Positions 1-64,000 of a DNA stretch of 64,000 nucleotides are shown in pieces. The notes under the pieces are model-generated. The model worked only from the letters and a program-made list of their open reading frames with translations, searched no databases and was not told the DNA's origin. Within the stretch, counting starts at the first letter, position 1. Every line of letters starts with the position of its first letter. The position numbers and the translations under genes are program-made. The DNA comes from Chryseobacterium gleum (GTDB lineage: Bacteria > Bacteroidota > Bacteroidia > Flavobacteriales > Flavobacteriaceae). The DNA lies in contig CAMCVI010000001.1 in assembly GCA_945881885.1 (NCBI GenBank), forward strand, positions 124,001 to 188,000. The letters are read 5' to 3'.

Positions 1-84
1 ATTTTCAACTAAATGAAAGTTAAAAGTAGGTAAAATCCCTTCATATTCTGTATTTTTGCTTTCCTAATTATCCTAATTTTAGCC

Positions 85-2418
85 ATGCAACAGTATATAA
101 ATCAATTAAATGAAGCACAACGAGCGCCTGTTTTGCAAAAAGACGGTGCTATGATTGTAATTGCAGGTGCAGGTTCAGGGAAAACACGTGTATTAACTGT
201 TCGAATTGCGAATTTGATGCATCAAGGTGTTGATGCATTTAATATTTTAGCGCTTACATTTACCAACAAAGCTGCACGTGAAATGAAAAAACGTATCGCT
301 GAAATTGTGGGAAGCAATGAAGCAAAAAACCTTTGGATGGGTACATTTCACTCTGTTTTTGCTAAAATTTTACGAAGTGAGGCTGAAAAACTAGGCTATC
401 CTTCCAATTTTACAATCTACGATTCTCAAGATTCATTGCGATGTTTAGGTGGTATTATCAAAGAAATGCAATTGGATAAAGACATTTATAAACCCAAACA
501 AATTTTAGGAAGAATTTCGCAATATAAAAACTCGTTAATTACGGTTCGAGCCTATTTTAACAATCCGGAATTGCAAGAAGCCGATGCGATGAGCAAAAAA
601 CCTCGTATGGGTGAAATTTACAATAATTATGTAGAACGCTGTTTTAAATCGGGTGCGATGGATTTTGATGATTTATTATTGAAAACCAACGAGTTATTAA
701 ATCGTTTCCCAGATGTTTTAGCCAAATACCAAGATAGATTTAGATATATTTTAGTAGATGAGTACCAAGACACCAATCATTCTCAATATTTAATTGTAAA
801 AGCCTTATCGGATAGATTCCAGAATATTTGTGTGGTTGGTGATGATGCGCAAAGTATTTATGCCTTCCGAGGGGCAAACATCAACAATATTATAAACTTT
901 CAAAAAGATTACGACGGCGTTAAAATGTTCCGATTGGAACAAAATTATCGATCTTCAAAAAATATTGTAGAAGCTGCGAATAATGTTATCGATAAGAATA
1001 AAACCAAATTGGATAAAATTGTTTGGACAGCCAATGATGACGGTCCGAAAATAAAAGTACATCGAAGTGTGACAGACGGTGAAGAAGGTCGTTTTGTAGC
1101 CGGAACTATTTTTGAACAGAAAATGCAAAATCAATTACCAAATTCGCATTTTGCTATTTTGTACCGAACCAATGCGCAATCACGTGCTATGGAAGATGCG
1201 TTGCGAAAAAGAGATATTCCGTACCGAATTTATGGTGGCTTATCGTTTTATCAACGTAAAGAAATTAAAGATGTTTTGGCTTATTTACGATTGGTAATCA
1301 ATCCGAAAGACGAAGAAGCTTTAGTTCGAGTAATAAACTATCCAGCAAGAGGAATTGGCGACACCACAGTTGAAAAACTTACGGTTGCTGCCAATCATTA
1401 CAAACGTTCCATTTTTGAAGTGATGGAACACATTGATAAAATTGATTTAAAATTAAATTCGGGTACGAAAACCAAGTTGCAAGATTTCGTAACAATGATA
1501 AAAAGTTTCCAAGTCATTAATGAACAACAAGATGCTTTTACTTTAACTGATCATGTAACTAAAAAAACAGGTTTAGTTCAAGAATTGAAAAAAGACGCCA
1601 CTCCAGAAGGAATTGCTCGTATCGAAAATATTGAAGAATTATTAAACGGGATTAAAGATTTTACAGAAGGTCAAAAAGAAATTGATGGTGCTCGTGGTGC
1701 GTTAGCAGAATTCATGGAAGATGTGGCTTTGGCGACAGATTTAGATAAAGACACAGGTGATGATGATAGGGTTGCGTTAATGACGATTCACTTAGCAAAA
1801 GGATTAGAATTTCCGCATGTTTTTGTAGTAGGAATGGAAGAAGATTTGTTTCCAAGTGCAATGAGCATGAACACGCGAAGCGAGTTGGAAGAAGAGCGAC
1901 GATTGTTTTATGTAGCCTTAACTCGTGCCGAACACCAAGCGTATTTAACGTATGCGCAATCGCGTTACCGTTGGGGAAAATTAGTTGATAGTGAACCTTC
2001 ACGTTTTATTGAGGAAATCAATGGCGAATATCTAGAATACATGAATCCGATAGATTCGGGTTACCGATACAAACCTTCTATGGATATTGATATATTTGGA
2101 GATGTAGATAAGTCTAAATTACGATTGGCCAAACCAACTGCTGGAACACCACCCGAATATATTACAAAAAACGAACCTGTTTCGTCTGTAAATATTAGAA
2201 GATTAAAACCAGTAAACAATGGTGCAAGTGCATCGAAAAACAATATTACAGATACTAATTTAGCTGTTGGAAATATTGTGATGCATGAACGATTCGGAAA
2301 AGGCGAAATTATTGGTTTAGAAGGCGTAGGAGCCGACAAAAAAGCGGAAATTCGTTTTGATGTTGGTGGCTTGAAGAAGTTATTATTACGCTTTGCAAAG
2401 TTAAATGTGATTGGATAA
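85..2418 (+). CDS. ATP-dependent DNA helicase, UvrD/PcrA/Rep superfamily 1
   Basis: 777 aa; Walker A GAGSGKT, DEYQDTN, QNYRSS, VALMTIHLAKGLEF and VALTRA motifs typical of UvrD/PcrA. Confidence 0.95.
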   Translation: MQQYINQLNEAQRAPVLQKDGAMIVIAGAGSGKTRVLTVRIANLMHQGVDAFNILALTFTNKAAREMKKRIAEIVGSNEAKNLWMGTFHSVFAKILRSEAEKLGYPSNFTIYDSQDSLRCLGGIIKEMQLDKDIYKPKQILGRISQYKNSLITVRAYFNNPELQEADAMSKKPRMGEIYNNYVERCFKSGAMDFDDLLLKTNELLNRFPDVLAKYQDRFRYILVDEYQDTNHSQYLIVKALSDRFQNICVVGDDAQSIYAFRGANINNIINFQKDYDGVKMFRLEQNYRSSKNIVEAANNVIDKNKTKLDKIVWTANDDGPKIKVHRSVTDGEEGRFVAGTIFEQKMQNQLPNSHFAILYRTNAQSRAMEDALRKRDIPYRIYGGLSFYQRKEIKDVLAYLRLVINPKDEEALVRVINYPARGIGDTTVEKLTVAANHYKRSIFEVMEHIDKIDLKLNSGTKTKLQDFVTMIKSFQVINEQQDAFTLTDHVTKKTGLVQELKKDATPEGIARIENIEELLNGIKDFTEGQKEIDGARGALAEFMEDVALATDLDKDTGDDDRVALMTIHLAKGLEFPHVFVVGMEEDLFPSAMSMNTRSELEEERRLFYVALTRAEHQAYLTYAQSRYRWGKLVDSEPSRFIEEINGEYLEYMNPIDSGYRYKPSMDIDIFGDVDKSKLRLAKPTAGTPPEYITKNEPVSSVNIRRLKPVNNGASASKNNITDTNLAVGNIVMHERFGKGEIIGLEGVGADKKAEIRFDVGGLKKLLLRFAKLNVIG

Positions 2419-2419
2419 C

Positions 2420-2454
2420 GCTATAAGCAATAAGCTTACAGCATAAAGCAAGTA
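2420..2454. repeat. Heptameric degenerate tandem array GCTATAA GCAATAA GCTTACA GCATAAA GCAAGTA
   Basis: Five consecutive 7-mers starting with GC, filling the gap between the helicase stop codon and the next ATG. Confidence 0.7.
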
Positions 2455-2458
2455 AAAA

Positions 2459-3079
2459 ATGGCAGATTTTCTAAAAATATACGAAGACAAACCAAATGAA
2501 GCTGCTATAAAAAAAGTGGTTGATGTTCTAAGAAATGGTGGATTAGTTATTTATCCAACAGATACTGTTTATGGTATAGGTTGCGATATTACCAATTCTC
2601 GTGCGTTGGAAAGATTAGCTAAATTGAAAGGAATTAAACTGGAAAAAGCAAATTTTTCGTTTGTTTGTAGTAGTTTAAGTAATATTTCAGATTATGTAAA
2701 ACAAATTGATACGGCAACTTTTAAGATTTTAAAACGCGCGCTACCTGGGGCTTATACGTTTATTTTACCAGGTAATAACGATTTACCAAAAGACTTCCGT
2801 AAGAAAAAAACAGTCGGAATTCGAGTGCCAGATAATAACATTGCCATTCAAATTGTGGAAATGTTGGGGAATCCAATTGTTTCATCATCCATTCATGACG
2901 AAGATGACGTTATTGAATATTCCACCGATCCAGAATTAATTTTTGAGAAATGGCAAAATCTAGTCGATTTAGTAATTGATGGCGGTTACGGAGAAAATGT
3001 TGCATCAACCATTATCGATTTAACGGGACATGAACCAGTAATTGTGAGAGAAGGTAAAGGTGATGTGAATATTATTTAA
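2459..3079 (+). CDS. L-threonylcarbamoyladenylate synthase, Sua5/YciO/YrdC family
   Basis: 206 aa; GGLVIYPTDTVYGIGCD, KxxxFSFVCSSL and TVGIRVPD motifs. Confidence 0.9.
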   Translation: MADFLKIYEDKPNEAAIKKVVDVLRNGGLVIYPTDTVYGIGCDITNSRALERLAKLKGIKLEKANFSFVCSSLSNISDYVKQIDTATFKILKRALPGAYTFILPGNNDLPKDFRKKKTVGIRVPDNNIAIQIVEMLGNPIVSSSIHDEDDVIEYSTDPELIFEKWQNLVDLVIDGGYGENVASTIIDLTGHEPVIVREGKGDVNII

Positions 3080-3119
3080 AAATCAAATTCCAAATCGTAA
3101 ATCCAAAATCGTAAATTAC
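3078..3119. repeat. Heptameric array AAAAATC AAATTCC AAATCGT AAATCCA AAATCGT AAATTAC
   Basis: Six consecutive 7-mers of AAATNNN type spanning the convergent junction between the Sua5 and LysR stop codons. Confidence 0.8.
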
Positions 3120-4048
3120 TTCGGACTTATAATTTCCACATCGCTAAATGCGATTGCACCTCGAACTACACCTTGAATTGTTGTTTTTAACGCATCAATA
3201 ATATGAATTTTCAATTCGCTTTTAGAGAAAATTAAACTCACTTCTCTTGATGGTTTTGGACTGACAAACTGTTTTAGTTTGGTTTTGTTTTTTTCGTTTA
3301 AATCTATGGTATGTAAATAGGGTAGTAATGTTGTGCCTAAACCTTCATCGGATAATTTTATTAAAGTTTCAAAACTGCCACTTTCCAATTGAAAATGATT
3401 TTCACCAATAAAATTATTGGTTTTACATAAATTTAAAACACTATTTCTAAAACAATGTCCGTCTTGTAAAAGCAAGATTTTTTCGAAATCTAAATCGGCA
3501 ACTTCTATTTCTTTTTTTGCTTTATTTACACTATTTTCTGGAATATAAGCTACAAAAGGTTCGTAATATAATACAATTTCCTTAAGTTTTTCTTCATCTA
3601 AAGGCGTGGCGGCAATAGCGCAATCTAAATGACCATTTTTAAGTTTGGTAATAATGTCTGTAGTGTTTAATTCCTCTACAATTAGGTTTACCTTTGGATA
3701 CTTTTTAATGAAAGTATTCAAAAACATAGGTAACAAAGTTGGCATTACAGTTGGAATCATTCCAATGCGAAAATCGCCACCAATAAATCCTTTTTGTTGG
3801 TCAACAATATCTTTAATCCTGTTGGCTTCGTTAACTATGTTTTTGGCTTGTGTAACGATTTTACTTCCTACTTCTGTTAATCCAATTGGTTTTTTGGTTC
3901 TATCAAAAATTTGAATACCTAATTCGTCTTCTAATTTTTGAATTTGCATGCTTAATGTAGGCTGCGTAACAAAACATTTTTCGGCTGCTAATGTAAAATT
4001 TTTATTTTCGGCTACTGCTAAAACGTAATATAATTGGGTAATTGTCAT
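3116..4048 (-). CDS. LysR-family transcriptional regulator, OxyR-like
   Basis: 310 aa; N-terminal HTH MTITQLYYVLAVAENKNFTLAAEKCFVTQPTLSMQIQKLEDELG and substrate-binding domain. Confidence 0.92.
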   Translation of the reverse strand: MTITQLYYVLAVAENKNFTLAAEKCFVTQPTLSMQIQKLEDELGIQIFDRTKKPIGLTEVGSKIVTQAKNIVNEANRIKDIVDQQKGFIGGDFRIGMIPTVMPTLLPMFLNTFIKKYPKVNLIVEELNTTDIITKLKNGHLDCAIAATPLDEEKLKEIVLYYEPFVAYIPENSVNKAKKEIEVADLDFEKILLLQDGHCFRNSVLNLCKTNNFIGENHFQLESGSFETLIKLSDEGLGTTLLPYLHTIDLNEKNKTKLKQFVSPKPSREVSLIFSKSELKIHIIDALKTTIQGVVRGAIAFSDVEIISPK

Positions 4049-4117
4049 CGTATCAATATTTGTGATAAAAGTAAAAATTTCTATTGTAAAAAACTATTGT
4101 TTAAGAAAAGTTTATAA

Positions 4118-4146
4118 AAAAACTCTGAAAATAATCCAGAGTTTTT
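4118..4146 (-). terminator. Putative intrinsic terminator downstream of prfA
   Basis: AAAAACTCTG-loop-CAGAGTTTTT inverted repeat followed by a T tract on the minus strand. Confidence 0.6.
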
Positions 4147-4148
4147 AT

Positions 4149-4183
4149 AAATCATAAATGTCAAATTCCAAATCGTAAATTTG
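4149..4183. repeat. Heptameric array AAATCAT AAATGTC AAATTCC AAATCGT AAATTTG
   Basis: Five consecutive 7-mers abutting the prfA stop codon; shares a 20-bp identical core with the array at 3078-3119. Confidence 0.8.
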
Positions 4184-5257
4184 TTAATATACTTCGGATT
4201 CTTTTAATTTTTCTGTATTGGCAACTAACTGTAATTCATCAATAAATTTATGAATTTTTCCTGACATTACACCATCCATATCAAAAACATCAACACCAAT
4301 CCTGTGGTCGGTTACTCGGCCTTGTGGGTAATTGTAGGTTCTAATTTTAGCAGAACGGTCTCCTGAGCTAACTTGGGAAGTTCGTGTTATAGCATCTTCA
4401 GCTTGTTTTTTAGCTAGTTCTTGTTCGTATAAACGGGAACGTAAAACAGTTAAAGCTTTATCTTTATTTTTGTGTTGCGATTTTTGATCCTGACATTGCG
4501 CTACTAATCCTGAAGGAATGTGCGTTAATCTTACTGCCGATTTAGTAGTGTTTACTGATTGTCCACCAGGTCCTGAAGAACAGAAAAAATCCACACGAAC
4601 ATCATTCATGTCAATTTGCACATCAAATTCTTCTGCTTCCGGCAAAACCATTACAGTGGCTGCTGAGGTGTGCACACGACCTTGGGTTTCTGTTTGAGGA
4701 ACACGTTGTACGCGGTGTACGCCAGCTTCGTATTTTAAAGCACCATAAACATCTTCACCAGTAACTTCAAAAATTACCTCTTTAAATCCGCCAGACGTTC
4801 CATCACTCATATCAACTACAGAACATTTCCAACCACGACCTTCACAGTATTTAGTATACATTCTATATAAATCTCCAGCAAAAATAGACGCTTCATCTCC
4901 ACCAGTTCCTGCACGAATTTCAACCATTACGTTTTTCGCATCTTCTGGATCTTTAGGAATCAACATAAATTTGATTTCTTCTTCCAGTAAAGGCAAACGT
5001 TCCTTGGCTTCTTCTAATTGCATTTTTGCCATTTCTACCATTTCGGCATCAGAACCATCTGCAATTATTTCTTGGGCTTCTTTTACGTTAGCATCTAAAG
5101 TTATGTATTCTTCACGTTTTTTAACTAACGCATTTAAGCTTTTGTATTCTTGGTTTAATTGCACATAACGTTTCTGATCGGCAATTATATCAGGTTGAAT
5201 AATCAAATCTGATATTTCATCGAAACGTTGTTTTACATATTGTAATCTGTCTAACAT
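4184..5257 (-). CDS. prfA: Peptide chain release factor 1
   Basis: 357 aa; GGQSVN motif in [26 protein letters not shown]1 length and N-terminus. Confidence 0.96.
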
Positions 5258-5500
5258 GTCTTCTTATTTTGGATGGCAAAGTTACAAAAAAAAGTAATCT
5301 GTTATTTAGTTTATTGCGATTTGTAAAAATATGTTTTTAAATTGAATAGTACTAAACTCCTTTTCTGGATCAAAATATTTGATTTTTTTGTTTTTGAAGT
5401 ATTATTAAATAAAATGGTATTAAAATAAATGATATTATTTGTTAAAAATAAATTTATGATTTATCTTTGAGCAGAATTCACAAATAAAATTCCGGAAAAC

Positions 5501-5671
5501 ATGTTTGAATTTGACCAGTATTTAGGCTTTATACTTTTCTTAACCATTTTAACTATAGGTTTTTGGTTAATGTTTTTTCTTGTAGGTTTCGTTCCATATT
5601 GGATTGGCGGATCATTAAAAGAATTATACAAAGAGATGAAAGCAAAAAAATTAGCTGAACAAGAAAAGTAA
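5501..5671 (+). CDS. Small membrane protein, 56 aa, not in supplied ORF track
   Basis: ATG at 5501 to TAA; MFEFDQYLGFILFLTILTIGFWLMFFLVGFVPYWIGGSLKELYKEMKAKKLAEQEK; hydrophobic N-terminal half with charged tail; followed directly by a terminator. Confidence 0.65.
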   Translation: MFEFDQYLGFILFLTILTIGFWLMFFLVGFVPYWIGGSLKELYKEMKAKKLAEQEK

Positions 5672-5690
5672 TTTTCTTAGTTACAAAAAA

Positions 5691-5712
5691 TCCCGATTCG
5701 TACGAATCGGGA
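5691..5712. terminator. Bidirectional intrinsic terminator
   Basis: Perfect palindrome TCCCGATTCGTACGAATCGGGA flanked by A6 and T7, in a convergent junction. Confidence 0.85.
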
Positions 5713-5727
5713 TTTTTTTATTTTGTA

Positions 5728-8196
5728 TTAGTATTCTCCGCCGCCACCTTCTTGTTGTTCTAAACTCTTTTGTTTTATTTCCTTCTCGTTTTTCAGTTTA
5801 TTAAATCTATATGTAAATGAAACCGTTACTTGTCGTACTCTCCATTGCATTTCGCTATAAGAATTTACAGTAGGTAATCTTAAATCTTGAATTCTTTTTC
5901 TGGAATTAAACACGTCATTTACGTTGAATGCAACAGTAGCTTTATCTTTAAGTACATCTTTACTAAAAGCTAAATTCATACTAGCAATACCTATAGTTTT
6001 ACCTTGAGCTGTTTTTTGTCCGGCATTATAAGTTCCATTTGTTTGCCAATCAATTTTGTATGGTAAATTTACTTTAGAAGTTAATCTAGCTGTCCAAGTA
6101 CTTGATTTAAAATCAAAATCTTGATTAACTAACGTGTTATTAGAATTTATAAATTGATAATTTCCTTTGGTTTCATTATAAAAATAATTAACGTTTGAAT
6201 TTAACTTCCACCATTTTTTTAAGGCATAATTAAAAGTAACTTCCATTCCAATTCTATTGTCTTCACCTAAATTAAATGGTGTGTTAATAATTACCGGAAT
6301 TCCATTTATAAACTGACCGCTTTCTTTTCGAACTGTTTGGAAAGAATCAGTGGTATGATTATAATACGCAGAGGTACTAATTGTAGTTTTATCCCATTTT
6401 CTTAAATAGCCAATATCAAAAGCATCGGTAAATGACGGATTTAATTTTGGTTCTCCAACAAATAAATTGATATTACTAGTGTACGAAGAAAACGGATTAA
6501 TATACCTATCTCTAGGGCGGGTAATTCTTTTGCTATAGTTTATTGAAATGTTAGAATCGTTATTTAATTCGTATGTTAAAAATAAACTTGGAAAAAGGTT
6601 GTTGTAATTTCTAGAGTTTAAATCGTTTGTAAGCAACTGATTGATTTCTAAATTGGTGTTTTCAAATCGTAAACCTCCTAAAACGGATAATTTATTAAAA
6701 AATTTAGTTCCTAATTGTGTATAAATTGCACTTACGTTTTCAATATATTCAAAATTATTTGTAAAACCAGGTATGTTGGTGTAAGGGCTATTTTGATTGA
6801 CGCGCTCCAATACTTCATAATTACTAGTTGAATTTGTATAACTTCCTCTATAACCTGCCTCAAACTGTAGGTCTTTAGTTATTGGTAAAACGTAATCAGC
6901 TTGAATTAAATTTCTGGTTTGTCTACCAATTTTTGAGGTTTTTTCATCAGAAACAAATGTATTTGTTTCTAAAATACTTCCATAAATGTTAGAAAATTCA
7001 TCTTCTTCATTTAATGAAAATGAAGCATCGATAGTTAATTTATGACCATCTTTTTTAAATTTCTTTAAAAAGTTTGAGGTAAATTCAACTGCCTCATTTC
7101 TACTTAAAGATTCGTTGTCTCTGAAACGGGTGAATAAAAAGTTGCTTCTATTTAAAGTGTAATTTTTATAAGTTACATCTTCAAAATTTTCACCATCGTT
7201 GTTTCTATAATTGATACTATTGGTCCAAGTTGCCGATTTGTCTTTGTTTAGAAATATCTCCATTCCAAAATTACCATTGAAACCATTGCTAAATCTATTG
7301 GCTTTTCTGCGTTCTTCAATATAGGTATTGGCAGCAAAATTCTCTTGATTAATTTTGGTAATACCAGGATTGTTTCTATCATTATATGCTAATGTTGCAA
7401 ATAAATTATAAGTTTCTGATTTTGAATTAATATTTGCAGAAATACCCTGATTTTTAGGATCTCCAGCTGTTGCTATTACCGTTCCATTAATTCCTTTATT
7501 TTTCCCTTTTTTAAGAATTATATTCAAAATTCCACCCCCTCCTTCGGCATCGTAACGCGCGGATGGATTGGTAATTACTTCCACTTTTTCAATAGCGTCT
7601 GCGGGAAGCATTCTTAATGCATCTGCAACGTTTATGGCAGTTGAAGGTTTTCCGTCAATTAAAACGCGGACGCTTTCATTGCCACGAAGACTAATATTTC
7701 CTTCTACGTCTACTGAAACACTTGGTATGTTATCTAAAACATCGCTAACCGTTCCACCTTTTACCATTAAATCTTGGCCAACATTGTAAACTTTTTTGTC
7801 TAGTTTTATGTCAACTGAAGTTTTTTCGCTTCTAATTACAACCGTTTCAATTTGGTTTGACTCGGATACCAATAAAATATTTCCTAAATTGGTGTCTGAA
7901 TCTAAGCTTTGATTTACTTTTTCTTGAGTTTTGTATCCTGGAAATTCGAATTTTATGTTGTAAGTTCCGTTATTTAATTCGATATTAAAATTGCCATTTG
8001 CATCTGAAGTACCTCCAGTGATAACTTTTTTAGTATCTGATTTTGAGATGGTTATAATTGCAAATTCTACCGGAATAGAAGTTTCTTTATCAATAATTTT
8101 ACCAGAAATAAATACTTTTTTTAGGGAAATTTGAGAAATTGAGCTGGTACTAACCAATAAGAAAGTTAATAATAGCAATGATTTTTTTAATAGCAT
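5728..8196 (-). CDS. TonB-dependent receptor / outer membrane beta-barrel protein with carboxypeptidase-regulatory-like domain
   Basis: 822 aa; signal peptide, CarboxypepD-like N-terminal domain, plug motif (VSDVLDNIPSVSVD...SLRGNESVRVLIDGKPS), C-terminal barrel. Confidence 0.88.
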   Translation of the reverse strand: MLLKKSLLLLTFLLVSTSSISQISLKKVFISGKIIDKETSIPVEFAIITISKSDTKKVITGGTSDANGNFNIELNNGTYNIKFEFPGYKTQEKVNQSLDSDTNLGNILLVSESNQIETVVIRSEKTSVDIKLDKKVYNVGQDLMVKGGTVSDVLDNIPSVSVDVEGNISLRGNESVRVLIDGKPSTAINVADALRMLPADAIEKVEVITNPSARYDAEGGGGILNIILKKGKNKGINGTVIATAGDPKNQGISANINSKSETYNLFATLAYNDRNNPGITKINQENFAANTYIEERRKANRFSNGFNGNFGMEIFLNKDKSATWTNSINYRNNDGENFEDVTYKNYTLNRSNFLFTRFRDNESLSRNEAVEFTSNFLKKFKKDGHKLTIDASFSLNEEDEFSNIYGSILETNTFVSDEKTSKIGRQTRNLIQADYVLPITKDLQFEAGYRGSYTNSTSNYEVLERVNQNSPYTNIPGFTNNFEYIENVSAIYTQLGTKFFNKLSVLGGLRFENTNLEINQLLTNDLNSRNYNNLFPSLFLTYELNNDSNISINYSKRITRPRDRYINPFSSYTSNINLFVGEPKLNPSFTDAFDIGYLRKWDKTTISTSAYYNHTTDSFQTVRKESGQFINGIPVIINTPFNLGEDNRIGMEVTFNYALKKWWKLNSNVNYFYNETKGNYQFINSNNTLVNQDFDFKSSTWTARLTSKVNLPYKIDWQTNGTYNAGQKTAQGKTIGIASMNLAFSKDVLKDKATVAFNVNDVFNSRKRIQDLRLPTVNSYSEMQWRVRQVTVSFTYRFNKLKNEKEIKQKSLEQQEGGGGEY

Positions 8197-8269
8197 GGTG
8201 TATCACATTTTACAGTACAAATGTAGTGTTAAGTATTTTAAACGTTTATTAAAACTATGTTAAATGATT

Positions 8270-8611
8270 TTACAAAATCGTTTTTATCAATTCAGTAGGT
8301 CTTGCAATTACGGATTTTTCACCATTTATTACAATTGGTCTTTCTATTAGTTTTGGAAATTGCAACATGGCCTCAATAATTTGATTATCTGTTAAAACTT
8401 TGCCTTTAAAATTTTCAATCCAATCTTTTTCTTTTGTTCTTACCAATTCAATTGGTTTGATTTTCAACTTTTTAATTATACTTTCCAACTCTTTAAAAGT
8501 TAAGATTTTATCGAAATACTGTATAGTTTCAAAAGGTATTTTTAGGTTTTCTAGGAAGTAAACGCCTTCTCTAGACTTTGAACATCGATTGTTGTGATAT
8601 ATAGTTAACAT
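8270..8611 (-). CDS. Arsenate reductase family protein (ArsC/Spx thioredoxin-like)
   Basis: 113 aa; IYHNNRCSKSREGVYFLE active-site region and RPIVINGEKSVIARP. Confidence 0.88.
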   Translation of the reverse strand: MLTIYHNNRCSKSREGVYFLENLKIPFETIQYFDKILTFKELESIIKKLKIKPIELVRTKEKDWIENFKGKVLTDNQIIEAMLQFPKLIERPIVINGEKSVIARPTELIKTIL

Positions 8612-8668
8612 AAATATTTTTTTTACAAAGGTAATAATTGTAATTTAGTGCACTTAAAAAATCGTAAT

Positions 8669-9571
8669 ATGTATATTGAACAATTACAGAAAATTAGAAT
8701 GAATTTATGGACTTATGCTGTCATTCCATGTCTTTTTTTAGCATTAATGATTTTTAATTATGTCTCATCAGAAGGTGTTGATACCAATCAATTAATGAAA
8801 CAAATGACAAAAGAAATAGGCATAAACGGCACATTTGTTATGCTTGTGGCTCCTTTGGCATTTATGTTGTTACTTGTTTTATTTTACAATAAATTCATTC
8901 AAAACAATTCCTTACGAATATTAACAACTTCTCGCCCAAAAATTGATTGGTCAAGAGTTTTTTTCTCATTTGGAGTTTGGGGTGGCATTACAATAGTTAC
9001 AACCCTAATCGGTTATTTTACAACTCCTGAAGATTTTGTAATACAGTTTAATCCAGAAAAATTTGCTGTTTTTTTAGTTTTAGCGCTGATTTTAATTCCG
9101 ATGCAAACTAGTTTTGAGGAATATTTATTTCGTGGACACATGTTACAAGGTTTGGGATTGGCTACTAAAACAAGATGGGTGCCTTTGTTAGTTACTTCAT
9201 TTTTATTTGGAATTATGCATATTGCCAACCCAGAAGTCGATAAAATGGGTATGATTATTATGTTTTATTATATTGGAACAGGCCTATTTTTAGGGATTTT
9301 AACATTAATGGATGAAGGTTTAGAACTAGCATTAGGATTTCATGCGGCAAATAATTTAGTTGGGGCTTTATTGGTCACTTCAGATTGGTCGGCTTTTCAA
9401 ACGCATTCTATTTTAAAAGATGTTTCCGTTCCAAGTGCAAATTTTCAGATATTTATCCCTATTTTGATTATTTTCCCAATTTTACTTTATATTTTTTCCA
9501 AAAAGTACAAATGGAGCAATTGGAATGAAAAACTTTTTGGAAATATAAAACCTTTACAAGCAAAAGAATAA
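8669..9571 (+). CDS. CPBP-family intramembrane glutamic endopeptidase
   Basis: EEYLFRG, FGIMHIANPE and GFHAANN motifs in a multi-TM protein; ATG at 8669 preferred over the GTG at 8648. Confidence 0.85.
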   Translation: MYIEQLQKIRMNLWTYAVIPCLFLALMIFNYVSSEGVDTNQLMKQMTKEIGINGTFVMLVAPLAFMLLLVLFYNKFIQNNSLRILTTSRPKIDWSRVFFSFGVWGGITIVTTLIGYFTTPEDFVIQFNPEKFAVFLVLALILIPMQTSFEEYLFRGHMLQGLGLATKTRWVPLLVTSFLFGIMHIANPEVDKMGMIIMFYYIGTGLFLGILTLMDEGLELALGFHAANNLVGALLVTSDWSAFQTHSILKDVSVPSANFQIFIPILIIFPILLYIFSKKYKWSNWNEKLFGNIKPLQAKE

Positions 9572-10602
9572 TGAATCAAATTATTCATCCTGATTTTAAA
9601 TTAAACGGAAAAAGTTTTACTGATGTAGCACTTTTATCTGAAGCTTTATATTTGAAAAAAAATGGACAATTATTTGAAAAAGAAATTGGAAATTTTCTGT
9701 TAGATTGGTTAAATTTGGAATCATTTATTCTTGTCCAAACTTCTGGTTCTACTGGAATACCAAAGCAAATTGTCTTGCAAAAATCGGCTATGATCGCTTC
9801 TGCCAAAGCAACAGGATTGTTTTTTAACTTACAACCTAAAAACACCGCTTTGTTATGTTTGTCAGCCAATTATATTGCAGGAAAAATGATGTTAGTGCGT
9901 GCCATTACTTTAGGATTGCATTTAGACACAATTGATCCAACAAGCACTCCTTTGTCTTCTAAAAAGTATAATTTTATTGCGATGGTTCCGATGCAAGTGG
10001 AAAAATCTTTAGCAAAATTACATTTGGTTGATAAATTATTAATAGGCGGCACAAAAGTGAGTTATACTTTGTCAGAAAGTATTTTAAAATCCAATTGTAA
10101 TGCTTTTGAATCTTATGGCATGACCGAAACCATTTCGCATATTGCCATAAAAAAAATAGGTGAACAAGCATTTAACGTGTTGCCAAATGTGACAATTTCT
10201 GCAGATGAGAGAAGTTGTTTGGTGATTGAAGCATCAGAACTTTTTCATGAAAAAATTATTACAAATGATATCGTAGCAATCGTAAATGCAAATCAATTTA
10301 TCTTTAAAGGAAGAATTGATAATGTAATTAATTCTGGCGGTATTAAAATTTTCCCTGAAGAAGTTGAGGAGAAACTAGCAAAATATATTTCTGCACCCTT
10401 TTTTATTGGTAGTAAACCAGATGAAATTTTAGGCGAAAAATTAATTTTAGTGATTGAAGCCATGCCGTTTTCTATTGAAAACAGTGTTTTTTCTGAACTG
10501 TCGAAATACCAAATACCAAAAGAAATTCTCTTTTTTGAGTCATTTGAAAGAACAGAAACACAAAAAATAAACAGAAAAAAATCATTAGAAAAATTAGTGT
10601 AA
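9571..10602 (+). CDS. AMP-binding acyl-CoA synthetase, MenE (O-succinylbenzoate-CoA ligase)-like
   Basis: 343 aa; LVQTSGSTGIPKQIVLQK P-loop, YGMTETISHIA; overlaps upstream stop as TAATG. Confidence 0.75.
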   Translation: MNQIIHPDFKLNGKSFTDVALLSEALYLKKNGQLFEKEIGNFLLDWLNLESFILVQTSGSTGIPKQIVLQKSAMIASAKATGLFFNLQPKNTALLCLSANYIAGKMMLVRAITLGLHLDTIDPTSTPLSSKKYNFIAMVPMQVEKSLAKLHLVDKLLIGGTKVSYTLSESILKSNCNAFESYGMTETISHIAIKKIGEQAFNVLPNVTISADERSCLVIEASELFHEKIITNDIVAIVNANQFIFKGRIDNVINSGGIKIFPEEVEEKLAKYISAPFFIGSKPDEILGEKLILVIEAMPFSIENSVFSELSKYQIPKEILFFESFERTETQKINRKKSLEKLV

Positions 10603-10621
10603 ACAAATACTTTTTAAAGGA

Positions 10622-12250
10622 TTATTTTTTTTCTACCTTAATGTAAAACTGATTGGTTTTTACTGTAACGTCTTCCAATACTAATTTTTTATCTACTTTA
10701 AGTTCTTGGTTTTCACTAGTAGGTTGTAATCGTATTGTTTTTTCGTTAATGATAATATCAATCGGCATCTTGAAATCAGTATTAACATTTTCCCATTTGT
10801 AATTCAGTTTATTACCAGATTTTGAGAGTATTAATTTTGGAATTTTTGTAGTGGTTAAATACTGTTTAAATATCGAAGTTAAATCTAAACCACTTTCTGA
10901 ATTAAAGAAATCAACAACCGTTTTTGTGTCAATAATTTGTTTTTTATAGGTTTCGGAGTAACTATATAAAAGTTTCCACCATTTTACATCATCATTAATT
11001 ATGTGACGAATTGTATTTAATAATAAGGCACCTTTATAATACATATCGCCACTTCCTTCTCGGTTTACACCAAATTGCCCAATAATTGGACGCTCGTTTT
11101 GTACATTTCTAGCTTGGCCATTTACATATTTTATAGCTTCATCATATCCTTTTATACATTCAATAAAAACTGTTTCTGTATACGTTGTAAATCCTTCATG
11201 AATCCACATGTCGGCAATATCTTTACTGGTTATACTATTTCCAAACCATTCGTGACCTGTTTCGTGAATCGTAATATAATCGAAAAATAATCCGGCACCC
11301 GTTCCGGATAAGTCCATTCCAAGATACCCTTTTTTGTACTTATTTCCGTATGCGACAGCACTTTGGTGTTCCATACCTAAATAAGGTGTTTCCACTAATT
11401 TGTAACCATCTTCGTAAAAAGGGTATTTTCCAAATTTCGATTGAAAGCAACTCATCATAGGTTTCACATCATTGTCAAAATGTTTACGAGCAGTTTCTTC
11501 GTTGTATCGCAAAACATAATAATCCAAATCTAACCCTTCATAATTGTCGTGAATGTGCACATAATCGGCAATATTTACGGTAATATCATAATTGTTAATT
11601 GGGTTTTTTACTTCCCAATCCCAACGCGTGTAGCCGTCTTTTAAATCGGTTGCACCTAAAAATCTTCCGTTGGAAACATTCATTAATCCGTTTGGTACGG
11701 CTACTTTTATGCTGGCGCCATTATCTGGTTCATCGGTTTGCGAATCTTTACACGGATACCATAAACTCGCACCAGTTCCTTGCACAGCGACACCAATCCA
11801 AGGATTTTGTTTTTTGTCTTTTGTAAATACGAAACCACCATCCCAAGGTGCATTTTTAGCAATTATTGGATTTCCATAATATGAAATTCTTAATTTATGT
11901 ATTTCTCCTTTTTTTAAAATTTTCGGAAAATGAATAAAAACGGCGTTAAATTCTCTTGTAAATTCAATCTTAGGTATATTATCTAGAGTTACACCATCAA
12001 TTGCCATATTTTCAAACAAATCCAATTGAATTTTATTTGTATTATCGTCAACTTTAAATGTTATTGTATTGGAACCAAAAAGCCATTTTTTTTCAGGATC
12101 AATTCTAATGTCTAAATCGTATCGCAACACATCATAACACGTTCTTTCTTCACGAAGTCCGCCTTGTAAAGAATCTTTACGAGAAAATTCTTGCGCTTCA
12201 ATTTGATTGAAAACGAAAAGAAAAAGAGTAAATAGAAGTATTTTTTTCAT
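10622..12250 (-). CDS. M1-family metallopeptidase
   Basis: 542 aa; signal peptide, GMEHQSAVAYG and HETGHEWFGN zinc motif. Confidence 0.92.
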   Translation of the reverse strand: MKKILLFTLFLFVFNQIEAQEFSRKDSLQGGLREERTCYDVLRYDLDIRIDPEKKWLFGSNTITFKVDDNTNKIQLDLFENMAIDGVTLDNIPKIEFTREFNAVFIHFPKILKKGEIHKLRISYYGNPIIAKNAPWDGGFVFTKDKKQNPWIGVAVQGTGASLWYPCKDSQTDEPDNGASIKVAVPNGLMNVSNGRFLGATDLKDGYTRWDWEVKNPINNYDITVNIADYVHIHDNYEGLDLDYYVLRYNEETARKHFDNDVKPMMSCFQSKFGKYPFYEDGYKLVETPYLGMEHQSAVAYGNKYKKGYLGMDLSGTGAGLFFDYITIHETGHEWFGNSITSKDIADMWIHEGFTTYTETVFIECIKGYDEAIKYVNGQARNVQNERPIIGQFGVNREGSGDMYYKGALLLNTIRHIINDDVKWWKLLYSYSETYKKQIIDTKTVVDFFNSESGLDLTSIFKQYLTTTKIPKLILSKSGNKLNYKWENVNTDFKMPIDIIINEKTIRLQPTSENQELKVDKKLVLEDVTVKTNQFYIKVEKK

Positions 12251-12315
12251 AGAGTTACAAATAAAAAATTATAATTAATATTAAAATTTCATTTCAAAAC
12301 GACAATATTGAGTGT

Positions 12316-12350
12316 TTTTAACTGATTACTTATAACTGAACACTACCAAC
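12316..12350. repeat. Heptameric array TTTTAAC TGATTAC TTATAAC TGAACAC TACCAAC
   Basis: Five consecutive 7-mers TNNNNAC/AAC running into the stop codon of the minus-strand carboxylase. Confidence 0.7.
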
Positions 12351-13978
12351 TAAACCTGAATCACACCTAAATTAAATTTCTTTTCAATAGGCGAGTGGTT
12401 GGCGGCTTCAATTCCCATAGAAATCCAAGTTCTGGTATCTAATGGGTCAATAATAGCATCTGTCCATAATCTGGAAGCGGCGTAATACGGCGACACTTGC
12501 GCATCATATTTGGCTTTTATTTTATCAAATAATTCTTTTTCAACTGCTTCATCTACAACTTCTCCTTTGTTTTTTAAGGAAGCGGCTTCAATTTGCGCGA
12601 GTACTTTTGCCGCTTGCGTGCCACCCATAACTGCTAACTCAGCACTTGGCCAAGCAAAAATTAATCTTGGGTCATACGCTTTTCCACACATGGCGTAATT
12701 TCCAGCTCCATAAGAATTTCCAATAACAACGGTAAATTTTGGCACAACAGAATTGGCTACAGCATTTACCATTTTGGCACCATCTTTAATGATTCCGCCG
12801 TGTTCCGATTTACTTCCTACCATAAATCCTGTCACGTCTTGTAAAAAGACTAACGGAATTTTCTTTTGGTTGCAATTCGCAATAAATCGAGTCGCTTTAT
12901 CCGCACTTTCCGAATAAATTACCCCACCAAACTGAATTTCTCCTTTTTTTGTTTTTGAAACCAAACGTTGATTGGCAACAATTCCTACTGCCCAACCCTC
13001 AATTCTTGCATAACCTGTAATAATTGTTTGCCCGTAACCGGCTTTGTATTCATCAAATTCAGAATTATCAACCAAACGCTTTATAATTTCATTCATGTCA
13101 TATTGATCCGTACGTAATTTAGGTAAAATTCCGTAAATATCTTTGGGTTCTAAAGCGGGTTTTGCAGGAGTTTCTCTGTTAAATCCTGCTTTGTCATAAT
13201 CTCCAATTTTTGAGACAATACTTTTAATTCTGTCTAAAGCAGCTGCATCATCTTTGGCTTTAAAATCGGTAACACCTGAAATTTCACAATGCGTTGTTGC
13301 ACCTCCAAGTGTTTCATTATCAATAGTTTCGCCTATCGCGGCTTTTACTAAATAGCTTCCCGCTAAGAAAATACTTCCTGTTTTGTCAACAATTAAGGCT
13401 TCATCACTCATAATTGGTAAATACGCCCCACCAGCAACACAACTACCCATAACCGCAGCAATTTGGGTAATTCCCATACTGCTCATAATGGCGTTATTAC
13501 GAAAAATACGCCCGAAATGTTCTTTATCTGGAAATATTTCATCTTGCAAAGGCAAATACACTCCTGCAGAATCTACCAAGTAAATAATTGGCAATCGGTT
13601 TTCCATGGCAATTTCTTGCGCTCTTAAATTCTTTTTTCCAGTAATTGGAAACCAAGCACCTGCTTTTACAGTTGCATCATTGGCTACTACTATGCATTGT
13701 TTCCCTTTAATATATCCTATTTTTACGACCACACCACCAGAAGGGCAGCCACCGTGTTCTTCGTACATACCTTCTCCAACAAAGCCGCCAATTTCAATGC
13801 TTTTGGCTTTGCTGTCTAATAAGTAATCAATACGTTCACGAGCCGTCATTTTTCCTTCGGCATGTAATTTATCAATGCGTTTTTGACCGCCACCTAATTT
13901 TACTTTCGCAAATTTTTGTAGCATATCTGAAACCAATAGTTTGTTGTGGTCTTCGTTTTTATTGAAATTAATATCCAT
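12350..13978 (-). CDS. Acyl-CoA carboxylase, carboxyltransferase (beta) subunit
   Basis: 542 aa; GGQKRIDKLHAEGKMTARERIDYLLD and GGAYLPIMSDEALIV; carboxyltransferase fold. Confidence 0.92.
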   Translation of the reverse strand: MDINFNKNEDHNKLLVSDMLQKFAKVKLGGGQKRIDKLHAEGKMTARERIDYLLDSKAKSIEIGGFVGEGMYEEHGGCPSGGVVVKIGYIKGKQCIVVANDATVKAGAWFPITGKKNLRAQEIAMENRLPIIYLVDSAGVYLPLQDEIFPDKEHFGRIFRNNAIMSSMGITQIAAVMGSCVAGGAYLPIMSDEALIVDKTGSIFLAGSYLVKAAIGETIDNETLGGATTHCEISGVTDFKAKDDAAALDRIKSIVSKIGDYDKAGFNRETPAKPALEPKDIYGILPKLRTDQYDMNEIIKRLVDNSEFDEYKAGYGQTIITGYARIEGWAVGIVANQRLVSKTKKGEIQFGGVIYSESADKATRFIANCNQKKIPLVFLQDVTGFMVGSKSEHGGIIKDGAKMVNAVANSVVPKFTVVIGNSYGAGNYAMCGKAYDPRLIFAWPSAELAVMGGTQAAKVLAQIEAASLKNKGEVVDEAVEKELFDKIKAKYDAQVSPYYAASRLWTDAIIDPLDTRTWISMGIEAANHSPIEKKFNLGVIQV

Positions 13979-13981
13979 TTT

Positions 13982-15711
13982 TTATAAGTCTAATTCGAAT
14001 GTTTGTCTAAATAATTCAATGTTAGGATTTAACTCCTTAAAATGTTTGTATTTTTCTTCGTTTGTGTAAATTACTTTGGGTTTGTAAGTTTCAATTACGG
14101 TAATTTTTATTTTAACATCGTAGTTGCGTAAATTGGTTTTTAAGTAGTTAATTAAATCTGAATTTGTATTTTCAAAATCTTCTTTAGAACCTTGGTTTGG
14201 AAATTCTAGCAAAATATTATTTCCCATTAAAACCGGTTTACTCAATCTCATGTAACTTGCAAACAACTTTTTTCCTTTGGTTTCTAGAATTTCAATGTAA
14301 TCGTCCCAATGTTTTATAGCGTCTTCCTGTGTGAAAGGATCTGCTAAACGTTCGCCAACAGCTAAATTTTCTGTTTTTGCTAAATTAGAAACATCTGCTT
14401 TTTGTTTCAATCCTTTAATAGATAATGATGAAACTCTGTTACTATTATCAATTGTAGGCGTATATTTTTGTTGAATTTGTTCGATTTTCACTTCCACTTT
14501 TTCTACCACCTTTGTAATTTCTTCTTGTGATATAGCTATTATTCCAGGTTCTGAAACAACTTGTGGTTGATTTGAAATAATTGAAGATGGAATTTCTTTC
14601 GATGATTGAAAGATATTTGATGGAATTATAAAGTATTTAGCTTTTTTTTTTCGGCATCATGTGTTAATGAAGCCAATTGCATTAGTGTAAGTTCTACAAA
14701 CAATCGTTGGTTTTGACTTACTTTGTATTTTAAATCACATTCATTTGCAATAGAAATCCCGTTTAATAAAAACTCTTGAGAAGCTTTTTGTGCCTGAACT
14801 GCAAATTCTTGTTGGGTTTGCTCACTGACTTCTAATAACGAAAGTGTTGCTGGATTTTTACAAACTAGTAAATCTCTAAAGTGCGAGGCCAAACCTGCAA
14901 TAAAATGATGTCCGTCAAATCCTTTTGCTAAAATATCGTTATAAGTTAAAAGCAATTTAGGGATGTCGTTTTCTAAAATTAAATCAGTAACTTTTATATA
15001 ATAATCGTAATCTAATACGTTTAGGTTTTCAGCTACAGCTTGGCGCGTTAAATTATTTCCACAATACGAAACTACTCTATCAAAAATAGACAAAGCATCT
15101 CGCATGGCGCCATCAGCTTTTTGCGAAATAATACGTAAAGCTTCTTCTTCATATTGCACATTTTGATTTTGAGCAATTTCCATTAAATATTCTTTTGTAT
15201 CGTTTACCGTAATTCGTTTAAAATCGAATATTTGACAACGCGACAATATAGTAGGAAGAATTTTATGCTTTTCGGTAGTTGCTAAAATAAAAATAGCATG
15301 TTTTGGTGGTTCTTCTAATGTTTTCAAAAACGCATTGAAAGCCGACGCAGAAAGCATATGCACCTCATCTATAATATATACTTTATAATTTCCGGTTTGC
15401 GGTGGTATTCTTACTTGGTCAATAATACTTCTAATATCATCAACACCATTATTAGATGCAGCATCTAATTCGAATACATTGAAAGAGAAATCCTCATTCG
15501 GATCATCGTAACCTTCTTGGTTGATTTTTCGGGCTAATATTCTGGCGCAAGTTGTTTTTCCGACACCACGAGGTCCGGTAAAAAGCAATGCTTGGGCTAA
15601 ATGATTATTTTCAATTGCATGCAACAAAGTATTAGTAATAGCAAGTTGCCCAATAACATCTTTAAATGTTTGAGGTCTGTACTTTCTGGCAGATACTATA
15701 AATTGTTCCAT
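13982..15711 (-). CDS. dnaX: DNA polymerase III subunit gamma/tau; two ORFs (14626-15711 and 13982-14640) joined by a -1 shift at an A10 run
   Basis: Frame-0 ORF has DnaX motifs (FTGPRGVGKTTCARILARKIN, SCASE-like region, TLEEPPKHAIFILATTE) and stops 5 codons after A10 (+ strand T10 at 14642-14651). The -1 frame continues in frame through KAKYFIIPSNIFQSSKEIPSS... into the 13982-14509 ORF, giving about 576 aa. Confidence 0.85.
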
Positions 15712-15740
15712 ATTAAAATATTGATAGCAAATATAGATTT

Positions 15741-15775
15741 AAAATGTGAAAAGTCAAAAGTGAAAAGTGAAAAGT
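15741..15775. repeat. Heptameric array AAAATGT GAAAAGT CAAAAGT GAAAAGT GAAAAGT
   Basis: Five consecutive 7-mers upstream of dnaX. Confidence 0.8.
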
Positions 15776-15920
15776 TATTAAGAATTTATATCGTATCAGC
15801 TTACACTATAGATTGAATAAATTATGTAAATTTTAAAAACTTCTTCAATATGTATTTCTATAAATAATTCAGAAAAACATTTTAATTATAAAAAATGCCC
15901 AATTTAAATTACCTTTGCCA

Positions 15921-16225
15921 AGCAGACCGCCTTATCGCTCCGATTCATCGGGGAGGAAAGTCCGGACACCAAAGAGAAGCATAGCGGGTAACGCCCGTCT
16001 GCCGATAATTATCGGTAAGGACAAGTGCAACAGAAAGTATGTACAGGTTAAGCTGTAGTGAAACCAGGTAAACTCTATGCGGTGAAATTTCAAGTATATC
16101 AGCATTTAAGGGTTTCTCGTCCGTTGTTGAAGGGTAGAAAGATGGATTCCGCGAGTAATTTCGGAACTAGATAAATGATAAGGCTCCGATTTTATTGGAG
16201 ACAGAATCCGGCTTACAGGTCTGCT
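15921..16225 (+). ncRNA. rnpB: RNase P RNA, bacterial class A
   Basis: GAGGAAAGTCCGGACACC, conserved ACAGAATCCGGCTTACAGG, terminal P1 pairing AGCAGACC/GGTCTGCT, followed by T6. Confidence 0.93.
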
Positions 16226-16337
16226 TTTTTTAAGAATTGTTAATAATTAAAATGAAATAAATTAATATCTTTTTACGACTTAACCTTTAGTTAATATTAG
16301 AGTGTTAATTTCGCATTGAATTTTAATAATAACAAAA

Positions 16338-16982
16338 ATGGCTTTAAAAAATATTTTAAATTTTTTCTCTCCTAAGGACAAAACTTTCTTCCCTTTATTT
16401 GATCAAGCAACTCACAAATTAACAAAGCTTTCCGAGTTTTTGCATGAAGCAACCAACGCTACAAAAGAAGACAGAGAAGTTTATTTTAATAAAATTGATG
16501 AATTAGAGGAACATATTGAACAAATATCTCATACCATGAATTTAGAATTGAGTAAAAACTTCATTACTCCTTTTGATAGAGAAGATATTCATGCATTAAT
16601 GACTTCGATTGAAGATGTTTCAAGTAATTTGCAAGAAGCTTCAAATAGATTAAGAATGTATCAAGTTGAAAAAATAAGTAAATCTATCAGAAAGATAACC
16701 GAAATTAATCTTGAAGCCTGTCAACTTATTACAGAATCTGTAAAGGAATTAAAAGAAATGAAAGATTTTAAAAATGTATTTGAATGCGTTAAGAAAATCA
16801 ATAAATTAGATAGAAAATCAGATTCTGTTTTTGAAAAAGCCATTTCAGATATTTTTGAAAACGAAACAGATGTTAAAAATATTATTAAATATAAAGAAGT
16901 ATTAGCCTCCTTAGATAAAGCTACCGACAAATGTAAATCTGTTGCAAGAGTTTTAGAAGCGGTTGCTGTAAAACATTCTTAA
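16338..16982 (+). CDS. DUF47 / PhoU-like Pit accessory protein
   Basis: 214 aa, alpha-helical; immediately upstream of PiT transporter. Confidence 0.85.
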   Translation: MALKNILNFFSPKDKTFFPLFDQATHKLTKLSEFLHEATNATKEDREVYFNKIDELEEHIEQISHTMNLELSKNFITPFDREDIHALMTSIEDVSSNLQEASNRLRMYQVEKISKSIRKITEINLEACQLITESVKELKEMKDFKNVFECVKKINKLDRKSDSVFEKAISDIFENETDVKNIIKYKEVLASLDKATDKCKSVARVLEAVAVKHS

Positions 16983-16991
16983 TTAGATACT

Positions 16992-18623
16992 ATGTTTACA
17001 CTTTTAATAGTAATAATAATTATTGCTTTGTTATTTGATTTGGTAAACGGATTTCATGATGCGGCCAATTCAATAGCTACCGTTGTTTCCACAAAGGTTT
17101 TAACTCCAACTCAAGCAGTAGTTTGGGCAGCATTTTTTAATTTAGTTGCTTATTGGGTATTTGATATGAGTGTAGGAAATACAGTAGCCAAAACTGTAGA
17201 TAATTCTGCAATAACGCTTTGGGTTATTTTAGCTGGACTTATAGCTGCAACTCTATGGAATTTATTAACTTGGAAATTAGGAATTCCATCTTCTTCTTCT
17301 CATACTCTTATTGGTGGATTTGGAGGTGCTGCAGTGGCTCACGCTGGTTTTGATGTTTTAAATTCCACTGAAATTTTAAAAACAGTAGCCTTTATATTTT
17401 TAGCTCCAGTAATTGGAGGTCTAATTTCTTATTTTATTGCAATGGTTACCATACAGAGAAAATTTGCTATAAAAATTACTATGTCAATTTTAGTTTCAGT
17501 CCTTACAGTTTATGTTACTTATAGTTTAAAAGATGCTTTAGATATTAAACCAATTATGATTTGGATTATTGGGATACTTTTAGGTCTTTTTTTAGTGGTA
17601 TATTGTTGGTACGAAATTGTTCATGGAAAAAATCCATCACACACCAAAGAAGGAAATATGTACAAGAAATTACAATTACTTTCTTCAGCTGCCTTTTCTT
17701 TAGGACATGGTGGAGCCGATTCTCAAAAAGTAATGGGAATTATTTGTGCCGCTTGTATTGTGTATGCCAATTCATACAGAGGCGGAACAGATTCTGATAT
17801 GCCAAATTTTGTTAAAGAATATAACTTATTACAAACTACCGAAATCTTACAAATTAAATATAGCAATGAAGAAGGAAATTTGAAGAAATTTAAACCTTCA
17901 GTTGGTGTTTTTGGAAGTGATATAATTTACTTAGATGGAAATAAAATAGTGGATGTTTCTTCAAATGAAAACGTTTATTCAAATGAAAAGTTAAATCCTA
18001 AACTTTCTAAAACAAATCCATTTTTATTGGCCTTAGAAAAGGAAAAAATAAACGCAAATAACTTTGAAAAAGTTTCCAAAAAACTTGCAAAGCTAGAAGT
18101 TTACTCAGATAAAAAGGAAATAAAAGATGTTATTACTAACGAAGTAATTTTTAGCGATAATAAATTAAATCCTAAATATAAATATGCAAAAATTTTCTCA
18201 AAATATATTGATGAAGATGGGCATCTTTTAGAAGGGCATAAATTAGAAACCAAAGTTACCAAAGAAACCATGCCAACATGGATTGCTTTCGGCTGTTATT
18301 TAATGATTGGAACGGGTACTTTAATGGGCGGTTGGAAAATTGTTAAAACTATGGGAACTAAAATTACCAAAGTAACGCCACTTGAAGGGGTTTGTTCTGA
18401 AACGGCAGGTGCTTTAACTTTATTTACGGTTTCCCAAATGGGTGTGCCAGTTTCAACCACACACACGATTACGGGTTCTATTATTGGAGTAGGTGCAACA
18501 AAGCGTTTAAGCGCGGTGAGATGGGGCGTAACCATCAGCTTGCTATGGGCTTGGGTATTAACCATTCCGGTTTCTGCCATTATTGGTGCTTTATTATATT
18601 ATGTAACTACATTCTTCTCATAA
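16992..18623 (+). CDS. Inorganic phosphate transporter, PiT family
   Basis: 543 aa; GFHDAANSIATVVSTKVLTP and GVPVSTTHTITGSIIGVG signature repeats; about 140-aa insert between halves. Confidence 0.93.
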   Translation: MFTLLIVIIIIALLFDLVNGFHDAANSIATVVSTKVLTPTQAVVWAAFFNLVAYWVFDMSVGNTVAKTVDNSAITLWVILAGLIAATLWNLLTWKLGIPSSSSHTLIGGFGGAAVAHAGFDVLNSTEILKTVAFIFLAPVIGGLISYFIAMVTIQRKFAIKITMSILVSVLTVYVTYSLKDALDIKPIMIWIIGILLGLFLVVYCWYEIVHGKNPSHTKEGNMYKKLQLLSSAAFSLGHGGADSQKVMGIICAACIVYANSYRGGTDSDMPNFVKEYNLLQTTEILQIKYSNEEGNLKKFKPSVGVFGSDIIYLDGNKIVDVSSNENVYSNEKLNPKLSKTNPFLLALEKEKINANNFEKVSKKLAKLEVYSDKKEIKDVITNEVIFSDNKLNPKYKYAKIFSKYIDEDGHLLEGHKLETKVTKETMPTWIAFGCYLMIGTGTLMGGWKIVKTMGTKITKVTPLEGVCSETAGALTLFTVSQMGVPVSTTHTITGSIIGVGATKRLSAVRWGVTISLLWAWVLTIPVSAIIGALLYYVTTFFS

Positions 18624-18642
18624 AAATAATTCACATTGTAAA

Positions 18643-18670
18643 AAACCGATTTTCATTGAAAATCGGTTTT
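18643..18670 (+). terminator. Intrinsic terminator after PiT gene
   Basis: AAACCGATTTTC-ATTG-AAAATCGGTTT followed by T8. Confidence 0.8.
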
Positions 18671-18773
18671 TTTTGTATAATCATTTGTTAAAATTAACAC
18701 AAAATTATAACAATAAAGCAACATAAATGTATATTTAGCGTCTTATAAAATAACTAACCAAAACAATAGTATT

Positions 18774-21314
18774 ATGTTAAAAAAGTCAATGCAAATTTTA
18801 TTTTGCTTTTTGCTTTTAAGCACCTTTGAAAGTGTGGCTCAAAAGAAAGATCAGAAAAGTAAAAATGCACCTGCGCCTCCTGCAGCAGATGCAAAAAAAC
18901 CAGATGCAAAAAAAGAACCAAAGCCGTACAAAAAAGTAATTGATTCTACAGCAGTTACGCAAAAAGGTTTAATTGATGTGCACAAAGTTGCAGATAAATA
19001 TTTATTTGAAATTTCAGATGCTTTAATAGGTAAAGAAATAATGACCATTACAAGATATTCTAAAACGCCAGCTGGTGGAGGTATTTTTGGTGGTGAAGAA
19101 ATAAACAGACAAGTTGTTCGTTTTGAAAAAGGAATGAACAATACTATTATTTTGCGTTCAATTACTTATGTAATTATGACTCCAAATGAGGACAAACCAA
19201 TTACAAAATCTGTAAAAAATTCGAATGCTGATCCAATTATTGGTATTTATGATATTTTGGCTTATAAAAAAGACGATTCAGGTAAAAACAATATTGCAAG
19301 TGTAATCGATATGAACGCGGCTTTTGATGCTGATTTACAAACGTTTTCTTTGAATTCAATTAACAAGCAAATGTTAAGTATTCAGGCGTTTCAAAAAGAT
19401 AAATCGTTTATTCAGTTTATTAAAAGTTTTCCAATTAATACGGAAATTAGAACTACAAAGACATTTACAACAGTAGCACCTCAAATTTCAAGAACGCCTA
19501 TGCCTAAAATTGGTACTGATTTTCCTGCGGCTCTTGATGCTGGAGTTGTTACCATGGAATTAAATACGTCATTTATTTTGTTACCAGAAAACCCAATGCG
19601 CAAAAGAACTTTTGACAAAAGAGTAGGTTATTTCGCAAATGGTTACGATGTTTTTGAAGAAGATTCTCAAAAAGCAGATACAGATGTTTTTGCTGTTAGA
19701 TGGCGTTTAGAACCAAAAAATGAAGAAGATGCTCAAAAACAAAAAAATGGTGAATTAATTGAACCTAAAAAACCAATTGTATATTATTTAGACCCTGCTA
19801 CGCCAGATAAATGGAAACCATTCATCAAACAAGGTATTGACGATTGGCAAGCTGCATTTGAATTTGCAGGTTGGAAAAACGCCATTCGTGGTGAATATTG
19901 GCCAGAAAACGATCTAACTATGAGTTTAGAAGATGCGCGTTTTTCTGTATTAAGATATTTTGCTGCAGAAATTCAAAATGCATACGGACCTAATGTACAC
20001 GACCCAAGAACGGGTGAAATTATGGAAAGTCATATTGGTTGGTACCATAATATTATGAGTTTATTACGCGACTGGTATTTAATTCAAACGGCTGCAGTAG
20101 ACCCAAATGCGAGACATAAAAAATTAGACGACAAATTAATGGGTGAATTAATTCGTTTTGTGGCTGCTCATGAGGTTGGACACACGCTTGGATTACGTCA
20201 TAATATGGGAGCAAGTAATGCTACTCCAGTAGAAATGTTAAGAAATCCTGAGTTCCAAAAGAAAAACGGACATACATCATCAATTATGGATTATGCACGT
20301 TTCAACTATGTAGCACAACCAGAAGATAATGTAAAAGATTTATTTCCAAGAATTGGAGATTATGACAAATGGGCAATCAAATGGGGATATTCTTATTTTA
20401 AAGATGCTGCAGATGAAAAAGTTGAAAAAGCATTGTTAAATGAAATGACCAAAGATGCTTATACAAACAAAAGACTATGGTTCGGTACAGAAACAAATCC
20501 TTACGATCCTCGTTTTCAAACAGAAGATTTAGGAGATAATTCTATGAAAGCATCTGCTTATGGAATTAAAAATTTGAAAAGAATTTTACCTAATTTGACT
20601 GAATGGAGCAAGGAAAACGGTGAAGACTATTCAGAATTAGAAGGATTGTATAATTCTTTAATGGGTCAGTTCAGAAGATATATGGGTCACGTAACTAAAA
20701 ACGTAGGTGGTGTTTATGAAAACCCAAAAACCTATGATATGTCAGGAAATGCTTACGAAGTTACACCTTCTGCAATTCAAAATGAAGCAGTAGCCTTCTT
20801 AAATGAGCAATTGTTTAAAACGCCAACTTGGTTATTAAATCAAAATATCATTTCTAAAATAAAAGGCGATGTTGGTGTTGATGCGATTAAGAGTATGCAA
20901 GATGGTACACTTTCAAGTTTATTATCAAATGATAGATTGGTTAGATTGATTGAAACTTCATCGTTAAATAAAGCCAATTATTCAGTTGATGAATTAATTT
21001 CAGATTTAAGAAGAGGTATTTTCTCAGAATTAAAATCTAATGCAGCTATTGATATTTACAGAAGAAATCTTCAAAAAGTATTTGTAAGTAGAGTTATTGA
21101 TGTTGCCTTAGCTGATAAAACAGCTACTGGAAATTTTGATGGAAAAAGAATTAGTGTTTTAGATACAGATATTCCTTCTATTGCTAAAGGACAATTGGTG
21201 GAATTGAAAGCACAATTGAAAAAAGCTAGTGCTGTTGCTACAGATCGTTTAACTAAATTTCATTTAAATGATTTGGTTGCGCGTATAGAAAATGCAATGA
21301 AACCAAAGCAATAA
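18774..21314 (+). CDS. Zinc-dependent metalloprotease (DUF5117/DUF5118-type)
   Basis: 846 aa; signal peptide, VAAHEVGHTLGLRHNM extended metzincin-like motif. Confidence 0.85.
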   Translation: MLKKSMQILFCFLLLSTFESVAQKKDQKSKNAPAPPAADAKKPDAKKEPKPYKKVIDSTAVTQKGLIDVHKVADKYLFEISDALIGKEIMTITRYSKTPAGGGIFGGEEINRQVVRFEKGMNNTIILRSITYVIMTPNEDKPITKSVKNSNADPIIGIYDILAYKKDDSGKNNIASVIDMNAAFDADLQTFSLNSINKQMLSIQAFQKDKSFIQFIKSFPINTEIRTTKTFTTVAPQISRTPMPKIGTDFPAALDAGVVTMELNTSFILLPENPMRKRTFDKRVGYFANGYDVFEEDSQKADTDVFAVRWRLEPKNEEDAQKQKNGELIEPKKPIVYYLDPATPDKWKPFIKQGIDDWQAAFEFAGWKNAIRGEYWPENDLTMSLEDARFSVLRYFAAEIQNAYGPNVHDPRTGEIMESHIGWYHNIMSLLRDWYLIQTAAVDPNARHKKLDDKLMGELIRFVAAHEVGHTLGLRHNMGASNATPVEMLRNPEFQKKNGHTSSIMDYARFNYVAQPEDNVKDLFPRIGDYDKWAIKWGYSYFKDAADEKVEKALLNEMTKDAYTNKRLWFGTETNPYDPRFQTEDLGDNSMKASAYGIKNLKRILPNLTEWSKENGEDYSELEGLYNSLMGQFRRYMGHVTKNVGGVYENPKTYDMSGNAYEVTPSAIQNEAVAFLNEQLFKTPTWLLNQNIISKIKGDVGVDAIKSMQDGTLSSLLSNDRLVRLIETSSLNKANYSVDELISDLRRGIFSELKSNAAIDIYRRNLQKVFVSRVIDVALADKTATGNFDGKRISVLDTDIPSIAKGQLVELKAQLKKASAVATDRLTKFHLNDLVARIENAMKPKQ

Positions 21315-21317
21315 ATT

Positions 21318-21402
21318 TCGACCTGTTAAACTTTTAAACTCGACCTGTCGAGTTGTTTAATTCGACCTGTTAAGTTTTACAACTCGACAGGTCGAATTTT
21401 TT
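21318..21402. repeat. 22-bp-period TCGAC(C/A)(T/G)GT array with terminal hairpin
   Basis: TCGAC units at 21318, 21340, 21362 and 21384, exactly 22 bp apart; the fourth is inverted to the second over 16 bp and followed by T7. Confidence 0.8.
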
Positions 21403-21414
21403 TGTTCTAATTTG

Positions 21415-22510
21415 TTAGTCTTCTTTTTGTCCCATCATCATTAAATAGGCCTTTAAAAACCCATCAATTTCACCGTTTAAGACGGCTTCAGAATCGGAAG
21501 TTTCAAATCCGGAACGCACATCTTTAATTAATTTGTACGGATGTAAAACGTAGTTTCTAATTTGCGAGCCCCATTCAATTTTCATCTTACCGGCTTCAAT
21601 ATCATCACGTTGTGCCAATTGTTTTTTTAATTCAATTTCGTATAATTGCGATTTCAACATTTGTAACGCACGCGACCTATTGTCGTGTTGCGAACGCGTT
21701 TCCGAACATTGAATCTGAATTCCAGAAGGTTTATGATATAATTGAACCTTAGTTTCTACTTTATTTACATTTTGACCACCAGCTCCACTTGAACGGGCTG
21801 TAGTGATTTCAATATCTGCAGGGTTAATTTCAATTTCAATGGTATCATCAACCAAAGGATACACATATACGGAAGCAAATGAAGTATGGCGCTTGGCATT
21901 ACTGTCAAATGGAGAAATTCGTACCAAACGATGTACCCCATTTTCTCCTTTTAAATATCCGAAGGCAAAATCGCCTTCAATTTCTAACGTTACGGTCTTA
22001 ATTCCGGCAGCATCGCCTTCTTGATAATTTAATTCTTTTACTTTATACCCTTGTTTTTCCGCCCACATCAAATACATCCGCATCATCATGCTTGCCCAAT
22101 CGCAACTTTCTGTACCTCCAGCACCAGCGGTAATTTGAAGTACAGCACTTAAATTATCACCTTCTTCCGAAAGCATATTTCTAAATTCTAAATCTTCAAT
22201 ATGGTTGATGGTTTTCTCAAAAATGGCATCTAATTCTTCTTCAGAAACGGCATCTTCTTTATAAAAATCATAAGTCAGTTGCAATTCTTCTGCTAAATCT
22301 TCGCAATGTGAATAGTCGTCTACCCATTTCTTTTTCGAACGTAAATTTCGAACTACAATTTCGGCTTGTTTGGTATGGTTCCAAAAGTCGGGAGCAAAGG
22401 TTTTTTCTTCTTCGTTAGATATTTCTACAAGCTTGGCATCAACGTCAAAGATACCTCCTTAACGCACCAAGGCGATTAATAATGTCTTTTATTTGTTCGG
22501 TATTTACCAT
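21415..22510 (-). CDS. prfB: Peptide chain release factor 2 with programmed +1 frameshift; join of 22510-22448 and 22446-21415
   Basis: [20 protein letters not shown] motif. Upstream minus strand reads ATG GTA AAT ACC GAA CAA ATA AAA GAC ATT ATT AAT CGC CTT GGT GCG TTA AGG AGG TAT CTT TGA C; skipping one T continues in frame to the ORF-track start at 22284. Confidence 0.95.
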
Positions 22511-22556
22511 TTTATTTGTAGTTTTACAGAACAAAAATAGACTATTTATACGATTT

Positions 22557-23582
22557 ATGGAAATTAATTTATTCAGCGATACGGTTACCAAGCCCACTCC
22601 AGAAATGTTACAATTTATGTTTAACGCGAAAGTGGGTGATGATGTTTTTAAACAAGATCCGACAGTTAATGAATTGGAAGCGTCTTTAGCTGATTTATTT
22701 GGTAAAGAAGCAGCTTTGTTTTTTCCTTCCGGTACGATGGCAAATCAAACCGCGATAAAATTACACACCAATCCGGGTGACGAATTAATTTGCGATAAAT
22801 GGGGACACGTATTTTTATACGAAGCGGGTGGAGTAGCTTTTAACAGCGGTGTTTCGTGTAATTTAATTGATGGAAACCGAGGTATGATTACAGCAGAACA
22901 AGTAGAAAATGCAATACACGATCCTGAATTTTATCACGCGCCAATGACAAAGTTAGTATGTGTAGAAAACACTACAAACAAAGGTGGCGGCGCTTGTTAT
23001 GATATAGAAGAATTAAAAAAAATAAAAGAAGTTTGCACAAAACATAATTTAAAATACCATTTAGACGGCGCCAGACTTTGGAATGCTTTAGTTGCAAAAA
23101 AACAACATCCAAAAATGTATGGCGAATTGTTTGATACCATTTCTCTTTGTCTATCAAAAGGTTTAGGTGCGCCAGTTGGTTCTGTTTTGTTAGGCACAAA
23201 AGAAGACATGAAACGCGCGCTTCGAATAAGAAAAATATTTGGTGGCGGTATGCGTCAAGCAGGTTATTTAGCTGCGGCTGGAATGTATGCGTTACAAAAT
23301 AACATCACTCGCTTAGAAGAAGACCATAAAAAAGCTAAAGAATTAGGAAGTGTTTTAGAAACGCTACCTTTTATTTATAAAGTAGAACCTATTGAAACCA
23401 ATATTGTTATTTTTAAACTGAAAAGTGATGTCAATGAAACGCAGTTTATTGATAAACTAAAAGAGAAAAATATCAATATTAGCAATATGGGTCAAGGTAA
23501 ATTACGAATGGTTACTCACTTGGATTACAAGCAAGTAATGCACGATTATGTAATGGAAACATTGCGTAAAATTAGTTTTTGA
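22557..23582 (+). CDS. Threonine aldolase family protein (PLP-dependent)
   Basis: MEINLFSDTVTKPTPEMLQFM start; LDGARLWNA and LCLSKGLGAPVGSVL PLP lysine region; track start at 22482 overlaps prfB and is unlikely. Confidence 0.92.
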   Translation: MEINLFSDTVTKPTPEMLQFMFNAKVGDDVFKQDPTVNELEASLADLFGKEAALFFPSGTMANQTAIKLHTNPGDELICDKWGHVFLYEAGGVAFNSGVSCNLIDGNRGMITAEQVENAIHDPEFYHAPMTKLVCVENTTNKGGGACYDIEELKKIKEVCTKHNLKYHLDGARLWNALVAKKQHPKMYGELFDTISLCLSKGLGAPVGSVLLGTKEDMKRALRIRKIFGGGMRQAGYLAAAGMYALQNNITRLEEDHKKAKELGSVLETLPFIYKVEPIETNIVIFKLKSDVNETQFIDKLKEKNINISNMGQGKLRMVTHLDYKQVMHDYVMETLRKISF

Positions 23583-23790
23583 TAGGTACGCAGATTTTAC
23601 AGATTTTACGGGTTCACGCAAATTGATCTTTTAAAACTGTTGAATATGTTATTTAAATTAGTTTTTAAATAGGTACGCTGATTTTACAGATTTTACGGGT
23701 TCACGCAAATTGGTCTTTTAAAACTGTTGAATATGTAATTTAAATTTGTTTTTAAATAGGTACGCTGTTTTTTACAGATTTTGTCGATTT
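23583..23790. repeat. 87-bp tandem repeat, about 2.4 copies
   Basis: TAGGTACGC starts at 23583, 23670 and 23757 (87-bp spacing); units 1 and 2 differ at about 4 positions. Confidence 0.92.
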
Positions 23791-23845
23791 AAAAAATTAA
23801 TATTAATAAATCTGTTTAATCCGTCAAATCTGTGTTGCCATCATT

Positions 23846-24568
23846 TTAAATCTCAATTTCCAAAGCAAAACAATTTTTTCCTTCTTTAGTAATTAAAAAT
23901 GAATTTTCTGCGTGCTGAATATCAATCGTATCATTATAATTTAATTCTTGTAAGTAGTTTAAGTTTAGCGCTTTAATTGAATTATTTAAAATTTGTTCAG
24001 CGTTTGCAACATCCAAACACCATTCTAAATATTTTACATTATTGGCGTGATTTACAATATCAATATCAGATAAAAGAATTCTTATTTCGTTTTTATTTGT
24101 AAATACTTCTGGGATATTTATTTTCTGTATGGGTTGTAAAATACTATCGGTATCATATTTTTCAAAATGAGTATGTGGTAAAGCTAAATTATCTGGTCGT
24201 CTGGTTTTGGTATTAATAACCACCCAAAATGTTTCGCAGCCTATTAGTTTTTCTTCATTCAAATACATTTCTAAACAACGAACGGAACGGGAATTTTCTA
24301 ACGTTTTAATCCATGTTTTTACCGTAATTACATCTTTCCATTTTGGTAATTTTGTAATTTCAATTCGCATTCTACTTAACACCCATGCTTGGTTATGTTG
24401 CTGCATATCTAAATAACTAATACCACCTAAATCCGCATGGTTTCCTGCTGCAATTTGAAATAAATTACAAATTTCAGTATGTTTTAAAAAGCCATTTGAG
24501 TAGCAATGTTGAAATCCAATTTCAAAATTTTGAGTATAAATAGAAGAGAATTTTGGAGAAATTGGCAT
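23846..24568 (-). CDS. Acyl-ACP thioesterase-like hotdog-fold protein
   Basis: 240 aa; WVLSRMRIEITKLPKWKDVITVKTWIKTLENSRSVRCLEMY and HANNVKYLEWCLD typical of acyl-ACP thioesterases. Confidence 0.82.
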   Translation of the reverse strand: MPISPKFSSIYTQNFEIGFQHCYSNGFLKHTEICNLFQIAAGNHADLGGISYLDMQQHNQAWVLSRMRIEITKLPKWKDVITVKTWIKTLENSRSVRCLEMYLNEEKLIGCETFWVVINTKTRRPDNLALPHTHFEKYDTDSILQPIQKINIPEVFTNKNEIRILLSDIDIVNHANNVKYLEWCLDVANAEQILNNSIKALNLNYLQELNYNDTIDIQHAENSFLITKEGKNCFALEIEI

Positions 24569-24570
24569 AA

Positions 24571-25164
24571 TTATAATTTAATTCCCAAAGAAATATTTAA
24601 GGAGTTACTATTGTCGAAATAGCTTTCAAATTCTGGTGTAGTTTTGACATTAAGTAGGAATTTATTGTAATTTAAATTAATAAAAAATGTTAAGCTATTG
24701 TCTATTTTATAATTAAAATTAGCTCCAAGACCGTATACTTTTCCAAACTGAAAACCTAAATTTTTACCAAATCCACTTTGTCTAATTTCAACGCCTCCAT
24801 ATTTAATTTCGGGCTCTACTGAAAAATGCTTGTTTAAATTTATATTATAATTTAAATAAATATTTGCAGAATTTAAATTTGAAGTTCCAACATTTCCACC
24901 AATAGCTTTGTCGTCAATAGCTCTTAACCTTGTTTTATCAAATAAACCTCCAATATTGAATTTATAAACTTGTAAAGCGTTTAGTTTTATAAAAAACCCA
25001 TAATTATCATTTCTATGACCAACTGACAAATAGTTGTTTCCAAAAAAATTAGAATAAGTGGCGCCAAAGCTAAAATGAGGATTGAATTTTGCTATTTTTT
25101 CTTTTTTATTTTGCCCGTAAGTAACTGATGTAATTAATAAAATTCCTAAAATTATTGCTTTCAT
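24571..25164 (-). CDS. Predicted outer-membrane beta-barrel protein, function unknown
   Basis: 197 aa; signal peptide ending TYGQ, alternating aromatic beta-strand pattern. Confidence 0.55.
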   Translation of the reverse strand: MKAIILGILLITSVTYGQNKKEKIAKFNPHFSFGATYSNFFGNNYLSVGHRNDNYGFFIKLNALQVYKFNIGGLFDKTRLRAIDDKAIGGNVGTSNLNSANIYLNYNINLNKHFSVEPEIKYGGVEIRQSGFGKNLGFQFGKVYGLGANFNYKIDNSLTFFINLNYNKFLLNVKTTPEFESYFDNSNSLNISLGIKL

Positions 25165-25166
25165 AA

Positions 25167-25847
25167 TTAGTAATTTAAGGTGTAGTTTACAAGATTAGAA
25201 TTGTCAATAATCACATTTTCATCAGTAATAGTTGTGGTGTTCGTAGTGTAATTAATTTTTGTGTATCTAACAATTATAGTCTGATTTTTTTTAACCATTT
25301 TATCTAATTGAATATTTTGATAATATTCAGTTTCAGGAGTAATATTTATTCTTATATTTTCTTCAGCTACTTGGCCAATGTATTCTATTTTTTTTAGTGC
25401 CGTACTAGAACTTTGTTGATTTAAAGTGATTTTTAGTTTAGTAAGATTCTGTTTGTCAAAAATTTTCATGGTTGGCGCATCGAACTGAAAATTCGTAAAA
25501 TTATCTAGGTTAAATTGACTTATTTTTTGAGAATTATAAGTTAAATCCTCCTCACTTGTACTAATTTCTATATCATCGAAATTGGAAGGTTTAGGAAAAA
25601 CAAACGTATAATTACCGTTAGAATCTGTATTTCCAAAAGCTATTAAATTATTTTCAAAACTATCACTACCAAATAATGCGTAACTGCCATATTTAATAAT
25701 ATTTACAGAAATTTTATGATTGTGAATTGGTACATTATTTTCAGTAATTAATTTACCTTTAATAACTACTTTTTCGGTGCCCAAATATTGAATTTCACTT
25801 GTACACGAAGACAAAATAAAAACCAATAATATTACTATTTTTTTCAT
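25167..25847 (-). CDS. Predicted lipoprotein with carboxypeptidase-regulatory-like region
   Basis: 226 aa; lipobox FILSSCTSE; VIKGKLITENNVPIHNHKISV region. Confidence 0.6.
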   Translation of the reverse strand: MKKIVILLVFILSSCTSEIQYLGTEKVVIKGKLITENNVPIHNHKISVNIIKYGSYALFGSDSFENNLIAFGNTDSNGNYTFVFPKPSNFDDIEISTSEEDLTYNSQKISQFNLDNFTNFQFDAPTMKIFDKQNLTKLKITLNQQSSSTALKKIEYIGQVAEENIRINITPETEYYQNIQLDKMVKKNQTIIVRYTKINYTTNTTTITDENVIIDNSNLVNYTLNY

Positions 25848-25887
25848 TTTTTTATTTCAAAAATAATTAAAATTAGATTTTCAACCC

Positions 25888-26811
25888 TTAAATTACTGTT
25901 AATTTATCAATATCATTAATAATGGTATCTATTTTAGTTTCAAAATCAAACCAAACAGCGTTTTCAGTACGCTTAAACCAAGTCATTTGTCTTTTTGCAA
26001 ATCGGCGTGTGTTTTGTTTTATTTGTGCTGTAGCAAATACAAGTGTGCTTTTTCCTTCAAAATAATCGAATAATTCTCTGTAACCTACTGTTTGCAAGGC
26101 ATTTCTTTCTTTATGAGGAAGTAATTGTTTTACTTCTTCAACCAAACCAGCATTGAACATTAGGTCGACACGTTTGTTAATTCGGTCGTACAAAATTTCT
26201 CTGTCGGCTTCTAAGCCAATAACAATTGGAGTGAAATTACGTTTGATATTTCTTTTTCCTATAAAATCTGAATAGGGTACGCCACTTCCAATACAAACCT
26301 CTACAAAACGTTTCATTCTTTGGGGATTTTGTAAGGTTTGTGGATTTTCGATTTCCAGTTTTTTATAATAATCAGGGTCTAATTCTTGTAGTTTTTCTTC
26401 AAGAAAGGTTATGCCTAATGCATCAAATTTGCTGTTAATTTCTTTACGAACAACTTCCTCAATTTCAGGAAATTCGTCAAAACCTTTTAAAACGGCATCT
26501 ACATATAAACCAGAACCACCCACCATAATTTGGATATTGTTTTTTGCGAAAAGTTCGTCTAATTTTTCAAGTGCTTCTTTTTCAAAATCGCCTACAGAAT
26601 ACTTCTCAAAAATCGATTTATTTTGAATGAAATGATGAGTTGTAGCGGCTAATTCATCATCCGAAGGCACAGCTGTACCAATTTTCATTTCCTTAAAAAA
26701 TTGCCGACTATCGCACGAAATGATTTCGCAACCAAAATGTTTTGCCAATGCAATACTTAAGGAAGTTTTTCCAATCGCAGTGGGTCCGATAATAGTAATG
26801 AGATAGTTCAA
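25888..26811 (-). CDS. miaA: tRNA dimethylallyltransferase
   Basis: 307 aa; IIGPTAIGKTSLSIALAKHF, SCDSRQFFKEMKIGTAVPS, QTVGYRELFDYFEG. Confidence 0.95.
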   Translation of the reverse strand: MNYLITIIGPTAIGKTSLSIALAKHFGCEIISCDSRQFFKEMKIGTAVPSDDELAATTHHFIQNKSIFEKYSVGDFEKEALEKLDELFAKNNIQIMVGGSGLYVDAVLKGFDEFPEIEEVVRKEINSKFDALGITFLEEKLQELDPDYYKKLEIENPQTLQNPQRMKRFVEVCIGSGVPYSDFIGKRNIKRNFTPIVIGLEADREILYDRINKRVDLMFNAGLVEEVKQLLPHKERNALQTVGYRELFDYFEGKSTLVFATAQIKQNTRRFAKRQMTWFKRTENAVWFDFETKIDTIINDIDKLTVI

Positions 26812-26828
26812 TTTATTAGGAAATAATT

Positions 26829-27146
26829 TTATTTAAACATATCCATTCCAGGAATACTAGGCATCCCAGATTGCGCTACGGCAGCCATTTCTGCTTCATT
26901 TACATTGGTTGCTTTTGTAATGGCTTTATTTAAAACGGTAACTAAATAATCTTCTAACATTTCTTTGTCTTGCAACAATTCATCCGCAATTTTGAAGTTT
27001 TTAATTTCTCTATTGGCTGTTAGTGTTACTTGTAATAAACCGTCGTTACTTTGTTCGTCCACTAAAACGCTGTTTAATCTGTTTTTAGTTTCTTCCATTT
27101 TTTGTTGGGTTTCTTTTAATTTACCCATCATTCCCATTAAGTCCAT
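26829..27146 (-). CDS. YbaB/EbfC family nucleoid-associated protein
   Basis: 105 aa; [19 protein letters not shown] start, AITKATN tail. Confidence 0.82.
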
Positions 27147-27180
27147 TTTGTTTGTGTTTAACTTGTTATATCTTCTTTTA

Positions 27181-28299
27181 TTACAATTCTTTTATAAACG
27201 TACAACGTTTCTTATGATATTCTGGATCAAAATTTTTCCATAAATTATGTACGGCGTGATTTTCTTCTAATTCAGGTGTTCGAATGCAATTTACTACTCC
27301 AATTTTCTTAAAACTGATATGGTTTTCATTAAATAGAATGGCGGTAACGCCTTTACTTTGGTACTCAGGTAAAACGCCAATTAAATAAAATACTGCGGTT
27401 TTACATTTGTTTTTCGCTTTTAATAAATGTAAGAATCCAGTTGGAAATAGTTTTCCTTTTGATTTTTGTAAAGCATCAGCAAAATCGGGCATTACAATAC
27501 TAAATGCAGCCATTTTACCTTCTTTGTCCATCACAAATTTTATAAATTCAGGATTGATAAACGAAATGTATTTCTTTTTAAAATACTCAATTTGAATATC
27601 GTTAATGGGTACAAACGATTGCAAAGAGGCATAGCTTCCGTTAAATAACGTGAACATTTTGTCTACATACGGCAAAATGTCTTTGGTTTTTGTAAAATTC
27701 AAATGGGTTAAATCGTATCTTTTTTCAATCATATCGGCTACACGTTGAAAATTTGTAGCATCAATATTTGAAAAAGGAAATTTACTTTCTAAATATACTT
27801 TCTCTTTAACAAAACCCAATTGTTCATAATGCGTCGCGTAATAAGGAAAATTATACCAAGTAATCATTAAACCTCTTTCTTCGAAACCATCAATTAAACA
27901 GCCTACTTTATCCAAATTTGAAAATCCCATTGGACCCTCAATATTTTCTAAATTATGCTCTTTTCCAAAAGCAATTACTTTGTCTAAAAGTGCTTTTGTT
28001 ACTAAAACATCGTCAATGACATCAAACCAGCCAAATCGTACTTTCTTTTTGCCTAAAATGTTCACTTCATCCCAATTGATAATGGCCACCACACGACCTA
28101 CAATTTTATTGTTTTTAAAAGCCAAATAAAAGTGAGTATCAGCCGTTTTAAAAACGGGATTTTTGGTTTTATCAAAGCTTTCTAATTCTTCTTGAATAAT
28201 TGGCGGAACCCAATATTTATTGTTTTTATACAACTCGAAAGGAAAGGTTACAAATGCTTTCAGTTCTTGTTTCGAGAAAATTTCTTTAATTTCTATCAT
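27181..28299 (-). CDS. GNAT-like acetyltransferase domain protein
   Basis: 372 aa; [23 protein letters not shown] and [19 protein letters not shown]. Confidence 0.65.
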
Positions 28300-29258
28300 T
28301 ATTCCACGCCGTCTTTTCTTTTGTTTTTCGCTGCTTTTTTATCCATTTTCTTGTCCATTTTACTTCTTGTGCCGGGTTTGTCCATTTTCACTTCTTTGTA
28401 ATTTTTAGTAAAACGCCAAGTGAAACCCACGCCACCATATAATATGCCTGGAGTATTTTTTATACTGGTTCCTAACGAAGCATCAAATTGCATGTCTTTT
28501 TTATGCAAATAAGCAGCTCCTAATCTGAAAATCCCATCACTGTAATATTTGCCATTATAACCTTGATTTTCCAAAAAAACCGACAAGTTTTGATTGATTC
28601 CGTGTGTAACGGTTAAAATATAATCGATACTGGCAAAATCAGTTCCAATTTTATTGTAAATTAAATTGGTAACCAAAACAGTTCTATCGCCAAAATGATT
28701 TTGAGCAATCGCCATAACTTTTGGACTAAAAGTTGGTTCTACCACAGAAGTGTTGGCAAACAAATTAGTTTCAGAAAAATTAAAATTTGCACCTGCATAA
28801 GCAGAAAAAGCTGGGATAAATTGTTTCCATTTGAAACGGTGATTGGCTTTCCAACTGTACACATTTGGTTTTTCAGGTCCATTTTTAAATGGGTCATAAA
28901 ATAAAAATTTCGCACCAAAAGTAGTTTGTCGTAAGGCACTTTTGCTTGAAGTAACTTCATATTGCTGATACGAATCTTTTTGGTATTGAATTTCGGCAAT
29001 AATTTCTAACTCTTCTTTCCAAAAACCATAACGTACAGCTAAATCGGCAAAATACCCTTTTGCGCTGTAGTTAAGTTTATCGTGATTTTCAGAAATGTAA
29101 TTTACACCCGTTTCTGCTTGAATTACAGTTTTACCAACAGAAAAAGCCATCATAGACTTACCTGGTCGGTTAGAATTTACTTCGTCAGTATATTGTGCAT
29201 TAGCAATTGACGTTATCAAAATTGTTGCAATACAAACAACTTTTGTAGGAAACTTCAT
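28299..29258 (-). CDS. Outer-membrane putative transporter (phenol-degradation MetA-like barrel)
   Basis: Signal peptide MKFPTKVVCIATILITSIANAQ supports start at 29258 instead of 29402, which would overlap the divergent gene. Confidence 0.65.
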   Translation of the reverse strand: MKFPTKVVCIATILITSIANAQYTDEVNSNRPGKSMMAFSVGKTVIQAETGVNYISENHDKLNYSAKGYFADLAVRYGFWKEELEIIAEIQYQKDSYQQYEVTSSKSALRQTTFGAKFLFYDPFKNGPEKPNVYSWKANHRFKWKQFIPAFSAYAGANFNFSETNLFANTSVVEPTFSPKVMAIAQNHFGDRTVLVTNLIYNKIGTDFASIDYILTVTHGINQNLSVFLENQGYNGKYYSDGIFRLGAAYLHKKDMQFDASLGTSIKNTPGILYGGVGFTWRFTKNYKEVKMDKPGTRSKMDKKMDKKAAKNKRKDGVE

Positions 29259-29352
29259 AAAGTTTATTTTAAAATTCAAATGTAAATATTTTATCATAAT
29301 TTTAAGTATTAGATTTGATATATTCCTTATTTTTGAAAAAAAATTTATAATT

Positions 29353-29610
29353 ATGGATACAGCAGGTGTACCTAATTTTATTAGAACGTTAGCCATTATC
29401 ATTTTGTTTTATTATTTATTTAAGTTCGCAATGAGGTTGTTAGCACCTTATTTGATTCAAAAAGTTGCGAAAAAAGCGGAAGAACATATTAAAAAGCAGT
29501 TTGAACAACAGCAACAAAACCATCAATCTACACCGGAAAACAATGAAGAAATTCCAAAAAAAGATAAAAAAGTAGTTGGTGATTATATCGATTATGAAGA
29601 AGTTGACTAA
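29353..29610 (+). CDS. Small DUF4834-like protein
   Basis: 85 aa; N-terminal TM and DYIDYEEVD tail. Confidence 0.6.
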   Translation: MDTAGVPNFIRTLAIIILFYYLFKFAMRLLAPYLIQKVAKKAEEHIKKQFEQQQQNHQSTPENNEEIPKKDKKVVGDYIDYEEVD

Positions 29611-29613
29611 TTT

Positions 29614-29631
29614 TCTCCGTTATGGCGGAGA
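29614..29631 (+). terminator. Intrinsic terminator
   Basis: TCTCCG-TTATGG-CGGAGA followed by T7. Confidence 0.6.
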
Positions 29632-29670
29632 TTTTTTTATTTTTGTAGGACATTAATTTTAAGAAGTAAG

Positions 29671-32112
29671 ATGAAGAAATTAGAAAAATTTGCACCTCAT
29701 TTATATGCCATTTTTGGTTTTATAGTAATTGCTATTATTTATTTTTATCCAGTTTTGTCTGGAAAACAAATAATGCAATCGGATATTGCCCAATATACCG
29801 GAATGGCAAAAGAACAAAACGACTTTAGAAATGAATTTCATGAAGAGCCGTATTGGACAAATAGCGCATTTGGTGGTATGCCAACGTATCAATTAGGAGC
29901 AAAATATCCTCATAATTATATTAAAAGTTTAGATAGTGCGCTACGATTTTTACCTCGTCCTGCCGATTATTTATTTTTATATTTCTTAGGTTTTTATATT
30001 TTATTAATGAGCTTAAAAATCAAACCGTTACAAGCCTTTTTTGGTGCGTTAGCATTTGGTTTTTCAACGTATTTGATTATTATTTTAGGAGTAGGGCATA
30101 ATGCAAAAGCGCACGCGATTGCATATATCCCAATGGTTTTAGCCGGAATTGTTTTTGTTTTTAACAAACGTTATTTAATTGGCGGAATTTTAACTATGCT
30201 CGCTGCCGGATTAGAAATTCAAGCCAATCACTTCCAAATGACGTATTATTTCTTGTTCTTATTTGTATTCGTAATTGGATTTTACATTTACGAAATTGTT
30301 AAAGAAAAAGACTTCAAACACTTATATAAATCATTCGCTATATTAGGTTTAGGTGCTATTTTGGCTATTGGTGCGAATGCTACCAACTTATTGGCCACTG
30401 CCGAATATGCCAAATATTCAACGAGAAGTAATAGTAATTTAACTTTTGATGAAAAAGGCAAAAAGAAAACCGATAACAACGCAATGAGTTATGATTACAT
30501 AACGCAATACAGTTACGGAGTTGCTGAAAGTTTAAACTTAATTGCACCTAAATTATTTGGTGGTTCCAACGCAGAGGATTTGGGAGATAAATCATCAATG
30601 TATCAATTTATTGTTGGTCAAAATGTTCCAGAAAGTGAAGCAAGAGATTTGGTAAAACACATGCCAACCTATTGGGGAAACCAACCAATTGTTGCCGCAC
30701 CAGCTTACATTGGAATTGTAGTTTTTTTCTTAGCAGTTTTAGCTTTATTTCTTGAGAAAAGAAGAATAAAATATGCTTTAGCTGGAGCAGTCGTACTATC
30801 CTTATTGCTTTCATACGGTAAAAATCTTTCTGTTTTAACCGACTTTTTTATCAATTACATGCCAATGTATAATAAGTTTAGAGCGGTTTCTTCCATACAA
30901 GTTATATTAGAATTATGTATGCCAGTTTTAGCTATTTTAGGCTTGTCTGCCTATTTAAATGCTGAAGAAGCAGAACGGAAAAAACCTTTATTATATTCTG
31001 TAGGAATTGTTGTTGGCATTTTAATTTTATTATACTTTGGAAACGGAATTTTCGATTTTACTTGCGAAAATGATAAAATGTACGCCCAACAATACGGTCC
31101 TGAGTTTATGAAAGTCTTAAAAGAAGACAGAGAGAACATGTATTTGTCTACAATTTATCGTTCCTTAGGATTTTTAGCAGTAGCATTCGGAATATTGTTT
31201 TTCTATTCGAAAAAAACGTTTTCACAATTTACAACTGTGGTTTTAGTTGGAATTGTAATGGTGTTAGACTTATTTATTGTTGCGAAAAACTACGTAAAAG
31301 CAGATGATTTTGTTTCGAAAAGTCAAATTGAAAGACCTTTTGGCGAACCAACAGAAGCTGATGCAATAATTTTAGAAGACACCACACATTTCAGGGTGTT
31401 TGATGTAGATGGAAATATGAATAGTGCAAGAACCTCTTTTTATCACCAATCTATCGGTGGCTATCATGCGGCAAAACCAAAGAAAATGCAAGAACTATTT
31501 GATTATCAAATTGCGAAAAACAATATTGAAGTATTGAATATGCTAAATACGAAATATATTTTAAAAACCAATGAAGAAGGCAATCCACAATCGTTAGAAA
31601 ATCCGAATGCGAATGGAAGTGCTTGGTTTGTTTCGAAAGTAAAAGATGTAATGACCGCAGATGAAGAAATGAAAGCTTTAGATAAGTTGAAAACGAAAGA
31701 AGAAGCTGTTATCAGTTTTGCATCAAATAATGCGATGTCGATTAAATCAATGGGTAGAATTTCAAAAGACTCCACTTCAACTATCGAGTTAATTTCATAC
31801 AAACCTAATCATTTAAAATACACTTCAAACAATGCTAATAATGGTTTTGGCGTGTTTTCTGAAATGTATTACGAAAAAGGTTGGAAAGCTACCATTGACG
31901 GAAAAGATACTGAAATACTAAATGTAAATTATGTGTTACGTGGTTTAGAAATTCCATCGGGAAAACACACCATCGAATTTAAATTTGAACCAGAAGTTGT
32001 AAAAACAGGAAGTACAATTGCTTTTATTTCCACTCTTTTAATGCTTATATCTATAGGTTTAGGTGTTTTTTATTGGAGAAAAAATCTTAAGAATCTGGCT
32101 GAGATAAAATAA
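29671..32112 (+). CDS. YfhO-family membrane protein
   Basis: 813 aa; multi-TM, YFYPVLSGKQIMQSDIAQYTGM start, C-terminal GWKATIDGKDTEILNVNYVLRGLEIPSGKHTIEFKFEP. Confidence 0.85.
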   Translation: MKKLEKFAPHLYAIFGFIVIAIIYFYPVLSGKQIMQSDIAQYTGMAKEQNDFRNEFHEEPYWTNSAFGGMPTYQLGAKYPHNYIKSLDSALRFLPRPADYLFLYFLGFYILLMSLKIKPLQAFFGALAFGFSTYLIIILGVGHNAKAHAIAYIPMVLAGIVFVFNKRYLIGGILTMLAAGLEIQANHFQMTYYFLFLFVFVIGFYIYEIVKEKDFKHLYKSFAILGLGAILAIGANATNLLATAEYAKYSTRSNSNLTFDEKGKKKTDNNAMSYDYITQYSYGVAESLNLIAPKLFGGSNAEDLGDKSSMYQFIVGQNVPESEARDLVKHMPTYWGNQPIVAAPAYIGIVVFFLAVLALFLEKRRIKYALAGAVVLSLLLSYGKNLSVLTDFFINYMPMYNKFRAVSSIQVILELCMPVLAILGLSAYLNAEEAERKKPLLYSVGIVVGILILLYFGNGIFDFTCENDKMYAQQYGPEFMKVLKEDRENMYLSTIYRSLGFLAVAFGILFFYSKKTFSQFTTVVLVGIVMVLDLFIVAKNYVKADDFVSKSQIERPFGEPTEADAIILEDTTHFRVFDVDGNMNSARTSFYHQSIGGYHAAKPKKMQELFDYQIAKNNIEVLNMLNTKYILKTNEEGNPQSLENPNANGSAWFVSKVKDVMTADEEMKALDKLKTKEEAVISFASNNAMSIKSMGRISKDSTSTIELISYKPNHLKYTSNNANNGFGVFSEMYYEKGWKATIDGKDTEILNVNYVLRGLEIPSGKHTIEFKFEPEVVKTGSTIAFISTLLMLISIGLGVFYWRKNLKNLAEIK

Positions 32113-33426
32113 TTGACTTTGAGTACAAAAAAAGTTTTAATCATCTCGTATTATTGGCCGCCAGCAGGTGGACCAGGCGTGCAGCGTTGGTTAAAATTTG
32201 TGAAGTATTTACCTGATTTTGATATCGAACCTATCGTATATATTCCAGAGAATCCTAGTTACCCATTACTTGATGAAAAATTACTTTCCGATGTTTCTGA
32301 TAAAACGATAATTCTCAAAAACAAAATTTTTGAACCGTATGCTTTGGCTTCATTTTTATCGAAAAACAAAACAAAGAAATTAGGTGCTGGTATCATTACA
32401 CAAAAGAAAAAGCAATCGATTATTGAAAAAATAATGCTTTGGATTCGTGGAAATGTTTTCATACCAGATGCTCGCGTTTTTTGGGTGAAACCTTCGGTGA
32501 AATATTTAAAAAAATATATTCAAGAAAACAATATTGAAACCATTATAACAACAGGTCCGCCACATAGTTTGCATTTAATTGGCTTAGATTTAAAAAAGCA
32601 ACTCAACGTAAATTGGATAGCTGATTTACGGGATCCGTGGACGACTATTGGTTATCACAAAGAGCTAAAATTATCACAGTGGGCGAGTACCAAACATAAA
32701 GCTTTAGAAAAAGAAGTTTTGACTACTTGTGATACCATTTTAGTGACTTCACCAACCACAAAATTAGAATTCGAACGTCTTACAAATCAACCCATTGAAG
32801 TGATTACAAATGGTTATGATGTGGAACAAATTGAAAAAAAGCAGTTAGACAAAAACTTTACATTGGCACATATTGGTTCGTTTTTATCGGAAAGAAATCC
32901 GAAAATTTTATGGGAATCTTTATCGGAATTAATCCATGAAAATGAGGCTTTTGCAATCCATTTTAAATTAAAATTAATTGGAGCAGTTAGCAAAGAAGTT
33001 TTGCAATCCATTTCAGAAAATAAATTAGATAATTTTGTTCAAAATTTAGGTTATGTTTCGCACAAAGAAGCCTTAATGCATCAAAGAATTTCGCAAGTAT
33101 TATTATTAATTGAAATTGATTCGGATGACACAAAATGTATCATTCCAGGAAAACTTTTTGAATATATGGTTTCAGAAAGACCTATTTTAGCCATCGGACC
33201 GAAAAACTCCGATTTTGAAAATATCATAAAACAGACAAATACAGGTGTTTTTTATCAATATAACGAGAAAAACGAGCTAAAAAGTCAAATTTTAAGCTAT
33301 TTTAATCAATATTTGGATAACAGCTTAAAAGTAAATGCAGTCGGTTTACAAAAATATAGTAGAAAAAACTTGACTGAACAATTAGCAATTACAATGTCAA
33401 AATTCAATAGCAAAAAACAATATTAA
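32113..33426 (+). CDS. Glycosyltransferase, group 1/family 4-like, TTG start
   Basis: 437 aa; YYWPPAGGPGVQRWLKF, C-terminal IPGKLFEYMVSERPILAIGP. Confidence 0.85.
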   Translation: MTLSTKKVLIISYYWPPAGGPGVQRWLKFVKYLPDFDIEPIVYIPENPSYPLLDEKLLSDVSDKTIILKNKIFEPYALASFLSKNKTKKLGAGIITQKKKQSIIEKIMLWIRGNVFIPDARVFWVKPSVKYLKKYIQENNIETIITTGPPHSLHLIGLDLKKQLNVNWIADLRDPWTTIGYHKELKLSQWASTKHKALEKEVLTTCDTILVTSPTTKLEFERLTNQPIEVITNGYDVEQIEKKQLDKNFTLAHIGSFLSERNPKILWESLSELIHENEAFAIHFKLKLIGAVSKEVLQSISENKLDNFVQNLGYVSHKEALMHQRISQVLLLIEIDSDDTKCIIPGKLFEYMVSERPILAIGPKNSDFENIIKQTNTGVFYQYNEKNELKSQILSYFNQYLDNSLKVNAVGLQKYSRKNLTEQLAITMSKFNSKKQY

Positions 33427-33472
33427 AATTAAAAATCAAAATTCTAAAATTCTAAAAATCTAACAATCTAAA
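33425..33472. repeat. Octameric array AAAATTAA AAATCAAA ATTCTAAA ATTCTAAA AATCTAAC AATCTAAA
   Basis: Six consecutive 8-mers filling the gap up to the flippase start codon. Confidence 0.75.
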
Positions 33473-33473
33473 A

Positions 33474-34952
33474 ATGGGTATCGTAATCAAACAATCTATT
33501 AAAAACACCATCATTACTTTCATTGGTTTTGTTATTGGTGCGATTAATTTTTTGTACATGTATCCTGTTTTTTTAGGTAAAGAATATTTAGGGTTGACCA
33601 ATTATATATTATCTGCAGCAAGTATTTTGTATCCAATAATGTCATTCGGTATTCAAAATACATTAATTAAATTTTTTAATGAAAATAATAAATCGGAAGC
33701 TGAGTTAAGTAGGTACATTAGTTACATGCTTTTGCTACCATTGCTCATAATTATTCCATTTTTTGCTTTGTTTTATTTTTTTTATGTAAACATTGCTTTG
33801 TATGAATCTGCAAAGAATAGTATTGTTTATGATTTTGTTTGGGAAATTCCAATAATCGCTTTATTTATTGGTTATTTTGAAATTTTTTATGCTTGGTTGC
33901 GCGCACACATGAAATCAGTTTTTGGTTCATTTGTAAAAGAAGTTTTGGTTAGAATTTTAGTAACTATTTCACTTTTTGCTGTTTATTTTAAATTCATAAC
34001 ATTACCACAATTTGTTCATTCTTTGGTTTTGGTATATGGGATTAGTTTATTTGTAATAATTTATTACGCAAATAAGGTTAAACGCATTCAACTAAATAAA
34101 AAATTTCCAAAAAATACGAAGTCCATTTTCGTATTCACTATTTTAATTCTTTTTTCCGCTAGTGTAGCCAATATGCTATTAGATATTGATAAATACATGA
34201 TAAATCAGTTTTTAAAAATTGAAAATATTGCATTTTATTCAATGGCGGTTTATTTGGCAATGGTAATTTCGGTTCCCCAAAGGGCGATGCATCAAATTAC
34301 CTATCCAATAACGGCCAAATTAATTAGCGAAAACAAATGGCAAGAATTAAATGAATTATATAAAAAATCGTCTGTAACACTTCAAGTAATTGGCGGTTTA
34401 ATTTACATTGGCATTTTGGTAAACATCAATCAAGTTTATAAAATTTTGCCTAATGAAGGTTATGATCAAGGATTGTTTGTTGTTTTTACAATTGGTTTAT
34501 CAAAATATTTTGATGTGATTTTAGGTAATAATAATGCTATTATTTTTAATTCAAAATATTACAAAACGGTTTTGCTTTTAGGTGTTTTATTGGTTTTTGT
34601 AATCGTAGGATTAAATTTAATTTTCATACCAAAATACGGCATAAACGGAGCGGCTTTGGCAACTTTAATAGCCATTGGAATGTACAGTTTGGCCAAATTA
34701 TTGTTCGTGGTTTTTAAAATGAAATTATTTCCGTTTACTAAAAACACTATAATTTCATTTGTCATCACTTTAGTGTTGTTTTTTGCATTTTATTTTTGGG
34801 AATTTCCTTTTCATCCGATAATTAATATTGTCTTAAAATCGCTGCTCATTTCAGTTATATATTTGGCATTACATTTCTATTTCAAAGTCTCTAGCGATAT
34901 CAATTTTGTGATTAGAAATTTGCTAGGTAAGTTTTTTAAAGTAAAAAGTTAA
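33474..34952 (+). CDS. Polysaccharide biosynthesis / Wzx-like flippase (MOP superfamily)
   Basis: 492 aa; 12+ TM; GKEYLGLTNYILSAASILYPIMSFG. Confidence 0.82.
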   Translation: MGIVIKQSIKNTIITFIGFVIGAINFLYMYPVFLGKEYLGLTNYILSAASILYPIMSFGIQNTLIKFFNENNKSEAELSRYISYMLLLPLLIIIPFFALFYFFYVNIALYESAKNSIVYDFVWEIPIIALFIGYFEIFYAWLRAHMKSVFGSFVKEVLVRILVTISLFAVYFKFITLPQFVHSLVLVYGISLFVIIYYANKVKRIQLNKKFPKNTKSIFVFTILILFSASVANMLLDIDKYMINQFLKIENIAFYSMAVYLAMVISVPQRAMHQITYPITAKLISENKWQELNELYKKSSVTLQVIGGLIYIGILVNINQVYKILPNEGYDQGLFVVFTIGLSKYFDVILGNNNAIIFNSKYYKTVLLLGVLLVFVIVGLNLIFIPKYGINGAALATLIAIGMYSLAKLLFVVFKMKLFPFTKNTIISFVITLVLFFAFYFWEFPFHPIINIVLKSLLISVIYLALHFYFKVSSDINFVIRNLLGKFFKVKS

Positions 34953-35070
34953 TTCAAAAAATCCGAATATTAGAGTCAAAATTCAATAAAATTAAAAAAT
35001 AGGATTGAAAATGAATTTTGTTTTTGTTGTTGCCATCGAATTTACTATTTTAGCACAAATCAGATTCAGA

Positions 35071-36753
35071 ATGAAAAAGTATTTTTTATTGTTTTTCGTT
35101 ACAAGCCAAATAGTTTTTGCTCAATATCCAACGGATTATTTTCGATCTCCTTTAGATATTCCAATAAATTTATCAGGTACTTTTGGCGAATTACGTTCCA
35201 ATCATTTTCATTCAGGTTTAGATATTCGCACCAATAATATTGAAGGTTTACCAGTATACGCTGCTGCAGACGGAATAGTTGTAAGAATTAAAGTTTCGCC
35301 ATTTGGCTACGGAAAAGCTTTGTACATAGCTCATCCAAATGGATATACAACCGTTTACGGGCATTTACAAAAATTTAGCGAAAAAATAGAAGCGTACGTA
35401 AAAGAACAACAATACCGTCAGAAAAGTTTTGAAGTAGAATTATATCCCAGCAACATAAAAGTTACACAATCAGAAATTATTGCCTTGTCTGGGAATTCTG
35501 GCGGTAGTGGAGGCCCACATTTGCATTTTGAGTTTAGAGATACGGCTTCAGAAAAAATCATCAATCCAATGGCTTTTGGTATTAACAAGCTAATTAAAGA
35601 TGAATTTAATCCTGTTATTTCTAGTTTGATGGTGTATCCTGCAAATGATTCAACCTACGTAAATAAAAGCAGAAATCCAGTTAGTTTGTCTTTACAAAAA
35701 CAAGTTGACGGTACTTTTTTAGCTACAAAAGTCGTAGCGAATGGAAAAATTGGTTTCGCGCTTAACTCCTTTGATTTGTCTACTAATAAGTACAACAAAA
35801 CCGGAATTTATAAAGTAGAAACCTTTTTAAATGGTTCACCAAATTTTAAATACGAATTCGAAACTTTTGCTTTTGACGAATCGAAACACATTAATTATTT
35901 TATTGATTTCAATACATTCAAAAAATTAAAACAACGCTTTCAAAAATTATTTACAAAGGAAAGTTATCCTTTGTCAATTGTTAGTGCAAATACCAAAAAT
36001 GGGTTTTTAGACATTAAACCTAACATAAATTACACTTATAAAATTATAGTTTCTGATTTTCACGGAAATACAACTGTTGTAAATGTGCCAATTTCGTTTG
36101 AAAGAACAAATCAAATTCCCGCATCATCAAAAACAGTCTCAAAAGAAAATTATTTTATAAAGTACAAATCAGAATATAATTTTGAGTTTGAAAAAACTGC
36201 CGTGTATTTTCCACCATTTTCTTTGTATCAAAATGCAACCTTAAATATTGCTGAAAAAAATGGAGTTTTGGATCTAGAAAATAATTTTGAAGCCATTCAA
36301 AACGCATTAACAGTAACTTTAGACATTTCAGAATTGTCAGAGGAAGACCAAAAGAAAGCTTTTGTAGGAACAGTTTCAGGTTATAATATAGAGTATAATG
36401 CTTCTTATAGGAAAAATACAAAAATTTCTGCAAAAGTAAAATCATTTGGAAAATATAAAGTTGGAATCGACAACGTGGCACCTAGAATTTATAATCCTAA
36501 TTTTATTGAAGGCAGCAATATTTCAAAATTAAAAACGTTAAGTGTTTCTATTAGCGATGCACTTTCTGGAATTGACAGTTATGCTGCTTATTTAAATGAA
36601 GAATGGATTTTAATGGAATACGATTATAAAACCAAAAAATTGGTTCATAATTTTGAAGATGGAAAAGTAATTTCAGGCGCTAATAGTATTAAAATTGTGG
36701 TAACAGATAAATTAAACAACACGGCCACTTTTTTATCTAATTTTATTTATTAA
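35071..36753 (+). CDS. M23-family metallopeptidase
   Basis: LRSNHFHSGLDIRT and GGPHLHFEFRD; signal peptide starts at ATG 35071. Confidence 0.9.
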   Translation: MKKYFLLFFVTSQIVFAQYPTDYFRSPLDIPINLSGTFGELRSNHFHSGLDIRTNNIEGLPVYAAADGIVVRIKVSPFGYGKALYIAHPNGYTTVYGHLQKFSEKIEAYVKEQQYRQKSFEVELYPSNIKVTQSEIIALSGNSGGSGGPHLHFEFRDTASEKIINPMAFGINKLIKDEFNPVISSLMVYPANDSTYVNKSRNPVSLSLQKQVDGTFLATKVVANGKIGFALNSFDLSTNKYNKTGIYKVETFLNGSPNFKYEFETFAFDESKHINYFIDFNTFKKLKQRFQKLFTKESYPLSIVSANTKNGFLDIKPNINYTYKIIVSDFHGNTTVVNVPISFERTNQIPASSKTVSKENYFIKYKSEYNFEFEKTAVYFPPFSLYQNATLNIAEKNGVLDLENNFEAIQNALTVTLDISELSEEDQKKAFVGTVSGYNIEYNASYRKNTKISAKVKSFGKYKVGIDNVAPRIYNPNFIEGSNISKLKTLSVSISDALSGIDSYAAYLNEEWILMEYDYKTKKLVHNFEDGKVISGANSIKIVVTDKLNNTATFLSNFIY

Positions 36754-36755
36754 TT

Positions 36756-39224
36756 ATGAGTTTTATCATAAAGTCATTTCGATATATCTTATTTTTTGTT
36801 TTAATTTCCGCTTTTTCGTTTGCTCAAAAAGCCAGAATTAAAGGAATTGTTTTAAACGAAAATCAGATGCCTATTGAAAATGTTTTGGTAAGTTCACCTA
36901 CATCAAATACAGTTACTAATAAAAATGGTTTTTATGAATTAGAAATTGCTTCAAATGTAGAAATTACCATTTCATTTTACATTTCTTCATTTAAAAAATC
37001 CACTTACAAAGTAAAGTTAAAACCCAATGAAGATTTTGAATGGAACCCGATTTTAGGAACTATTAATGAAGTAATTGAAACCGTTGTTATCACAGGAAAA
37101 AACAGAAATATCAATGGAGCCACAGCACTTTCGCCAGTTTTATTAAGACGTATTCCTGGTGGAAATGCCGGAGTTGAAAATTTGATTAAAACACTTCCAG
37201 GTGTGTATTCAAATAACGAATTAAGTACTTCTTATGCAGTTCGGGGCGGAAATTATGATGAAAATTTAGTATACGTAAATGAAATTGAAGTCTATCGTCC
37301 GTTTTTGGTTCGCTCTGGGCAACAAGAAGGTTTAAGTTTTACCAATACTGATATGGTTCAGAATATTGATTTTTACGCAGGTGGATTTCAAGCAAAATAT
37401 GGCGATAAATTAGCTTCTGTTTTAGACATTGCTTATCGAAATCCAAAAACATTTCATGCAGGTTTAGAAGCTAGTTTTTTAGGAGGAAGTATTTTTGCGG
37501 AAGGCGTTTCAAAAAATCAAAAATGGAGCAATATTACCGGAGTCCGTTACAGAAATAATGCGCTACTAATCAACAGTCAGGAAACACAAGCCAATTATCA
37601 ACCTTCATTTTTAGATGTGCAATCGTTGTTTAACTTTAATTTAAACACCAAATGGAATTTTAGTTTTTTAGGAAATATCGCACAAAACAATTACAATTAT
37701 CAGCCAACTTCTCGTCAGACAAATTTTGGTACTATAAGCGAACCAATTGCCTTATTAATTCAATATGAAGGACAAGAGAAAGATACTTATGCGACCTTTT
37801 TTGGTGCAATAAAATCTGTATTTGAACCTAATAAGGACAATAAATACAAACATATTTCATCGGCTTATCACACTGTAGAGCAAGAATATTATGATATTTT
37901 AGCACAATATCGCTTAGGCGAAGTAGATGCAAATATTGGTTCTGAAACCTTTGGAAACGTGGTGTTTTCTCGCGGAATTGGTTCGCAACTAAATCATGCA
38001 AGAAATAATTTAGATGCTTTAATTGTAACGAATGAAATTAAGGGAAATCATAAATTAAATGATGACAATGCAATTGAATGGAGTTTTAAACACAATTTCG
38101 AAAATATTAGAGATAGGGTAGTAGAGTGGGAAGTTATTGATTCCGCAGGATTTTCATTACCAAATCCAGAATTGGAATATATTAATGACCAACCATATAA
38201 TCCTTATTTTGGACCTTTAGCGCCTTACCAAAACGTGCGTGCAAAAAACAATACTACTATAAATCGATTCAATTCCTACTTAAATTGGAATTATGAAGGT
38301 TTGATTGGATCGCATACTTATTATGTAAATGCTGGAATTCGTGGACAAAGTTGGCTGGCTTCAAATAACGGAATCTCAGGAAATAATCAATTTACATTTT
38401 CTCCAAGAGCACAATTTATTTTGAAACCTAATTGGGATAAAGAAATGGTTTTTCGTTTTTCTGTCGGAGTTTACAATCAGCCGCCTTTTTATAGAGAATT
38501 ACGTGCCAGTGATGGTTCAGTAAATCCGAATGTAAAAGATCAAAAATCTATTCATTTTGTTTTTGGACACGATTATAGTTTTCAAATGTGGAACAGACCT
38601 TTTAAATTAGTGAGTGAAGCCTATTACAAAACCATGACAGATGTAAACGCTTATACAATTGATAACGTACGAATTAGATACGAAGCAAATAACAATGCCA
38701 CCGCTTATGTATATGGTATTGATGGAAGACTTAATGGAGAGTTTGTTCCTGGCGTGGAATCTTGGTTTACGTTTGGTTATTTAAAAACAGAAGAAAATCA
38801 GGGTGGAAAAGGTTTTATTGCTCGTCCTACAGACCAACGATTGAAATTTGCTATTTTATTTCAAGATTATATGCCCAATATTCCTAGTTTAAAAATGTAC
38901 CTAAATTTAGTTTATAATACAGGATTGCCTGGTGGTTCGCCAGCTTATGCAGATCCATATTTGTATCAAACACGTTTAAACGATTATAGAAGAGCCGATA
39001 CCGGATTTTCTTATGTTTTTAAAGATGCAAAATTGGGCGGACACAGAAAATGGTTAGCTAATTTTTCTGAATTTAGTTTGGGTTTTGAAATTTATAATAT
39101 GTTTAATAATCAAAACTCTATTACAAATACATGGGTGCGAGATGTGTATACCAAAACACAATACGGTGTGCCCAACTATTTAACCACACGAACGTTTAAT
39201 TTGAAATTAAGCATGAGAATTTAA
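36756..39224 (+). CDS. TonB-dependent receptor with carboxypeptidase-regulatory-like domain
   Basis: 822 aa; ARIKGIVLNENQMPIENVLVSS, plug RRIPGGNAGVENLIKTLPGVYSNNELSTSYAVRGGNYDENLVYVNEIEVYRP. Confidence 0.92.
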   Translation: MSFIIKSFRYILFFVLISAFSFAQKARIKGIVLNENQMPIENVLVSSPTSNTVTNKNGFYELEIASNVEITISFYISSFKKSTYKVKLKPNEDFEWNPILGTINEVIETVVITGKNRNINGATALSPVLLRRIPGGNAGVENLIKTLPGVYSNNELSTSYAVRGGNYDENLVYVNEIEVYRPFLVRSGQQEGLSFTNTDMVQNIDFYAGGFQAKYGDKLASVLDIAYRNPKTFHAGLEASFLGGSIFAEGVSKNQKWSNITGVRYRNNALLINSQETQANYQPSFLDVQSLFNFNLNTKWNFSFLGNIAQNNYNYQPTSRQTNFGTISEPIALLIQYEGQEKDTYATFFGAIKSVFEPNKDNKYKHISSAYHTVEQEYYDILAQYRLGEVDANIGSETFGNVVFSRGIGSQLNHARNNLDALIVTNEIKGNHKLNDDNAIEWSFKHNFENIRDRVVEWEVIDSAGFSLPNPELEYINDQPYNPYFGPLAPYQNVRAKNNTTINRFNSYLNWNYEGLIGSHTYYVNAGIRGQSWLASNNGISGNNQFTFSPRAQFILKPNWDKEMVFRFSVGVYNQPPFYRELRASDGSVNPNVKDQKSIHFVFGHDYSFQMWNRPFKLVSEAYYKTMTDVNAYTIDNVRIRYEANNNATAYVYGIDGRLNGEFVPGVESWFTFGYLKTEENQGGKGFIARPTDQRLKFAILFQDYMPNIPSLKMYLNLVYNTGLPGGSPAYADPYLYQTRLNDYRRADTGFSYVFKDAKLGGHRKWLANFSEFSLGFEIYNMFNNQNSITNTWVRDVYTKTQYGVPNYLTTRTFNLKLSMRI

Positions 39225-39228
39225 GCTT

Positions 39229-39259
39229 GGTACACAGATTAGACGGATTGAACGGATTT
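39229..39259 (+). repeat. Post-stop 9-nt-periodic element copy (GGTACACAGATTAGACGGATTGAACGGATTT)
   Basis: 28/31 identity by eye to 50933-50963; starts 4 nt after the stop codon. Confidence 0.75.
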
Positions 39260-39352
39260 TTATTTTTTTAAAATCTTTAATTCAAAAAATAAAAATAAAG
39301 AATAATTGCATTTTTAAGTATTTTATACTCAAACCAAATACTCCGAAAAATT

Positions 39353-41188
39353 TTATTCTAAACTTTGTAAGGCTACTAATCTGGCATACATTCCGTTTTT
39401 CGCAATTAGTTCGGCGTGTTTGCCTTGCTCTACAATTTCACCTTTTTGCATTACAATAATGTTGTCTGCTTTTTGAATGGTTGATAAACGGTGTGCAATT
39501 ACAATAGAAGTTCGGTTTTGCATCATTTTTTCTAAAGCATCTTGAACCAATTTTTCACTCTCAGTATCTAAAGCAGAAGTCGCTTCGTCTAAAATCATAA
39601 TTGGTGGATTTTTTAACACTGCTCTTGCAATAGACAAACGTTGTTTTTGTCCACCCGATAATTTTCCACCAGCATCGCCAATATTGGTGTCAATTCCATT
39701 AGGAAGTGAAACTACAAATTCGTAGGCATTTGCAATTTTTAAAGCTTCAATAATTTCTTCATCGGTGGCACTCGGCTTTCCAATTAGTAAATTGTTTTTT
39801 ATAGATTCGTTGAACAAGATTGAATCTTGTGTAACCAAACCGATTAAACCACGTAATGCATGCATATCCCAATCTCTAACTTCTACACCATCCACTTCAA
39901 TTGAACCTTCTTGTATGTCATAAAAACGAGTTAATAAATTAGCAATGGTACTTTTTCCGGAACCTGATTGTCCAACTAAAGCTACAGTTTTACCTTTTTC
40001 TACCTCAAAAGAAAAGTTTTTCAATACATTATCATCTTCATAGGCAAAATTGATATTTTTTACAGAAATGCCTTTTTCAAAAGTATGTTTTACGAATGCA
40101 TTTGGTTTGTTAAACACAATATTTTCTTGTTCTAACAACGTAAAAACCCTTTCGGCAGCTGCCAAACCACTTTTTACCTGGTAAGATGCCTTAGATATTG
40201 CTTTCGCTGGGGTTAAAATAGTATAGGCCAGTCCAATATATCCTACAAAAGAGGAGTTGTCCAAGCTTTTTTCAATTAAAACAAGGTAACCACCGTAAAG
40301 CAACAAAACCGCTATTGTAACTATGCCTAAAAATTCGCTAACCGGTGAAGCAAGATTATTTTTGTTAGCTATACTAGTTGATAATTTCAATAATCTTTCT
40401 AGGGAATCGTTAAATTTTTGTATGAAAGAGTTTTCTGCATTATAACTTTTAACGACTTTTAATCCCGTTAAGGTTTCATCTAAAGTAGAGATAAAAATAC
40501 CTTGTTCTTGTTGAACTCTCGTTGATTTCGATTTTAAATTTTTACCAATTCTTGATATTATTAAACCTGAAATTGGAATAAAAATAAAGACAAAAACCGT
40601 TAATTTAAAACTAATTAATATCATAGAAATTAATGAAAATAAAATAGTCATAGGATCTCTAACAATCAATTCAAATATTTGGAAAAAGGAATTTTGTACT
40701 TCACCCACATCACCTAACATTTTCGTCATTACGTCACCTTTTTTTTGCTCAGAATAGTAAGAAATAGGCAAATGAATAATTTTCTTATATAATTTTTTTC
40801 GCAGATCGTTTAAAACACCATTTCTAAGAATAGTGATTTGAAATGATGCCAAATACCCAAAAATATTTTTAAAAAATGCAACAATTAAAATAAAACCAAC
40901 TACGTAATATAAAACATGAAGAGTTCCGTTTTCTTCTGCGGCTTTCGTTAAATAAAAGTTAGAATAATCACCCAAATAATCACCAAGTTTACCTATTCCT
41001 TCATACGTTGGTAATTTAATTTCTTCATCTCCTTTTTTTTCCTCAAAAAGAACGCGTAAAGTAGGTATTAAACTAACCATTAAAAGTGTAGAAAATAATG
41101 CATAAAATGTATTATAAATTACATTTAAAATAGCATTTTTTTTATACTTTTTTACAAAAGGTATTATTTTTTTTAAATTTTGATCCAT
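39353..41188 (-). CDS. ABC transporter, fused permease and ATP-binding, MsbA-like
   Basis: 611 aa; Walker [24 protein letters not shown], 6 TM region. Confidence 0.92.
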   Translation of the reverse strand: MDQNLKKIIPFVKKYKKNAILNVIYNTFYALFSTLLMVSLIPTLRVLFEEKKGDEEIKLPTYEGIGKLGDYLGDYSNFYLTKAAEENGTLHVLYYVVGFILIVAFFKNIFGYLASFQITILRNGVLNDLRKKLYKKIIHLPISYYSEQKKGDVMTKMLGDVGEVQNSFFQIFELIVRDPMTILFSLISMILISFKLTVFVFIFIPISGLIISRIGKNLKSKSTRVQQEQGIFISTLDETLTGLKVVKSYNAENSFIQKFNDSLERLLKLSTSIANKNNLASPVSEFLGIVTIAVLLLYGGYLVLIEKSLDNSSFVGYIGLAYTILTPAKAISKASYQVKSGLAAAERVFTLLEQENIVFNKPNAFVKHTFEKGISVKNINFAYEDDNVLKNFSFEVEKGKTVALVGQSGSGKSTIANLLTRFYDIQEGSIEVDGVEVRDWDMHALRGLIGLVTQDSILFNESIKNNLLIGKPSATDEEIIEALKIANAYEFVVSLPNGIDTNIGDAGGKLSGGQKQRLSIARAVLKNPPIMILDEATSALDTESEKLVQDALEKMMQNRTSIVIAHRLSTIQKADNIIVMQKGEIVEQGKHAELIAKNGMYARLVALQSLE

Positions 41189-42915
41189 TAGTTTAATTTC
41201 ATTTCAGTGATGATGTTCTGAATTTTGGTATCTAAAAATATATTGGCTTCTTCGAAATCGGATGCAATTTCTAAAATGGCGTTGACGCTAAAATAAAATT
41301 TAATTTTTGGTTCGGTTCCACTTGGTCTGGCGCAAATTTTGGTACCATCTTCTAAATAATAAATCAACACATTCGATTTTGGAATGTCTAATTTAAATGT
41401 TTCATTATTTATTAAATCACGAGCAGTTGTGTTTTGGTAATCTTCAATACAAACTACGCGTTGTCCGTTGATAGTTTCCATTGGATTGTCACGTAAATCT
41501 ACCATCATTTGATTGATTTCTACCAAACCTTCTTTGCCTTTTTTTGTTAAAGATATTAAATGTTCTTTATAAAAACCAAAATCTAAGTATAAGTTAATCA
41601 GTTCTTTAAACAAACTACTTCCAGAAGCTTTGGCTTGTGCGGCAATTTCGCAAACCAATAAACTTGCCGCAACGGCATCTTTATCTCTTACGGCATCACC
41701 CACCATATATCCGAAGCTTTCTTCGCCACCGCCAATAAATTTTTGATTTGGAAAGTCTTTAATAAATTTCGCAATCCATTTGAAACCTGTTAATCCTACT
41801 TTACATTCAATTCCGTAAGCACTTGCTAGTTCAAGCATCATTGGAGTCGAAACAATTGTAGAACCAATAAATTCAGTTCCTGTAATTTTGTCGGCACGTT
41901 TCCATTGTTCTAGTAAAAATGCCGTCATAACCACCATGGTTTGATTTCCGTTTAACAACATCATTTTACCATTTGTATCTCTAACAGCCACACCTAATCT
42001 ATCCGAATCTGGATCCGTACCAATTACTATATCAGCATTAACTTCGTCTGCTAAAGCAATTGCCATAGCTAGTGCTTCTGGTTCTTCAGGATTTGGCGAT
42101 TTTACAGTTGGAAAATTTCCATCGGGAATTTCTTGTTCTTTTACAATGTTTACATTCGTGTAACCTGCTTTTGCTAAAACGGCCGGAATTGATTTCACAG
42201 AAGTTCCATGTAAAGGTGTAAAAACAATATTTAAATTTTCTTTAGCTGATTTTGGTGTATTAAAACTAGCATTTTCGATTGTAGAATTTATAAAAGCTTC
42301 ATCAACAGCTTCATCTATATATTCAATTAAATTTTCATTTGCTGAAAACAGAATATCACTATATTTTAATGCTTCAATTTCAGCAATAATTTCTGCATCT
42401 TGGGGCGGTACAATTTGCCCGCCATCTTGCCAATATACTTTGTATCCGTTATATTCTGGTGGATTGTGTGAAGCTGTTAATACAATTCCAGCGTGACAAT
42501 TTAAGTGCTTTAGTGCAAATGATAATTCTGGAGTAGGTCGTAATTCAGAAAATAAATACACTTTTATATTATTTGCTGAAAAAATATCCGCTACTATTTT
42601 CGCCAATGTATCGCTGTTTTTTCTACAATCGTAGGCAATAGCTACTTTTAGCTCTTCATTAGGAAAACATTTTTTTAAATAATTAGACAAGCCTTGCGTG
42701 TTTTTACCTAAAGTATATTTGTTTATACGATTGGTTCCAACACCCATAATACCTCGCATTCCGCCTGTGCCAAATTCCAAATTTTTGTAAAAAGCATCTT
42801 CTAAACCCTTTGGATTGGATGTCATTAATGCTTCAATTTCTGTTTTTGTATTTTGGTCGAAAGTAGGCGTAAGCCATTCGTTTACTTGATCTAATATGTT
42901 TTGTTCTATGTGCAT
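41188..42915 (-). CDS. Phosphohexomutase (phosphoglucomutase/phosphomannomutase family)
   Basis: 575 aa; TASHNPPEYNGYKVYW catalytic serine, GTDPDSDRLG, GGEESFGY. Confidence 0.95.
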   Translation of the reverse strand: MHIEQNILDQVNEWLTPTFDQNTKTEIEALMTSNPKGLEDAFYKNLEFGTGGMRGIMGVGTNRINKYTLGKNTQGLSNYLKKCFPNEELKVAIAYDCRKNSDTLAKIVADIFSANNIKVYLFSELRPTPELSFALKHLNCHAGIVLTASHNPPEYNGYKVYWQDGGQIVPPQDAEIIAEIEALKYSDILFSANENLIEYIDEAVDEAFINSTIENASFNTPKSAKENLNIVFTPLHGTSVKSIPAVLAKAGYTNVNIVKEQEIPDGNFPTVKSPNPEEPEALAMAIALADEVNADIVIGTDPDSDRLGVAVRDTNGKMMLLNGNQTMVVMTAFLLEQWKRADKITGTEFIGSTIVSTPMMLELASAYGIECKVGLTGFKWIAKFIKDFPNQKFIGGGEESFGYMVGDAVRDKDAVAASLLVCEIAAQAKASGSSLFKELINLYLDFGFYKEHLISLTKKGKEGLVEINQMMVDLRDNPMETINGQRVVCIEDYQNTTARDLINNETFKLDIPKSNVLIYYLEDGTKICARPSGTEPKIKFYFSVNAILEIASDFEEANIFLDTKIQNIITEMKLN

Positions 42916-42929
42916 AATTTTAACAATAA

Positions 42930-43445
42930 TTATTTTTTAAAGAGTTTCAAATATTTTTTGCAACTAACTAATAAGTTATAATAATAATGATTTGTGGCAC
43001 TGTAAGGATTTTTAAATTGTCCACTAAACGATGATTCTATTAATTTATCATTTCTAAAATAGAATAATTTTTCACTTACTACTGTTTGAATATTGTAATC
43101 AAAACTATCAGTTTTATTGTCGTATTTAAATGCCTTTTCCTGTCCATAAACAAAAATTAAGGAGTTATTTTGAATATAGTATTCATAAATGCTTATGTAG
43201 TTTGAAAATCCTACCCACTCAATAATTTTAACTACTTGACCGTTTTTAATATATGCTGTAACTTCCACTCCATTATCTGTATCATGTTTCAACCATTTTT
43301 CGTTGTCAAGCACCTTTTTTGTGTAAGTTGAGTCCTTATTTATTAGTTCAACTACTTTATTAATAGCCTTAATTTCTTCTTCAGTTTGTCCGAAAAAAAA
43401 GGTCGTTGATAATAAAAAAGTAAGAATGAAAATATATTTTCGCAT
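42930..43445 (-). CDS. Hypothetical secreted protein
   Basis: 171 aa; signal peptide MRKYIFILTFLLSTTFFFGQ. Confidence 0.55.
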   Translation of the reverse strand: MRKYIFILTFLLSTTFFFGQTEEEIKAINKVVELINKDSTYTKKVLDNEKWLKHDTDNGVEVTAYIKNGQVVKIIEWVGFSNYISIYEYYIQNNSLIFVYGQEKAFKYDNKTDSFDYNIQTVVSEKLFYFRNDKLIESSFSGQFKNPYSATNHYYYNLLVSCKKYLKLFKK

Positions 43446-43479
43446 TGTCTAAATTTATTTTTCTCTTATACCCAATCTT

Positions 43480-43531
43480 GTCATGCTGAAAGCATCTCTT
43501 ATAAACCTCATTGAGACGCTTTCAGCGTGAC
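43480..43531. repeat. Dispersed hairpin element GTCATGCTGAAAGCATCTC...GAGACGCTTTCAGCGTGAC
   Basis: 19-nt arms complementary with two wobble positions; half-copy at 50989-51007. Confidence 0.85.
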
Positions 43532-43594
43532 AAACTTTGTGGTCGATTTATTTATCTTGATGACGCAATTTACATCCTCAATATTTTATTATTT

Positions 43595-43617
43595 TTGGTA
43601 TCACATTTTGTGATACC
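43595..43617. promoter_or_regulatory. Perfect palindrome TGGTATCACA-TTT-TGTGATACCA, possible operator
   Basis: 10-bp arms, 3-nt centre, no following T tract on either strand. Confidence 0.45.
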
Positions 43618-43651
43618 ATAATTTCTAAAATCACAAATTGTAACCTTAAAA

Positions 43652-44593
43652 CTATAATGTATCTTCTATTTTATATCGTTCTTCGTTGCTTTTGGTGCGT
43701 AAAATAATTTCTCCTAAAAAACCGGCTAAAAATAATTGTGTTCCAATAATCATAGTAGTTAAGGCGATATAAAATTCGGGTCTGTTCGTAATTAAACGTG
43801 CTGTTTTATGGATGAAAAGCTTATCGACTCCTAAATATACTGTTAGAATAAATCCAATAAAAAACATTAAACTTCCTAGCAATCCGAAGAAATGCATAGG
43901 ACGTTTGCCGAATTTTGAAATGAACCAAATGGTAATTAAATCTAAAAATCCGTTTACAAATCTATCGATACCAAATTTCGAACTTCCATATTTTCTGGCT
44001 TGATGAATAACAACTTTTTCACCAATTTTTGAAAATCCAGCATTTTTAGCTAAAACAGGAATGTAACGATGCATTTCACCTAAAACTTCGATATTTTTAA
44101 TTACTATGTTTTTGTAAGCTTTTAAACCACAATTGAAATCGTTAAGTTGTACACCTGAAATTTTTCTTGCAGCCCAATTGAATAATTTTGAGGGAATATT
44201 TTTAAAAACTACAGAATCGTAGCGTTTTTTCTTCCAACCAGAAATTAAATCAAATCCTTGATTTTGAACTAAATCATACAATTCTGGAATTTCATCTGGA
44301 CTATCTTGTAAATCGGCATCCATAGTAATAATTACATCGCCTAAAGCTTTTGCAAAACCAGCATGTAGCGCTTGACTTTTGCCATAATTGCGCAAAAATT
44401 TAATTCCTTTGATGTTGGAATTGGTTTTTTGTAAGTCTAAAATAGTTTGCCAAGACCCGTCCGTGCTACCGTCATCTATAAACAATACTTCATAAGAAAA
44501 GTTATGACTCGTCATAACTTTCTCAATCCATTTTGATAATTCTGGTAACGATTCTTGTTCGTTTAATAAGGGAATTATTAATGATAAATTCAT
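43652..44593 (-). CDS. Glycosyltransferase family 2 (DPM1/undecaprenyl-phosphate glycosyltransferase-like)
   Basis: 313 aa; LNEQESLPEL, FIDDGSTDGSW, DADLQDSPDEI; two C-terminal TMs. Confidence 0.92.
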   Translation of the reverse strand: MNLSLIIPLLNEQESLPELSKWIEKVMTSHNFSYEVLFIDDGSTDGSWQTILDLQKTNSNIKGIKFLRNYGKSQALHAGFAKALGDVIITMDADLQDSPDEIPELYDLVQNQGFDLISGWKKKRYDSVVFKNIPSKLFNWAARKISGVQLNDFNCGLKAYKNIVIKNIEVLGEMHRYIPVLAKNAGFSKIGEKVVIHQARKYGSSKFGIDRFVNGFLDLITIWFISKFGKRPMHFFGLLGSLMFFIGFILTVYLGVDKLFIHKTARLITNRPEFYIALTTMIIGTQLFLAGFLGEIILRTKSNEERYKIEDTL

Positions 44594-45127
44594 TTATTCG
44601 TTTAATGGGTTTGTTTTACTTTTCATTATTGCCGCAAGAATTAATCCGAATATTGCCGCACCTAATAGTGAAAATCCATATCCTTTGGTTAATCCACCAA
44701 TTGTAAATTGAGGATTATCTTTCATTTCTTTAATAGTTTCTTTAATTACTTCAGTAGGAACATTCCATTTTTGTAATTGTTCTGCTTGATATGTAATTAA
44801 ATTTTCTGTAATCAAATCTCTTGCTTCAGTATCTATAACATTAAAAAGTAAAATACTGAATAATGTTGAAATTGTTATTCCTATAACGGCAGCATAAAAA
44901 TATCCTGTAAAAGCTTCTTTAAAAGGCATTTTTCCAGATAGATCTTTTTTTAATTCAATTAATTGATAAATTCCAATTGCTAAATATAATAATATCAAAC
45001 CAAAGCCTAACCAAGGATTAATAAATAATTTTATATCAATAAGATAAAAAGTTAGTGACATTAACACAGAAATAGCACCAGTTATAACTCCAAATTTAAT
45101 TCCGTTTTTTTTAATAGCTTCGTTCAT
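44594..45127 (-). CDS. DUF4199-like membrane protein
   Basis: 177 aa; four TMs; directly upstream of GT2. Confidence 0.75.
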   Translation of the reverse strand: MNEAIKKNGIKFGVITGAISVLMSLTFYLIDIKLFINPWLGFGLILLYLAIGIYQLIELKKDLSGKMPFKEAFTGYFYAAVIGITISTLFSILLFNVIDTEARDLITENLITYQAEQLQKWNVPTEVIKETIKEMKDNPQFTIGGLTKGYGFSLLGAAIFGLILAAIMKSKTNPLNE

Positions 45128-45181
45128 AATTTATAAGATTTAGGTTTTTTTTATTTATTAGTATCTATTTTTAAAAATTTG

Positions 45182-45865
45182 TTACACTGCTTTTTGTACT
45201 ACTTCATATACTTTTCCGTCTTCAAACTTTAATGTTTTTGATGGATATTTCAATAATAAGGCATAGTCGTGTGTAGCAATTACTACCGTTTTTCCGTTGG
45301 CATTAATATTTCTTAAAACTTCCATAATTTCTATACTCGTTTGAGGATCTAAATTACCGGACGGTTCGTCGGCTAAAATTAATTCAGGATCATTTAGTAA
45401 GGCTCTTGCAATGGCGACACGTTGTTGTTCTCCTCCAGATAATTGATGTGGCATTTTAGAAGCAAAATTAGCCATACCTACTTTTTCCAAAACTTCCTGA
45501 ATTTGTTCGTCCATTTCAGGTTTATCTTTCCAACCAGTTGCTTTTAAAACAAACAATAAATTTTCTTTTATGCTTCTGTCAGATAATAATTTAAAATCCT
45601 GAAACACAATTCCAATTTTTCTTCTCAAAAAAGGAATGTCTTTTTCTTTTAAGGTATTTAAATTATAATCTACAATTGTTCCTTCGCCCTCTTTTAAAGG
45701 TAAATCGGCGTAAAGCACTTTCATTAAACTGCTTTTTCCAGAACCTGTTTTTCCAATAAAATATAAAAATTCACCTTTCTGAACTTCTAAATTAATATCA
45801 GATACTATTAAATTGTTTTCTTGGTATATAGAAACGTTTTTTAAGGATAAAATCGTTTGACTCAT
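45182..45865 (-). CDS. FtsE-like ABC ATP-binding protein
   Basis: Walker [57 protein letters not shown] start at 45865 preferred. Confidence 0.88.
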
Positions 45866-45959
45866 AATGATATAATTTATTTTGTAAAAATATAAACATT
45901 TCACCGCTAAACAAAATTATTCAACTAAATTATTACGATTACAATATTTAAGATAATTT

Positions 45960-45993
45960 TTGCGTTTATAATCATATCCTTTTGATATATTTG
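45960..45993 (+). promoter_or_regulatory. Bacteroidota-type promoter TTG-N23-TATATTTG
   Basis: TTG at 45960-45962, TATATTTG at 45986-45993, ATG at 46015. Confidence 0.5.
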
Positions 45994-46014
45994 GGACTTA
46001 AAACGAATTCAATT

Positions 46015-49000
46015 ATGAACGGTATCAAAACGCTTTTTTTAGCATTACTTTTTGTTTCGCAAATCATTATGGCTCAGCAATCTGCCATTTATTTAAATCA
46101 AAATCCAGAATACCATAAAGCTATTCAATTATATAAAGAAAAGCAGTTTCAAGCGGCACAAATTTTATTTGAAAGAGTAAAAAATCCAGCTCAATCTGAA
46201 GAAATTATTTCTGATTGTGATTATTTTATTGCCAATTGCGCTATAAAAACCAATCAACAAGATGCGGATGCTTTAATGGAATCATTTATAGAAAATCACC
46301 CTACCAGTACGAAAAGAAATTTGGCTTATTTTGAAGTTGCTCAATATTATTTTGCAGAAGGAAATTATACGCAATCTTTAAAATGGTACGATAATATTTA
46401 TGAACCTGAATTAGCTGTTTCGGATATGGAAAAGGCTAATTTTCAAAGAGGTTATGCAAATTTTTCGATTAAAAAGAATAAAGACGCTTCTAATTATTTG
46501 AATAAAGTACTTCAGTCTGTAGAATATGGAAATCAGGCCAAATATTATTTAGGATATTTAGCCTACGAGGGCGATAATTATAAATTAGCCAATGAGTTAT
46601 TCGGTCAAGTTGAAAATCAAGATAAGTACAAAGAAAAAATGGGGTACTTTCAAGCAGACATGAATTTCAAATTGGGAAATTTTCAAAAAGCAATTGATTT
46701 AGGCGAGCCACAATTGAAAAAATCTTCGGCTATTGAAAAAAGTGAGTTATCTAAAATTATAGGTGAAAGTTATTTTAATTTAAAACAATACGATAAAGCA
46801 ATTCCTTATTTACAAGCATATAAAGGAAAAAACGGCAAATGGAATCATACTGATTTTTACCAATTAGGATATGCTTTTTACCAACAAAAAAATTATGAAA
46901 GCGCCATTTTACAATTCAATAAAATTATTGAAGGAAATGATTTTTTAGCACAAAACGCGTATTATCATTTAGCAGAAAGTTATCTAAATACCGACAAAAA
47001 ACAACAAGCTTTAAATGCTTTTAAAACCGCTTCGGAAATGGATTTTGATGCTAAAATTCAAGAAGATGCCGCTTTAAATTATACAAAACTGAGTTATGAA
47101 ATAGGGAATCCTTACGTTTCAACGCCAGAAATTCTAAAATCTTTTATGGATAAATATCCAACGAATCCAAACAATCCCGAATTGAAAAGTTTATTGATAA
47201 ATTCATTCATCACCTCCAAAAATTATACAGAAGCTTTAATTTTATTAGAGAAAAATAAAGCGCCTGAAAATAAATTGGCTTATCAAAAAGTTGCATTTTA
47301 CAGGGGTTTGGAAGTGTATACAGATGGCAAGTATCAAGATGCCTATGTGTTATTTAAAAAATCATTAACTGAAAATAAAGATGCGAAAATTTTTGCTCGT
47401 GCTACTTTTTGGAAAGCAGAATGCGAATATAGTTTAGACCAATTTTCAGAAGCTGTTTTAACTTACAAACAATTTTTAAATGCTGCGATAGCTTCTGAAA
47501 CTCCTGAAAGCAAAACGGCCAATTATAATTTAGCATACGCTTATTTTAAAATTAAAGAATACGAAAATGCCATTCCACAATTTAATGCCTTTATTTCAGT
47601 AAGCAAAGATGATAAAGTTCGTCTTACAGATGCCTATTTACGTATGGCGGATTGCAATTACATTTCCTCAAAATATTGGCCAGCCATTGAAGCTTATAAC
47701 AAAGCCATTGAGCTAAAAAGTGTAGATTCGGATTATGCAGCATTTCAAAAAGGAATGAGCTATGGATTTGTAAACAAAAATGAAAAGAAAATTGAAGATT
47801 TAAACAAGTTTGTAACCAACTACAAAACATCGCAATTCATGGATGATGCGTTATACGAATTGGCCAATACTTATACAGTTGAAGAACAAAATGATAAAGC
47901 CATTGCTGCATTTGATGTTTTAATAAATCAACATAAAAACAGTGCATACATAGCAAAATCAATTTTAAAGCAAGGTTTAATTTTTTATAATACAGATAAA
48001 GATGATGCTGCCATAATAAAGTTTAAAAAAGTTGTGGCAGAATTTCCAAATTCGGCAGAATCATTAGAAGCTGTTTCTACGGCAAAAAGTATTTACAAAG
48101 CAAATGGCAACATTCCGGAATACGCTGCTTGGGTAAAAACCCTTTCTTTTGTTGAAGTTTCCGATGCAGAATTAGATAACGACATGTACGAATCGGCAGA
48201 AAAAAAATATTTAACAAATAATGCCAAACAAGCCGTTTCTGGATTTACAAGTTATTTGGTGCAGTTTCCTAACGGATTGCACGCTTTAAAAGTCCATTTT
48301 TACCTGGCTCAATTGTATTTTGCAGATGCACTAGAAAAAAATGCAATTTCTCATTATGAGTATGTAATTGCGCAAGCCAGAAACGAATTTACAGAACAAG
48401 CTTTGGTTCGATTAGCTGAAATTTATTTGAAAGATAATAATTGTGACTTAGCGATTGAAGTTTTAATCCAATTAGAATCAGCTGCGGAATATCCGCAAAA
48501 CACCACTTTTGCTCAAGCCAACTTAATGAAGTGTTACTATGAAAAACAAGATTTTACAAAATCTGAATTGTATTCAGATAAGGTTTTGAATAATCAAAAA
48601 ATTGATGATAATATTAAAAGTGATGCACAAATAATTGTAGCACGTTCAGCAATAAAAACCAATAACGACGCAAAAGCAAAAGAAGCTTACGCCAAATTAC
48701 AAAAAATAGCAAAAGGCGAATTGGCTGCAGAAGCATTGTATTATGAGGCTTATTTTAAAAACAAGGAAGGAAAATTTGATGCTTCAAACAAAGCCGTTGA
48801 AAAATATTCAAGTACGTATTCGGGATATAAATATTTTGGTGCGAAAAGTTTACTGGTAATGGCAAAAAACTATTACGGACTTAAAGACAGTTTTCAAGCC
48901 ACTGAAATTTTACAAAGTATAATCGATAATTTTTCTGAATTCCCAGATGTAGTTTCAGAATGTCAATCCGAATTAGAAACTATAAAAGCCGAAGAAGCGA

Positions 49001-49026
49001 AGACGAATTCGTCAGTTACGAAGTAA
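46015..49026 (+). CDS. Large tetratricopeptide-repeat protein
   Basis: Signal peptide MNGIKTLFLALLFVSQIIMAQ; many TPR-like helices; start at 46015 fits the promoter and signal peptide. Confidence 0.85.
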   Translation: MNGIKTLFLALLFVSQIIMAQQSAIYLNQNPEYHKAIQLYKEKQFQAAQILFERVKNPAQSEEIISDCDYFIANCAIKTNQQDADALMESFIENHPTSTKRNLAYFEVAQYYFAEGNYTQSLKWYDNIYEPELAVSDMEKANFQRGYANFSIKKNKDASNYLNKVLQSVEYGNQAKYYLGYLAYEGDNYKLANELFGQVENQDKYKEKMGYFQADMNFKLGNFQKAIDLGEPQLKKSSAIEKSELSKIIGESYFNLKQYDKAIPYLQAYKGKNGKWNHTDFYQLGYAFYQQKNYESAILQFNKIIEGNDFLAQNAYYHLAESYLNTDKKQQALNAFKTASEMDFDAKIQEDAALNYTKLSYEIGNPYVSTPEILKSFMDKYPTNPNNPELKSLLINSFITSKNYTEALILLEKNKAPENKLAYQKVAFYRGLEVYTDGKYQDAYVLFKKSLTENKDAKIFARATFWKAECEYSLDQFSEAVLTYKQFLNAAIASETPESKTANYNLAYAYFKIKEYENAIPQFNAFISVSKDDKVRLTDAYLRMADCNYISSKYWPAIEAYNKAIELKSVDSDYAAFQKGMSYGFVNKNEKKIEDLNKFVTNYKTSQFMDDALYELANTYTVEEQNDKAIAAFDVLINQHKNSAYIAKSILKQGLIFYNTDKDDAAIIKFKKVVAEFPNSAESLEAVSTAKSIYKANGNIPEYAAWVKTLSFVEVSDAELDNDMYESAEKKYLTNNAKQAVSGFTSYLVQFPNGLHALKVHFYLAQLYFADALEKNAISHYEYVIAQARNEFTEQALVRLAEIYLKDNNCDLAIEVLIQLESAAEYPQNTTFAQANLMKCYYEKQDFTKSELYSDKVLNNQKIDDNIKSDAQIIVARSAIKTNNDAKAKEAYAKLQKIAKGELAAEALYYEAYFKNKEGKFDASNKAVEKYSSTYSGYKYFGAKSLLVMAKNYYGLKDSFQATEILQSIIDNFSEFPDVVSECQSELETIKAEEAKTNSSVTK

Positions 49027-49062
49027 GTGTTAAGTAAAAAAGTAAAAAGGCAAAAGTAAAAA
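49027..49062. repeat. Heptameric array GTGTTAA GTAAAAA (a) GTAAAAA GGCAAAA GTAAAAA
   Basis: Five 7-mers with one inserted A, immediately after the TPR gene stop codon. Confidence 0.6.
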
Positions 49063-49130
49063 GAACCAAAACATTGCGAACCTTGCGAAAACCTTAGTGT
49101 AGTGTCTTTGCGGTTAAAATAAAAACATAT

Positions 49131-50927
49131 ATGAAATCGAAGATTCACGAACACCAAAAAAACAAGACAAATTGCGTGAGTAAAAAGTTAATTTTTAGTA
49201 TCATCGTCATTTCAACATTTCAAGTTGGTTTTTCTCAAAAGAAAGATGAAAACATTGGAAGTGAAGTGGTAAATATCGTTAAACCATACACACCAACCAT
49301 TTCTGATGCCTTTAAAATAAAACAAACACCTGCAGTAGAACAAGAAATAGTAGAACCAAAAATTCCTATAAAATTCCAAATTTTTTCATTTCCAATGGCT
49401 TCAACATTTATTCCTTCTAAAGGAAAAGCGGCCGAAGTGGATAAAGAAATTTTGGAAAAAGGTTTTTCTAACTATGTTTCTTTAGGCGCCGGAAATTATG
49501 GAACAGCAAATGCTGAAGTATTTTTAACGCACCAACTAAGCAAAACTGATTATGTAGGTGGGTTGTTACAACATTTATCTTCTCAAGGTGGTATTGGTGG
49601 CGTAATTTTAGACAATAATTTTTATACAAATGCATTGGACGCCACTTACGGAAGTAGGAATAGAAAGTTAAGTTGGAATGCCGATTTAGGAATTAAAAAC
49701 CAAGGCATCAATTGGTACGGTTTACCAAAAAATTCATTTTTTGATGAATCAGTGGTGAATAATATTGATGAAAAACAAGTCTATAATACAATTGCATTTG
49801 GTGGAAAAATGACGGCAAATGATAGTTTTTTTAAGCAAGTATCTTTACAATTTAAACGTTTTTCAGATACTTTTAGCTCGGCTGAAAACAGGTTTTTTGT
49901 CAAACCAAATTTTGATTTTGAAGTAGCTGATCACAAAGTAAAAACTGATTTTGTTGTAGATTATGTAGGTGGAAATTTTGAAAGAAGATTAATGGCAATG
50001 AATTCGGCGTATAATTATTCTTCATTGAATTTAGGTTTTAGTCCAAGTATTTTATACCAACAAGATGATTTGTCAGTCGAAATTGGTGCTAAAGTTTTCT
50101 ATGCGAAGTCTAAAATTGATTTACAAGATGAAAACAAAATATTCTTTTATCCAAAAGTTAAAGCGTCTTACAAATTAGTAGGTGATATTTTATTGGCCTA
50201 CGCTGGTGCAGAAGGAAATTTGCAGCAAAATTCGTATGCGGATTTCGTAGATGAAAACCCGTTTGTGTCGCCAACATTATTTATTTCTCCAACTAATAAT
50301 AAATATGATTTATTTTTTGGATTGAAAGGAAAATTAGCCAATGCAGTAGCATTTAATTTAAAAACTTCTTATCTAAATCAAGAAAACAGAGCGCTTTTTG
50401 CAGCAAATTATTTTGACGTTTTATCAACAAACACAAATGGATATGCTTTCGGCAATTCATTTAATGTAGTTTACGACGATTTAAAAACCTGGAGTGTTTT
50501 TGGAGAATTAAAAGCAGATTTCACCAAAAATATTGCTTTTGGAATTAACGGAACATTTAATACGTATACTACAACAACTCAAAATGAAGCTTGGAATTTA
50601 CCAAAACTTCAAATTTCGAGTTTTATTGATTTTGAAATAAATGAAAAATGGTATGCAGGTGCCAAACTATTTTTTGTTGGAGATCGACAGGATATTGATA
50701 GTTTCCTAAATGAATCTATGTTTTCCTCTTTTAATTCAGGCATAAAAACGTTAGTATTAGAAAGTTATTTTGATTTGAATGCACATGTGGGCTATAAATT
50801 CAGTAAAAGATTAAATTTCTTTTTAAAAGGAAATAATTTAGCCAATCAGCAATATAACCGTTGGGCAAATTTTCCAGTACAAAGTTTGCAAATTTTAGGC
50901 GGTGCGAGTTATAAATTTGATTTTTAG
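49131..50927 (+). CDS. TonB-dependent receptor-like outer-membrane barrel without a plug
   Basis: 598 aa; C-terminal barrel ending LQILGGASYKFDF. Confidence 0.7.
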   Translation: MKSKIHEHQKNKTNCVSKKLIFSIIVISTFQVGFSQKKDENIGSEVVNIVKPYTPTISDAFKIKQTPAVEQEIVEPKIPIKFQIFSFPMASTFIPSKGKAAEVDKEILEKGFSNYVSLGAGNYGTANAEVFLTHQLSKTDYVGGLLQHLSSQGGIGGVILDNNFYTNALDATYGSRNRKLSWNADLGIKNQGINWYGLPKNSFFDESVVNNIDEKQVYNTIAFGGKMTANDSFFKQVSLQFKRFSDTFSSAENRFFVKPNFDFEVADHKVKTDFVVDYVGGNFERRLMAMNSAYNYSSLNLGFSPSILYQQDDLSVEIGAKVFYAKSKIDLQDENKIFFYPKVKASYKLVGDILLAYAGAEGNLQQNSYADFVDENPFVSPTLFISPTNNKYDLFFGLKGKLANAVAFNLKTSYLNQENRALFAANYFDVLSTNTNGYAFGNSFNVVYDDLKTWSVFGELKADFTKNIAFGINGTFNTYTTTTQNEAWNLPKLQISSFIDFEINEKWYAGAKLFFVGDRQDIDSFLNESMFSSFNSGIKTLVLESYFDLNAHVGYKFSKRLNFFLKGNNLANQQYNRWANFPVQSLQILGGASYKFDF

Positions 50928-50932
50928 TTATT

Positions 50933-50968
50933 GGTACACAGATTTTTCGGATTGAACGGATTTACACA
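50933..50968 (+). repeat. Post-stop 9-nt-periodic element copy
   Basis: GGTACACAGATTTTTCGGATTGAACGGATTTACACA; inverted related copy at 51347-51383. Confidence 0.75.
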
Positions 50969-51021
50969 AAGTTTTTCCTTAGTCTTTGTCATGCTGTAAG
51001 CATCTCAAAAATTATTATTTT

Positions 51022-51348
51022 ATGAAAAATTATTTTAAAATCATCGTATTATTTGTTTCAGTATTTGTATTGATTGGAAGTGATGGTTATCAAAGTGTTG
51101 AAGGTTTAGTAATTGATTCTGAAACTAATAAACCAATTGAAAATGTAGTAATTAAAGAATTAGAAGATTATAGTTATGAAAACAAATCTGATGAGAATGG
51201 ATATTTTGAAATTAGTCAAATTAAAGGATTTGTATTTGGTGAAAAAGAATTGACTTTAATCCTTTCAAAAGAAAATTACCTTTCAGACACAATAACATTT
51301 ATTAATAATGAACAAAAACTTATTAAGTTAGAAAAAATAAAAAAGTAA
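51022..51348 (+). CDS. Secreted carboxypeptidase-regulatory-like domain protein
   Basis: SVEGLVIDSETNKPIENVVIKELEDYSYENKSDENGYFEI; TTG start at 50986 lies inside a repeat, ATG 51022 begins the signal peptide. Confidence 0.65.
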   Translation: MKNYFKIIVLFVSVFVLIGSDGYQSVEGLVIDSETNKPIENVVIKELEDYSYENKSDENGYFEISQIKGFVFGEKELTLILSKENYLSDTITFINNEQKLIKLEKIKK

Positions 51349-51392
51349 ATCTATAAAAATCTGTCAAATCAGCGTACCCAATAATTTTATCA

Positions 51393-51845
51393 ATGCCAAA
51401 CTTCAAGCAAAAAATACTTTCACGTTACCAACTATTACTTCAAGATAAGACAGATATTTATCAAGATTTAATTCTTTCTTTAACTGAAGATGCGCAAAAT
51501 GATGCCAAATCTTCGGCAGGTGACAAGCACGAAACTACGTTATCAAAATTACATATCGAACAAGAAAAAATTGCCAACAAACTTAAAGAAGCATTAGAAC
51601 AACAATTCATTTTATCTAAATTAGATGTCACGCAGGTTTCCAATAATGTAGTGTTAGGAAGTTTGGTAATAACGAATCATTTAACCATTTTTGTTTGCAC
51701 GGCTTTACCTAAAATAACAGTCGACAATCAAACTGTGTTTGCCATTTCTCCACAATCTCCTTTAGGAATGCAATTGATGCATAAAACTGTAAAAGCCGAA
51801 TTTTTAGTAAACAAGGTAAATTATAAAATTTTAGAAATTCTCTAA
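51393..51845 (+). CDS. GreA/GreB-like coiled-coil plus C-terminal domain protein
   Basis: 150 aa; N-terminal coiled coil ...DAKSSAGDKHETTLSKLHIEQEKIANKL, C-terminal ISPQSPLGMQLMHKTVKAEF. Confidence 0.55.
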   Translation: MPNFKQKILSRYQLLLQDKTDIYQDLILSLTEDAQNDAKSSAGDKHETTLSKLHIEQEKIANKLKEALEQQFILSKLDVTQVSNNVVLGSLVITNHLTIFVCTALPKITVDNQTVFAISPQSPLGMQLMHKTVKAEFLVNKVNYKILEIL

Positions 51846-52066
51846 GTTTTTACTTTTTTTTCTCTTTTTTATAAGAGTTTTAGAAAATGTTATATTTTTA
51901 AAAAAGCTCTTATTTTACGTTTTAAGACACTTTTAAATTTTTGACTATTTTTCGATTGGATTAAAAACACCAAAATAGCATTTTTGATGCTTTTTAGCGC
52001 ATTTCAGCTAAGATTTCAGAAATTAACAAATGTTGATAACTTAAGTTGTTTTGCACCTGTTTTGGC

Positions 52067-52097
52067 TTGGCTTTTTTTAATCCATTCGTTATATTTG
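52067..52097 (+). promoter_or_regulatory. Bacteroidota-type promoter TTG-N20-TATATTTG for gyrB
   Basis: TTG at 52067-52069, TATATTTG at 52090-52097, ATG at 52132. Confidence 0.55.
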
Positions 52098-52107
52098 TTT
52101 GTTATAA

Positions 52108-54075
<1,968 letters not shown>

Positions 54076-55086
54076 TTGAAAAAGTTAGGTATTTTATCAA
54101 GTCTGTTTATTTTTGGATTTATAAATAATGGTTCTGCACAAACTGCTGCACAATTTGAACAAATAGGGTATCTTTTAGAAGATGCCCTTTTGTATTCTAA
54201 ACAATATTTAATTCCTGCAACGGATGCTTCAGTATACCAAGCTTCATCTGCTTGGATGAATTCGGCAAAGAATAAAGAAAATTGGGAAATTAATATTGGA
54301 ATTCATGGAAATATGTTTTTCGTACCAAATTCTGATAGAAGTTTTACAATTTCAAATTCTGATTTTAAATTTTTAAAATTAGAAGGAACTGAAACAACAG
54401 CTGTAGTTCCTACAGCTATTGGAAATGATGATACTTATTATTTAGTAGGTGATTTAGACGGGCAACAAGTTCGGTTAAAAACACCAAAAGGTGTAAATCA
54501 AGAAACTATAAACTATCCTTATTTAGATGTTTCAATTGCTTTGCCAAGTGGGACAGAGCTTACAGGTCGTTTTTCTACTAAAACCAATTTAAAACGGGGC
54601 TATTATCAGGTGTTTGGTGTTGGTTTAAAGCACAATATCAGTCAATATTTTACGAGTTTAGAACCAAAAAATATTCATATTTCTGCCATGTCATTTTATT
54701 CTAAAGAAGACATTAGTTTTGATTTTTTAGATGTGAATACTTCATATGGAAATTTAGGAATTAACAATTTAAACGGAATTGTTGATACATTTCATTACCA
54801 ATTAGCTGTATCTAAAGAAATTAAAAAATTTGAAATTTTAGGAAGTTTTATTATCAATACCAGTATGTTTAATTATGTTGTTAGTGGGGATAAAGGTGCG
54901 ATTGAAGACGTGTTTCCTGCTCAAAAAATAATTAACCAATTGCTAGACACAATTGAAAAAAGAAAAACCAATTATATTGGAGAAATTGCCGTAAATTATA
55001 GCTTTAACAAATTTAATATTTTAAGTTCGTTCGCTTTCGGAAAGTTTTTTAATTATAATTTAGGGGTTTCTTATAAAATAAATTAA
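54076..55086 (+). CDS. DUF6588-like predicted outer-membrane protein, TTG start
   Basis: 336 aa; signal peptide (TTG)KKLGILSSLFIFGFINNGSAQ begins immediately after the gyrB TAA. Confidence 0.7.
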   Translation: MKKLGILSSLFIFGFINNGSAQTAAQFEQIGYLLEDALLYSKQYLIPATDASVYQASSAWMNSAKNKENWEINIGIHGNMFFVPNSDRSFTISNSDFKFLKLEGTETTAVVPTAIGNDDTYYLVGDLDGQQVRLKTPKGVNQETINYPYLDVSIALPSGTELTGRFSTKTNLKRGYYQVFGVGLKHNISQYFTSLEPKNIHISAMSFYSKEDISFDFLDVNTSYGNLGINNLNGIVDTFHYQLAVSKEIKKFEILGSFIINTSMFNYVVSGDKGAIEDVFPAQKIINQLLDTIEKRKTNYIGEIAVNYSFNKFNILSSFAFGKFFNYNLGVSYKIN

Positions 55087-55090
55087 AAAA

Positions 55091-55115
55091 AAGTTCCATC
55101 TAAAAGATGGAACTT
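55091..55115. terminator. Bidirectional intrinsic terminator
   Basis: AAGTTCCATC-TAAAA-GATGGAACTT flanked by A and T runs, convergent genes. Confidence 0.85.
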
Positions 55116-55132
55116 TTTTTTAAAACTTTGAT

Positions 55133-55855
55133 TTAGAAATTAGGCGATAATTCGTATTTTTTATAGAAATTATCTAAAACTTCAACTACTTCATCTTCGT
55201 TATCTACAATTTTAATTAAATTTAAATCTTCAGGAGATACATTTTTAAATTTGTCAATCATAACAGTTTGAATCCAATCCATTAATCCCGACCAGAATCC
55301 AGTTCCCACCAAAATTATTGGAAATTTAGCAATTTTTTTAGTTTGAATTAATGTTATGGCTTCAAACATTTCATCCAAAGTTCCAAACCCACCTGGCATT
55401 ACTACAAAACCTTGAGAGTACTTTACAAACATAACTTTTCTTACAAAAAAGTAATCGAAATTTAAGTTTTTATCTCGGTCTATATACGGATTAAAATGTT
55501 GTTCAAAAGGTAAATCAATATTTAACCCTACAGATGTTCCACCACCAAGGTGTGCGCCTTTGTTTCCAGCTTCCATAATTCCGGGTCCGCCACCAGTAAT
55601 TATTCCGTATCCTGCTTTTGAAATTTTGTAAGCAATTTTTTCGGCTAGTAAATAATATTTATCATCTGGTTTTGTTCTTGCAGATCCAAAAATAGTTACA
55701 CAAGGGCCTATTCGTCCCATAGTTTCATATCCATTTACAAATTCAGACATGATTTTAAAAATAGCCCAAGAATCGTTTGTTCTTACCTCATTCCAAGTTT
55801 TTTGCTTTAGTTCAGCTTGGATTCTTTCTTCTTCATTTTGATAAATTCCACTCAT
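55133..55855 (-). CDS. TIGR00730/LOG-family Rossmann-fold protein
   Basis: 240 aa; GGGPGIMEAGNKGA and VVMPGGFGTLDEMFEA (PGGxGTxxE). Confidence 0.93.
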   Translation of the reverse strand: MSGIYQNEEERIQAELKQKTWNEVRTNDSWAIFKIMSEFVNGYETMGRIGPCVTIFGSARTKPDDKYYLLAEKIAYKISKAGYGIITGGGPGIMEAGNKGAHLGGGTSVGLNIDLPFEQHFNPYIDRDKNLNFDYFFVRKVMFVKYSQGFVVMPGGFGTLDEMFEAITLIQTKKIAKFPIILVGTGFWSGLMDWIQTVMIDKFKNVSPEDLNLIKIVDNEDEVVEVLDNFYKKYELSPNF

Positions 55856-55884
55856 ATTCTCAATTTTTATTTAAAATAAGTAAT

Positions 55885-58737
55885 CTAAGATAATTCTTTT
55901 TTCAAAAACTGTGCTGTATAACTTTTTTTATTTTTCATCACTTCTTCTGGCGTGCCTTTGCATAAAACTTCTCCGCCACCTTTTCCGCCTTCTAAGCCAA
56001 TGTCAATAATATAATCAGCTAGTTTTATTACATCTAAATTATGTTCGATAATTAAAACTGTATTTCCTTTGTCAACCAATTTATTAATTACATCCATTAA
56101 AATGCGAATGTCTTCAAAATGCAAACCAGTTGTAGGTTCATCTAAAATGTAAAAAGTGTTTCCAGTATCTTTTTTAGATAATTCTCCTGCTAATTTTATA
56201 CGTTGTGCTTCTCCACCGGAAAGTGTGGTGCTTTGTTGCCCTAACGTAATATATCCTAAACCAACATCTTGAATAGTTTTTACTTTTCGATATATTTTTG
56301 GAATCATATCAAAGAAATCTACAGCTTCATCAACCGTCATATTCAACACATCTGAAATAGATTTCCCTTTGAAACGAATTTCTAAGGTTTCTCTGTTAAA
56401 ACGTTTTCCTTGACAGGATTCACATTCTACATACACATCAGGTAAAAAACTCATTTCGATAGTTCTAACACCAGATCCTTCGCAGGTTTCGCAACGGCCT
56501 CCTTTTACGTTAAAGCTAAAACGACCTGGTTTGTACCCACGAATCTGCGCCTCAGCTGTCAATGTAAACAAACTTCTTATTTCCGAAAAAACATCAGTGT
56601 ATGTGGCCGGGTTACTTCGTGGTGTTCTACCAATCGGACTTTGGTCAATGTCAATAACCTTATCCAAATGTTCTAATCCTTCAATTTTTTTATAAGGCTG
56701 CGGTTTTTTAACAGCGTGATAAAAATGAGCATTTAAAATAGGGTAGAGCGTTTCATTAATTAAGGTTGATTTTCCGCTTCCAGAAACGCCTGAAACACAA
56801 ATTAATTGCGCTAAAGGGATTTCAATAGAAACATTTTTTAGGTTGTTTCCAGTCGCACCAGTTAGTTTTAAAAACTTTCCATTTCCTTTTCTACGTGTTT
56901 TTGGCACTTCAATTTTCATTTTACCATTCAAATATTGCGCAGTAATTGTATTTTCTTTTAATAATTCAGCCGGTGTACCTTGACTAATAATTTGTCCGCC
57001 ATATTTTCCTGCTTTCGGACCTATATCAATAACGTGATCGGCACGAACTATCATGTCTTTGTCGTGTTCTACAACCAATACCGAGTTGCCAATATCGCGC
57101 AAACTTTCTAATGATTTTATTAATCTTTCATTATCCCGTTGATGCAATCCTATACTTGGTTCGTCTAAAATATATAAAACACCAACCAATTGCGAACCAA
57201 TTTGAGTAGCCAATCGAATACGTTGTGCTTCACCACCAGAAAGCGTTTTCGAGCTTCTATTCAAACATAAATAATCTAAACCAACATCTAGCAAAAAATT
57301 AATTCTTGCTGTAATTTCTTTTAAAATTTCGTGTGAAATGGTTTGTTGTTTGTCAGATAAATGATTGGGTAAATCAGAAAACCATTGTTGTAATTCTACA
57401 ATGTCCATTTGAACCAAATCGCCAATACTTTTTCCGTTGATTTTAAAGTACAAAACTTCTTTACGCAAACGCGTACCGTGACATTCCGAACATTCGTTTT
57501 CGTCCATAAATTCTTTTGCCCAACGTTTTATACTTGCCGATTCTGATTGTTCAAACTGATTTTTAATGAAATTGGAGATGCCTTCGAAGTCAATTTTATA
57601 ATCTTTAGTAATACCCATCACTTTAGAAACCACTGAAAATTTTTCATTTCCACCATATAAAATCATATCCATCGCTTCTACAGGAATGGTTTCTATATTA
57701 TCAGTAATTTTAAAGCCATATTTTTCTCCAATAAATTCTAATTGTTTAAAAATCCAAGTACTTTTATATTCGCCCAAAGGCGCAAAACCACCTGATTTTA
57801 TAGATAATTTTGGATTTGGAATAATTTTTTGTAAATTAATTTCGTTTACAATCCCTAAACCATTACAGTTAGGGCAAGCCCCTTTTGGTGAATTGAAGGA
57901 AAAATTATTAGGTTCAGGATTGGGATACGAAATACCAGAAGTTGGACACATTAAACTTCTACTATAAAAACGAACTTCTTGCGCATCTTGTTCAATAACC
58001 ATTAAAATATCATCTCCATGGTGCATGGCTACTTTGATACTTTCGGTTAATCGTTTATCGGTGTCTTCGTCTTGTTTTACAGCTACTCTGTCAATTACAA
58101 TTTCAATATCGTGTGTTTTGTATCGATCTACTTTCATGCCATATTCTAAATCTTTTATGGTGCCGTTTACACGCACTTTTAAAAAACCTTGTTTGGCAAT
58201 TTGTTCAAACAATTCTCGATAATGTCCTTTACGGGAACGAATTACGGGAGCTAAAATGTTAATTTTTTTTCCATCAAATTCTTGATAAATCAATTCTTTT
58301 ATTTGTTCATCCGAATAAGAAACCATTTTTTCACCCGTGTTGTAACTGTATGCATCAGCAGCACGAGCAAATAATAATCTTAGAAAATCGTAAATTTCAG
58401 TAATGGTTCCTACAGTAGAACGAGGACTTTTATTAGTAGTTTTTTGCTCAATAGCAATCACTGGAGACAATCCGTCAATTTTATCAACATCAGGACGTTC
58501 TAAACCGCCTAAAAACTGACGCGCATAAGCAGAAAATGTTTCGATATATCTTCGCTGACCTTCGGCATAAATCGTATCAAATGCAAGCGATGACTTCCCA
58601 GAACCAGATAAACCAGTAATTACGACTAATTTTTCGCGAGGAATGGTAACATCAATATTTTTTAAATTATGAGTACGAGCCCCAATAATTTCAATAGAAT
58701 TTTCTGTGTGTTGCATACAATTTTTATCAAAACGCAA
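55885..58737 (-). CDS. uvrA: Excinuclease ABC subunit A
   Basis: 950 aa; two ABC modules, [17 protein letters not shown] and [18 protein letters not shown], zinc-finger cysteines. Confidence 0.97.
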
Positions 58738-58795
58738 AATTACAATTTTTTACTTCAATTGTAAGACAGAAATAGGTTTAGTTTTTATTAAGTTT

Positions 58796-59125
58796 TTATT
58801 TTTTCAAGATTTTTTCATCTACAAAATTAGCAATAAAACCTAATTTCATTCTATGTAGCATTTTCTTTTCAAAATTCCAAAAGAAAGTAAATTGTCCGAA
58901 AAGAAATCCAATAAAAACAAGTAAAACTTGATAAATAGGGAAAATTAACACCAATCTTAAAACGCGATACAACCAATGCGGTTGAAAGGTTTCGGGAATT
59001 CCAATTAATGAAAGGAAAGGTTTTGCGACTTGTAATGAACTGAAACCCGTAATAGCAAAAACAATCAAAATGCTTGCTAATTGCCAGTTACTAGAAATAT
59101 TCCAACGTTTTTTTAACCTATTCAT
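58796..59125 (-). CDS. Small membrane protein (DUF6787-like)
   Basis: 109 aa; two TMs, IGFLFGQFTFFWNFEKKMLHR. Confidence 0.65.
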   Translation of the reverse strand: MNRLKKRWNISSNWQLASILIVFAITGFSSLQVAKPFLSLIGIPETFQPHWLYRVLRLVLIFPIYQVLLVFIGFLFGQFTFFWNFEKKMLHRMKLGFIANFVDEKILKK

Positions 59126-59213
59126 TTTTTAAAATTTATCGGGATAAAGATAAAAAAAAGTCCCGAAAACCTGAACTAAATTTTATTTTTGGTAAACATA
59201 TTGGCTATTTGAA

Positions 59214-60170
59214 CTATTTGTTTTTCAATAAACTAATAATTTGTTCAGCTAATTCGGTACCAATTCTGTCTTGCGCTTCTAATGTTGCCGCACCAATATG
59301 AGGTGTTAATGAAATTTTTGGTTGCATTAATATTTGAACTTCTGGAGTTGGCTCGTTTTCAAACACATCTAAACCAGCAAATAATACTTTTCCGTTATCA
59401 ATAGCTTCAATTAAAGCGACTTCATTAATCACGCCACCACGAGCACAATTTACAATGCCCACTTCATTTTTCATCATTTTAAATTCAGCTTTGTCTAAAA
59501 CATAACCGTCTTGTGCAGGCACGTGAAGTGTAATAAAGTCTGAATGTTTTAATACATCTTCAAAAGGTTCTGTAATAATGTCAACATTTATAAATTGCCC
59601 ATTGTAAAAATCAACTCTAATTACAGCTTCATTAATATATTTATCAACCGCAATTACTTTCATTCCAATTCCTAAAGCTAATTTTGCCACCGCTTGACCA
59701 ATTCTTCCGAATCCAATAATACCAATGGTTTTTCCTCTTAATTCTAAACCATTAGCGTATGCTTTTTTTAATCCATCGAAATTGGTATCGCCTTCTAAAG
59801 GCATATTTCTGTTGGCATCATGTAAAAATCTAACGCCAGAAAATAAATGTGCAAAAACCAATTCGGCCACACTTTCAGACGAAGATGCTGGCGTATTTAT
59901 AACATGAATTCCTTTTGATCGCGCATATTCTACATCAATATTATCCATTCCAACACCGCCACGACCAATAATTTTTAATCCTGGACAGGCATCAATAATG
60001 TCTTGTTTTACTTTTGTAGCACTTCTTACCAAAATTACTTGTACATCATTTGCATTGATATAATTGGCTACTTGTTCTTGTGCTACTTTTGTGGTAATCA
60101 CTTCAAATCCTGCTTGTTCTAATGTGGTGATTCCACTTTTTGAAATTCCGTCGTTTGCTAATACTTTCAT
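59214..60170 (-). CDS. serA: D-2-hydroxyacid dehydrogenase (3-phosphoglycerate dehydrogenase-like)
   Basis: 318 aa; [37 protein letters not shown]; adjacent to serC. Confidence 0.88.
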
Positions 60171-60198
60171 TTATGAGTTTATTGTTTACAGTTTATTG
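60171..60198. repeat. Heptameric array TTATGAG TTTATTG TTTACAG TTTATTG exactly filling the serC-serA spacer
   Basis: 28 nt = 4 x 7 between the serC stop codon and the serA start codon. Confidence 0.8.
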
Positions 60199-61269
60199 TT
60201 AAATTGTTTTCTCTAATTCTATCATTACATCAACCAAAACTTGAACACTTTCTAATGGAAGCGCATTATACATAGAAGCACGATAGCCACCAACAGAACG
60301 GTGTCCAGTTAAACCAGATATTCCTGCAGCTTTCCACATCGCATCAAACTTTTCTGTTAAGCTTTCGTCTGTTAATACAAATGTTGCATTCATTATGCTT
60401 CGGTCTTCTATTGCTGCCGTTCCTTTAAATAAAGGGTTTCTGTCAATTTCTGAATATAGCAAATGTGCTTTTTCATTATTTATTTTTTCAATTGCTGCAA
60501 TGCCACCCAAATTTTTCAACCATTGTAAGGTTAACAATGAAGCATAAACAGGAAATACAGGCGGCGTATTGTACATACTTTCTGCTTTTATATGTTTTTC
60601 ATAATCCAACATACTTGGAATGTAACGTCCTGTTTTTCCTAAAATTTCTTCTTTTATAATTACCAATGTAGTTCCAGCTGGACCCATATTTTTTTGTGCA
60701 CCCGCATAAATAATATCAAATTGAGAAAAATCTAATGTTCTTGAAAAAATATCCGAACTCATATCGCAAACTACTGGCACATTTGTTTTTGGAAATGATT
60801 TCATTTGGGTTCCAAAAATCGTATTGTTACTGGTACAGTGAAAATAATTAGCATCAGCAGGAATTTCAATATTTTTCGGAATAAAATTATAATTCGCTTC
60901 TTTGGAAGAACCAACAACTAAGGTTTCCCCGAAATGTTTGGCTTCTTGTATGGCATTGTTTGCCCAAGTTCCTGTATCTAAATACGCAGCTTTTCCTTCA
61001 GATTTCATTAAGTTGTAAGGCACCATTAAAAATTCTAAACTCGCACCGCCAGCCAAAAATAAAGCTTGATATCCTTTGTTTTCTAATCCTAAAAGTTCTA
61101 ATGCTAAAGCGCGAGCTTCATACATTACAGCAACAAAATCCTTACTTCTGTGCGATATTTCTAATAAAGATAAATCGGAATTATTAAAATTTAAAATGGC
61201 TTGAGCTGATTTTTCAAATACTTCTTGAGGCAAAATACAAGGTCCTGCGCTATAATTGTGTTTTTTCAT
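60199..61269 (-). CDS. serC: 3-phosphoserine/phosphohydroxythreonine transaminase
   Basis: MKKHNYSAGPCILPQEVFEKSAQAILNF; FDIIYAGAQKNMGPAG; start at 61269 preferred. Confidence 0.95.
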   Translation of the reverse strand: MKKHNYSAGPCILPQEVFEKSAQAILNFNNSDLSLLEISHRSKDFVAVMYEARALALELLGLENKGYQALFLAGGASLEFLMVPYNLMKSEGKAAYLDTGTWANNAIQEAKHFGETLVVGSSKEANYNFIPKNIEIPADANYFHCTSNNTIFGTQMKSFPKTNVPVVCDMSSDIFSRTLDFSQFDIIYAGAQKNMGPAGTTLVIIKEEILGKTGRYIPSMLDYEKHIKAESMYNTPPVFPVYASLLTLQWLKNLGGIAAIEKINNEKAHLLYSEIDRNPLFKGTAAIEDRSIMNATFVLTDESLTEKFDAMWKAAGISGLTGHRSVGGYRASMYNALPLESVQVLVDVMIELEKTI

Positions 61270-61375
61270 GATGTAAGTTATAGTTTTATACAAATTTGAG
61301 GTTTTTAGAAAAACTGCCCAAAATTAAATAATTAAAATTGAAACGAATTATTAACAATATCGATTTCGAAACCAA

Positions 61376-61501
61376 TTACTTTTTTTTAGCGTTTTTTCTA
61401 TTTGAATTCACTTTTGCTTCCAAATTAAATTTAGGTTGGTGTTTGTGCACTTCTTTTTCCTTTTGTGCTTTGATAATAGTACTAATTTTTGAAACTGACA
61501 T
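61376..61501 (-). CDS. 41-aa basic lysine-rich small protein, not in supplied ORF track
   Basis: MSVSKISTIIKAQKEKEVHKHQPKFNLEAKVNSNRKNAKKK; start 1 nt after the upstream acyl-CoA reductase stop, same strand. Confidence 0.5.
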   Translation of the reverse strand: MSVSKISTIIKAQKEKEVHKHQPKFNLEAKVNSNRKNAKKK

Positions 61502-61502
61502 T

Positions 61503-62561
61503 TTATAAATTATTTAGAAAATCTAAAGTATCTACTTTGTCTGCATAGTCCCATAAATTTGGTTTTTGAGTATTTCCAAAATAAACTGAATTTTCAATAA
61601 TTCCGTTCGAAACTACACATTGAATGATTTCTGAATCTTGATTTAAACGCGTTTTAATTTCATTTATATCTTCGTAATATTCATAAAAAACAGAAGAAAT
61701 AGGCGAGGCATGACTGATGTCTTCCTTTATGGTTAAAAATTCGTTATCTAACAATTGAAAATTACTCATTAAAAACACCGCTTTATTATAATCGTAATTA
61801 TTAGCGTATTTCTCGTAATAAATCACGTCTTTTTGAGCGTACATTCCGTTAAAAAACGCATCGAAATTATAGTTTTTAGGCACAAATATTTTAGAAACAT
61901 TGCGGCAACCTAATCCAAAATATCTAAAAACATCTTCGCTTAATAAAGTCATTTCTTCAGATGTTTCATTTCCTGTTAAAACAGCGACTGAATTTCTACT
62001 TTTTCTAATAATGGAAGGTTTGTTTTTAAAGTAATATTCAAAATATCTTGCAGTATTGTTACTTCCAGTTGCAATAACGGCATCAAAATTTTCTAATTTA
62101 CCTTCAACAAAAGTTATTTTTTCATTAAATCGATTGTCTAAAGCAATTAAATATTTGGTTAGAAATTTAATTAAATAATCGTCTTTACTTGATGTTTTAA
62201 CCAAAACATTATTTCCTGAAATTAATACGGATAAAAAATCGTGAAAACCTACTAACGGTATATTTCCGGCTAATATTAAACCCACATTTTTAGTTTCTTT
62301 TTCAGTAAAACTGTAAGCAGAAAGCCACTGATTTATGTTATTTTCAGTTAATGCTTCAGACCAACTTGAAATACTAAAATGAACATTATCAGGCGTAAAC
62401 CAATTGTTATGCGATTGCGACAATGCGATTAAATCTATAAACGAGTTAAAAAACAAATCATTATATTTTACTTGCTCATTTTGTTGATTATTGTCAATAG
62501 AAAACTGGCTTAAAAACTTTCCTAATTCAACAAAATTATTTTTTATTTCAATTTGTAACAT
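61503..62561 (-). CDS. Acyl-CoA reductase (LuxC-like)
   Basis: 352 aa; NVGLILAGNIPLVGFHDFLSVLISGNNVLVKTSSKD, GLGCRNVSKIFVP. Confidence 0.88.
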   Translation of the reverse strand: MLQIEIKNNFVELGKFLSQFSIDNNQQNEQVKYNDLFFNSFIDLIALSQSHNNWFTPDNVHFSISSWSEALTENNINQWLSAYSFTEKETKNVGLILAGNIPLVGFHDFLSVLISGNNVLVKTSSKDDYLIKFLTKYLIALDNRFNEKITFVEGKLENFDAVIATGSNNTARYFEYYFKNKPSIIRKSRNSVAVLTGNETSEEMTLLSEDVFRYFGLGCRNVSKIFVPKNYNFDAFFNGMYAQKDVIYYEKYANNYDYNKAVFLMSNFQLLDNEFLTIKEDISHASPISSVFYEYYEDINEIKTRLNQDSEIIQCVVSNGIIENSVYFGNTQKPNLWDYADKVDTLDFLNNL

Positions 62562-62568
62562 GTGTAAC

Positions 62569-62599
62569 TTGTTTATATTTAGTTAACGTTGTATTTTTG
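62569..62599 (+). promoter_or_regulatory. Bacteroidota-type promoter TTG-N20-TATTTTTG for ferredoxin
   Basis: TTG at 62569-62571, TATTTTTG at 62592-62599; implies a roughly 90-nt leader. Confidence 0.5.
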
Positions 62600-62619
62600 C
62601 ACAAAATTAATATAATATG

Positions 62620-62695
62620 TCGAAAGTCTAACGTCTTAAAGTAAAAAGATTTGCGGCATTTGACATTATGACTTTTCAACATTAAGACAAAATAA
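62620..62695. repeat. Two short-period mini-arrays in the ferredoxin leader
   Basis: TCGAAAG TCTAACG TCTTAAAG TAAAAAG (62620-62648), then CATTATGA CTTTTCAA CATTAAGA CAAAATAA (62664-62695). Confidence 0.55.
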
Positions 62696-62696
62696 A

Positions 62697-63047
62697 ATGG
62701 CAATTATAATAACAGACGAATGTATTAATTGTGGGGCTTGTGAACCAGAATGTCCAAATACAGCAATATATGAAGGTGCAGATGATTGGCGTTGGAAAGA
62801 CGGTACCAAACTGTCAGGAAAAATAATTTTACCAGACGGAACAGAGATTGATGCAGATGCTGCACAAACTCCAGTTTCAGATGATTTATATTACATCGTA
62901 CCAGGAAAGTGTACTGAATGTAAAGGATTTCATGACGAACCACAATGTGCGGCAGTTTGTCCGGTTGATTGTTGTGTGCCTGATAATAATCATGTAGAAA
63001 GTGAAGAAACACTTTTAAACAGACAAGCATTTATGCATAACGAATAA
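62697..63047 (+). CDS. 4Fe-4S dicluster ferredoxin
   Basis: 116 aa; [12 protein letters not shown] and [22 protein letters not shown]. Confidence 0.93.
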
Positions 63048-63142
63048 AATTCTCAAACACCAAAGTGGCGTTTTTGATAGTTAAATAATAGTATAATAGA
63101 ACCGTTGTGAAGTCCTCCTCGGGAATTTAGAGGCTTAAAAAT

Positions 63143-64000
63143 ATGAAAGCAGGAATTGTAGGCTTACCAAACGTAGGAAAATCAACATTATTTAATTGTT
63201 TGTCTAACGCAAAAGCACAAAGTGCAAATTTTCCGTTTTGTACAATCGAACCAAATATTGGAGTAGTAAATGTTCCAGATCCAAGAATCAATCGGTTAGA
63301 AGAATTGGTAAAACCAGAACGCGTACAAATGGCTACTGTTGATATTGTTGATATTGCAGGTTTAGTCAAAGGTGCAAGTAAAGGTGAAGGATTAGGAAAT
63401 CAGTTTTTAGGAAATATTAGAGAATGTAATGCCATTATTCACGTGTTACGTTGTTTTGATAACGATAATATTGTTCACGTAGATGGAAATGTAAACCCAA
63501 TTCGTGATAAAGAAACTATCGATATCGAATTGCAATTAAAAGACTTAGAAACGGTTGAAAAACGTTTAGAGAAAGCCAATAAAGGTGCAAAAACTGGAAA
63601 TGCTGAAGCTAAAATTGAAAAAAGTATTTTAGATAAAATTAAAGAAGCTTTATTACAAGGAAAATCCGCAAGAACGGTTGAACCAAATGGAATTGAAGAA
63701 GCCGCTTTATATGATGCCTTTCAGTTAATTACAGCAAAACCTGTTTTATATGTTTGTAATGTGGATGAAGCTTCGGCAGTGAACGGAAACAAATATGTTG
63801 ATTTAGTTAGAGAATTAGTAAAAGATGAAGATGCAGAAGTAATCATACTTTCTGTAGGTGCAGAAGCCGATATTACTGAATTAGAAAGCTACGAAGAACG
63901 CCAGGTTTTTTTAGAAGATATGGGATTATCTGAGCCAGGTTCTGCGGTTTTAATTCGTGCGGCTTATAAATTATTAAACTTGCAAACGTATTTTACGGCT
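63143..64000 (+). CDS. ychF: Redox-regulated ATPase YchF (truncated at window end)
   Basis: MKAGIVGLPNVGKSTLFNCLSNAKAQSANFPFCTIEPNIGVVNVPD; open to the last base; absent from the ORF track because it has no stop in the window. Confidence 0.95.
   Translation, partial: MKAGIVGLPNVGKSTLFNCLSNAKAQSANFPFCTIEPNIGVVNVPDPRINRLEELVKPERVQMATVDIVDIAGLVKGASKGEGLGNQFLGNIRECNAIIHVLRCFDNDNIVHVDGNVNPIRDKETIDIELQLKDLETVEKRLEKANKGAKTGNAEAKIEKSILDKIKEALLQGKSARTVEPNGIEEAALYDAFQLITAKPVLYVCNVDEASAVNGNKYVDLVRELVKDEDAEVIILSVGAEADITELESYEERQVFLEDMGLSEPGSAVLIRAAYKLLNLQTYFTA

Follow-up and report, generated by a model that had tools for sequence, protein, structure and literature searches.

Several intergenic gaps in the window, a 64,000-nt stretch of a Flavobacterium genome, seem to be filled by short, imperfect repeat units of constant length. 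Are these arrays a real class of element, what writes them, and do any junctions make use of them? Among the longer repeats of bacterial genomes, heptanucleotide units have long been noted as the commonest class, and we know of no accepted reason for this. A sequence-only reading of the window had proposed a class of mostly 7-nt arrays, with some of 8 nt, at gene junctions. For each array, the best local lag score in the intergenic region containing it was compared with 500 dinucleotide shuffles, giving one p value at the claimed period and a second over any period from 5 to 12 nt. The arrays are given below with the p values in that order, and with a strand where one was assigned.

2419-2458, degenerate GCNNNNA heptads that occupy the gap separating two plus-strand genes; p 0.004 and 0.04
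about 3078-3119, AAATCNN array of period 7 filling the 36-nt gap of convergent genes and pointing into the minus-strand gene's stop; p 0.002 and 0.044
4147-4183, degenerate AAATNNN array adjoining the stop of the minus-strand gene 4184-5257; p 0.054 and 0.234, non-significant alone
12316-12350, claimed TNNNNAC array; p 0.056 and 0.36, chance-like alone, with fitting polarity
15737-15775, minus strand, AAAAGTG/AAAAGTC array of period 7, upstream of the minus-strand gene 14626-15711 and 25 nt from its start; score 21.0, reached in 0/500 shuffles for both p values
33425-33475, plus strand, AAAATTCT AAAATTCT AAAAATCT AACAATCT array of period 8, which fills the 47-nt gap between two plus-strand genes up to the start codon of the second; score 21.6, reached in 0/500 shuffles for both p values
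49027-49063, AAAAAGT-type mixed 7/8-nt array immediately 3' of the stop of the plus-strand gene ending at 49026; p 0.022 and 0.078
60171-60198, heptads of TTTATTG type that take up the 28-nt gap separating two minus-strand genes; p 0.01 and 0.048
62620-62695, claimed period-7 and period-8 arrays, unsupported: 62620-62648 (period 7) is at chance level against the 500 shuffles (p 0.068 and 0.39), and 62664-62695 (period 8) is no array (p 0.32 and 0.94)

The window arrays are uneven. As originally listed, those at 15741-15775 and 33425-33472 lie far beyond chance, those at 2420, 3078 and 60171 are borderline, and those at 12316, 62620 and 62664 are at chance level; the last has to be given up as a period-8 array. 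Among the claimed arrays, Tandem Repeats Finder called 3092-3116, 15742-15775, 33425-33475 (period 8, 6.6 copies) and 49032-49063 (at periods 7 and 8). The strongest heptad array of the window, at 15737-15775, reads ACTTTTC toward its left-hand gene, C-rich and G-free in the inward direction as the polarity rule below predicts, and its word is found again in other gaps of the genome. The array at 4147-4183 has the words AAATTCC and AAATCGT in common with the one at 3078-3119 and follows the same placement rule. At 49027-49063 the G-containing strand leads away from the gene.

The genome was surveyed over 1.88 of its 2.03 Mb (92.6%), with arrays counted at a score of at least 11 and compared with shuffled sequence. 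There were 114 intergenic arrays of period 7 against 7.6 in the shuffled sequence, a roughly 15-fold excess, and 40 of period 8 against 6.8. Other basic periods were at or near chance in this survey, and the leftover excess falls on multiples (14, 16, 21, 28 and the like). Arrays occur at 0.64/kb in intergenic and 0.017/kb in coding sequence, and lie a median of 5 nt from the nearest gene end, against 22.5 nt for random placement in the same gaps. The genome holds 57 distinct array words, many with a single G per unit. The commonest, AAATCGT, has one G and forms 9 arrays; GGTAAAG at C7:15538 is an example of a perfect array. TAACTGA is absent as a consensus word among the leading arrays; related ACTGAAC words are present. 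At gathering score, Rfam found only RNase P in the window and nothing over the arrays. A G-quadruplex reading was set aside on the ground that most words have isolated Gs. The class is one of degenerate, variable-word heptad arrays with a minor 8-nt subclass, in Flavobacterium. The sequence-only reading was right about the two periods, the differing words, the position at gene ends and outside reading frames, and the assignment to Bacteroidota.

The arrays have a direction. In the direction of the gene they are rich in C and poor in G, at 5' ends and 3' ends alike, and intergenic regions thus have a G-rich arm first and a C-rich arm second, often as inverted pairs made from one word. G exceeds C by 35:7 in left-half arrays and C exceeds G by 44:18 in right-half arrays; convergent gaps follow the order by 21:2, and the polarity is weaker at 3' ends within tandem gene pairs. 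The presence of arrays at 5' ends, with mirrored orientation, is at odds with the simple 3'UTR element that had been suggested. In a unit-level test, the arms of one gap matched each other in inverted orientation (4.16, against 3.50 with sd 0.12 when arms were swapped), while in direct orientation they did not exceed the null (3.43 against 3.39), so direct same-orientation copying of arms was rejected. Plain 5-mer sharing between gap halves was dropped as proof of pairing, because array-free gaps, owing to their terminators, also exceed the swap null; the unit-level test and a swap between species were used instead. Many arrays are one-armed, and in tandem gaps the fold z is below -3 in 24% of array-bearing and 17% of array-free regions. 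Several convergent gaps carry a separate conventional terminator hairpin beside the array.

The clpP-clpX junction carries a hairpin of inverted heptad arms in most Flavobacterium species, and the word varies. Local period scores there are 886 versus 43 for period 7 and 357 versus 47 for period 8, and the best period is 7 or 8 in 49 of 60 junctions. The fold z has a median of -5.1 and is below -2 in 80%. Arms from the same species share 8.29 5-mers, versus 2.76 when arms are swapped between species (sd 0.4). A close relative compared at this junction only (G092, clpX 91.6% identical in nucleotides) has TTAGTGA/TCACTAA where the genome studied here has GGGT/ACCC, so both arms differ together. 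On the clpPX tree, 10 hand-assigned word classes require at least 21 word changes, versus 29.95 when shuffled, and AGTGTTC, GTTTAAG, AAAGTCA and CAGT reappear in separate clades. An intrinsic terminator has a G+C-rich stem with a run of T behind it on the sense strand. Between the clpP-clpX hairpins and the start of clpX there is an A-rich stretch instead, and the hairpins were rejected as intrinsic terminators. Across 20 clpX loci, Rfam at gathering score gave only DUF805 and Flavo-1 RNAs, both outside the junction.

Words are also replaced at the same junction at atpG-atpA and at C6:23471. Occupancy is unequal between junctions (p 3e-7), and at nadK-CBS and C8:50845 the element is either completely present or completely absent. 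In some species the nadK-CBS gap is reduced to 2-13 nt, which shows that this junction can do without the hairpin. Over the stretches compared, two species shared an occupied junction no more often than expected by chance, according to our own estimate from counts. A set of 44 other Flavobacteriales loci showed no excess, which suggested a distribution limited to the genus; this was corrected when ACT-heptads turned up in 61 of 118 genomes belonging to the order, other genera and families included, though they are absent from many small genomes. The class recurs across the genus and patchily across the order. With this recurrence and the excess over shuffles, the refutation that the sequence-only reading had set for itself, no excess and no recurrence, does not hold.

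The reading that we prefer, at slightly less than even confidence, is that slippage in steps of 7 or 8 nt combined with fold-back template switching creates the arms and keeps them homogeneous, and that some junctions keep a transcribed hairpin. The intergenic DNA of Flavobacterium would be subject to a mutational process that recurs, duplicating units in tandem at a spacing of 7 or, less often, 8 nt; fold-back template switching would recopy the units inverted, giving a G-rich and then a C-rich arm of one word. Repeated slippage and fold-back copying would keep the arms alike while the word drifts or is swapped as a unit, and the same process would leave new perfect arrays next to old degenerate ones. 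Coding sequence would be closed to arrays, which would then stop where a gene begins or ends. For the most part the copies are probably just tolerated. At certain junctions, of which clpP-clpX is the best shown, a presumably transcribed stem-loop may have been kept; its likeliest role would be that of an element at the cistron boundary, separating or protecting segments of the mRNA, and selection would then act on the stem whatever its sequence. Slippage or templated amplification, as had been suggested, survives as an origin through a polymerase mechanism that we infer; the suggested operon spacer fits some junctions, with the clpP-clpX hairpin kept across the genus. Excerpts of PMC4679880 cite polymerase slippage as a proposed cause of heptamer preference, and the abstract of PMC8794818 presents template switching as a route to creating and maintaining hairpins. 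Against the slippage and fold-back reading, slippage alone leaves the G-first polarity unexplained, the recurrence of words in distant clades is compatible with cassette movement too, and array-bearing regions in tandem gaps fold just slightly better than array-free ones.

Dispersed hairpin cassettes are an unlikely explanation: small, non-autonomous mobile or recombining elements like REP/REPIN would sit at gene boundaries and be swapped between loci and species, and the heptads would be their internal structure. For the 66-nt hairpin at C7:18494-18565 there is a second copy, 91% identical, at C7:128055-128118, and there are many partial copies spanning the loop. The clpP-clpX words recurring in separate clades and the all-or-none presence at nadK-CBS and C8:50845 also point this way, as do the words common to this genome and other species (16, against 9.6 in a letter-permuted null with a maximum of 18). 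However, a PF01797 search found no Y1 (RAYT-type) transposase in this genome (G000), G092, G101 or G012, nor was there a reverse transcriptase; a REP/RAYT identity and reverse-transcriptase templating (no RVT_1 in this genome) were rejected accordingly. Words and unit numbers also vary inside one element, and the heptad step is found in one-armed arrays that form no hairpin.

It is improbable that the arrays are sequence-specific regulatory sites in 5' or 3' UTRs, each word a repeated binding site for a cold-shock protein, S1 or another RNA-binding protein, as proposed for the Beggiatoaceae TAACTGA repeats. Arrays do lie beside start codons, and those just upstream of starts, including the clpP leaders of several species, are C-containing and G-poor; CspB reportedly binds direct repeats of heptamers, at one protein per heptamer (PMC4679880). 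But 57 words in one genome and a full change of word at one orthologous junction exclude one conserved binding sequence, and the arms at 3' ends are mirrored. Double-strand-break repair scars, in which ends resected to the gene boundary are extended by repeat synthesis and joined like fused telomeres, would explain why arrays abut genes and why the G-rich strand points away from the gene on either side regardless of gene direction. This is very improbable, since a Ku homologue occurs in 0 of 8 genomes, which removes end joining, this genome has no reverse transcriptase, and matched words in two arms are unexpected from independent end extension. Chance periodicity of AT-rich spacer DNA would suit the several window arrays that do no better than shuffles, but has a negligible probability as a general explanation, being refuted by an excess that is genome-wide, confined to 7 and 8 among basic periods and repeated in independent genomes.

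The closest known systems are the GGGAATC and GGGGA(T/C)T heptamers of Xanthomonas and Nostoc, which are intergenic, about four units long and close to gene ends, with the G-rich strand non-coding upstream and coding downstream of ORFs, and with length and sequence differing between species; Xanthomonas has 70 and 75 convergent inverted pairs in its two genomes (Rehm et al. 2015, PMC4692102). The Flavobacterium arrays share the 7-nt intergenic tandem unit, the convergent inverted pairs, the proximity to ORFs and the polarity, the last more weakly at 3' ends of tandem pairs. Unlike the one fixed G-rich word (GGGANTN) per genome with quadruplex potential, they have 57 words, many with a single G, and an 8-nt subclass; the variable vocabulary and the word switching are new relative to those arrays. 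TAACTGA direct repeats occur in Beggiatoaceae, Cyanobacteria and five Bacteroidetes, and excerpts of MacGregor 2015 (PMC4679880) describe them as 7-nt, intergenic, just upstream of starts and in one orientation, with one set reversed after a stop and the Gramella and Aequorivita sets among other heptamer repeats. Those excerpts present a single, mostly one-armed word and describe neither hairpins nor word turnover, unlike the many words and inverted arms here. The comparison with the STRR of heterocystous cyanobacteria, made in the sequence-only reading, holds for the heptanucleotide period. As cited in PMC4679880 and PMC4692102, STRR and the 5-11-nt long SSR class show a 7-nt excess explained by slippage (Mrazek et al. 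2007), with fixed family words or perfect repeats, unlike the degenerate units and inverted-pair arms here. Template-switch hairpins likewise have arms that change together, one copied from the other, but concern RNA genes, and their abstract mentions neither a 7-nt step nor tandem amplification (Monttinen and Loytynoja 2022, PMC8794818). REP/REPIN elements are also dispersed intergenic inverted repeats folding into hairpins; they differ in the transposase missing here, and in lacking the heptad structure and variable word.

A rather unlikely, broader possibility is that one general and so far unrecognised process is common to Flavobacteriales, Xanthomonas, Nostoc and Beggiatoaceae. It would write polarised 7-nt-stepped arrays outward from gene ends and mirror them into hairpins, with the word free, and at certain operon junctions the stem would be an RNA element under selection, with its structure kept and its sequence entirely rewritten.

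What stays constant is the period, the position, the strand polarity and the pairing; the sequence is free, which makes the mechanism separable from it. The question of why seven becomes testable, with clpP-clpX offering dozens of natural replicates. If the stem is under selection, it would be an RNA element missed by ordinary alignment-based discovery, since even between close relatives the two arms are made anew. Should mutation alone be at work, fold-back copying would create hairpins and imitate covariation, a caution for covariation-based RNA discovery. Three features go beyond those that the sequence-only reading had described: inverted arms with matched words, a polarity from G-rich to C-rich, and the switching of words at orthologous junctions.

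Contigs C1-C18 of the source genome (2.03 Mb, 34 contigs), which named loci and kinship place in Flavobacterium, were used to evaluate a sequence-only reading of the window (C1:124001-188000) as holding a class of degenerate 7-nt and 8-nt intergenic arrays. These contigs total 1.884 Mb, or 92.6% of the genome, and a purpose-built hexamer model called 1512 genes in them (88% coding). Lag autocorrelation on gaps of up to 600 nt, compared with shuffles that keep dinucleotides only, showed an excess peaking at lag 7 (z 15), with lags 8, 6, 14 and 21 likewise high. At a score cut-off of 11 or more, intergenic DNA held 114 local arrays of period 7 against 7.6 in shuffles and 40 of period 8 against 6.8. 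Periods 2-6 and 9-13 were at or near chance by the same measure, and the rest of the excess lay at the multiples 14, 16, 21 and 28. The proposed class is therefore real, and specific to period 7 and then 8. Array density is about 40 times lower in coding than in intergenic DNA. The ten arrays originally listed for the window fared unevenly against shuffles: two are beyond doubt, three are borderline, the one at 49027 is weak and three are unsupported, while what backs the array at 4149 is its word, the unit sequence. The window also holds these features:

15919-16231, + strand: class A bacterial RNase P RNA, sharing its gap with the strongest heptad array
21317-21402, intergenic: 44-nt tandem repeat containing TCGACCTGTTAAACTTTTAAAC
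23569-23782, intergenic: tandem repeat with an 87-nt unit (2.5 copies, matches at 93%)

The two tandem repeats are of a different kind from the heptads.

The words are numerous, with 57 distinct consensus words across the 120 array occurrences counted in this genome (TCTATAC, GTGAAAA, AAATCGT/AAATCCC, ACCCAAC, GGTAAAG, TTAGCTG and others). Most arrays are degenerate and some perfect, and neighbouring arrays may change word yet retain the step length. Arrays lie a median of 5 nt from the nearest gene end, against 22.5 nt expected. In the orientation facing the gene, arrays are rich in C and poor in G on both sides, with C at 0.23 and G at 0.04 for 5' ends and C at 0.19 and G at 0.07 for 3' ends; gene ends without arrays have C 0.11-0.13 and G 0.09-0.12. 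Accordingly, G exceeds C in left-half arrays (35:7) and C exceeds G in right-half arrays (44:18). By gap type, this polarity is 21:2 in convergent, 48:19 in tandem and 10:4 in divergent gaps.

Many gaps hold two inverted arms, which fold into stems of short helices with small internal loops. Two examples are:

C1:232370-232451: two-armed gap, GGGTTTA...ACCCAAA
C6:23471-23534: two-armed gap, TTTAGCA...GCTAAAA

The arms of one gap share a word in inverted orientation (similarity 4.16, against 3.50 with arms swapped between gaps, sd 0.12), and no match beyond this swap null was found within gaps in direct orientation. Part of the arrays are not two-armed, and array gaps in tandem gene pairs fold only slightly more strongly than other gaps. 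A loose two-arm criterion, which also lets in ordinary terminators, selected 60 of the 673 gaps between 40 and 160 nt long. Two intergenic sites, C7:18494-18565 and C7:127866-128119, each hold a heptad hairpin of 66 nt, 91% identical between the two and possibly a dispersed copy.

The same architecture can be followed between clpP and clpX, which are adjacent throughout the genus. Their gap, usually 65-90 nt long, contains a pair of inverted heptad (or octad) arms in most species. The folding z has a median of -5.1, and 80% of the 60 species fall below -2. Summed period scores stand at 886 against 43 in shuffles for period 7 and 357 against 47 for period 8. Period 6 is elevated (117 against 47), and every other period is near or below shuffles. 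The first G lies a median of 5 nt downstream of the clpP stop, and the final C in the 3' arm a median of 8 nt upstream of the clpX start. The word is GGGT/ACCC in the source genome, TTAGTGA in its close relative G092 and CAGT in G101, and other species carry GTTTCAG, GTTTAAG, AAAGTCA, CAGATNN, TAGTTGA, AGTGTTC or AAGTTGC. Arms have 8.29 5-mers in common within species against 2.76 across species (sd 0.4), which amounts to covariation at a single orthologous site. Word turnover is fast: clpX of G092 has 91.6% nucleotide identity to that of the source genome (third positions 79%), yet the word differs, and the sister loci L196 and L205 carry GGGT and TTAGTGA respectively. On the clpPX tree, ten word classes assigned by hand require 21 changes or more, compared with about 30 when labels are shuffled: the words are inherited, yet often replaced and recurrent.

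Around this junction, many Flavobacterium loci have one-armed, C-containing, G-poor arrays upstream of clpP (AACTCAT, AAACTTT), which have no G-rich partner and stop a few nt short of the clpP start codon. The clpP-clpX gaps of L192 and L235 bear words resembling the hairpin pair on C7. Flavo-1 RNAs and one DUF805 RNA lie close to the junction and outside it (L182:416-559, L194:522-667, L180:3442-3509). L223, from a contig labelled as a Bdellovibrio MAG, is probably mis-binned: its clpP is of Flavobacterium type (87% to the query), and in the clpPX tree it falls inside Flavobacterium.

Array occupancy is junction-specific: among the 11 junctions represented by 10 or more species, three are at 33-53% and the rest at 0-17% (heterogeneity p 3e-7 across the nine that have space for arrays). 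Gene names here are putative, read from sequence. At the junction of what we take to be NAD kinase (nadK-like) and CBS-domain-like genes (L221-L234), one clade has octad inverted hairpins and other species have a 2-13-nt gap. The presumed atpG-atpA gap carries GGGT in the source genome and AGTGAAA in G010. In the region C8:50845-50967, a heptad hairpin separates an mnmG-like gene from a parS-like site, GTTCCACGTGAAAC, which G010 keeps but without the hairpin.

The 7-nt step stays fixed while words vary, which points to a mutational step size; arrays would then grow by slippage, an idea attributed to Mrazek et al. in PMC4679880. Inverted arms with the same word point to fold-back template switching, described in PMC8794818 as a known maker and repairer of stems. 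Junction-specific retention together with strong stems points to selection on the stem at clpP-clpX. A serious rival is that the hairpins spread as mobile cassettes, for which the 91% copy of the 66-nt hairpin on C7 and the recurrence of words both speak. The simplest end-joining, RAYT and reverse-transcriptase models are ruled out, since the source genome lacks Ku, Y1 transposase and reverse transcriptase. Slippage itself leaves the G-first polarity unexplained; at 5' ends this agrees with G-poor leaders, and at convergent ends it may come from bidirectional hairpin logic.

Rehm et al. described heptamer arrays in Xanthomonas and Nostoc that lie near ORFs and are strand-polarised (PMC4692102). 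The Flavobacterium arrays match these in unit length, in their proximity to ORFs and in how the strands are polarised, and share convergent inverted pairs with Xanthomonas, but those known arrays have one fixed G-rich word. The Flavobacterium class has the architecture of known heptamer arrays without a fixed word. MacGregor described TAACTGA arrays with Bacteroidetes among their hosts (PMC4679880). A literature search, which did not reach subscription papers, found the class in Flavobacterium nowhere described.

Period-7 excess was found in G012 (8 against 0.4) and G013 (6 against 0), both of the same genus, was weak in G010 and was absent in G018. Pooled 20-kb loci from 36 Flavobacterium-named or near genomes, counted with the clp junction removed, gave 24 against 1.8 at period 7 and 12 against 0.6 at period 8; 44 other Flavobacteriales loci showed no array excess (1 against 2.0). 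Among 118 genomes from the order, 61 carried matches to a five-unit ACT heptad pattern, in 29 of 48 genera and with up to 213 matches per genome, so the distribution is patchy rather than limited to the genus. The reversed-pattern control, itself of period 7, likewise scored in many genomes, which fits a free vocabulary. G019 and G117, from another family of the order, had 213 and 200 ACT-heptad matches, compared with 28 in the source genome.
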